DNA from: Gemmatimonadaceae bacterium
GTDB lineage: Bacteria > Gemmatimonadota > Gemmatimonadetes > Gemmatimonadales > Gemmatimonadaceae
DNA length: 38,272 nucleotides
NCBI GenBank assembly: GCA_017881585.1
Contig: JADGQS010000014.1
Span: forward strand, 1 to 38,272
Direction of reading: 5' to 3'
Position numbers and translations under genes: made by a program. Shown one piece after another: positions 1 through 38,272 of the stretch. A model generated the notes under the pieces. It worked only from the letters and a program-made list of their open reading frames with translations, searched no databases and had not been told where the DNA came from. The stretch's first letter is position 1; each line of letters opens with the position of its first letter.

Positions 1-1
1 G

Positions 2-190
2 CTCACGCCCTACACGGAGGGCACGGTCATCATCGACGTGATCAACGCGCAAACGAAGGAACTGATCTGGCGCGGGCGCGGCCAGGCGGTGACATCGGCA
101 GACCCGGCCGACTACCAGCAGCACCTGCGGGACGCGGTGCAGGCCATCGTGCGGAAGTTCCCCGCGGCAACGCGCCTCGCGGCGCGCTGA
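2..190 (+). CDS. C-terminal end of a DUF4136-like lipoprotein (partial)
   Basis: Only the last 62 codons are present; the reading frame runs in from the left edge and stops with TGA at 188-190. The readable part contains YTEGTVIIDVINAQTKELIW followed by a Gly/Arg turn, and ends in a helix with AIVRKFP. That pattern (a beta strand with 'ID...A.TK.L.WRG', then a short helix carrying 'KFP') is what I know from the C-terminus of DUF4136 proteins, usually small cell-envelope lipoproteins of unknown function. The signal peptide and lipobox would lie outside the window, so export is inferred. The gene seems unrelated to the fluoride channel that follows, which has its own leader. Family assignment is moderately sure; function is unknown. 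Confidence 0.6.
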   Translation, partial: LTPYTEGTVIIDVINAQTKELIWRGRGQAVTSADPADYQQHLRDAVQAIVRKFPAATRLAAR

Positions 191-245
191 AATAGGGAGA
201 CCTCTGGCGGTCGAGCCGGGCCGCAGCTACGATTGAAGGACAAGT

Positions 246-300
246 CGGCGATGGAGTTCGCCAAAATCGCGGTGCCGTCAATCCGCTGATGACTCCTGTC
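246..300 (+). promoter_or_regulatory. Fluoride riboswitch aptamer (crcB motif)
   Basis: The segment has the hallmarks of the fluoride aptamer: GGCGATGGAGTTCGCC at 247-262, an internal pairing region, then GCTGATGACTCCT at 285-297, directly before a fluoride-channel gene. The class is known to bind fluoride through magnesium ions and to turn on crcB or related genes. The aptamer 3' end (GACTCCTG) is also the 5' strand of the terminator hairpin, so ligand binding and termination should be mutually exclusive. A weak -10-like TACGAT at 228-233 would put the transcript start near 240, just before the aptamer; I could not identify a convincing -35. Confidence 0.93.
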
Positions 301-330
301 GGACCTTCATGGGTCGACAGGAGTCTTTTT
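291..330 (+). terminator. Riboswitch-controlled intrinsic terminator
   Basis: GACTCCTGTCG at 291-301 is perfectly complementary to CGACAGGAGTC at 315-325 (11 base pairs, 13-base loop) and is followed directly by five T at 326-330. This is a textbook Rho-independent terminator. Its left strand overlaps the conserved 3' end of the fluoride aptamer, so fluoride binding would hold that strand and let transcription continue into crcB. Confidence 0.92.
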
Positions 331-352
331 GTACCCGATTTCCCGAGGCTCG

Positions 353-727
353 ATGATTCTGCTCCTGATCGCCCTGGGTGGCGCAGCCGGAAGTGTCACG
401 CGTTACCTCTTTGGCCGCGCGGTGCAGGGCGCCTTCCATCCGGATTTCCCGATTGGAACGTTCGCCGTGAACGTCGCGGGTTGTCTCCTGATAGGCGTGC
501 TTGCCCGGTTCTTCCTCCACAGCCAGACCGAGTTGCCGCTCCGCGCGACGCTCATGATCGGGTTCTGCGGAGGGTTCACGACGTTCTCGACCTTCACGCT
601 CGAAACTCTCGGACTGATCCAGGGCGGTGAATGGGCCAGGGCCACGGCGTACGTGGTGCTGAGTTGCGTCATATGCGTCGCCGCAACGGTTGCGGGATTC
701 GCGATAGGCAAGCCGCTGAACCCGTAG
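353..727 (+). CDS. crcB: Fluoride ion channel CrcB/FluC
   Basis: The product is a 124-residue four-helix inner-membrane protein of the Fluc family, which exports toxic fluoride as a dual-topology dimer. Family signatures are visible: GGAAGSVTRYLFGR near the N-terminus, GTFAVNVAGCLLIG, and the pore motif GFCGGFTTFSTFTLE around residues 72-86 with the conserved Phe and Ser/Thr track. Length is typical of the single-gene homodimeric type; no second crcB copy is adjacent. I chose ATG 353 because it gives the usual MILLLIALGG start and has a purine-rich CGAGG eight bases upstream. An upstream in-frame TTG at 329 lies inside the terminator T-run and is unlikely. Expression should be induced by fluoride through the riboswitch at 246-330. 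Confidence 0.95.
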   Translation: MILLLIALGGAAGSVTRYLFGRAVQGAFHPDFPIGTFAVNVAGCLLIGVLARFFLHSQTELPLRATLMIGFCGGFTTFSTFTLETLGLIQGGEWARATAYVVLSCVICVAATVAGFAIGKPLNP

Positions 728-765
728 GAACGGCCGGGCCGCTTCGTAGTTCGCCCTCGCGTCGC

Positions 766-771
766 TAGTTT
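766..771 (+). promoter_or_regulatory. Putative -10 element for a leaderless transcript (M20 gene)
   Basis: TAGTTT lies six bases before ATG 778, and no Shine-Dalgarno sequence is present. That spacing puts the transcription start at or next to the A of the ATG. Two further genes (starts 15780 and 17643) have almost the same arrangement. The -35 region is not recognisable (TTCGTA at a 17-base spacing is a poor match). Confidence 0.5.
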
Positions 772-777
772 TCACGC

Positions 778-1776
778 ATGTCTGCCGACGTCGTCGCGCT
801 CGCCGCTGAATTGCTCGCCATCCCTTCCACCACGCGCGACGAGGGACGCGCCGTGGAGTTCGTCGCGCGCTGGCTCGTCGCGCGCGGCTGGAACGTCACC
901 GTCCAGGAAGTCACGCCCGGCCGTGGAAACGTGTGGGCGTCGCGGCAGGGCGGGGGTGTCACGCTTTCGACGCACCTCGACACGGTGCCGCCGTACGTGC
1001 CTCCCCGCTCGCAGGGCGGCAAGCTTTTCGGCCGCGGCGCGTGCGACGCGAAGGGAATCGCGGCGGCGATGCTCACGGCCGCCGATCGTCTCGCAGCGGC
1101 CGGCGAAGAGCGCGTGGATCTGTTGTTCGTGGTCGGCGAAGAACGCGGCTCCGACGGCGCGCGCATCGCGAACCAGCTCCCCGCCACGAGCAAGTTCCTG
1201 ATCAACGGCGAGCCGACCGAGAGCATTCTCGCGTCTGGCAGCAAGGGCGCGCTGCGGTTCATCGCGCGAACGCGCGGCCGCGAGGCGCACTCCGCGTATC
1301 CGCACCTCGGTGAATCGGCCATCGCGCCGATGCTCCGGCTGCTCCCCGAGCTCGAGACGCTCGAGCTGCCGCGCGACAAGGTGCTCGGCGATACCACGAT
1401 CAACATCGGCCTGATTCGCGGAGGCACGGAGGCGAACATCATCCCCGGTCTCTGCGAGGCGGAGATGATGATCCGGCTCGTGGGGGACCCGGCGCCCGTG
1501 AAGAAAGCCATTGGTACCTGGGCCGCCGGACGCGCGGAAATCGAGTACGGCTCGTACACGCCCGCACAGCATTTTCACACGGTGCCCGGATTCGAGGCGA
1601 AGCCCGTGGCGTTCGCGACCGACGTGCCCCTCCTCACCAACTGGGGCACACCGCTGCTGTTCGGCCCCGGCTCCATTCACGTCGCGCACACGACCGAGGA
1701 GTTCGTCGCGGTGGACGAGCTGCGGGCGAGTGTGGGCCACTACGAGCGACTCGTGCGCTCACTGATCCAGGGTTGA
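778..1776 (+). CDS. M20-family metallodeacylase, probable DapE (succinyl-diaminopimelate desuccinylase) role
   Basis: A 332-residue M20 di-zinc hydrolase. Metal and catalytic residues are visible: STHLDTVPP (H66, D68), GRGACDAKG (bridging D90), VVGEERGSDG (general base E121, metal ligand E122), GEPTES, and the C-terminal GSIHVAHTTEE histidine. The middle section (GREAHSAYPHLGES, then TTINIGLIRGGTEANIIP) matches the dimerisation domain of this family. Related enzymes remove succinyl, acetyl or LysW groups from diamino acids, and sequence alone does not tell these apart. It lies directly before asd, lysC, dapB, dapA and dapD, and DapD makes the succinylated (or acetylated) intermediate, so removing that acyl group is the best guess. 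It is shorter than classical DapE (about 375 residues). The ATG at 778 has no ribosome binding site but sits next to a leaderless-type promoter. Confidence 0.8.
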   Translation: MSADVVALAAELLAIPSTTRDEGRAVEFVARWLVARGWNVTVQEVTPGRGNVWASRQGGGVTLSTHLDTVPPYVPPRSQGGKLFGRGACDAKGIAAAMLTAADRLAAAGEERVDLLFVVGEERGSDGARIANQLPATSKFLINGEPTESILASGSKGALRFIARTRGREAHSAYPHLGESAIAPMLRLLPELETLELPRDKVLGDTTINIGLIRGGTEANIIPGLCEAEMMIRLVGDPAPVKKAIGTWAAGRAEIEYGSYTPAQHFHTVPGFEAKPVAFATDVPLLTNWGTPLLFGPGSIHVAHTTEEFVAVDELRASVGHYERLVRSLIQG

Positions 1777-1794
1777 TTCGTGGTTGATAAAAGC

Positions 1795-2868
1795 ATGAGC
1801 ACTGCCGAACGCATCCCCGTCGCCATCCTCGGTGCCACCGGCGCCGTCGGACAGACGTTCATTCGCCTGCTCGACGGCCATCCGTGGTTCCGCGTCGCAG
1901 AAGTCGCGGCGAGCGAACGATCCGCCGGGAAGCGCTATGCGGAAGCGACGCGCTGGATCGAGGGAAACCTGCCGGCCGATGTCGCGGCGCTCACGGTCAA
2001 GCCGTGCGATCCCGCGCAGCTCTCGTCTCCGGTGGTGTTCTCCGCACTCGATGCAGGCGCAGCCGGCGAGCTCGAGCCCGCGTTCGCGCGCGCCGGCCGC
2101 ATGGTGCTGAGCAACGCCAAGAACTTCCGCATGGAACCGGACGTTCCGCTCGTGATACCCGAAGTCAACGCGCCGCATCTCGGGCTCATCGCCGCTCAGC
2201 GCGCAACGCGCGGATGGACCGGCGCGATCGTCACGAACGCGAATTGCGCCGCCACCGTCACCGCGATGGCGATGGCGCCGCTGCACGAGCGGTTCGGATT
2301 GAAGTCGGTGTTCGTCGCCACGATGCAGGCGATCTCCGGCGCGGGCTATCCCGGCGTTCCCTCGCTCGACATCCTCGGCAACGTCATCCCCTATATCGGC
2401 GATGAAGAGCCGAAGATCGAGCGCGAGATGCAGAAGATGCTCGGACGCCTCGTAGGGACGGCCATCGAGCCGGCGCCGTTCGTCGTGAGCGCGCACGCGA
2501 ATCGCGTGGCGGTGGAGAATGGACACACGGTGTGCCTGTCGATGGCGTTCGAGAAGAGGCCCAGTGCAGAAGAAGCAATCGCGGCCATTCGCGAGTGGCG
2601 CGGTGCGTCCGAAGTGCGCGGGCTGCCCTCCGCGCCCGACATTCCGCTCCGCTATCGCGACGAGCCGGACCGGCCGCAGCCGCGGCGCGACGTGGCCGAC
2701 GGCCGCGGGATGACCGTCTCGGTCGGGCGCGTCCGTGAGGATTCGATCCTGCACCTTCGCATGGTTGCCATGGGACACAACACGATTCGGGGAGCCGCAG
2801 GGGGTTCGATCCTCAACGCTGAAGTACTCGTGAAGGCCGGCGTGATTCCTCGCGGCGCGCGCGGCTGA
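1795..2868 (+). CDS. asd: Aspartate-semialdehyde dehydrogenase, archaeal/fungal type
   Basis: The enzyme reduces 4-phospho-aspartate to aspartate semialdehyde with NADPH, the branch point to lysine, threonine and methionine. It has 357 residues, with the dinucleotide-binding loop LGATGAVGQ at the N-terminus. The catalytic cysteine lies in TNANCAATV, and the histidine region reads SAHANRVAVENGHT. The stretch MQAISGAGYPGVPSLDI and the following NVIPYIGDEEPKIE match the archaeal/fungal class, not the E. coli class. An in-frame GTG at 1780 would add five residues; ATG 1795 gives the usual start. The gene begins 18 bases after the M20 gene and ends 12 bases before lysC, so it is probably co-transcribed with both. 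Confidence 0.95.
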   Translation: MSTAERIPVAILGATGAVGQTFIRLLDGHPWFRVAEVAASERSAGKRYAEATRWIEGNLPADVAALTVKPCDPAQLSSPVVFSALDAGAAGELEPAFARAGRMVLSNAKNFRMEPDVPLVIPEVNAPHLGLIAAQRATRGWTGAIVTNANCAATVTAMAMAPLHERFGLKSVFVATMQAISGAGYPGVPSLDILGNVIPYIGDEEPKIEREMQKMLGRLVGTAIEPAPFVVSAHANRVAVENGHTVCLSMAFEKRPSAEEAIAAIREWRGASEVRGLPSAPDIPLRYRDEPDRPQPRRDVADGRGMTVSVGRVREDSILHLRMVAMGHNTIRGAAGGSILNAEVLVKAGVIPRGARG

Positions 2869-2880
2869 GATGACGTCCTC

Positions 2881-4239
2881 ATGATCGTCTGCAAGTTCGG
2901 CGGGACCTCCGTCGCCGATGCCGCAGCGATACGCCGGACGGCGGAGATCGTCCGCGGGCGCGTCGCGCAGCAGCCCGTGGTGGTGGTCTCCGCCCTCGCG
3001 GGAACGACGAACGCGCTGCTCGCGGTCGCCGAACAGGCCGCGAGCGGTCATCTCGTCGCCGCCATCGCGACGGTGGAAGCACTGCGCGAGAAGCACATGG
3101 CGGTCGTGGCCGAACTCCTGGGCGACGACGCCGCCGCCCGCGAGATTGCCGGGGACGAGAGCGTGCTGTTCGACGTGCTCGCGCACCTCGCCGAGGCGCT
3201 CTCGGTGCTCGGGCACGTCACGGAGCGGTCGCTCGACGCGATCTCGTCGATCGGCGAACAGCTCTCGGCGCCGATCATCACGGCGGCATTCATTCGCGCG
3301 GGCGTCGACGCGGTCCTCGTCGACTCGCGCCAGGTGATGATCACCAACGCGTCGTTCGGGCGCGCGGAGCCGCTTCCCGATTCCATCGCGGCCGCGTGCC
3401 GCGATCACCTCGCGCCCCTCGTACGCGCCGGGAAGGTGCCGGTGCTCGGCGGCTATCTCGGCGCGACCGTCCAGGGCGTCACGACCACGCTCGGGCGGGG
3501 AGGCTCGGACTACAGCGCGTCGCTGCTCGGCGCCGCGCTCGAGGCCGATGCCATCGAGATCTGGACCGACGTCGACGGAATGCTCACGGCCGATCCACGC
3601 GTGGTGGACGATGCCAGGCTGATCGAGCACATCCGGTTCGACGAGGCGGCGGAGCTGGCGAGCTTCGGCGCGAAGGTGCTGCACCCGAATACGATCGCGC
3701 CCGCGGTGCGGCGCGGGATTCCCGTGTTCGTGTTCAACTCGCTGAACCCCGCAGGGAAGGGTACGCGCATCACGTTCGATGCGCCGCGGCTTCCCGTGCG
3801 TGCCATCGCGGGAAAGGCGAACGTCGTGATCGTCAAGGTCCGCAGCGCGCGGATGCTCGCGACGCCCGGAGCCCTGCGCGCCATCTTCGAGGTGTTCGAG
3901 CGCAATCGCACCTCCGTGGACGTGGTGGCGACCTCCGAGGTTTCGGTGTCGCTCACCGTGGACGACGATCAGCATCTTGACGCCGTGGTCGGCCAGCTGC
4001 GCGAGTTCGGCGACGTCGGTGTGGAGCGGGGGCGCGCGATCGTCGCGGTCGTCGGGGCGGGACTCGGGGAGAGCAGCCCGGCGATGGCACGGGCGCTCAC
4101 GGCCATCGGCGATGTGCGCCTGCACATGGTCTCGCTGAGCGCGACGGGCATCAACCTTACGCTGATCGTGGACGGCGACGAACTGAAACCGGTGATTCGG
4201 CGGCTGCACGCGGAGTTCTTCCCGGCGGCGGCCCCATGA
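2881..4239 (+). CDS. lysC: Aspartokinase (lysine-pathway, ACT-regulated)
   Basis: A 452-residue monofunctional aspartokinase catalysing ATP-dependent phosphorylation of aspartate, the first step toward lysine, threonine and methionine. The amino-acid-kinase fold is marked by CKFGGTSVADA at residues 3-13, the glycine-rich LGRGGSDYSASLLG, and WTDVDGMLTADPR. From about residue 300 on there are tandem ACT-type regulatory segments (VVIVKVRSARM, and a later ITLI-type strand), so feedback inhibition is expected, most likely by lysine given the neighbours. The length resembles E. coli LysC (AK-III type), and no homoserine dehydrogenase domain is fused. The stop codon overlaps the dapB start in ATGA (4236-4239), implying translational coupling. 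Confidence 0.96.
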   Translation: MIVCKFGGTSVADAAAIRRTAEIVRGRVAQQPVVVVSALAGTTNALLAVAEQAASGHLVAAIATVEALREKHMAVVAELLGDDAAAREIAGDESVLFDVLAHLAEALSVLGHVTERSLDAISSIGEQLSAPIITAAFIRAGVDAVLVDSRQVMITNASFGRAEPLPDSIAAACRDHLAPLVRAGKVPVLGGYLGATVQGVTTTLGRGGSDYSASLLGAALEADAIEIWTDVDGMLTADPRVVDDARLIEHIRFDEAAELASFGAKVLHPNTIAPAVRRGIPVFVFNSLNPAGKGTRITFDAPRLPVRAIAGKANVVIVKVRSARMLATPGALRAIFEVFERNRTSVDVVATSEVSVSLTVDDDQHLDAVVGQLREFGDVGVERGRAIVAVVGAGLGESSPAMARALTAIGDVRLHMVSLSATGINLTLIVDGDELKPVIRRLHAEFFPAAAP

Positions 4240-4946
4240 CGAAGATCGAGCAGCTTCGCCTCGCGGTGATCGGCGACGGCAAGATGGGCCAGGCGATCGC
4301 CTCGCTCGCCGCGGAGCAGGGCTTCGAAGTCGTCGCACTGCTCGGCGAGCGGCAGGTCCTGCCGCAGGGCATCACGAAGCCGCTGCTCGGCGGCGCCGAC
4401 GTCGCCGTGGAGTTCACCACGCCGCAGTTCGCGGCGGCCAACGTGCGCGGGTGCGTCGCGGCGGGCTGTCCCGTGGTCTGCGGCACGACCGGATGGGACA
4501 GCGCGCGCGCCGAGGTTGAGGAGGAAGTGCGCGGGAAGAATGGCGCGCTGCTCTGGGCGCCGAACTTTTCGATCGGCGTATACCTGTTCGCGCGCATCGT
4601 CGAGTACGCCGCCCGTCTCGTGTCCGACGCGAACGCCGGCTTCGACGCGCATCTCGTCGAGACGCACCACATGCAGAAGCTCGACGCGCCGTCGGGCACC
4701 GCTCGCGCGCTCGCCGACCGTGCCGAAAAGGCGACCGGCAAGCCGCTGCCGATCACCAGCGTGCGCATCGGCAGCGTGCCCGGGACGCACGCCGTCATCT
4801 TCGACGGCGCGTTCGAGCAGATCCGGCTCGAGCACGTCGCCCGCGACCGCCGGGTGTTCGCGACGGGCGCCCTCACCGCGGCACGCTGGCTCGTGGGCCG
4901 GCACGGCGTCTTCACGCTCGACCACATGCTCGGGACCTCCGAATGA
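4236..4946 (+). CDS. dapB: 4-hydroxy-tetrahydrodipicolinate reductase
   Basis: A 236-residue DapB that reduces the cyclic product of DapA with NAD(P)H. Motifs include the nucleotide-binding GDGKMGQAI at the N-terminus, CGTTGWD, WAPNFSIGVYLF, and the catalytic/substrate signature ETHHMQKLDAPSGTA near residues 142-156. It is slightly shorter than the E. coli enzyme (273 residues), as in many non-proteobacterial DapB proteins. The start overlaps the lysC stop and its own stop overlaps dapA, both as ATGA. Its place between lysC and dapA confirms the diaminopimelate pathway. Confidence 0.96.
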   Translation: MTKIEQLRLAVIGDGKMGQAIASLAAEQGFEVVALLGERQVLPQGITKPLLGGADVAVEFTTPQFAAANVRGCVAAGCPVVCGTTGWDSARAEVEEEVRGKNGALLWAPNFSIGVYLFARIVEYAARLVSDANAGFDAHLVETHHMQKLDAPSGTARALADRAEKATGKPLPITSVRIGSVPGTHAVIFDGAFEQIRLEHVARDRRVFATGALTAARWLVGRHGVFTLDHMLGTSE

Positions 4947-5836
4947 CACAGACCATGCTGACCGGCTGCTTCACCGCACTCGTCACGCCGTTCGACGCGA
5001 GCGGCGCCGTCGATTCCGATGCGTTCGCGAAACTCGTCGACTGGCAGCTCGTGGAACGGATTCACGGACTCGTGCCGGTGGGTTCCACCGGCGAGGCTGC
5101 GACCATGACGCTCGAGGAACGCGTTGGCGTGGTACGGCTGTGCGCCGAGCGCGCCGCCGGCCGCGTGCCCGTGATCGCGGGCGCCGGCGGGAACGACACG
5201 CGCGTCGCCATCGAAACGTCGAAGGCGATGGGAAGCACCGGCGCGACACACCTGCTGCACGTCTCTCCGATGTACAGCAAGCCGCCTCAGCGCGGGATCC
5301 TCGCGCACTTCCGCGCGATCGCGGACGCGTCGCCGCTTCCGGTCGTCGTGTACAACGTTCCCGGCCGCACCGCGAGCAACATCGAAGCCGAGACGACGCT
5401 CGCGCTCGCGGAGCATCCGAACATCGTGGCGGTGAAGGAAGCGTCGGGCAATCCGGCGCAGATCTCCGAGGTGATCCGCCACGCGCCCAAGGGCTTCAGC
5501 GTGCTCTCGGGCGATGACTCCATCACGCTCGGCGTCATCGCCGCGGGCGGGCAGGGGGTGGTGTCCGTCGTGTCGAACGCGGTGCCGCGCAACATGGCCG
5601 ACCTCTGCCGCCGCGCGCTCGAGGGAGAGATGGAAGCCGCCCGTGCGCTGCACCTCCAGTTGCACGCGTTCATGCAGACGGCGTTCTGTGAGTCGAACCC
5701 GATTCCCGTGAAGGCCGCGCTCGCGATGATGGGCCGGATCCAGAACCGGCTGCGGCTGCCGCTCGTGCCGATGGACGCGAAACACGACGCGAAACTGCGC
5801 GCGAGCCTCGTCGAGGCCGGAGCACTCGCCACGTGA
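4943..5836 (+). CDS. dapA: 4-hydroxy-tetrahydrodipicolinate synthase
   Basis: A 297-residue TIM-barrel aldolase condensing pyruvate with aspartate semialdehyde. Visible signatures are LVTPFDASGAVD at the N-terminus, VPVGSTGEAATMTLEER with the threonine pair used in proton relay, the tyrosine region VVVYNVPGRTASN (Tyr about residue 137), and the Schiff-base lysine in VAVKEASGNPAQ (about residue 165). ATG 4943 is set by the ATGA overlap with dapB; a second in-frame ATG at 4955 gives a start closer to shorter homologues and cannot be excluded. The gene ends in a GTGA overlap with dapD. Confidence 0.96.
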   Translation: MTQTMLTGCFTALVTPFDASGAVDSDAFAKLVDWQLVERIHGLVPVGSTGEAATMTLEERVGVVRLCAERAAGRVPVIAGAGGNDTRVAIETSKAMGSTGATHLLHVSPMYSKPPQRGILAHFRAIADASPLPVVVYNVPGRTASNIEAETTLALAEHPNIVAVKEASGNPAQISEVIRHAPKGFSVLSGDDSITLGVIAAGGQGVVSVVSNAVPRNMADLCRRALEGEMEAARALHLQLHAFMQTAFCESNPIPVKAALAMMGRIQNRLRLPLVPMDAKHDAKLRASLVEAGALAT

Positions 5837-6696
5837 GCCTCGCCGGAATCGGGGTCGCCGCGCTCGAGGCGCGTCTGGACGAACTGTTCGCGCTCCCCCA
5901 AGGGACGGAGACGCCGCGCGACGCGGGGCGCGTCGTCAACCAGCTGCTCGAGCTGCTCGAGTCGGGCACGGTGCGTTCGGCTGTGCGGGGAGACGACGGC
6001 ACCTGGCGCGCCGTGCCATGGGTGAAGCGCGGGATTCTCGTCGCGTTCCGTTTCGGCAAGCTGGCGGATTTGTCACCGGGCGGCGACGCGTTCTCGTTCG
6101 TGGACAAGGACACCATTCCACCGCAGCGCTTCGGTCTCGAGCACGGCGTGCGGATCGTGCCGGGCGGCTCGACGATCCGGCGGGGCGTCTACGTCGCGCC
6201 CGGTGTCGTCTGCATGCCGCCGATGTTCGTGAACGTCGGCTCGTACATCGGCGCGGGCACGATGATCGATTCTCACGCCCTGGTGGGATCGTGCGCGCAG
6301 CTCGGCGCGCGCTGCCACATCAGTGCCGCCGCGCAGATCGGCGGCGTGCTCGAGCCGGTCAACGCGTCGCCGGTGATCATCGAGGACGACGTGATCGTCG
6401 GCGGGAACTGCGGCGTCTACGAGGGCACCGTGGTGCGGGCGCGAGCGGTGCTCGCCGCCGGCGTCGTGCTCACGCGCGGCACGCCGGTCTACGATCTCGT
6501 TCGCGAGAGCGTCTACCGCGCGAGGGGCGAGGCGCCGCTCGAGATTCCGCCCGGCGCCGTGGTCGTTCCCGGAGCGCGCGCGGTGAAAGGCGGATGGGGT
6601 GCGGGCGAGGGGCTCTCGCTCCAGACGCCCGTGATCGTGAAGTACCGGGACGAGAAGACCGATCTCGCGACGGCGCTCGAGGCTTGGCTTCGCTAG
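5833..6696 (+). CDS. dapD: Tetrahydrodipicolinate N-succinyltransferase (DapD)
   Basis: A 287-residue acyltransferase that adds succinyl (in some lineages acetyl) from CoA to tetrahydrodipicolinate. The central and C-terminal parts form a left-handed beta-helix of hexapeptide repeats. Diagnostic pieces are VRIVPGGSTIRRGVYVAPG, the substrate-site block MIDSHALVGSCAQLG, IGGVLEPVNASPVIIED and VPGARAV. The order matches E. coli DapD closely, including 'VGSCAQ' and 'IGGVLEP'. GTG 5833 is the start, overlapping the dapA stop. Presence of DapD indicates the acylated branch of lysine and peptidoglycan diaminopimelate synthesis, not the diaminopimelate aminotransferase (DapL) or dehydrogenase (Ddh) routes. 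No DapC aminotransferase gene is in the window. Confidence 0.95.
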   Translation: MSLAGIGVAALEARLDELFALPQGTETPRDAGRVVNQLLELLESGTVRSAVRGDDGTWRAVPWVKRGILVAFRFGKLADLSPGGDAFSFVDKDTIPPQRFGLEHGVRIVPGGSTIRRGVYVAPGVVCMPPMFVNVGSYIGAGTMIDSHALVGSCAQLGARCHISAAAQIGGVLEPVNASPVIIEDDVIVGGNCGVYEGTVVRARAVLAAGVVLTRGTPVYDLVRESVYRARGEAPLEIPPGAVVVPGARAVKGGWGAGEGLSLQTPVIVKYRDEKTDLATALEAWLR

Positions 6697-6706
6697 TGCA
6701 GAGTTG

Positions 6707-7966
6707 ATGAAGGTCGACGGCGTTCTGCGCGTGCCGGGCGATAAATCGATATCGCACCGAGCCTTGATGCTCGCCGCGCTCGGCAAGGGAGAGTCCCGCG
6801 TGCGCGGCCTGCTGTGCTCGGCCGACGTCAACTCGACCGCGGGCGTGCTGCGCGCGCTCGGCGCGTCGATTCCCGAGGTCACGCCGGCCGAGTTCACCGT
6901 GCGGGGCCGCGGCCTTCGGGGATTGCGCGAGAGCGCGGGGGATCTCGATTGCGGCAACAGCGGCACGACGGCCCGCCTGATGACGGGCGTGCTCGCGGCG
7001 ATTCCCTTCGATTCCCGGGTGACCGGCGACGCGAGCCTGAGCAAGCGGCCCATGAAGCGCGTCGCGAGGCCGCTGGAGGCGATGGGCGCCTCGTTCGAGT
7101 TCTCCGTCGGCGATGGCCTGCCCATGACCGTGCACGGCGGGCAGCTGCGCGGCGTGACCTGGTTCAGCGAGACGGCGAGCGCCCAGGTGAAGAGCGCGAT
7201 CCTCCTCGCCGGCCTCGTGGCCGACGTGCCGGTCGAAGTGCACGAGCCGGCCGCGACGCGGGATCACACGGAGCGAATGCTTCGCGCGCGGGGAGTGGAC
7301 GTGCGGAGCGAGGGAACGGTCGTCACGCTGGTTCCCGCGGCACGCCTCGATGCGGCCGACACGGACGTGCCCGGCGATCCGTCGTCTGCCGCGTTCTTCG
7401 TGGCGCTCGCCGCGATGGCCGGCGGTGGCACACTGCGCATGGAGCACGTGTGCGCGAACCCGTCGCGAACGGGTGCCTTCACGGTGCTCTCCGACATGGG
7501 CGCGCTCATCGGATACGAGGATGCGCACGAAGACGGCGGCGAGCCGGTCGCCCGGCTCGTCGTGAGTCCGCGCCTGCTGCGCGGGGTCACGATCGAGCCC
7601 GGCGTCGTGCCGTCGCTGATCGACGAGCTGCCGGTGATCGCGTGCGTCGCGGCGCGGGCGGAGGGCGAGACGCGGGTGACCGGCGCCGCAGAGCTGCGCG
7701 TGAAGGAGAGCGATCGCATCGCGGTCGTCGTGCAGAACCTGAAGGCGATCGGCGCCGACGCGGAGGAACTGCCGGATGGATTCGTGGTGCGCGGCAGCGA
7801 CCGGCCGTACCGTGGTCGCGTGCGCACGCACGGCGATCATCGCATCGCGATGGCGTTCGGCGTGCTCGGCGCGCTGGATGGCAACGCGATCGAGCTCGAT
7901 GATCGAGATTGTGTGAGCGTTTCGTACCCCGGTTTCTGGAGCGACCTCGCGCGTGTCAGCCGCTGA
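6707..7966 (+). CDS. aroA: 3-phosphoshikimate 1-carboxyvinyltransferase (EPSP synthase)
   Basis: A 419-residue EPSP synthase, the sixth step of the shikimate pathway and the target of glyphosate. Motifs in order: VPGDKSISHRALMLAAL (substrate-binding Lys/Ser/His), DCGNSGTTARLM (PEP site), SKRPMKRVARPLEAMGA, SAQVKSAILLAGL, DELPVIACVAA with the catalytic aspartate, LRVKESDRI, and HGDHRIAMAFGVLGA. The PEP-site sequence resembles the Bacillus-like enzymes more than E. coli. ATG 6707 is preferred to an adjacent in-frame TTG at 6704. The gene follows dapD by ten bases and overlaps cmk by 14 bases, so it is part of the same operon. Confidence 0.96.
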   Translation: MKVDGVLRVPGDKSISHRALMLAALGKGESRVRGLLCSADVNSTAGVLRALGASIPEVTPAEFTVRGRGLRGLRESAGDLDCGNSGTTARLMTGVLAAIPFDSRVTGDASLSKRPMKRVARPLEAMGASFEFSVGDGLPMTVHGGQLRGVTWFSETASAQVKSAILLAGLVADVPVEVHEPAATRDHTERMLRARGVDVRSEGTVVTLVPAARLDAADTDVPGDPSSAAFFVALAAMAGGGTLRMEHVCANPSRTGAFTVLSDMGALIGYEDAHEDGGEPVARLVVSPRLLRGVTIEPGVVPSLIDELPVIACVAARAEGETRVTGAAELRVKESDRIAVVVQNLKAIGADAEELPDGFVVRGSDRPYRGRVRTHGDHRIAMAFGVLGALDGNAIELDDRDCVSVSYPGFWSDLARVSR

Positions 7967-8633
7967 GCACGAATTCGTCATCGCCATCGACGGCCCTGCG
8001 GCATCGGGGAAATCGTCGACCGCGAAGCGCGTGGCGGAGCGGCTCGGGATCCATCACGCCGATTCGGGGGCGCTCTACCGGGCGGCGACGGTGGCGCGGC
8101 TGACGCTGGACGGTGCGCCGGAACAGTGGACTCCCGAGTCGGTGCTGTCGGCTGCCGAACGCGTGACGATGCCCAGGCATGATGCGAGTTTCGAAGTCAG
8201 GCTGGACGACTCGCCGCTGGGGCGGGAGCTGCACGAAGCCGCGGTCACCATGCTCGTGAGTCTCGTCGCGAAGATGCAGCCGGTGCGGTCGTGGGTGAAC
8301 GGGCAGATGCGCCGCTGCGCGCGTGAAGGCGCGATCGTGGTGGACGGACGCGACATGGGCACGGCGGTGTTCCCGGCGGCGCAGCTCAAGATCTTTCTCG
8401 TGGCGAGCCCCAGGGAGCGCGCGCGCCGCCGGCTGCTGCAGCGCTTGGACAGGACGCCGCTGGACGAAGAAATCGCCGCGGAAACGGAGGCGCTGACGCA
8501 GCGCGACGCGAAGGATGCGGCGCAGATACAGCAGGCGCCCGACGCGGTGGTGATAGACACGACGCATCTCACGCAGGAAGAGCAGGTGGAGCGGATCGTC
8601 GAGATGGCGGTCCGGGCACGGGTATCCCGGTGA
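7953..8633 (+). CDS. cmk: Cytidylate kinase
   Basis: A 226-residue (d)CMP kinase that phosphorylates CMP and dCMP with ATP. The P-loop GPAASGKSST and HADSGALYRA (nucleotide contact) are at the N-terminus. VDGRDMGTAVFPAAQLKIFLVAS is the characteristic central motif, followed by an Arg-rich lid (RERARRRLLQRL). The GTG start at 7953 lies inside the end of aroA, and the protein begins MSAAEHEFVIAIDGPAA. The order aroA-cmk-rpsA is widespread in bacteria; here ppdK sits between cmk and rpsA. Confidence 0.95.
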   Translation: MSAAEHEFVIAIDGPAASGKSSTAKRVAERLGIHHADSGALYRAATVARLTLDGAPEQWTPESVLSAAERVTMPRHDASFEVRLDDSPLGRELHEAAVTMLVSLVAKMQPVRSWVNGQMRRCAREGAIVVDGRDMGTAVFPAAQLKIFLVASPRERARRRLLQRLDRTPLDEEIAAETEALTQRDAKDAAQIQQAPDAVVIDTTHLTQEEQVERIVEMAVRARVSR

Positions 8634-8672
8634 ACGACGGCCCGGGTGAAATCTGATCTATCAGGAGCCGCA

Positions 8673-11339
<2,667 letters not shown>

Positions 11340-11345
11340 ACGGCA

Positions 11346-11590
11346 GGGGCGAGGGGCGAGTTGAGGGGCGAGTGGCGAGACCAGGGGGAAGTGGCGAGGG
11401 TGAGTGGGGAGTGGGGAGAACCGAGTGGCGAGTAGGAAGTGGGGAGGTCTCTCACCACTTCTGAGCAGGTCGCATCTCTCGCCACTTGTCTCAGAACTCC
11501 CCACTCCCCTCTCAGTTCTCCCCACTTCCCCCTCACCCTCGCCACTCCCCACTGGTCTCGCCACTCGCCCCTCGTCTCGCCACTTCCCTC
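11346..11590 (+). repeat. Long imperfect inverted repeat, family 1 copy A (ppdK-rpsA gap)
   Basis: Together with the tandem array, promoter and leader listed next, this accounts for the 435-base gap between ppdK and rpsA. The left arm (about 11346-11424) is nearly all purine, built of variants of GAGTGGCGAG and GAGTGGGGAG. The right arm (about 11511-11590) is its reverse complement with few mismatches: for example GAGTGGCGAGACCAG at 11370-11384 pairs with CTGGTCTCGCCACTC in the right arm. A shorter inner pairing (GTGGGGAG with CTCCCCAC) encloses a central segment containing CCACTTCT and CTCTCGCC. Copies B and C near 30919 and 36431 share arms and layout. Function unknown; a transcript would form a very long hairpin just after the ppdK stop. 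Confidence 0.9.
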
Positions 11591-11597
11591 TCAAATC

Positions 11598-11649
11598 TGC
11601 AGTCGAGAGATGCAGTCGAGAGATGCAGTCGAGAGATGCAGTCGAGAGA
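11598..11649 (+). repeat. Four tandem 13-bp repeats abutting the rpsA promoter
   Basis: TGCAGTCGAGAGA occurs four times without interruption or mismatch (11598-11610, 11611-11623, 11624-11636, 11637-11649). The last unit ends at the base before the -35 hexamer of the proposed rpsA promoter. It could be a set of regulator sites, an upstream promoter element, or simply a slippage-prone array. Confidence 0.95.
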
Positions 11650-11678
11650 TTGACCAACCCCCTACAACCCACTATGTT
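11650..11678 (+). promoter_or_regulatory. Proposed rpsA promoter and leader
   Basis: TTGACC (11650-11655), a 17-base spacer and TATGTT (11673-11678) give a good housekeeping-type promoter, with an expected start near 11685 and a leader of about 90 bases. Within the leader CTCGCCG-TCG-CGGCGAG (11728-11744) is a perfect seven-pair hairpin, upstream of AGGAG at 11764-11768 and ATG 11775. S1 is known to control its own translation in other bacteria; whether this hairpin takes part is a guess. Confidence 0.65.
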
Positions 11679-11774
11679 AAATGGCTCCGGTATTTCGGCC
11701 GGGACCACTGTTGGTTCACCCCGTATCCTCGCCGTCGCGGCGAGCCGATCCCCTCCGCGATTCAGGAGCAGTTC

Positions 11775-13616
11775 ATGACCCCCGACACGAACACCATCGA
11801 AGCACCCGACATCGCCGGCGTCTCGCCGCTCTCGCAACGCGAGAAGCGCGACCTGCAGAAGGCGCAACTGCGCCCGCTCGCCAATCGCCGTCCCGAGCTC
11901 TACGAGGAGGACGAGTACACGTCCGACGAGTACGAGCAGATGATGGATATGTACAACGGCACCCTCGCGTCGATCGAAGAAGGCGAGATCGTCAAGTCGA
12001 AGGTGCTCGAGATCCGCGACAACCTCGTCGTGCTCGACATCGGATTCAAGTCCGAAGGCACGATCCCGCTCGAAGAGTTCAAGGACCTCCCCGACCTCAA
12101 GCCGGGTGACGAAGTCGAAGTGCTCCTCGAGCACCTCGAAGACCAGGAAGGCTCGGTCGTCCTTTCGAAGAAGAAGGCCGACTTCATGCGCGTGTGGGAA
12201 CGCATCCGCGTCGCATACGAGTCCGACCAGCCCGTCGAAGGCACGCTCGTCAAGAAGATCAAGGGCGGCGTCGTCGTCGACCTCATGGGCGTCGACGCGT
12301 TCCTTCCCGGCTCGCAGATCGCGCTCCGCCGCGTGCCGAACATCGACGAACTCCTCGGCCAGAAATACGAGTTCAAGATCATCAAGCTCAACAAGCGCCG
12401 CCGCAACATCGTCGTCTCGCGCCGCGTGATCCTCGAGACCGAGCGCGCCGGCAAGCGCGAGAAGTTGATGAAGGAGCTCGAGAAGGACCAGGTGCGGAAG
12501 GGCGTCGTGAAGAACATCACGGACTTCGGCGCATTTATCGATTTAGGCGGCGTCGACGGCCTGCTGCACATCACCGACATGTCGTGGGGCCGCATCCAGC
12601 ACCCGAGCGAGATGGTCGCGATCGGCGCGGAGCTCGAGGTCAAGGTGCTCGACATCGATTGGGAACGCGAGCGCATTTCGCTCGGGCTGAAGCAGCTCCA
12701 AAGCTACCCGTGGAAAGATGTAGCCGCGAAGTATCCCGTAGGCACGCGCGTCTCAGGCAAGGTGGTCTCGATCACCAACTACGGCGCGTTCATTGAGCTC
12801 GAGCCGGGCATCGAAGGCCTCGTGCACATCAGCGAGATGAGCTGGACGCGCAACGTCCGCCACCCGTCGAAGCTCGTGAGCATCGGCGAGGCGATCGAGG
12901 CGGTGGTGCTCAAGGTCGATCCGACCGAGGAGAAGATCTCGCTCGGCATGAAACAGACCGAGCAGGATCCGTGGATGGTGCTGCCGCTCAAGTACCCGGT
13001 GGGCACGCGCATCAACGGCAAGGTCCGCAACCTGACCTCGTTCGGCGCGTTCGTCGAGATCGAGCCGGGCATCGACGGCCTCATCCACATCTCCGACATG
13101 AGCTGGACCAAACGCGTGCAGCACCCGTCGGAAGTCGTCAAGAAGGGTGACGATGTGGACGTGGTGATCCTGAACATCGACAGCGACAACAAGCGCATCT
13201 CGCTCGGGCTGAAGCAGGCCGAGGAAGATCCGTGGCTCAAGATCGGCGAGAACTATCCGGTCGGCACGGAACTGCGCGGCAAGGTCGTCCGCCTGATGGA
13301 CAAGGGCGTGGTCGTCGACGTCGGCAACGACATCGAGGGCTTCGTGCCGATCTCGCAGCTCAACGTGACCGGCAAGCCGATCCAGAGCCCGGCCGATGTC
13401 GCGTGGGAGACGATGAACCTCGACGTGCGCGTGCTCGAGGTCGATCCAATCCACCGTCGCATCGTGCTCGCGGTCACGGGAATTCCGGAGGAGCAACCGC
13501 CCCGTCCGGAGACGCCGTCGAAGGTCTTCACGGAAGATGGGGAAGCCACTGCGGCCGACGTGCCGCCGGAAGTCATCGCGGCGGCGCTGGCCGAGGCGGA
13601 AACGACCGAAGGCTAA
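11775..13616 (+). CDS. rpsA: 30S ribosomal protein S1
   Basis: A 613-residue S1 with six S1/OB-fold repeats, needed for mRNA docking on the 30S subunit. An acidic N-terminal segment (YEEDEYTSDEYEQMMDMY) precedes repeat 1 (EEGEIVKSKVLEIRDNL). Repeats 3-5 are the most canonical RNA-binding units: ITDFGAFIDLGGVDGLLHI, ITNYGAFIELEPGIEGLVHI and LTSFGAFVEIEPGIDGLIHI, each followed by a '(D/E)MSW' turn. Repeat 6 (VRLMDKGVVVDVGNDIEGF) precedes a short acidic tail (AEAETTEG). The start is ATG 11775 with AGGAG seven bases upstream; the frame stays open upstream into the repeat region but has no support there. It has its own promoter after the ppdK repeat. Confidence 0.97.
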   Translation: MTPDTNTIEAPDIAGVSPLSQREKRDLQKAQLRPLANRRPELYEEDEYTSDEYEQMMDMYNGTLASIEEGEIVKSKVLEIRDNLVVLDIGFKSEGTIPLEEFKDLPDLKPGDEVEVLLEHLEDQEGSVVLSKKKADFMRVWERIRVAYESDQPVEGTLVKKIKGGVVVDLMGVDAFLPGSQIALRRVPNIDELLGQKYEFKIIKLNKRRRNIVVSRRVILETERAGKREKLMKELEKDQVRKGVVKNITDFGAFIDLGGVDGLLHITDMSWGRIQHPSEMVAIGAELEVKVLDIDWERERISLGLKQLQSYPWKDVAAKYPVGTRVSGKVVSITNYGAFIELEPGIEGLVHISEMSWTRNVRHPSKLVSIGEAIEAVVLKVDPTEEKISLGMKQTEQDPWMVLPLKYPVGTRINGKVRNLTSFGAFVEIEPGIDGLIHISDMSWTKRVQHPSEVVKKGDDVDVVILNIDSDNKRISLGLKQAEEDPWLKIGENYPVGTELRGKVVRLMDKGVVVDVGNDIEGFVPISQLNVTGKPIQSPADVAWETMNLDVRVLEVDPIHRRIVLAVTGIPEEQPPRPETPSKVFTEDGEATAADVPPEVIAAALAEAETTEG

Positions 13617-13626
13617 GGAACGGCGA

Positions 13627-13687
13627 CGACGAGCGACGGCTACGCAATGGCGACGAGCGACGGCTACGCAATGGCGACGAGCGACGG
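13627..13687 (+). repeat. 24-bp tandem repeats after rpsA
   Basis: The 24-base unit CGACGAGCGACGGCTACGCA plus ATGG occurs at 13627-13650 and 13651-13674, followed by a 13-base partial copy (13675-13687). The array starts ten bases after the rpsA stop and runs into the inverted repeat that follows. Its vocabulary (GACGAGCGACGG) differs from the GAGTGGCGAG family elsewhere in the window. Confidence 0.93.
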
Positions 13688-13824
13688 GTGAGGGGCGACT
13701 TGGCGAAGAGCGACGTGCGACGGGCGAGGAGCAGGTCTCCTCGCTTCTCGCCCGTCGCTCTTCGCCAGATCGCCCCTCACGCGTCGCTCTTCGCTCTTCG
13801 CCGGATCGCCCCTCCCGCGTCGCT
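13681..13824 (+). repeat. Inverted repeat plus 36-bp-period direct repeat at a gene start
   Basis: The left arm 13681-13730 is the imperfect reverse complement of 13737-13786; for instance GGCGAAGAGCGAC pairs with the right-arm stretch GTCGC-TCTTCGCC, and TGAGGGGCGA pairs with TCGCCCCTCA. Part of the right arm is then repeated directly: 13757-13788 and 13793-13824 are 32-base copies with two mismatches at a period of 36 bases. Because 36 is a multiple of three, the copy encodes a duplicated 12-residue stretch (ALRQIAPHASLF / ALRRIAPPASLV) before the signal peptide of the next gene. Confidence 0.88.
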
Positions 13825-15739
13825 CGTTGCCTGTTGTTTGGCGCTGCTCGCCGCGTGCCGCGCTCCGTCACTGCTGATTCGCGACGACTCCGACACGCAA
13901 CTCGCGCACACGACGATCGCGGGGCCGAGCACGGGCGATCGCGGTCCGTACGGCACGAAGTTCCTGTACTACGGCAGCGGCACGGACAAGAACCGTGCAG
14001 TGTACCGCGATTCGGTTTCGCTCAAGACACGCCCGGTGAACGCGACCCCGTTCCTGCGCGGCGGCGACAAGAAGGCGCTCGCCGAGCGGTGGAAGTACTG
14101 GGGCTTCGACGTCAAACGCCTCCCGCTCAACGCCCGCGTCTGGTATCCCGACGGAGCGGGTCCGTTTCCGCTCGTGCTGATCGTGCACGGCAATCACGAC
14201 ATGAAGAAGTTCTCCGACCCGGGCTACGCATATCTCGGCGAACAGCTCGCGAGCCGCGGCTACATCCTCGCGTCGGTGGACGAGAATTTCCTGAACGGCG
14301 GGCTGCGCGGCGAGAACGACGTGCGCGGATGGGTGCTGCTGCAGCATCTCGCCGCGTGGAAACAGTGGAGTGCGGAACCGGGGAATCCGTTCTTCGGGAA
14401 AGTCGACATGGCGCGCATCGCGCTGATCGGGCACTCGCGCGGCGGGGAGGCGGTGCAGCTCGCCGCGTCATTCAATCATCTCCCGCGCTATCCCGACGAC
14501 GCGCGCGTGACGATGAACTTCGGGTTCAACATCAGAACCATCATCGCGATCGCGCCCGTCGATGGCACGTACAAGCCCACGGACCGGCTCAACCCGATCG
14601 AGAACGTGAATTATTTCGTCCTCCACGGCGCGCACGACGGCGACGTGCAGACGATGATGGGCATGCGCGCATACGATCGCGTGCGATTCACCGAAGGTTC
14701 GTCGTGGGTGAAGGCCGCGCTCTACATCTATCGCGCGAATCACGGTCAGTTCAACACGACGTGGGGGAACAACGACGTCGGCGATTCCGGCTGGCTGCTC
14801 GCGAAGGACCTCCTGCTCGAGGGCGACGAGCAGCGCCAGATCGCGAAAGTGTTCATCACGGGATTCCTGGACCTGACGCTCCGCGACAAGCGCGAGTACC
14901 TGCCGATGTTCCGCGACCATCGCGCGGTGGGGACTTGGCTGCCGAAGACGACCTACCTCTCGCGATTCGAGGCGCCCACCGAGCGCATCATCGCCGACTA
15001 CGAGGAGGACATCGACGTCACCACCGGTTCGGCGCGCGGCGTGAGGATCTCCGGCTCGCGCCTCGCGACCTGGAAGGAAGTCGGACTGAAAATGCGCAGC
15101 CGCGGATTCCAGCCGTTCGACAACAACGTCGCGATGCTCGGCTGGACCGCCGCGCGCAGCGCGAGCGACACGGCGCGTGCGAGCTACACGCTCTCGCTGC
15201 CCGATTCGCTCGCACGGGCGTGGAATCTTTCCGCGACATCATCGGTGGTGTTCGATCTCGCGAACTACGGTGTCAAGCCGCGACCGCTTTCGCCGGCGGA
15301 CACTGCGACACCACCGCTGCACGAAGACACGACGCATGCGAATCCCACCTCGGCGCCCGCGGCGGCGCCGCCCGTCCTCAGCGATTCCGCCAAGGCCGCC
15401 GCGGCAAAAGCCGACTCGCTTCCGCTCGACCTCACCGTCGAACTGGTCCTCGCCGACGGTCGCGTGGCGTCACTGCCGCTCTCGGATGTCGCGCCGATCC
15501 GTCCGCCGCTCACCGCGCGGATCTGGAAGTACGACTACATCGCCAAGCGCCTGAACCCGCCGTCGAAGGACCACGACGACATTCTCTCGCATTACACGAT
15601 TCCGCTCGCGTTGTTCGCGAAACGGCTGCCGGGATTCGATGCGTCGGCTGTTCGCGCGATCAGATTCCGTTTCGATCGCGGGCCTGCGGGGACGATTCTG
15701 CTCGACGATGTCGGCTTCGATCTCGGCACCGCCCCCTGA
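13715..15739 (+). CDS. Alpha/beta-hydrolase lipoprotein with C-terminal accessory domain (substrate unknown)
   Basis: Counted from GTG 13715 the protein has 674 residues. A hydrophobic segment ends in the lipobox LLAAC (lipid-modified Cys about residue 48), indicating an envelope lipoprotein. The hydrolase core follows: LVLIVHGNHDM (oxyanion-hole region), the nucleophile elbow LIGHSRGGEAV (Ser about 240), an Asp in LHGAHDGDV (about 307) and a His in RANHGQFN (about 341). After about residue 400 there is a region rich in beta strands, interrupted by a Pro/Ala/Thr-rich linker around 15290-15410 and ending in FDRGPAGTILLDDVGF, reminiscent of a carbohydrate-binding-like jelly roll. Substrate is unknown; esterase or dienelactone-hydrolase-like activity is plausible. 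The start is uncertain: there is no ATG, and only GTG 13715 or TTG 13700 precede the signal sequence, both inside repeats. Confidence 0.75.
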   Translation: MRRARSRSPRFSPVALRQIAPHASLFALRRIAPPASLVACCLALLAACRAPSLLIRDDSDTQLAHTTIAGPSTGDRGPYGTKFLYYGSGTDKNRAVYRDSVSLKTRPVNATPFLRGGDKKALAERWKYWGFDVKRLPLNARVWYPDGAGPFPLVLIVHGNHDMKKFSDPGYAYLGEQLASRGYILASVDENFLNGGLRGENDVRGWVLLQHLAAWKQWSAEPGNPFFGKVDMARIALIGHSRGGEAVQLAASFNHLPRYPDDARVTMNFGFNIRTIIAIAPVDGTYKPTDRLNPIENVNYFVLHGAHDGDVQTMMGMRAYDRVRFTEGSSWVKAALYIYRANHGQFNTTWGNNDVGDSGWLLAKDLLLEGDEQRQIAKVFITGFLDLTLRDKREYLPMFRDHRAVGTWLPKTTYLSRFEAPTERIIADYEEDIDVTTGSARGVRISGSRLATWKEVGLKMRSRGFQPFDNNVAMLGWTAARSASDTARASYTLSLPDSLARAWNLSATSSVVFDLANYGVKPRPLSPADTATPPLHEDTTHANPTSAPAAAPPVLSDSAKAAAAKADSLPLDLTVELVLADGRVASLPLSDVAPIRPPLTARIWKYDYIAKRLNPPSKDHDDILSHYTIPLALFAKRLPGFDASAVRAIRFRFDRGPAGTILLDDVGFDLGTAP

Positions 15740-15766
15740 AGACGTGCGGAACCGGCATGTGCGTCC

Positions 15767-15772
15767 TAGGTT
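15767..15772 (+). promoter_or_regulatory. Putative -10 element for a leaderless transcript (repeat-protein gene)
   Basis: TAGGTT followed by CCACTCC and then ATG 15780. The 20 bases from CCTAG to the ATGTC match those before the gene at 17643 with one mismatch. No Shine-Dalgarno sequence precedes the ATG. The gap to the upstream gene is only 40 bases. Confidence 0.55.
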
Positions 15773-15779
15773 CCACTCC

Positions 15780-17597
15780 ATGTCGACGCGCGTTCATCGT
15801 CCTCTGTCACTCCCGCTCCCAAGACTCCTCGCGGGGGCCGCGCGCGGACTGTGCCTGCTGATATTGGCCATCGCGGGCGCGGCGACGGCGCAGGCGCAGG
15901 AGTTCACGCGACAGATGGTCATGGTGGCCACGCTCCGGCCAGTCGGCGATCCCAAGGTTGCCCGCCGCGTGGGCGACGAGGCCAGGGCACGCATCGCCCG
16001 GATGGGCAACAAGCGGGAGATGCAGGTGCTCGACCCCTACTTCGTGGAGCGGGCGTTCAATCTGTCGGACCTCGCGTACGACAAGCCGCTCGGCGACCGC
16101 GAGCTGTTCGAGACCGCGCGTTTCATGCGCGTCGACGAGGTGCTCTTCGGCACGGTGACCGCCCGCGCTGGCGAAGTAACCGTCGTCGCTGGGCTCAGGC
16201 TTACGCGCGACTGGGGTCAGCACCAGCCGTTGCCCGTGGTTCGCGCGGCGACAGCGGCCGAGGCCGCCGAAAAGCTCGCCGGTGAGGTCACGAAGGCGAG
16301 GCAGCAGCTGAGCTCGCTGCGCCGGTGCGAAAACGCCATGCATGAAGGGAAGCAGGCGAATGCCATTCGTTTCGCCGAGGATGGGGTGAAGGCGTACCCG
16401 GCGAGCACGTTCGCCCGGACCTGCCTGCTCGCCGGCTTGCTCTGGCTTGGCGAGCGCGCGGACTCCGTCCTCCGGGTGGCCGACCAAATCCTCGGACTCG
16501 ATTCGCTCAACATCCTTGCAACGGTGGCGAGAGCGTCCGCGCTCCAGGCCGAGAACCGTCCGGCCGACGCGGAACGCGCGTGGCTGCGAGTCACCGACCT
16601 GCGCGCCGACAGCATCGACCTGGGCGTGCGCACGGTGGAGGCACTCTTGCAGCTGCCCCGCCCGTCGTCCGCCCTCGACGTCACGCGGCGTCTCAGCGCC
16701 CTCGACGGGAAGGAGCCGCGCCTGCAACGGCTCCGCTTCCGCGCCTGGTACGCGATGTCGTCGTGGAAGGAGACGGCCGCGCTCGGCGATTCCCTCGACA
16801 CGGCCGACGACGCCGAGTTCCGCGACGACTCGAGTTACGCCGTGCGCTACGTGGATGCCCTGCGGCAGAGCGGCGACTCGATCGGTGCGCTGGCCGTGAG
16901 CGCGCGCTCCGTGAAACGCTATCCGGGCGACGCCCGCGTGTACGCGCAGTACGTCGCGCTGATCGGCGGCGAGAGCGGTGCGGCGTTGCCGCGCGGCATC
17001 ATGCGCTTTCCCTCGGAGCCGGAGTTCTACGTGATCGCCGCGAAGAACGCACGCGACGCCGGCAGACGGCGCGAGGCGATCGCCGCCACCGCGGCGGCCG
17101 TGCGAGCCGACCCCGGGCTGGCGCAGGGATACCTGCAGATGGCCGAACTGTGGTTCGAGGAACAGTTGCCGGATAGCGCCTTGGCGGTGTTGCGCCGCGC
17201 GCCGCGCAGCGGCGACGGCGTCGAGATGCTGCGCAGCTATGCGATCGGGCGCGGCGCGCGGGTGCTTCGCTCGGCGGGAGACACCTCGCTGGCGTTGCAG
17301 CGCGTCGCCGTGAACTTCCTTCTCCTCGCCGACAGCATCGAGTCGCGCGAGGACTCGCGCAACTATGCCGCGGCGGGGATGCTGCAACTGGCCAGGAGTG
17401 AACTCGTAGTGGCCGGCAAGACGCGAGACTGCGCCGAGGTCAAGCGGGCGGATGCGGCGCTCGGTTCGTCGGCGAGCCTCATAGCGCGCGGCGTGGGCTC
17501 GGCGGCGGGCACAGGCGACGGACTCAAGCAGGCATGGGACGCGATGAGGGCAGCCGTCGACAATGGCACGCGGGTGCTGTGCAAGCCGCCGGGCTGA
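15780..17597 (+). CDS. Exported TPR-like repeat protein, function unknown
   Basis: A 605-residue protein with a Sec signal peptide: a basic n-region, a hydrophobic core (GLCLLILAIAGAA) and an AQA cleavage site after about residue 39. The first 150 residues of the mature part include FTRQMVMVATLRPVGDPKVA and VDEVLFGTVTA, which resemble the beta-strand/helix mix of a periplasmic nucleating domain. The rest is almost purely helical, rich in Ala, Leu and Arg with spaced pairs such as AIRFAEDGVKAYPAS and AIAATAAAVRADPGLAQGYLQMAELW, typical of tetratricopeptide-like solenoids. Four cysteines (RRCEN, RTCLL, TRDCAEV, VLCKPPG) could form two disulphides. It is probably a periplasmic scaffold. I do not recognise a named family. 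Confidence 0.75.
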   Translation: MSTRVHRPLSLPLPRLLAGAARGLCLLILAIAGAATAQAQEFTRQMVMVATLRPVGDPKVARRVGDEARARIARMGNKREMQVLDPYFVERAFNLSDLAYDKPLGDRELFETARFMRVDEVLFGTVTARAGEVTVVAGLRLTRDWGQHQPLPVVRAATAAEAAEKLAGEVTKARQQLSSLRRCENAMHEGKQANAIRFAEDGVKAYPASTFARTCLLAGLLWLGERADSVLRVADQILGLDSLNILATVARASALQAENRPADAERAWLRVTDLRADSIDLGVRTVEALLQLPRPSSALDVTRRLSALDGKEPRLQRLRFRAWYAMSSWKETAALGDSLDTADDAEFRDDSSYAVRYVDALRQSGDSIGALAVSARSVKRYPGDARVYAQYVALIGGESGAALPRGIMRFPSEPEFYVIAAKNARDAGRRREAIAATAAAVRADPGLAQGYLQMAELWFEEQLPDSALAVLRRAPRSGDGVEMLRSYAIGRGARVLRSAGDTSLALQRVAVNFLLLADSIESREDSRNYAAAGMLQLARSELVVAGKTRDCAEVKRADAALGSSASLIARGVGSAAGTGDGLKQAWDAMRAAVDNGTRVLCKPPG

Positions 17598-17629
17598 CCG
17601 CGATCGTTCCGGAACCCTCGTCCGCACCC

Positions 17630-17635
17630 TAGTTT
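17630..17635 (+). promoter_or_regulatory. Putative -10 element for a leaderless transcript (carboxyltransferase gene)
   Basis: TAGTTT followed by CCACTCC and ATG 17643, the same arrangement as at 15767. The distance from hexamer to ATG (seven bases) fits transcription starting on the ATG. It would drive the acyl-CoA carboxylase operon. Confidence 0.55.
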
Positions 17636-17642
17636 CCACTCC

Positions 17643-19193
17643 ATGTCCATGCGCGAGAAACTCGATCTCCTGGAGAAACGCCGCGCCGAATCCGAGCTCG
17701 GCGGAGGCGCCAAGCGCCTCGCGGCCCAGCACGCCAAGGGCAAGCTCTCCGCCCGCGAACGGCTCGACGTTCTTCTCGATGAAGGAACGTTCACCGAACT
17801 CGACCGTTTCGTCACGCACCGCTCGACCGACTTCGGGACCGAGAGGGAGCGCCCGTACGGCGACGGCGTGGTCACCGGCTTCGGCCGCGTCGACGGCCGC
17901 CTGGTCTACGTCTTCTCGCAGGACTTCACGGTCTTCGGCGGGTCGCTCAGCGAGACGCACGCGAAGAAGATCTGCAAGGTGATGGACCTCGCTATGGAAA
18001 ACGGCGCGCCGGTGATCGGGCTCAACGATTCCGGCGGCGCCCGCATCCAGGAGGGCGTGGTCTCGCTGGGCGGGTACGCCGACATCTTCCTGCGCAATAC
18101 TCTGGCGTCGGGCGTCGTTCCGCAGATCTCGGCGATCCTCGGCCCGTGCGCGGGCGGCGCCGTGTACTCGCCGGCGATCACCGACTTCACGTTCATGGTG
18201 CGCGGCACGTCGTTCATGTTCGTGACGGGCCCGAACGTCGTGAAGACGGTGACGCACGAGGACGTCACGATGGAGCAGCTCGGCGGCGCCGAGACGCACG
18301 GCGAGGTGAGCGGCGTCTCGCACTTCACCTGCGGAACGGAGCTCGAGTGCCTCCATGGGATTCGGTCCTTGTTTCGCTACCTTCCGTCGAACAATGTGGA
18401 CACGCCGCCTCGCGGCGCCGGAACCGATCCGCACGACCGCCGCGAAGAAGCGCTGCTCGACGTCGTCCCCGACAGCCCGAACAAGCCATACGACATGCAC
18501 GACGTGCTGCGCCGCGTCATTGACGACGGCGAGTTCCTCGAGGTGCAGAAGGAGTTCGCCGCGAACATCATCGTCGGCTTCGCGCACTTGGGCGGGCACA
18601 GCGTCGGCCTCGTCGCCAACCAGCCGGCGGTGCTCGCCGGTGTGCTCGACATCAGCGCGAGCGTGAAGGCGGCGCGGTTCATTCGCTTCTGCGACGCGTT
18701 CAACATTCCGCTCGTGACGTTCGAGGACGTGCCCGGCTTTCTTCCCGGGCTCGCGCAGGAGCACGGCGGCATCATCAAGCACGGCGCGAAGCTGCTCTAT
18801 GCGTACTGCGAAGCGACGGTGCCGAAGCTCACCGTGATCACGCGCAAGGCCTACGGCGGCGCGTACGACGTCATGAGCTCGAAGCACATTCGCGGCGACT
18901 TCAACATCGCCTGGCCCACCGCGGAGATCGCCGTGATGGGTCCGAAAGGCGCCGTCGAGATCCTGTTCAAGAAGGAGATCGCGGAGAGCGACGATCCCGC
19001 GAAAGCCACCGACGCGCGCGTCGCCGAATACACCGAGAAGTTCGCGAACCCGTACGTGGCGGCTGCGCATGGGTATGTGGACGACATCATCGACCCGCGC
19101 GACACGCGTCCACGCCTGATCGCGGCGCTCGGGTCGCTGCAGGGCAAGCGGGCGAAGAACCCGCCGAAGAAGCACGGGAACATCCCGCTCTGA
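17643..19193 (+). CDS. Acyl-CoA (probably propionyl-CoA) carboxylase, carboxyltransferase subunit
   Basis: A 516-residue carboxyltransferase beta subunit that moves CO2 from biotin to an acyl-CoA. The N-terminus ([38 protein letters not shown]) and the crotonase-fold core ([50 protein letters not shown]) are those of PccB/MmdA-type proteins. The second half carries [36 protein letters not shown] and the C-terminal [10 protein letters not shown]. The length equals the propionyl-CoA carboxylase type, so propionyl- or methylmalonyl-CoA chemistry is more likely than acetyl-CoA, but the choice cannot be made from motifs alone. The biotin carboxylase gene follows four bases later, and the biotin carrier is downstream. 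Confidence 0.93.
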
Positions 19194-19197
19194 CTTG

Positions 19198-20766
19198 ATG
19201 CTGAAGAAGATCCTGATCGCAAACCGGGGCGAGATCGCCCTGCGGGTCGTGCGGGCATGTCAGGAACTCGGCGTCACTTCGGTTGCCATCTACTCCGACG
19301 CCGATGCGCACGCGCCGCACGTGCGTGAGGCCGATGAAGCGGTCCGGATCGGGCCGCCGCCGTCGAGCGAGAGCTACCTGCTCGGCAACGCCATCATCGA
19401 AGCGGCGAAGCGCGTCGGAGCCGACGCGATCCATCCTGGATACGGATTTCTCTCCGAACGCGACTGGTTCGCGCGCGCCGTTCGCGACGCGGGGCTCGTG
19501 TGGATCGGGCCCCCGGCTGAAGCGATTGCCGCGGTCGGTTCGAAGACCGCCGCGCGTACGCTCGCCGTCGCGAACGGCGTGCCGGTGGTGCCCGGCACTA
19601 CGGAGGCGCTGCGCGACGCGCAGGAGGCGGCCGCGATCGCCAAGCGATTCGGCTATCCCGTGCTGCTGAAGGCGGCGGCCGGCGGCGGCGGGAAGGGAAT
19701 GCGCGTCGTGCACGCCGAGACGGAAATCGCGGGAGCGCTCGACGCCGCGAAGCGCGAGGCGAAGAACGCCTTCGGCGACGACGCCGTGTACGTCGAGAAG
19801 TACATCGAAGGTCCGCGTCACGTGGAGATCCAGGTGCTCGGCGATCAGCACGGCACGATGATCTCGCTCGGCGAGCGCGAATGCTCCGTGCAGCGACGGC
19901 ACCAGAAGATGATCGAGGAGGCGCCCAGCCCGGCCGTCTCATCGGAGCTTCGAAACAGGATGGGCGAAGCGGCCGTGCGATTCGCGAAGGCTGCCGGTTA
20001 CACGAACGCAGGCACGTGCGAATTCCTGCTCGCGCGTGATGGCAGCTTCTACTTCCTCGAGATGAACACGAGGATTCAGGTGGAGCATCCGGTCACGGAG
20101 CTCGTCACCGGGATCGATCTCGTGCAGTGGCAGATCCGTGTGGCCTCGGGTGAGAAAGTGCCGTTCCCGCCGCACATCGAGCCGCGCGGGTGGGCGATGG
20201 AGTGCCGCATCACGAGCGAAGACGCGGCGAACGGATTCCTGCCGTCGATCGGGCGTATCAACTACCTGCACGTGCCGGGAGGGCCCGGCGTGCGCTGGGA
20301 CGCCGGCGTGGAGATGGGGAGCGAAGTCGGCCTGTTCTACGATCCGATGCTCGCGAAGCTCATCGTGTGGGGCGCGTCGAGGGCGCAGGCGGTGCAGCGG
20401 ATGCACCGCGCGCTGCTGGAACTCACGATTGATGGGATCGAGACGAGCCGCGAATTCCATCTTCGCGTGATGGAGGACGACGAGTTCCGCGCCGGCGCGA
20501 TCGACATCCAGTGGCTGGAGCGACGATTGCCTTCGCTGCTCGGCATCGCTCCGACCGCGACCGAGCTGCACTCGGCGGCGATCGCGGCCGCGCTGATCGC
20601 GGACGCGGAGCGGATGGGCCGGCTGTCGGGCTCCGCCGGTTCGGGCGCGGGCGGGTCCCGCGCGTCCGCCGGCGCTGATGCGGCTGCAAACGGCGGCCCG
20701 GCATCGATGTCCCCGCTGTCAGGCTGGGCTCGACTCGCCCGGCTCGAATCGCTCCGCAACCGATGA
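19198..20766 (+). CDS. accC: Biotin carboxylase subunit of acyl-CoA carboxylase
   Basis: A 522-residue ATP-grasp enzyme that carboxylates biotin using bicarbonate. Motifs in order: ILIANRGEIALRVVRACQELG, IHPGYGFLSE, the glycine-rich ATP loop AAAGGGGKGMRVV, LGERECSVQRRHQKMIEEAP, EMNTRIQVEHPVTELVTGID, and the C-terminal domain up to IQWLERRLPSLL. Beyond about residue 450 there is a poorly conserved tail including a Gly/Ala/Ser-rich stretch (GSAGSGAGGSRASAGADA). In longer fused enzymes the biotin carrier would sit here; in this operon it is a separate gene at 22001. ATG 19198 is preferred to TTG 19195. The stop overlaps the next gene in ATGA. Confidence 0.95.
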   Translation: MLKKILIANRGEIALRVVRACQELGVTSVAIYSDADAHAPHVREADEAVRIGPPPSSESYLLGNAIIEAAKRVGADAIHPGYGFLSERDWFARAVRDAGLVWIGPPAEAIAAVGSKTAARTLAVANGVPVVPGTTEALRDAQEAAAIAKRFGYPVLLKAAAGGGGKGMRVVHAETEIAGALDAAKREAKNAFGDDAVYVEKYIEGPRHVEIQVLGDQHGTMISLGERECSVQRRHQKMIEEAPSPAVSSELRNRMGEAAVRFAKAAGYTNAGTCEFLLARDGSFYFLEMNTRIQVEHPVTELVTGIDLVQWQIRVASGEKVPFPPHIEPRGWAMECRITSEDAANGFLPSIGRINYLHVPGGPGVRWDAGVEMGSEVGLFYDPMLAKLIVWGASRAQAVQRMHRALLELTIDGIETSREFHLRVMEDDEFRAGAIDIQWLERRLPSLLGIAPTATELHSAAIAAALIADAERMGRLSGSAGSGAGGSRASAGADAAANGGPASMSPLSGWARLARLESLRNR

Positions 20767-22004
20767 CCGACCGGCTCACGCTCGAGATCGAATCGATCGC
20801 CTCGGGCGGCGATGGCGTCGCGCGCAGCGACGGGCTCGTCGTCTTCGTGCCGCGCACCGCGGTTGGCGATCGTGTGGTTGCGGGCGTCACGGTGAAGGGC
20901 CGGCTGGCGCGCGGCATCCTGGAACGCATCGAGCGCGCCGGGCCCGGTCGTGTGGCGGCCGAGTGCGTGCACTATGAGGGTGATCGCTGCGGAGGCTGCC
21001 AGCTGCAGCACCTCTCCGTGCCGGCCCAGCGCGAGGCGAAGCGGCGGATCATCTCCGACACGCTTCGCCGCATCGGCAAGCGCGACGTGCCGCCGCCGGA
21101 GATTCACGCGGGCGCGAACGTGTGGCGGTATCGCCGCAAGCTTACGCTCGCCCTTCGCCGCACCGGCGAGCGCTGGATGTGCGGACTGCACGCGTTCGAC
21201 GATCCCTCGCACGTGTTCCTCCTGAAGGACTGCCGGATTTCCGACGAACGATTGATGGCCGTCTGGCGCGAGATCCTCGCGGCGTCGGCGCATTTTCCGC
21301 AGGCGCTGCAGTTGCGCGGCGCGGTGCGCCTGCTTGGCGATTCCACGAATCGCGCGGCGTTCGTACTCGAGGGCGGACGGGACTGGGACTCGCACGAGAC
21401 GTTCTTCGAGGCGGTTCCTTCACTCGCGGCGCTCTGGTGGATGCCGGAGAACGGCGCGCGCCGCCTGCTCGGCGACCGGCGCGAGAAGCGCGAGCCCGGA
21501 GCGTCGTTCGCGCAGGTGAATCCTGAAGTGGCGGTCACGCTCGAGACATTCGTGGTCGACGCCGTGATGGCGCACGCGCCGGCGACCGTGGTCGATGCGT
21601 ACTCGGGCGCCGGCGATGTGGCGCTCGCGCTCGCGGTGCGCGGCGTTCACGTGGTCGCGATCGAACTCGATGCGGAGGCGAGCGCGTGGGCGGCGTCGCG
21701 ACTGCCCGCGGGATCGCGCGCGGTGACGGCGCGCGTCGAGGACGCGATCCGGAATACGCTCCCGGCGGACGTCGTGATCCTGAATCCGCCGCGCACCGGT
21801 GTCGATGCGCGCGTGACCTCCGCGCTGGGGAGTATTGCGACGGCGCCTCGCGCGATCGTCTATGTGAGCTGTGATCCGGCCACGCTCGCCCGCGACCTCT
21901 CGCGGCTTCCGGGATGGACCATCGCGAGACTGACGGCGTTCGACATGTTTCCGCAGACGGCACACGTGGAGACGGTGTGCGAACTGGTTCCGGTGACCGC
22001 ATGA
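20763..22004 (+). CDS. 23S rRNA/tRNA (uracil-5)-methyltransferase, TrmA/RlmD family
   Basis: A 413-residue class I SAM-dependent methyltransferase that methylates uracil C5 in tRNA or 23S rRNA. Residues 1-58 form a TRAM (RNA-binding) domain. The [4Fe-4S] cysteines are present: C68, C76 and C79 (CVHYEGDRCGGCQLQHL) plus C157 (LLKDCRI). The SAM fold shows VVDAYSGAGDVALALAVRG and the acidic VVAIELDAEAS. ILNPPRTGVDARV and the catalytic VYVSCDPATLARDL complete the family signature. Which uridine is the target cannot be read from the sequence. Unusually, it lies between biotin carboxylase and biotin carrier genes, joined to both by ATGA overlaps (20763-20766 and 22001-22004). Confidence 0.93.
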   Translation: MTDRLTLEIESIASGGDGVARSDGLVVFVPRTAVGDRVVAGVTVKGRLARGILERIERAGPGRVAAECVHYEGDRCGGCQLQHLSVPAQREAKRRIISDTLRRIGKRDVPPPEIHAGANVWRYRRKLTLALRRTGERWMCGLHAFDDPSHVFLLKDCRISDERLMAVWREILAASAHFPQALQLRGAVRLLGDSTNRAAFVLEGGRDWDSHETFFEAVPSLAALWWMPENGARRLLGDRREKREPGASFAQVNPEVAVTLETFVVDAVMAHAPATVVDAYSGAGDVALALAVRGVHVVAIELDAEASAWAASRLPAGSRAVTARVEDAIRNTLPADVVILNPPRTGVDARVTSALGSIATAPRAIVYVSCDPATLARDLSRLPGWTIARLTAFDMFPQTAHVETVCELVPVTA

Positions 22005-22510
22005 AATACATCGTGGAGATCGCGGGGCGGAGGATCGAGGTGACCGTCGATGGGGATCAGGTCTCCGTCGACGGCGGTCCGGCCGAACACGCGCGGCTCC
22101 GCGATGTGGAAGGCACGCCCGTGCGGCTCGTCACCATCGGCGATGCCGTGCATCGGGTCACGGCACGGCGCGATGGGCCGCGTGGGACGTACCTGCTGCG
22201 AATCGACGGGCGACGGTATCCGGTGGAGGCGCTGGACGAGAGGACGCGCGCCATTCGCGACCTCTCTGCGGCGGCCGCCGGGCCCGCTGGACCTCAGCCG
22301 GTGCGGGCGCCGATGCCGGGGCTCATGGTCAGAATTGACGTGAAACCCGGAGACCAAGTACAAGCGGGGCAGGGAGTTGCGGCGATGGAGGCCATGAAGA
22401 TGGAGAACGAGTTGCGAGCGCCCGCGGCTGGGCGAGTGAAGGCGGTGCACGTCTCCGTTGGGCAGGCGGTCGAGAAGGGGGCGCTCCTGGTGGAGTTTGA
22501 AAGCGAGTAA
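22001..22510 (+). CDS. Biotin carboxyl carrier protein of acyl-CoA carboxylase
   Basis: A 169-residue biotinyl carrier. The C-terminal barrel carries the biotinylation motif EAMKMEN with Lys about 133, framed by VRAPMPGLMVRIDVKPGD and VKAVHVSVGQAVEKGALL. An Ala/Pro-rich hinge (AAAAGPAGPQPVRAP) precedes it. The N-terminal 90 residues are rich in beta strands, as in the carrier parts of propionyl-CoA and methylcrotonyl-CoA carboxylases, where such a region docks onto the partner subunit. ATG 22001 is fixed by the ATGA overlap with the methyltransferase gene. The last codons and the stop codon form the left arm of an inverted repeat. Confidence 0.93.
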   Translation: MKYIVEIAGRRIEVTVDGDQVSVDGGPAEHARLRDVEGTPVRLVTIGDAVHRVTARRDGPRGTYLLRIDGRRYPVEALDERTRAIRDLSAAAAGPAGPQPVRAPMPGLMVRIDVKPGDQVQAGQGVAAMEAMKMENELRAPAAGRVKAVHVSVGQAVEKGALLVEFESE

Positions 22511-22586
22511 TCGGTCATTGGTAGTTAGTCGTTGGTGATAGGCCAATAACCAAGAACCAATGACCAACGACCGATTACTCGCTTTT
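22501..22586 (+). terminator. Palindrome spanning the biotin-carrier stop codon; probable terminator
   Basis: AAGCGAGTAATCGGTC (22501-22516) is perfectly complementary to GACCGATTACTCGCTT (22569-22584), followed by more T (TTTT at 22583-22586, then CCTTTC). The left arm includes the last codons and TAA stop of the carrier gene. Between the arms are degenerate copies of ATTGGT/TTAGTC on the left and ACCAAT/GACCAAC on the right that extend the pairing. As RNA this is a long AU-containing hairpin with a U-run, so termination is plausible. Confidence 0.75.
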
Positions 22587-22621
22587 CCTTTCATCTCTCG
22601 CTGCGTAACCCATTGCGCCGA

Positions 22622-22650
22622 TTGACTCTCGCCCTCTGTCCGGATACCTT
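22622..22650 (+). promoter_or_regulatory. Proposed rplM-rpsI promoter
   Basis: TTGACT (22622-22627), a 17-base spacer and TACCTT (22645-22650). The expected start is near 22657, giving a leader of about 90 bases before ATG 22746. It is the best -35 match among the promoters found here and directly follows the palindrome that ends the carboxylase operon. The leader could carry an L13 autoregulatory structure, but I could not draw one with confidence. Confidence 0.68.
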
Positions 22651-22745
22651 TACAGACTGTCCTAAAACGCCTTGAATGGCGGCCGAGACCCGGGTTGCAA
22701 TCCGCACCGGTGAGGCGCTGCACTCGCATCAGTCCTATTTCCGGC

Positions 22746-23195
22746 ATGAGCACGTTCTCCGCACGACCCTCCGACATCGAACACAAGTGGTTCATTGTGG
22801 ATGCGGACGGCATGGTTCTCGGCAGGCTCGCGACTGAAGTGGCAAAGATCATTCGCGGAAAGCACAAGCCGACGTTCACTCCCCACATGGATACCGGCGA
22901 CAGCGTCATCGTCATCAACGCATCGAAAGTGCGTGTGACGGGCCGCAAGGCCGAGCAGAAGACGTACTTCACGCACTCCGGCTACATGGGGCACGACAAG
23001 CTCACGCCCTACGCCACCGTGCTCGCGAAGCACCCCGAGCGCATCATCGAGAAGGCAGTGTTCGGCATGCTCCCCAAGAACGCGCTCGGCCGCGGCACGC
23101 TGCGGCTCAAGCTGCGTGTCTATCCGGGTGCCGAACATCCGCACGTCGCGCAGAAGCCCACCGTGCTGACCTTCAAGAAGAGAGAGGCGAAGTAA
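22746..23195 (+). CDS. rplM: 50S ribosomal protein L13
   Basis: A 149-residue L13, an early-assembling protein of the large subunit that binds 23S rRNA. The signature features are visible: [21 protein letters not shown] near the N-terminus, [31 protein letters not shown], and [30 protein letters not shown]. Length is typical. ATG 22746 is chosen because an upstream extension of the open frame to 22695 lacks L13 similarity. The stop is one base before the rpsI start, the usual rplM-rpsI pair. Confidence 0.97.
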
Positions 23196-23196
23196 C

Positions 23197-23589
23197 ATGG
23201 CCGACACGACGATTCACACGATCGGCCGCCGCAAGGAAGCCGTCTGCCGCGTGTACATCATGCCCGGTTCGGGCAAGTGGGACGTCAATGGACGCACGCT
23301 CGGCGATTATTTCCCGCGTCCCTCGCTCGTCTCCGCGATTCAGCAGCCGTTCACCGCGACCGACACGCTCGGCCGCTTCGACGTAAAGGCGAACATCGAC
23401 GGCGGCGGATCCACCGGACAGGCCGGTGCGCTCCGTCTCGCGGTCGCCCGCGCGCTCGTCAAGATGGACGAGGCGCATCGCCCCAAGTTGCGGGATCTCG
23501 GACTGCTCACGCGCGACGCACGCGCCGTCGAGCGCAAGAAGCCGGGCCGTCCGAAGGCACGCAAGCGGTTCCAGTTCAGCAAGCGATAG
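23197..23589 (+). CDS. rpsI: 30S ribosomal protein S9
   Basis: A 130-residue S9, whose C-terminal tail reaches the ribosomal P site and contacts tRNA. Conserved parts include TIGRRKEAVCRVYIMPGSGK at the start, the glycine-rich NIDGGGSTGQAGALRLAVARAL in the middle, and the invariant end KKPGRPKARKRFQFSKR with its terminal Lys-Arg. Length is normal. Probably translated together with rplM. A repeat region begins directly after the stop codon. Confidence 0.97.
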   Translation: MADTTIHTIGRRKEAVCRVYIMPGSGKWDVNGRTLGDYFPRPSLVSAIQQPFTATDTLGRFDVKANIDGGGSTGQAGALRLAVARALVKMDEAHRPKLRDLGLLTRDARAVERKKPGRPKARKRFQFSKR

Positions 23590-23710
23590 GATGGGAGATG
23601 TTGGGAAAGCAGATGCTGGATGGGAGTTGTTGGATGCTAGACGTTCAGTCCTACCTCCCTTCTCACATCCAGCATCTAGTTTCTAGCATCTAACATCCAG
23701 CATCTAGCAT
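23590..23710 (+). repeat. Degenerate inverted repeat after rpsI (GATGCTGGATG words)
   Basis: The left half contains GATGCTGGATG (23613-23623) and GGATGCTAGA (23632-23641); the right half contains their complements CATCCAGCATC (twice) and TCTAGCATC (twice). The perfect 11-base arms plus further partial words would give a branched hairpin. This is a third vocabulary, different from those at 11346 and 22501. I saw no clear promoter in the 23711-23838 remainder before rpsB. Confidence 0.82.
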
Positions 23711-23765
23711 CGCCGTTGTAGTTCCGTCGTTCAATCATTCAGGTCCACCGAGCCTCAAGCGGGTG

Positions 23766-23783
23766 CCGTGCCTTCGGGCGTGG
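23766..23783 (+). promoter_or_regulatory. Hairpin with UUCG loop in the rpsB leader
   Basis: CCGTGCC-TTCG-GGCGTGG forms a seven-pair stem (two G-U pairs) with a UUCG tetraloop, 55 bases before the rpsB start. It has no T-run, so it is not an intrinsic terminator. S2 is known to regulate its own mRNA leader in some bacteria; a link here is speculative. Confidence 0.35.
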
Positions 23784-23838
23784 TCGCGCGAGACGATGAA
23801 GTGGACCGCCGCCTAACCCACAGAGGATCTGTTAGAAA

Positions 23839-24738
23839 ATGTCTCAGCCCACAATTGACGATCTCCTCAAGGCCGGAGTCCACTTCGGCCACCAGACCCG
23901 CCGCTGGAACCCGAAGATGCGCCGTTTCATCTTCGCGGAACGCAACGGCATCCACATCATCGACCTGCAGAAGACCCTTCGGCAGATCGAAATCGCACAG
24001 AAGCTCGCGCGCGAGGTCATCGCACGCGGCGAGAACGTTCTGTTCGTCTGCACCAAGCGGCAGCTCTCGCAGATCGTCCTGCAGGAAGCCGAGCGCTCGG
24101 GCGCGATGTACGTCACCGAGCGCTGGCTCGGCGGCCTGCTCACGAACTTCGGCACGGCCAAGAAACAGATTCGCCGCCTGAAGGAGCTCGAGGCCGGAAG
24201 CGAGGCTGGCGGCGATTTCGAGAACTACACCAAGAAAGAACAGCTCATGATGGGGCGCCAGCGCGACAAGCTCGCGAAGAATCTTTCGGGCATCAAGAAT
24301 ATGTCGCGCGTGCCGGGCCTTCTTTTCGTTGTCGATGCCAAGAAGGAAAAGATCGCGGTCGACGAGGCGAACAAGCTCGGCATCCCGATGATCGCCATCT
24401 GCGACACCAACTCCGATCCGGACCTGATCACCGTTCCGATCGCGGGCAACGACGACGCGATTCGCTCGGTGGAGCTGATCACGGCGGCGATCGCCGACAC
24501 GATCATCGAGGCGCGCCGTGAGTCGCCGGTTCGTGAAGAAGGCGAAGAGGAAGGAGGCTACACGTATTCATCGGACCGCGGCACCGAGCCGGCGGGCGCG
24601 GAAGACAAGAACGCCAAGAAGCGCCGCCCGCGCCGCCGCCACGCGAAGCCCGAAGCGATCGCCCTCCGGATCAAGGACGGGACGGTGGTCGAAGGTGAAG
24701 CGGCTCTAGAAGTCCCCGAGGGAGAGGTCGCCGAATAA
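23839..24738 (+). CDS. rpsB: 30S ribosomal protein S2 with extended C-terminus
   Basis: A 299-residue S2; the core (residues 1 to about 230) is canonical, with LKAGVHFGHQTRRWNPKMRRF, FICAERNGIH-type text (here IFAERNGIHIIDLQKT), ERWLGGLLTNF, and the C-terminal GIPMIAICDTNSDPDLITVPIAGNDD split over neighbouring strands. After that comes an additional stretch of about 65 residues: acidic (EEGEEEGG), then strongly basic (KKRRPRRRHAK), then acidic again. Common S2 proteins have 230-260 residues, so the tail is an addition. The start is ATG 23839; AGAGGA lies about 12 bases upstream. The gene is followed two bases later by tsf, the near-universal rpsB-tsf pair. Confidence 0.96.
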   Translation: MSQPTIDDLLKAGVHFGHQTRRWNPKMRRFIFAERNGIHIIDLQKTLRQIEIAQKLAREVIARGENVLFVCTKRQLSQIVLQEAERSGAMYVTERWLGGLLTNFGTAKKQIRRLKELEAGSEAGGDFENYTKKEQLMMGRQRDKLAKNLSGIKNMSRVPGLLFVVDAKKEKIAVDEANKLGIPMIAICDTNSDPDLITVPIAGNDDAIRSVELITAAIADTIIEARRESPVREEGEEEGGYTYSSDRGTEPAGAEDKNAKKRRPRRRHAKPEAIALRIKDGTVVEGEAALEVPEGEVAE

Positions 24739-24740
24739 CC

Positions 24741-25625
24741 ATGAGTGCCACAATGATCACAGCGAAAGACGTCGCCGCCCTTCGCGCCCGCACGGGCGCA
24801 GGCATGGGCGATTGCAAGAAGGCTCTCGAAGAAGCCGGCGGGGACCAGGAGAAGGCCATCGACGTCCTCCGCACCAGGGGAATGATGAAGGCCGAGAAGC
24901 GCGCGGACCGCGCCGCCTCCGAGGGACAGATCGTCACGTGGGTGAGCGACGATCGCATGCTCGGTGTCATCATCGAGCTGAATTCCGAGACGGACTTCGT
25001 CGCGCGCAATGAAGAGTTCGTGGCGCTCGCGAAGCTCGTCGCGGCGCACATCGGCAGGGACACCACGCTCGACGGCGTCGCGGAAGTCGGCGCCGATCAC
25101 GCGCTGCTGAACAAGCAGTGGTCGCACGACAAGTCGCTGACGCTCGCCCAGGTGGTGAAGGCTGCCGCGGCGAAGACGGGCGAGAACGTCACGCTCCGTC
25201 GGGTGGCGCGCATCACGACGACCGGCACCATCGGATCGTACCTGCACCACAACGGCAAGGTGGCGGTGCTCGCGGAAATCACGGGGGCGAAGGGACCCGC
25301 CGCGGTCGCGCTCGGCAACTCCGTGGCCGAGCATGTTGCCGCGGGCGTGCCGACCATCGCCGTGGCCGTGCGCAAAGAGGAGGTCAACCAGGATCTCGTC
25401 GCGCGCGAGAAGGCGATCTTCGTGGCGCAGGCCAAGGAGAGCGGGAAGCCGGAGGCGATCGTCGAGAAGATGGTCGCCGGTCGCCTCGACAAGTTCTTCA
25501 AGGAGATCACGCTCCTCGAACAGCCCTGGGTTCGCGACGATTCGAAGACGATCGGCCAGCTCGTGAAGGAGACGCCGGGCGCCGATGTCCGCCGCTTCGT
25601 GCGCTTCCAGATGGGCGAGGGCTGA
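24741..25625 (+). CDS. tsf: Elongation factor Ts
   Basis: A 294-residue nucleotide-exchange factor for EF-Tu. The N-terminal UBA-like domain is clear: VAALRARTGAGMGDCKKAL, then EKAIDVLRTRGM. The core has the conserved SEGQIVTWVS and LNSETDFVARNEEF motifs, followed by two subdomains with GSYLHHNGKVAVLAEI and HVAAGVPTIAV. The length is in the usual range (280-300). ATG 24741 lies two bases after the rpsB stop. The operon continues to pyrH. Confidence 0.96.
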   Translation: MSATMITAKDVAALRARTGAGMGDCKKALEEAGGDQEKAIDVLRTRGMMKAEKRADRAASEGQIVTWVSDDRMLGVIIELNSETDFVARNEEFVALAKLVAAHIGRDTTLDGVAEVGADHALLNKQWSHDKSLTLAQVVKAAAAKTGENVTLRRVARITTTGTIGSYLHHNGKVAVLAEITGAKGPAAVALGNSVAEHVAAGVPTIAVAVRKEEVNQDLVAREKAIFVAQAKESGKPEAIVEKMVAGRLDKFFKEITLLEQPWVRDDSKTIGQLVKETPGADVRRFVRFQMGEG

Positions 25626-25637
25626 GGCCGCACGCCC

Positions 25638-26381
25638 ATGCCCGGGTCGACCGCAGGCAGATCCGCCAAGAAGGCGCTCAAGTATCCCCGGGTGCTGCTC
25701 AAGCTCTCCGGTGAGGCGCTTGCCGGCGATCATCGCACGGGCTTCGACTTCGACTCGATCACGAAGTACGCGAAGGAAATCAAGAAGATCGTCGACACCG
25801 GCGCGCAGATCGGCCTCGTGATCGGCGGCGGAAACATCGTGCGCGGCTCGCAGCTCTCGAAGATGGGGCTCGACCGCGTGAGCGCCGACTATATGGGCAT
25901 GCTCGGCACGGTCATCAATGCCCTCGCGTTCCAGGACATCCTGGAGCGCGAGGGGCTCGACACCAGGGTGATGACGGCCATCCGGATGGAGGAACTCGCC
26001 GAGCCGTACATCCGCCGCCGCGCCATGCGCCATCTCGAGAAGGGGCGCGCCGTGATCTTCGCGGCCGGCACCGGCAACCCGTACTTCAGCACGGACACCG
26101 CGGCGGTGCTGCGCGGCATCCAGATGAAGGCGGACCTGATCATCAAGGCGACGAGCGTCAACGGCGTGTACTCCGCCGACCCGAAGAAATCGCCCGACGC
26201 GAAAATGTACGAACGCATCAGCTATCGAGACGTGATGCTCGAGGAACTCGGCGTGATGGACCAGACGGCGATCACGCTCTGCAAGGAAAACTCGCTGCCG
26301 CTGATTGTGCTGAACATCAATACGCCCGGCGCCGTGATAAAGGCGATCCGGGGCGAACGGGTGGGGACCCTCGTCTCATGA
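25638..26381 (+). CDS. pyrH: UMP kinase
   Basis: A 247-residue bacterial-type UMP kinase (amino-acid-kinase fold, hexameric, regulated by GTP and UTP in relatives). Visible motifs: [72 protein letters not shown] and [14 protein letters not shown]. The first 15 residues ([13 protein letters not shown]) are an extension over shorter homologues. It follows tsf by 12 bases and ends in an ATGA overlap with frr, the standard order. Confidence 0.96.
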
Positions 26382-26929
26382 GCATTCCGATCATCCTGAA
26401 GGACTGTCGCGCGCAGATGGACAAGGGCATCGAGGCCGTGAAACGCGAGTTCGCCTCGGTGCGCTCGGGCAAGGCCTCGCCAAGCATGCTCGATTCCGTG
26501 AAGGTCGAGATGTACGGATCGCTGATGGCCTTCAACCAGGTCGCCAACGTCTCCGCGCCCGAGCCGCGCCTGCTCGTCGTCACGCCGTTCGACAAGACGC
26601 AGATCAAGGCGATCGAGAAGGCGATCCGCGAATCCGGACTCGGCCTCGATCCGTCGGTGCAGGGTGCGATCGTCCGCGTCCCGCTTCCGTCGATGAACGA
26701 GCAGCGCCGCAAGGAGCTCGCGAAGGTCGTCCACAAGTACGCCGAGGACGGGCACATCGCGATCCGGCACGCGCGAACATCCGCCCGTGAGACGCTCAAG
26801 AAACTCGCCGGCACGTCGGAAGACGACGTGAAGCACGCGGAGAAGGACCTTCAGAAGGCCCACGACGAATTCATCGGCAAGATCGACGCCCTGATGAAGG
26901 TCAAGGAAGCAGAAATCATGGAGGTGTGA
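26378..26929 (+). CDS. frr: Ribosome recycling factor
   Basis: A 183-residue RRF, which with EF-G splits post-termination ribosomes. Domain I helices show [20 protein letters not shown], then the domain II strands [20 protein letters not shown], and the long C-terminal helices [21 protein letters not shown] and [14 protein letters not shown] separated by the usual turn. Length matches the family (about 185). It starts in the pyrH stop (ATGA) and ends in TGATG with uppS. Confidence 0.96.
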
Positions 26930-27681
26930 TGGCCGCCTCCGCCCCGGCCGACCTCCTCTCGCAGATCCGCGTCAACGGCGCGGTTCCGCGCCATGTGGCG
27001 ATCATCATGGACGGGAACGGACGCTGGGCGCGCGACCGCATGCTGCCCCGTCCGCTCGGACACCGCAGCGGGATGAAGTCGGTGCGCGAAGTGGTCGAGG
27101 GCGCGATCGAAGTCGGCCTCGAGGTGCTCTCGCTGTTCGCGTTCTCGCAGGAGAACTGGCAGCGTCCGGCCGGCGAAGTGTCCGCGCTGATGTCGCTCCT
27201 CGAGGAGTACATCCAGCGCGAGGCGGACGAACTCGACGCGCAGGGCGTGCAGGTCCGCATGCTGGGCGAGCTCGAGCGTCTCACGCCCGCCGCCGCCGCC
27301 GCGGTGGACCGCGTGATGAAGCAGACGGCGCACAACACGAAACTGCGCCTGAATCTCTTTATCTCGTATGGCGCGCGCGCCGAGATCGTTCGGGCCGCCC
27401 GGCTCCTTGCCGCTGAAGTCGCAGCCGGAAGCCGGAAGCCCGAAGAGATCGACGAGGTGGCGATCTCACAGAAGATGTTCACGGCCGACTGTCCCGATCC
27501 CGACCTGCTCATTCGCACGTCGGGCGAGCAGCGCATCTCGAATTTCCTCCTCTGGCAGGTCGCATACACCGAGCTCTACATCTCGAGTGTGCTCTGGCCC
27601 GACTTCAGGCGGCGCGAGTTGTACGGGGCGATCCTCGATTATCAGAACCGGGACCGCCGCTTCGGCCGCGTCTCGGCCTGA
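26929..27681 (+). CDS. uppS: Undecaprenyl diphosphate synthase (cis-prenyltransferase)
   Basis: A 250-residue cis-prenyltransferase making the C55 lipid carrier for peptidoglycan. Signatures in order: HVAIIMDGNGRWARDR (catalytic Asp in MDGNGRWA), HRSGMKSVREVVEGA, LSLFAFSQENWQRP, LNLFISYGARAEIV, and PDPDLLIRTSGEQRISNFLLW with Arg residues that hold the diphosphate. ATG 26929 is one base into the frr stop; an in-frame GTG at 26926 is an alternative. The order frr-uppS-cdsA-dxr-rseP links isoprenoid, lipid-carrier and envelope stress genes, as in many bacteria. Confidence 0.96.
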   Translation: MAASAPADLLSQIRVNGAVPRHVAIIMDGNGRWARDRMLPRPLGHRSGMKSVREVVEGAIEVGLEVLSLFAFSQENWQRPAGEVSALMSLLEEYIQREADELDAQGVQVRMLGELERLTPAAAAAVDRVMKQTAHNTKLRLNLFISYGARAEIVRAARLLAAEVAAGSRKPEEIDEVAISQKMFTADCPDPDLLIRTSGEQRISNFLLWQVAYTELYISSVLWPDFRRRELYGAILDYQNRDRRFGRVSA

Positions 27682-27720
27682 TTTCGCACCCGCCCTCTTC
27701 GCCGGAACCCAAAGAGAAAC

Positions 27721-28578
27721 GTGTCAGAATTCTGGAAGCGCCTAGCGTTCTCCGTCGTGGGGGTGCCGACGGTCATCTGGCTCATGTGGCTCGGCGGCGC
27801 GCCGCTCGCGATTTTCATCTCCGTCGCCAGCGCAATCGCCGCGTACGAGTTCTACCGGCTCGCGATCGGCGCCGGCAGCGTTCCGTTGTGGGGCCACGGC
27901 GTGATCTTCAGCGCGGCAATCCCGCTGTTCGTCTACGCGAGGCAGCTCGGCCTCTGGGTGCCGAACGTGGGCATCGTGATGCTGCTGATCCTCGAGCTGC
28001 TCACCGTCGCCCTGTGGGTGCGCGGATCGCAAGGCAAGCCGCTCGAGGTCGTGGGGATCACGCTGCTCGGCGTGTTCTATACCGGCGGCATGATGTCGTT
28101 CGCGTTCGCGCTGCGCTATCACCCGTACGCGATCGGCACGGCGGCGGGCACCGCCCTCGTCGCGCTCCCGTTCGTCCTCACATGGGGCACCGACATCGGC
28201 GGCTACGTGTTCGGACGAATGATCGGCGGGCGCAAGCTGATGCCGGCGGTGAGTCCGGGAAAGACGGTCGCGGGCGCGGTGGGAGGACTCGTGCTCGCGG
28301 TCCTGATCGCGGTGTTCTACGAGCGGTACACGCTGCGCCCGCAGGCGCAGCTCGGCATGCTGCTGCAGGGCGCGATCCTCTTCGGCGTTCTCGTGAGCGT
28401 CGCGGGACAAGTGGGGGATCTCGTCGAGTCCATGCTCAAGCGTGAGGCGGGCGTCAAGGACAGCTCGCATCTCATCCCGGGCCACGGCGGCATGCTCGAT
28501 CGCATCGACTCGCTGCTCTTCACCCTTCCCATCTCCTACGTGCTGCTGGGCTGGCTGCTGATTCCGGTTCCACGATGA
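27721..28578 (+). CDS. cdsA: Phosphatidate cytidylyltransferase (CDP-diacylglycerol synthase)
   Basis: A 285-residue integral membrane enzyme making CDP-diacylglycerol from phosphatidate and CTP. It has several hydrophobic segments, including VVGVPTVIWLMWLGGAPLAI and the central VGIVMLLILELLTVALWV. The C-terminal family signature is complete: SPGKTVAGAVGGLVLAV, then VAGQVGDLVESMLKREAGVK, and DSSHLIPGHGGMLDRIDSLL. The start is GTG 27721 with AAAGAG (27710-27715) upstream, after a 39-base gap from uppS. The stop overlaps dxr (ATGA). Confidence 0.95.
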   Translation: MSEFWKRLAFSVVGVPTVIWLMWLGGAPLAIFISVASAIAAYEFYRLAIGAGSVPLWGHGVIFSAAIPLFVYARQLGLWVPNVGIVMLLILELLTVALWVRGSQGKPLEVVGITLLGVFYTGGMMSFAFALRYHPYAIGTAAGTALVALPFVLTWGTDIGGYVFGRMIGGRKLMPAVSPGKTVAGAVGGLVLAVLIAVFYERYTLRPQAQLGMLLQGAILFGVLVSVAGQVGDLVESMLKREAGVKDSSHLIPGHGGMLDRIDSLLFTLPISYVLLGWLLIPVPR

Positions 28579-29729
28579 CCCGCGAGGCAGGCCGCAGCCG
28601 CGGCGTGGCGGTACTCGGTTCCACGGGCTCGATCGGCACGACGGCACTCCGTGTGATCGCGAGGCAGCCGGGACGATTCCACGTTGTGGCACTGACGGCC
28701 TTCGCGAACTCCGCCCTGCTCGCCTCGCAAGAGGCCGCGACCCAGCCATCGTACGTGGGGCTCGTGAGCCCGAACGGCAAGAAGCCGCCGGCGTCCTGGC
28801 GGATCGGAGCGTCTGCGCTCGTCGAGGCGGCGACGCGCGACGACGTGGACATCGTGCTCAACGCGGTGGTCGGAGCGGCGGGACTCGACGCGACGCTCGC
28901 CGCGCTCGAGGCGGGGAAGCGCGTGGCACTCGCGAACAAGGAGACGCTCGTGATGGCGGGTGAACTCGCCGCGGCCGCCTGCGCGCGCGGCGGCGGCGAG
29001 ATCGTGCCGGTGGACAGCGAGCACTCCGCGATCCTGCAGTGCCTGGGCCGGCGCGACCGCAACGATGTGCGGCGCCTGATCATCACCGCGAGCGGCGGTC
29101 CGTTCCGCACCTGGACGCCCGCGGCCATCGGCGGCGCGACGCTCGCGGACGCGCTGCGGCATCCGACCTGGTCGATGGGGCGCAAGATCACCGTCGACAG
29201 CGCGACGCTCGCGAACAAGGCGCTCGAAGTGATCGAGGCGCACTTCCTGTTCGGCCTGCCATACGAGAGCATCGAAGTCGTCGTGCATCCGCAGAGCGTC
29301 GTGCACTCGATGGTGGAATTCGTGGACGGCAGCGTGCTCGCGCAGATGGGCGTGCCGTCGATGGAGCTTCCCGTCCTCTATGCGCTGACGCATCCCGAAC
29401 GCGTTCGCGACGACGGGGTACCGCGATTCGACCCGGTGGCGCATTCGCCGCTGACGTTCGAGCCGGTGCGGCTCGCCGATTTTCCGGCGCTGCGTCTCGG
29501 ACTCGAGGCTGCGCGCTCGGGCGGCGCCGCTCCGGCAGTGTTCAACGCGGCCAACGAGCAGGCGGTCGCGCTCTTTCTCGAGGGGAAAATGCAATTTGCC
29601 GATATCGCGGCGAGCATCGACGCGGCGCTCGCGCAGCTCGGCTCCATGAGCGGTAGGGATAAAGTGTCGCTGCTCGCGGCGGATGCGGCCGCGCGTGCGC
29701 ATGTCTCGGCTCGCGCGGAGCGCAACTGA
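28575..29729 (+). CDS. dxr: 1-deoxy-D-xylulose 5-phosphate reductoisomerase
   Basis: A 384-residue MEP-pathway enzyme, the target of fosmidomycin, using NADPH and a divalent metal. Motifs: VLGSTGSIGTTALRVI (NADPH), ANKETLVMAGEL, PVDSEHSAILQCL (metal ligands Asp and Glu), ITASGGPFRTW (flexible loop region), WSMGRKITVDSATLANK, and VHPQSVVHSMVEFVDGSV. Its presence shows isoprenoids are made by the MEP route, supplying the substrate for UppS two genes upstream. It overlaps cdsA by ATGA and rseP by TGATG. Confidence 0.97.
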   Translation: MTREAGRSRGVAVLGSTGSIGTTALRVIARQPGRFHVVALTAFANSALLASQEAATQPSYVGLVSPNGKKPPASWRIGASALVEAATRDDVDIVLNAVVGAAGLDATLAALEAGKRVALANKETLVMAGELAAAACARGGGEIVPVDSEHSAILQCLGRRDRNDVRRLIITASGGPFRTWTPAAIGGATLADALRHPTWSMGRKITVDSATLANKALEVIEAHFLFGLPYESIEVVVHPQSVVHSMVEFVDGSVLAQMGVPSMELPVLYALTHPERVRDDGVPRFDPVAHSPLTFEPVRLADFPALRLGLEAARSGGAAPAVFNAANEQAVALFLEGKMQFADIAASIDAALAQLGSMSGRDKVSLLAADAAARAHVSARAERN

Positions 29730-30916
29730 TGCTGTACTGGATAGCGCCGCTCGTCGTCCTCGGGCTCGTGGTGTTCGTGCACGAGTTCGGGCACTTCCTC
29801 GCCGCGAAGGCATTCGGCGTGTACGCGCCGAGGTTCTCGCTCGGCTGGGGAAAGCCGCTCCTCAAGTGGCGCCGCAAGGGATCCGAGACCGAGTACGTGA
29901 TCTCGATGCTCCCGATCGGCGGCTACGTGCGCATGGCATCGCGCAACGACGAAACGGCGGCGATGCTCGAGGGCGGCAACGAGGTGGTGAAGGAGGGCGC
30001 CGAACTCGATCCGGACTGGGATCCGGAAGCGATGATCCCGCACGGACCGAAGCCGGTTCCGGCGGACCGCTGGTTCGAGTCGAAGCCGACGTATGCGCGC
30101 GTGGTGATCCTGCTCGCGGGCGTGACCATGAATGCCGTGCTCACGATCTTCGTCGCGACGGGAATATTCGCCGTGTACGGCAGGCGTGATGCGCCGACCG
30201 TCATCGACACGCTCGTGGCGGGAAAGCCGGCGGAGAAGGCGGGCCTGCAGCGCGGCGACAGCGTGATCTCGGTGGACGGCGTTCCGGTGAGGGGGTGGAC
30301 GCAGCTCGTCGCGAAGGTGGGCGCGGACACGGGTCACGAGGCTCGCTTCGAGATCGCGCGCGGCGCGCAGCGGCTGACGATCACGGTTGTGCCTGAAGTA
30401 ATCGACGTGAAGGATCCAACGACGGGCACGATCCGGCGTGTCGGCAAGATCGGCGCCGGGGCGCTCGGCCCCGACAACATCGGCAAGCGCGCGGTGCGCT
30501 CGTCCATGTCCGTCGGTGAGTCGATTTCGGCCGGCTGGCACGCGACCTGGCAGATGAGCGGCTCGGTACTCGACGTCCTCGGCGGGCTCTTCCGCGGGAC
30601 GGTCAGTGTGAAGCAGCTCGGCGGCCCGATCGCGATCGCCCGCACGTCGGTCGCCGCCGCCAGGACGGGGCTGGAATCGTTGTTCACGCTGATCGCGTTC
30701 CTGAGCATCAACCTGGCGGTGCTGAACCTCCTGCCGGTGCCGATTCTGGACGGCGGTCAGGTGCTGATCACGATCGCGGAAGGGGTGAAGGGGAGTGCGT
30801 TCAGCGATCGGACGCGGGAGAATTTCATGAGGGTGGGTTTGGTGGCGATCGGGGCGTTGTTCCTCATAGTGATGTTCAATGATCTGAAGGGATTGGTGAC
30901 CTCACTCTTCTCATAA
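29729..30916 (+). CDS. rseP: Site-2 intramembrane metalloprotease RseP
   Basis: A 395-residue membrane protease that cleaves anti-sigma factors and signal peptide remnants. The zinc site is in the first membrane segment (VFVHEFGHFLAAKAFGVY, HExxH), and the third ligand region is LNLLPVPILDGGQVL. Between them is one PDZ domain (IDTLVAGKPAEKAGLQRGDS and following), as expected for the single-PDZ type; E. coli RseP has two. The last segment VGLVAIGALFLIVMFNDL is the C-terminal membrane helix. It is the last gene of its operon; a large inverted repeat begins two bases past the stop. Confidence 0.95.
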   Translation: MLYWIAPLVVLGLVVFVHEFGHFLAAKAFGVYAPRFSLGWGKPLLKWRRKGSETEYVISMLPIGGYVRMASRNDETAAMLEGGNEVVKEGAELDPDWDPEAMIPHGPKPVPADRWFESKPTYARVVILLAGVTMNAVLTIFVATGIFAVYGRRDAPTVIDTLVAGKPAEKAGLQRGDSVISVDGVPVRGWTQLVAKVGADTGHEARFEIARGAQRLTITVVPEVIDVKDPTTGTIRRVGKIGAGALGPDNIGKRAVRSSMSVGESISAGWHATWQMSGSVLDVLGGLFRGTVSVKQLGGPIAIARTSVAAARTGLESLFTLIAFLSINLAVLNLLPVPILDGGQVLITIAEGVKGSAFSDRTRENFMRVGLVAIGALFLIVMFNDLKGLVTSLFS

Positions 30917-30918
30917 CT

Positions 30919-31165
30919 GCGGGGGCGAGGGGCAAGACCAGTGGGGAGGGGCAAGACCAGTGGGGAGTGGCAAGGGTGAGTGGCAAGTGGGGAGAACTGA
31001 GTGGCGAGCGGCGAGTGGGGAGCCCGCGCCACTTCTCTGCGAGTCTCGTCTCTCGCCTCTACTTCGAACTCCCCGCTCCAGCCTCGGTTCTCCCCACTTC
31101 CCACTCACCCTCGCCACTCTCGTCTGGTCTCGCCACTCGCCCCTAACTCCCCTCTCATTTCTCGT
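30919..31165 (+). repeat. Long imperfect inverted repeat, family 1 copy B (rseP-rpsO gap)
   Basis: With the promoter listed next this fills the 335-base gap. The left arm (about 30919-31021) is purine-rich and contains GAGTGG words and GGGGAGAACTGAG; the right arm (about 31079-31160) carries the complement, e.g. CTCGGTTCTCCCC and CTGGTCTCGCCACTC. A 19-base stretch, AGGGGCAAGACCAGTGGGG, is duplicated in tandem (30928-30946, 30947-30965). The central loop has CCACTTCT and TCTCTCGCC, as in copy A, in the same orientation. Several left-arm words read GGCAAG where A and C have GGCGAG, so copies drift at the unit level. Confidence 0.9.
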
Positions 31166-31176
31166 CGCTCGAAGGG

Positions 31177-31205
31177 TTGATTTCAGTGGGGAGAGTAGAT
31201 AAGTT
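31177..31205 (+). promoter_or_regulatory. Proposed rpsO-pnp promoter
   Basis: TTGATT (31177-31182), a 17-base spacer and TAAGTT (31200-31205), just past the right arm of copy B. The start would be near 31212, with a leader of about 40 bases. AGGA at 31239-31242 is the ribosome binding site for ATG 31252. Confidence 0.6.
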
Positions 31206-31251
31206 CGTATGCTATAACAAACTGACCGCAAAGAACTTAGGATTCCCAACA

Positions 31252-31512
31252 ATGGCTTTCGTAAAGACCCCCGCGATCGAGAAGAATCGCAAGCACGCCA
31301 CCGACACCGGCTCCTCGCAGGTCCAGATCGGGGTGCTCACGGAACGGATCAATTTCTTGACCGATCATTTCCGCCAGCACGCCAAGGACCACCATGGGCG
31401 CCGGGGTCTCCTCAAGATGGTCGGCAAGCGCCGCCGTCACTTGGACTATCTGAAGCGCACAGACGTCGAAGGCTATCGGAAGATCATCTCCGATCTTGGC
31501 CTGCGCTACTAA
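31252..31512 (+). CDS. rpsO: 30S ribosomal protein S15
   Basis: An 86-residue S15, which binds the 16S rRNA three-way junction early in assembly. The sequence has the family's [41 protein letters not shown] and the C-terminal [20 protein letters not shown]. Length is nearly invariant in the family (about 89). ATG 31252 has AGGA nine bases upstream; the longer open frame to 31177 runs into the promoter. It precedes pnp as in many bacteria, with an intrinsic terminator between them. Confidence 0.97.
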
Positions 31513-31534
31513 TCTCGCAACGCATTTCATGACT

Positions 31535-31566
31535 CGCGCGGACGCACAATGCGGCCCGCGCGTTTT
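31535..31566 (+). terminator. Intrinsic terminator or attenuator between rpsO and pnp
   Basis: CGCGCGG (31535-31541) pairs with CCGCGCG (31556-31562), with an inner CGC/GCG pairing, followed by TTTT (31563-31566) and TGTTT. It should end or reduce transcription after rpsO. In enterobacteria the rpsO-pnp region is a processing site for RNase III; this hairpin could play either role. Confidence 0.8.
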
Positions 31567-31592
31567 GTGTTTCTCCTGAGGCAATTTCACGT

Positions 31593-33878
31593 ATGATGCA
31601 TCGCATCGAGCGCACGTTCGCCGGCCGGCCACTGATCATCGAGACGGGCCGCATGGCCAAGCAGGCCGCCGGTTCCTGCCTCGTGCAATTCGGCGACACG
31701 ATGGTCCTCGCCGCCGTCACCGTCGGCGACAAGGAATCGACGCTCCCGTTCTTCCCGCTGACCGTCGAGTACAAAGAGAAGACCTACGCCGCCGGCAAGA
31801 TCCCGGGCGGCTTCATCAAGCGTGAAGGACGCCCGCGCGACGAGGAGATCCTCTCGTGCCGCATCATCGACCGCTCGATCCGCCCGCTCTTCCCCGAGGG
31901 CTTCAAGAACGAAGTCCAGGTCTTCATTTACGTCATCTCCGCCGACCAGGAGAACAAGGCCGACGTCCTCGCGCTCGTCGCGACGTCGTTCGCGCTGAAC
32001 GTCTCGCGCATCCCGTTCGCGGGACCGATCGCCGGCGTTCGCGTCGGCCGCGTGTCGGGTGAGGACGGAACGCCGCACTGGGTGCTCAACCCCACGATCC
32101 AGGCGATCGAGGTCTCCGACTTGGACCTCGTCGTCGCCGGCTCGCAGGACTCGATCATGATGGTCGAAGGCGGCGCCATCGAGATCCAGGAAGAGGAAGT
32201 CGTCGAGGCGCTCGGCATCGCGCAGCGCGGCATCAAGGAACTCATCGCGATGCAGGAAGAGCTGCTCGCCAAGGGCCGCGCGGACAAGATGGCGTGGAAG
32301 AAGGCCGCGATGCCGCAGGACATCGTCGATCTCGTGAACGCCGAGGCGAAGGACCAGATCCTCGCGGCGATCAACCAGAAGGACAAGCACACGCGCATCC
32401 AGGCCGTCGAGGCCGTCAAGGAAGCGACGAAGACGAAGCTCAAGGCCCAACTTGCCGTGGAGCAGCACGGTTTCATCGGCGCGGTCCTCGGCGACATCGA
32501 ATACGAATCGCTGCGCGCCCAGGTGCTCGACACCGGCCTCCGCGTCGACGGCCGCAAGCCGAACGAAGTGCGCGCCATCTCGATCGACATGGGCCTCCTT
32601 CCGCGTGCGCACGGTTCCGTGCTCTTCACGCGCGGCCAGACGCAGGCGCTCGTCGCCGCGACGCTCGGCACCGCGAACGACGTGCAGCGACTGGACTCGA
32701 TCGACGAGAAGAACGAGACGACGAAGTCGTTCATGCTCCACTACAACTTCCCGCCGTTCTGCACCGGTGAGGTCCGTCCGATGCGCGGCACCAGCCGCCG
32801 CGAGATCGGCCACGGCAACCTCGCCGAGCGCGCGCTTCAGGCCGTGCTCCCGCCGTTCACAGAGTTCCCGTACACCATCCGCATCGTGAGCGACGTGCTC
32901 GAGTCCAACGGCTCGAGTTCGATGGCCTCGGTGTGCGGCGGCTCGCTCTCGTGCTTCGACGCGGGCATCCCGCTGAAGGCCGCGGTGGCCGGCGTCGCGA
33001 TGGGGCTCATCAAGGAAGGAAAGAAGTACGCGATCCTCACCGATATCCTCGGCACGGAAGACCATCTCGGCGACATGGACTTCAAGGTTGCCGGCACGAA
33101 GGACGGCATCACGTCGATCCAGATGGACATCAAGATCCACGGGCTCGACCTGAAGATCATGACCGAGGCACTGCACCAGGCGAAGGAAGGCCGCCTGCAC
33201 ATCCTCGGCGAGATGGATAAGGCGCTTCCCGCCGCTCGTCCGGAGATGTCGCCGTACGCGCCGCGCATCATCACCGTGCAGATCAACCCGGAGAAGATCG
33301 GCGAGCTCATCGGACCGAAGGGCAAGAATATCCGCGGCATTCAGGAAGAGAGCGGCGCGGAAATCACGGTCGACGACACGGGTCTCGTCACGATCGCAGC
33401 GGTCGGACAGGACTCCATGGAGCGGGCGAAGCAGATGGTGCAGGCCATCACCGTCGAGCCGGAAGTCGGCGCGATTTACGAAGGCCCGGTGAAGAGCACG
33501 ACCGCGTTCGGCGCATTCGTCGAGATCATGCCGGGCTCGGAAGGCCTCGTGCACATCTCCGAGCTGCAGCACGGCCGCACGGAGAAGACCGAAGACGTCG
33601 TGAAGAAGGGCGATCGCGTGAGGGTGAAGGTGATCGAGCGCGACGAGCGTGGGCGCCTCCGCCTCTCGATGAAGGCACTCATTCCGAAGCCGGGCTCGGA
33701 TGGCGCGGCTGTGGAGCCGGCGTACGCCGACGCCGCCGGCGGCGCTCCCTCGGGCGCTCCCTCGGGGGCTCCTGCCGGCGAATCGACCGGCGGCAGTGAA
33801 GAGCGCCCGCGTCGCGAAGGCGGCGATCGGGGCGGTCGCAGTGGTGGACGCGGTGGGCGCGGCGGCCGCGGACGCTAA
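31593..33878 (+). CDS. pnp: Polyribonucleotide nucleotidyltransferase (PNPase)
   Basis: A 761-residue phosphorolytic 3'-5' exoribonuclease. It has two RNase PH domains (first: AGSCLVQFGDTMVLAAV, GGFIKREGRPRDEEILSCR, IDRSIRPLFPEGF; second from about residue 310: LRVDGRKPNEVRAISID, GSVLFTRGQTQAL, PPFCTGEVRPMRGTSRREIG, with the active-site Asp region ILGTEDHLGDMDFK). These are followed by a KH domain (EKIGELIGPKGKNIRGIQEE, about 566) and an S1 domain (TAFGAFVEIMPGSEGLVHI, about 635). The last 65 residues are unusual: a Gly/Ala/Ser/Pro linker, then an Arg-Gly-rich tail (GGRSGGRGGRGGRGR). ATG 31593 is preferred, with GAGG 11 bases upstream; ATG 31596 is adjacent. Confidence 0.97.
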   Translation: MMHRIERTFAGRPLIIETGRMAKQAAGSCLVQFGDTMVLAAVTVGDKESTLPFFPLTVEYKEKTYAAGKIPGGFIKREGRPRDEEILSCRIIDRSIRPLFPEGFKNEVQVFIYVISADQENKADVLALVATSFALNVSRIPFAGPIAGVRVGRVSGEDGTPHWVLNPTIQAIEVSDLDLVVAGSQDSIMMVEGGAIEIQEEEVVEALGIAQRGIKELIAMQEELLAKGRADKMAWKKAAMPQDIVDLVNAEAKDQILAAINQKDKHTRIQAVEAVKEATKTKLKAQLAVEQHGFIGAVLGDIEYESLRAQVLDTGLRVDGRKPNEVRAISIDMGLLPRAHGSVLFTRGQTQALVAATLGTANDVQRLDSIDEKNETTKSFMLHYNFPPFCTGEVRPMRGTSRREIGHGNLAERALQAVLPPFTEFPYTIRIVSDVLESNGSSSMASVCGGSLSCFDAGIPLKAAVAGVAMGLIKEGKKYAILTDILGTEDHLGDMDFKVAGTKDGITSIQMDIKIHGLDLKIMTEALHQAKEGRLHILGEMDKALPAARPEMSPYAPRIITVQINPEKIGELIGPKGKNIRGIQEESGAEITVDDTGLVTIAAVGQDSMERAKQMVQAITVEPEVGAIYEGPVKSTTAFGAFVEIMPGSEGLVHISELQHGRTEKTEDVVKKGDRVRVKVIERDERGRLRLSMKALIPKPGSDGAAVEPAYADAAGGAPSGAPSGAPAGESTGGSEERPRREGGDRGGRSGGRGGRGGRGR

Positions 33879-33887
33879 AGGGGCTGA

Positions 33888-35162
33888 ATGGCTGAAAGCA
33901 CCGCCCTCCTCGCGCCGCACGTGACAGAGAAGGGAGTCGAACGCACCGTACTGCCCAATGGATTGACCGTACTCTCGGAACCGTATCCGGGAGTGCGGTC
34001 GATTGCTATCGGCGCCTGGGTCCGCGCGGCGTCGATGCACGAGCGGCGTGAGGAGATGGGTGTATCGCACATGCTCGAGCACCTCGTGTTCAAGGGCACG
34101 AGGAACCGGAGCGCGAAAGCCATCGCATCGGCGCTCGAGTCGCTCGGCGGTTCGCTCGACGCCTACACCGCGCGCGAGCACACCTGTTTCCAGGCCCGGG
34201 TGCTCGACGAGCATCTGGCCGAAGCGGCGGACGTGATCGCCGATCTCGTCTTCCGGCCGTCGCTCCGCGCCGAGGACCTGAATCTCGAGCGGAAGGTGGT
34301 GCTCGAGGAAATCGCGATGGTCGAGGACTCGCCGGACGACATTGTGTTCGAGCTGCACAACGAGGCGCTCTGGGGCGAGCATCCGTACGGCTACTCGATC
34401 CTCGGAACGAGAGAGAGCGTCGGGTCGATGCAGGTCGAGACGGTGCGCGCGCTGCACGAGCGTGCGTACCACCCGTCGCAGATCGTCGTCGCCGCGAGCG
34501 GCAACATCGAGCACGACGACCTGCTCGCCGAGCTCGAGCGCACCGGCTGGAACGACCTTCCTCGGGGCGACGACAGCCGCCTGGCCGTACCGTCTCCGGT
34601 GACGGCTCCGGCGACCGACCGTCACATCGAACGCGATTCTCAGCAGACGCACCTGGTGTTCGGCTCTTCGACGGTCGCGCACGCCGATCCGCGCCGCTAT
34701 CCGTTGATGCTGATCGATACGCTGCTCGGCGGCGGCATGAGTTCGCGCCTCTTCCAGCGCATCCGCGAGGAGCTCGGTCTCGCGTATTCCGTCTATACCT
34801 TCCAGAGTTTTCACGTGCACGTGGGAACGCACGGCGTGTATGTCGCGACCGCTCCCGAGACGGCGGAGCAGGCGACCGCCGCCGTGAGGGAGGAACTGTC
34901 ACGCCTCGCGCAGGAAGGAATCGCCGAACCGGAGCTCCAGATGGGCAAGCGGCAGCTGAAGGGCCAGATCACGCTGTCGATGGAAAGCGTATCGAGCCGG
35001 ATGTACCGCGCGGCGGGCGTGGAACTGTTCGGCGAGCCGTACATACCGATCGACGAAGTCCTGGCCAAGATCGACGCCATCACCGTCGAAGACACGAAGG
35101 AAGTCTGTGCCGAGTTCTTCCCGCCCGAGCGCCAGACGCTGGTCAGCCTGGGCCCGCAGTAG
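33888..35162 (+). CDS. M16-family zinc metallopeptidase (processing-protease-like)
   Basis: A 424-residue peptidase of the M16B type (PqqL/YmxG/mitochondrial processing peptidase relatives). The inverted zinc motif is HMLEHLVFKGT (H61, E64 as base, H65), with the third ligand Glu about 141 in VVLEEIAMVEDSPDD. The C-terminal half retains the fold (LLGGGMSSRLFQRIREELGLAYSVY, with the Arg/Tyr pair of active subunits). It lies ten bases after pnp, as in many bacteria including Bacillus, where the pair pnp-ymxG occurs. The substrate is unknown. The last codon and TAG stop are the first unit of a tandem repeat. Confidence 0.94.
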   Translation: MAESTALLAPHVTEKGVERTVLPNGLTVLSEPYPGVRSIAIGAWVRAASMHERREEMGVSHMLEHLVFKGTRNRSAKAIASALESLGGSLDAYTAREHTCFQARVLDEHLAEAADVIADLVFRPSLRAEDLNLERKVVLEEIAMVEDSPDDIVFELHNEALWGEHPYGYSILGTRESVGSMQVETVRALHERAYHPSQIVVAASGNIEHDDLLAELERTGWNDLPRGDDSRLAVPSPVTAPATDRHIERDSQQTHLVFGSSTVAHADPRRYPLMLIDTLLGGGMSSRLFQRIREELGLAYSVYTFQSFHVHVGTHGVYVATAPETAEQATAAVREELSRLAQEGIAEPELQMGKRQLKGQITLSMESVSSRMYRAAGVELFGEPYIPIDEVLAKIDAITVEDTKEVCAEFFPPERQTLVSLGPQ

Positions 35163-35218
35163 TTCGTTCGCAGTAGTTCGTTCGCAGTAGTTTGTTCGCA
35201 GTAGTTCGTTCGCAGTAG
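35156..35218 (+). repeat. 14-bp tandem repeats covering a stop codon
   Basis: GCAGTAGTTCGTTC occurs at 35156-35169, 35170-35183, 35184-35197 (one T/C change) and 35198-35211, followed by GCAGTAG. The first unit contains the last codon (CAG) and TAG stop of the M16 gene. The 35219-35299 stretch up to ald holds loose copies of CCCGCATC/TCTCGCATC and no clear promoter. Confidence 0.95.
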
Positions 35219-35299
35219 CGTCGTTTGCAACACCCGCAGTCCGCATTGCACTTTCCCGCTTCTCGCATCCCGACCCCGCATCCCGCATCGAGTCACTAT

Positions 35300-36415
35300 A
35301 TGAAAATCGGAATCCCAAAGGAAATTAAGACCAACGAGAATCGCGTGAGCCTCGTCCCCGCCGGCGCCGAATCGCTGGTGGCCGCCGGCCACTCCGTCCT
35401 CGTGGAAACCGGCGCAGGCCTTGGCAGCAGCTTCACCGACGACCAGTACACCGCGGTGGGCGCCAAGATCGCCCCGAGCGCCGACGCCACCTGGGCCGAC
35501 GCCGACATGATCATGAAGGTGAAGGAGCCGATCGCGCCCGAGTGGAAACGCATGAAGAAGGGCCAGGTGATCTTCACCTACTTCCACTTCGCCGCTGACG
35601 AAAAGCTCACGAAGGCGCACATGGCTTCCGGCGCAGTGTGCATCGCGTACGAGACCGTGGAGTTGCCGAACCGCGAGCTCCCCCTGTTGGTGCCAATGTC
35701 CGAGGTCGCCGGCCGCATGGCCGTGCAGGAAGGCGCCAAGTACCTCGAGAAGCTCTACGGCGGACGCGGCGTGCTGCTCGGCGGCGTTCCCGGCGTTCCC
35801 CCGGCCAAGGTGGTGATCCTTGGCGGCGGCGTAGTCGGCATCAACGCGGCGAAGATAGCGGCGGGAATGGGCGCGCAAGTCACGATTCTCGATACGTCGC
35901 TCGAGCGGCTTCGCTACCTGAGCGACGTGATGCCCGCGAACGTTCAACTGATCTTCTCGAACCGCCACAATATTCTCGATCAGATCGCGACGGCCGACCT
36001 CGTGGTCGGCGGCGTGCTGATCCCAGGTGCGGTCGCTCCGAAGCTCGTCCGCAAGGGTGACCTCAAGACGATGCGTCCGGGCTCGGTGATCGTGGATGTC
36101 GCGATCGACCAGGGCGGCTGCGTGGAGACGATCCACGCGACCACGCACGAGAACCCGACGTACGTGGTGGATGACGTGATTCACTACGGTGTCGCCAACA
36201 TGCCCGGCGGCGTGCCGCGCACGTCGACGCTCGCGCTCACCAACGCGACGCTCCCGTACGCGCTGACGCTGGCAAGCAAGGGCTGGAAGAAGGCGCTGGC
36301 CGAGAGCCCGGCCCTCCTGAAGGGTCTCAACGTGGTCGATGGGAAGGTGACGTACCGGGGCGTGGCGGAGGCGTTTGGAATGGAGTTCCATGAGCCGGCG
36401 ACTTTCCTCAAGTAG
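35300..36415 (+). CDS. ald: Alanine dehydrogenase
   Basis: A 371-residue NAD-dependent enzyme interconverting alanine and pyruvate plus ammonia, homologous to Bacillus Ald. Features: MKIGIPKEIKTNENRVSL at the start, MKVKEPI (substrate Lys), TYFHFAADEKL (catalytic His about 96), the Rossmann loop VVILGGGVVGINAAKIAAGMG, then LVVGGVLIPGAVAPKLV, VDVAIDQGGCVET and ANMPGGVPRTST. Length is typical. ATG 35300 matches homologues; the frame continues upstream to 35225, but there it is repeat sequence. It has no clear promoter or Shine-Dalgarno sequence, so transcription from upstream or a leaderless start are both possible. It may provide pyruvate or nitrogen balance. Confidence 0.96.
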   Translation: MKIGIPKEIKTNENRVSLVPAGAESLVAAGHSVLVETGAGLGSSFTDDQYTAVGAKIAPSADATWADADMIMKVKEPIAPEWKRMKKGQVIFTYFHFAADEKLTKAHMASGAVCIAYETVELPNRELPLLVPMSEVAGRMAVQEGAKYLEKLYGGRGVLLGGVPGVPPAKVVILGGGVVGINAAKIAAGMGAQVTILDTSLERLRYLSDVMPANVQLIFSNRHNILDQIATADLVVGGVLIPGAVAPKLVRKGDLKTMRPGSVIVDVAIDQGGCVETIHATTHENPTYVVDDVIHYGVANMPGGVPRTSTLALTNATLPYALTLASKGWKKALAESPALLKGLNVVDGKVTYRGVAEAFGMEFHEPATFLK

Positions 36416-36430
36416 CTCAAGAAGGGAGAT

Positions 36431-36697
36431 GGGAGTGGCGAGGGAAGGGGCGAGTTCAGGGGTGAGTGGCGAGACCAGGGGGGAGTGGCGAGGGTGAGTG
36501 GGAAGTGGGGAGAACCGAGCGGGGAGTGGCGAGTGGAGAGATCTACTCGCCACATCTCGCATCGCAGCGAGCCGGCCGCAGTTCTCCCCACTTCCCGCTC
36601 GCCTCTCGGTTCTCCCCACTCCCCCCTCACCCTCGCCACTCCCCACTGGTCTCGCCACTTCCCACTGAACTCGCCACTCGCCCCTGAACTCCCCACT
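36431..36697 (+). repeat. Long imperfect inverted repeat, family 1 copy C (ald-mreB gap)
   Basis: With the promoter and leader that follow, it accounts for the 388-base gap before mreB. The left arm (about 36431-36518) ends in GTGGGGAGAACCGAG; the right arm begins CTCGGTTCTCCCCAC (36604-36618) and continues with close complement to about 36697 (e.g. CTGGTCTCGCCACT). The match is the best of the three copies, with one short extra unit in the right arm. A second GTTCTCCCC lies in the inner part (about 36580). The central loop (CCACATCTCGCATCGCAGCG) has diverged more than in A and B. Confidence 0.9.
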
Positions 36698-36706
36698 CAG
36701 TCGCCG

Positions 36707-36735
36707 TTGCTGGCCTCAGGCGCCCTCAGTAGCTT
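36707..36735 (+). promoter_or_regulatory. Proposed mreB promoter
   Basis: TTGCTG (36707-36712), a 17-base spacer and TAGCTT (36730-36735), ten bases beyond the end of copy C. The start would be near 36742, leaving a leader of about 62 bases. The mreB start has no strong Shine-Dalgarno sequence. Confidence 0.55.
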
Positions 36736-36803
36736 TCCCTCGTAAGACTCGACAATTCCTAACTGCCAATCCCGAGCCGCTCGCCTTGCGAGTGAATCCA
36801 TAA

Positions 36804-37841
36804 ATGCGTTGGCCTTTCTTCAAGTCCGGCTCGTTCTTCCCAGCCAACGCCATCGCCGTTGATCTCGGCACGGCCAACACCCTCGTGTACGTGAAGGGCG
36901 AGGGCATCGTGCTCAACGAGCCCTCGGTCGTCGCGATGGATCGCGACACCAAGAAGATCAAGGGCGTCGGCCTCGAAGCGAAGCGCATGCTCGGCCGCAC
37001 GCCCGAAGGCATCATCGCGGTGCGGCCGATGAAGGACGGCGTCATCGCCGACTTCGACGTCACCGAGAAGATGCTGCGCTACTTCCTCGCGCTGATCATC
37101 GAGAACCACGTGTTCAAGGTGAAGCCGCGCGTCATCGTGTGCGTGCCCTCCGGGATTACGGAAGTCGAGCGGCGCGCCGTGCGCGACTCGGCGCTTGGCG
37201 CGGGCGCGAAGGAAGTCTTCATGGTCGCGGAGCCGATGGCCGCCGCGATCGGCGTGGGCCTTCCCGTCGAAACGCCGACGGGCAACATGGTGATCGACAT
37301 CGGCGGCGGCACCACCGAGATCGCCGTCATTGCGCTCTCGGGAATCGTGAGCGACACGTCGATCCGCGTGGGCGGCGACGAGCTCGACATGGCGATCGTG
37401 CAGTTCATGCGGAAGAGCTACAACCTGTTGATCGGCGAGCCGACGGCCGAGCTGATCAAGATTCAGATCGGATCCGCCGCGCCCCTCGGCGAAGAGCGCG
37501 AGATGGAAGTGAAGGGACGCGATCTCGTCTCCGGCATTCCGAAAACCGTGCGTGTGCACTCCGCCGAGATTCGCGAGGCATGCCAGGAGCCCGTGCAGCA
37601 GATCGTCGACGCCGTGCGGCGCGCGCTCGAGATCACGCCCCCCGAACTCGCCAGCGACATCGTCGATCGCGGCATCGTGATGACCGGCGGCGGCGCGCTG
37701 ATTCGCGGGCTCGACGTGCTGCTCACGCAGGAGACCGGACTGCCGATTCACGTCGACGAGGATCCATTGACCTGCGTCGTGCGCGGCTGCGGGCGCATTC
37801 TCGACGATGAGGAGAAGTACTGGTCGGTGCTGAGCACTTAA
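36804..37841 (+). CDS. mreB: Rod shape-determining protein MreB
   Basis: A 345-residue bacterial actin that guides lateral wall synthesis. ATP-binding motifs of the actin fold are clear: [25 protein letters not shown] (phosphate 1), [66 protein letters not shown] (phosphate 2), [12 protein letters not shown], and the adenosine motif [17 protein letters not shown]. The hydrophobic/aromatic N-terminus ([12 protein letters not shown]) could be a membrane-binding segment, as in other MreB proteins. It is separated from ald by a repeat and promoter and followed by mreC after 26 bases. Confidence 0.97.
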
Positions 37842-37867
37842 GTCGATATTGAGGCCGTAGAGAGTCG

Positions 37868-38272
37868 ATGCGGCGCCCCGCGCGAACGAATCCCCGAGTC
37901 GACCTCGTGCTCGCCGCGGCGTGCGGTCTCACCGCCCTCGTGTGCCTGGTCCTTCCCGCGCCGGCGCGCAACACGGCGGCCGCGGCGCTCAGGACGACAC
38001 TCGTCGCACCGCTCGCGTCGATGCAAGTGAAGGCCGAACTCTCGCGTCGCGCGTTCCTTGCGCACGATGCGGCGCTGAGGATCGTGGACAGCGTGACGCT
38101 GCGCTCGCAGCGGCTCACCGGCGTGGAGGAAGAGAACGAGCGGCTGCGCAAGCTGCTGGGGCTCGCCTCCGCGCTGAAATGGGGATTCATCCCGGCCGAG
38201 GCGCTGCAGGGACGCGGGCTCGGGGATGATTTCACGGTCACGCTGTCGGCCGGGAAGAACGCCGGCGTCGAA
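37868..38272 (+). CDS. mreC: Rod shape-determining protein MreC (partial, N-terminal part)
   Basis: 135 codons are present and the frame is open to the right edge. A basic start (MRRPARTNPRVDL) leads into one membrane-spanning segment (VLAAACGLTALVCLVLPAP). A helical, coiled-coil-like stretch follows (VTLRSQRLTGVEEENERLRKL, ending in LLGLASALKWGF). The beginning of the periplasmic beta domain shows AEALQGRGLGDDFTVTL and SAGKNAGVE, matching MreC. In the cell it links MreB to the wall-synthesis enzymes. It lies 26 bases after mreB, in the usual mreBCD order. The gene is cut by the window, not broken. Confidence 0.9.
   Translation, partial: MRRPARTNPRVDLVLAAACGLTALVCLVLPAPARNTAAAALRTTLVAPLASMQVKAELSRRAFLAHDAALRIVDSVTLRSQRLTGVEEENERLRKLLGLASALKWGFIPAEALQGRGLGDDFTVTLSAGKNAGVE

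Follow-up and report, generated by a model that had tools for sequence, protein, structure and literature searches.

Palindromes built from degenerate seven-base words (heptads) are scattered between the genes of a Gemmatimonadota genome, and at such sites the shape can survive a change of text: comparison with related genomes sometimes finds, in the same gap, the palindrome kept and its words different. This genome, G000 (3.09 Mb in 240 contigs; a MAG about 90% complete with 2.5% contamination), is the source of the window, by which we mean the whole 38,272-nucleotide stretch of DNA that was analysed; the best matches of the window's PNPase are Gemmatimonadota MAGs, at 78% identity. On balance, we think that these are probably REP/MITE-like, heptad-built palindromes that are recopied at standing sites and that serve, behind genes, as transcript-end hairpins.

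Three palindromes that a sequence-only reading had described in the window were found by an inverted-repeat search within a few bases of the positions it gave. Palindrome A (11345..11591; arms 11345-11440/11496-11591, 84% complementary) occupies the ppdK-rpsA gap, B (30919..31165; arms 30940-31016/31068-31144, 81% complementary) the rseP-rpsO gap and C (36426..36698; arms 36426-36544/36580-36698, 82% complementary) the ald-mreB gap. All belong to what we call family I (GAGTGGS words), and no strand is assigned to these or to the other palindromes of the window. From the stop codons of ppdK, rseP and ald to the starts of the three palindromes there are 5, 2 and 10 nt, a placement behind stops that had been pointed out before, and their ends lie 183, 86 and 105 nt short of rpsA, rpsO and mreB. 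The proposal that each could fold as a long RNA hairpin is well supported by fold z values of -15.36 (A), -7.66 (B) and -14.09 (C), with none of 200 shuffles as stable for any copy. At gathering score, Rfam gave no match on A, B, C or the other window palindromes, and a known structured RNA is rejected on that ground. As the earlier reading had it, no transposase is nearby: none occurs among the 19 distinct window ORFs scanned.

A genome blastn check with low-complexity masking off returned more than a handful of copies, namely 25 family-I places in the G000 sequence examined, some of them partial and two, both in L168, possibly the arms of one copy. Copy C as a whole-genome BLAST query gave 59 overlapping matches, and GAGTGGSGAG was counted 186 times in G000 against 40 for the reversed control. 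A, B and C are members of one dispersed, strongly hairpin-forming, intergenic family. Eighteen copies have both arms of a 58-base core, and all of these arms but one (47) are identical to the consensus at 50-57 of the 58 bases; the non-heptad words GACCAG, GGGTGAG and GAACCGAG recur in the same order across copies. The word GGCAAG is, as had been remarked, a feature of one arm of B, with four occurrences on the left (window 30919-31022) and none on the right, and family-I words over all 25 places include 12 GGCAAG versus 195 GGCGAG. Local copying would account for this, as would a CpG-type transition hot spot.

Family I is one of about seven word families of common design in G000, which we named by eye: I, GAGTGGS; II, GCGACGAGCGACGG; III, TCGTTGGTCATTGG; IV, GATGGAA; V, ATGCTGG; VI, ATGCGGA; and VII, GATGCAGAATGCGGAAGAGGAATCCGG. 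Core matches put family III at about 50 G000 sites. The window itself holds three further palindromes with other words and the same period of seven, only the first of which is returned by a stricter scan. Palindrome D (13650..13854, family II) lies downstream of rpsA, and its right end enters the next called gene (start 13838) by 17 bases, so that either this start or the end of the outer arm is uncertain. Palindrome E (22500..22585, family III), in the rlmD-rplM gap, covers the final 11 bases of an ORF weakly called at 22001-22510. Palindrome F (23611..23705, family V, lag 7), in the rpsI-rpsB gap, is weak, with 31-nt arms at 77%; no words of its type were seen by eye in the same gap of the relatives G014, G006 and G015. 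Two other features of the window may be recorded here. A 13-base tandem unit, GCAGTCGAGAGAT, forms a short array at about 11600-11650, between palindrome A and rpsA (by eye), and is not visible in the ppdK-rpsA gap of the relative G011. The sole Rfam match in the window is a fluoride riboswitch aptamer at 238-305 (+) (RF01734, 47.9 bits).

The cores of families I and III are nearly confined to two genomes, which points to lineage-specific amplification. Among 298 phylum-wide genomes, the family-I core was found in two, G000 and G011; 15 have any match to the family-III core, with 101 matches in G000, 78 in G011, none in G014 and at most three in any other genome. A looser GAGTGGS heptad pattern has matches in 11 of 26 relatives (56 in G011, 15 in G002 and at most 6 in each of the rest). 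The 15 in G002 all fall on one strand, with none on the other, as in a direct array without an inverted half, and the single G002 locus returned for the pattern is L165 (G002:C79:1-1526). A scan for ungapped palindromes with arms of 24 or more and at least 80% complementarity (the 24+ class) found 24 in 460 kb of G014 (RseP 84%), 11 of them heptad and with words largely that genome's own. The same class was absent from the 250 kb of G006 and the 249 kb of G015 that were sampled, genomes of the same genus (RseP 67% and 60%). Relatives chosen by PNPase, for which 25 of 80 loci were searched, contributed nine Gemmatimonadota loci, one of which (L033) has two inverted repeats, neither of period 7.

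Orthologous gaps document how the words change. Between G000 and G011 there are 13 comparable intergenic sites, with flanks 90-98% alike where measured (excluding one pair inside a gene, at window 29189). The words are the same at seven of these: downstream of rpsA, L122:13023, L124:17132, L125:8492, L125:9852, the rseP gap (of which only 70 nt are visible in G011, where its contig ends) and the mreB gap. They are switched at four, the ppdK-rpsA gap, L122:5532, L122:8063 and L154:1500, and a palindrome is present in one genome only at two, L124:17873 and L197:15729. The ppdK-rpsA gap of G011 keeps family-I outer arms around an inner palindrome of family VII, and a nested case is also found in G000, at L126:5999, where a family-VII inner part lies inside a family-I outer arm on the left side. 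At L124:17873-18012, a 138-bp stretch with 23-nt inverted ends is in G000 and not in G011, between flanks 98/93% alike; the stretch may have been lost from G011 by deletion at a short repeat, instead of having been inserted in G000.

Against G014, 12 heptad sites of G000 comprise one with the same words, three with a palindrome of other words and eight without a palindrome that has ungapped arms of 18 or more, four of these eight retaining by eye one-arm, degenerate or direct-heptad remnants. Seven of 19 comparisons were left out of this count as inside genes, not heptad or unclear (window 29189, L122:15759, L312:1534, L312:3251, L321:16336, L321:17692 and L321:17897). Palindrome D has the same words in G011 and G014. 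The rseP gap, the site of palindrome B, carries other words in G002, and in G014 it has a single C-rich arm; the mreB gap, the site of palindrome C, has the same family in G011 and other words in G002 and G014. Both gaps compared in G002 (rseP and mreB) hold a palindrome of a G002 family, and both family-III sites with a palindrome in G014 have one belonging to a single G014 family, VIII. Identities average 0.79 within III, 0.82 within VIII, 0.58 between them and 0.50 for shuffles; those computed for the orthologous III/VIII pairs (0.68, 0.10) were set aside, since free end gaps make them unreliable. Orthologous family-I pairs that keep their family (n=3) are 0.88-0.96 alike, more than the G000 copies among themselves (average 0.80), which argues for vertical inheritance where words are kept and against simple concert.

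Several observations bear on mechanism. The flanks of the copy at L125:9852 and of its G011 counterpart run the same way, yet the centre is inverted between the two (score 91 as reverse complement, 16 forward), and we conclude that the arms of this copy have recombined. Arms are slightly more alike within a copy than between copies (0.903 versus 0.889; 192/20000 permutations), a weak excess that suggests that pairing is not closely maintained in individual copies. The motif AACTGC occurs outside the palindrome, at most 40 nt away, at 12 of 94 ends in G000, where 0.6 are expected from shuffled flanks, mostly on one side of the palindrome; it accompanies families I and III, by eye directly adjoining the palindrome in 10 cases, with one family-II case 17 nt away. 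The same motif marks 4 of 30 ends in G014 (0.2 expected), in three families, and is absent from the top 6-mers of 20 G011 ends. The shorter ACTGC occurs at 17/94 ends versus 2/184 pieces further out in G000 (p 3e-7, with family copies not independent) and at 6/30 ends versus 4/60 control pieces in G014. The Y1 transposase of REP type (IS200/IS605-like, PF01797) was found in 0/8 genomes, G000 included, by a search that detected it in 5/14 known genomes as positive control; membership in the REP/RAYT system is rejected for this reason. No convincing target-site duplication was seen by eye in the flanks of the 25 family-I places or of families II, III, IV, VII and VIII.

In the reading that we favour, the palindromes would be non-coding dispersed repeats of the REP/MITE sort, made from degenerate seven-base words, with several word families per lineage. 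Copies would spread via recopying at intergenic sites, often ones already palindromic, through replacement in place or nesting, and recombination could occur between a copy's two arms. The recopying might proceed via ectopic recombination or some enzyme. Copies just behind a gene would form long 3'-end RNA hairpins that end transcription or block 3' exonucleases, and they would sit where outgroup species have ordinary U-tract terminators. In favour of this, palindromes stand at 10/40 gene 3' ends in blind G000 versus 1/93 in G006+G015 (p 2e-5). A bolder version has a modest chance of being right: the clade would keep hairpins at fixed sites, partly replacing U-tract terminators, and a copying machinery that recognises AACTGC would overwrite their words in concert. 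If so, structure would be inherited and sequence would not. The before/after pairs of G000 and G011, with words replaced while the palindrome stays, could reveal the copying mechanism.

The seven-base rule is broad. Palindromes of the 24+ class number 38 in a first G000 sample (340,685 bases, partly chosen for family-I matches, about 91% coding) and 12 in a blind sample (229,933 bases from 20 contigs selected by number alone). The best period is 7 in 27/38 and 8/12 respectively, and 45/50 (35/38 and 10/12) lie outside genes. The G-rich arm comes first in all 34 heptad palindromes of G000 (27 first sample, 7 blind), in 9/10 in G011 and in 8/11 in G014. By extrapolation from the blind sample, the genome would hold some 160 palindromes, with heptad ones accounting for about 95, as a rough figure. 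In the first sample's gaps, 20 tandem segments were counted at lag 7 versus 0-8 at other lags from 4 to 15, those at lags 14 (8) and 12 (5) being multiples or mixtures of lag-7 words. Direct heptad arrays also occur in the gaps of other phyla (L105:3273-3310, L042:7105-7132, L083:7593-7627, L062:8826-8852), where we counted five heptad segments in 139 kb of gap sequence; thus the seven-base preference is not confined to Gemmatimonadota. The L118:6839 region likewise has a direct array without a palindrome.

The claim that the elements mark operon ends holds in part. Copies do lie between tandem genes after stop codons; they also lie in convergent and divergent gaps, as family I itself does elsewhere in G000, and an element confined to operon ends is rejected. 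Considering gaps of 90 nt or more and palindrome arms of 20 or more, the tandem, convergent and divergent gaps with a palindrome are 19/44, 8/14 and 8/27 in the first G000 sample, 8/32, 1/4 and 3/14 in the blind sample, 13/67, 6/14 and 6/30 in G014, and 7/12, 1/3 and 3/5 in G011. For the samples not selected for family I, this gives 9/44 divergent versus 21/99 tandem gaps, and the genes flanking divergent cases mostly have strong coding scores. Within tandem gaps, the palindrome starts at most 60 nt from the upstream stop in 16/19, 6/8, 12/13 and 5/7 cases (first, blind, G014, G011). Mutually similar pairs of non-heptad hairpins were also observed at L126:2285-2486 and L321:17692-17943, each in a divergent gap, the L321 site having a related hairpin in G014. 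Six further loci searched against Rfam gave two tRNAs only, with no match on palindromes or on these hairpin pairs, which may represent a structured RNA or regulatory site not described so far.

Could the palindromes be a neutral by-product, with replication slippage favouring tandem heptad arrays, template switching at stalled forks turning them into inverted pairs and gaps merely tolerating the outcome? In many bacteria no long repeats are commoner than heptads, and a polymerase-footprint idea for them is in print (PMC4692102, PMC4679880). Arguing in the same direction are the direct arrays without palindromes, at L118 and in other phyla, and the fact that any gap type is affected. Counter to this, slippage alone does not account for 25 places that share their non-heptad words and the order of these, nor for a flank motif common to families. 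We regard this explanation as doubtful.

Alternatively, selection at transcript ends could be primary: long hairpins would have replaced U-tract terminators, with selection keeping the hairpin while the sequence drifts or is recopied. A crude detector (stem plus T tract, with upstream sides as controls) reported terminator-like signals at 9/130 gene ends of G000+G011 versus 14/180 control sides, that is, intrinsic terminators (hairpin then T tract) at background only, for a set of which 72/130 ends came from the sample partly chosen for family I. By contrast, G006+G015 have an excess (24/93 versus 17/133, p 0.014), the two groups differ (p 1.9e-4), and five smaller samples combined (G001, G003, G005, G008, G009) give 11/53 versus 7/83. 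The outgroup gaps at rpsA and mreB hold ordinary terminators by eye, the gene upstream of mreB not always being ald. These patterns, together with the closeness of tandem copies to the stop, fit terminator replacement by palindromes at some sites, and the shortage of U-tract terminators raises the question of how these bacteria end transcripts. However, palindromes in divergent gaps mean that a terminator role cannot be general, and both the weak constraint on arm pairing and the crudeness and partial selection just described count against the idea. So does G014, which is intermediate in terminator-like signals (13/95 versus 14/127) despite palindromes at 25/95 ends. Selection of this kind as the whole explanation is, in our judgement, improbable.

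The sequence-only reading had further taken the arms for strings of GAGTGG(C/G)GAG, with each strand nearly pure purine or pyrimidine, and had suggested triplex or H-DNA. Its words are there, but the period is seven, mixed with 12-base units: over lags 1-24, lag 7 is highest in two of the six arms, and lag 19 (7+12) is highest in the other four, with lag 7 second. Purine content is actually 77-80%, and the longest unbroken purine run in the six arms is 9-11 bases, so triplex DNA is unlikely; the long unbroken purine tract of H-DNA is missing, and on these run lengths H-DNA is rejected. The idea that the palindromes function through structure in the DNA itself, as triplex or G-quadruplex, is hardly credible given these runs and a purine share of 0.43-0.52 in five family-III first arms, although G-rich heptad oligonucleotides from Xanthomonas and Nostoc form quadruplexes in vitro (PMC4692102).

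Searches of the open-licence literature showed us no palindromes of this kind in Gemmatimonadota. MITEs and foldback elements are non-coding, have inverted ends and occur in many copies. The palindromes described here resemble them in all three respects and differ in showing no convincing target-site duplication by eye and in having almost their entire length taken up by the inverted repeat.

Among published heptads, those of Xanthomonas and Nostoc are GGGAATC and GGGGA(C/T)T repeats (Rehm et al. 2015, PMC4692102). In that account, the Xanthomonas heptads are 89-93% intergenic and on average 28 nt from the upstream ORF. Convergent (inverted) pairs number 70 and 75, and the repeats hold their position between species although they vary in length and sequence; there is one word type per genome, in short arrays of mostly four units, and they are rare (7-8%) between divergent ORFs. 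Why bacterial genomes favour seven-base repeats, some of them paired into palindromes, is described there as unsettled (PMC4692102). The G000 elements share the period of seven, the G-richness and the mostly intergenic location. Unlike those repeats, they have words such as GAGTGGS, TCGTTGG and GATGGAA, arms as long as about 120 nt, several word families in each genome and ordered 12-base words; they are as frequent in divergent as in tandem gaps, and their words are switched wholesale. The TAACTGA heptads of Beggiatoaceae are similarly scattered between genes; they form 169 direct sets and one indirect repeat in the genome concerned (PMC4679880), in contrast to the palindromes seen here.

REPs are 20-40 bp long with a GTAG or CGTC tag, the CGTC type also occurring without a dedicated transposase (PMC3733652), and new REP classes can partly replace old ones, an 'orthoswitch' (PMC3686654). 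Like REPs, the present elements are dispersed palindromes outside genes in which one class can take another's place, and some may bear a short end tag (AACTGC, near some ends); unlike REPs, they measure 70-300 bp, are built from heptads and come from genomes with no detected Y1 transposase. Relative to published heptads and REPs, then, they differ in size, in the number of word families, in the absence of a REP transposase, in their ordered non-heptad words and in word switching.
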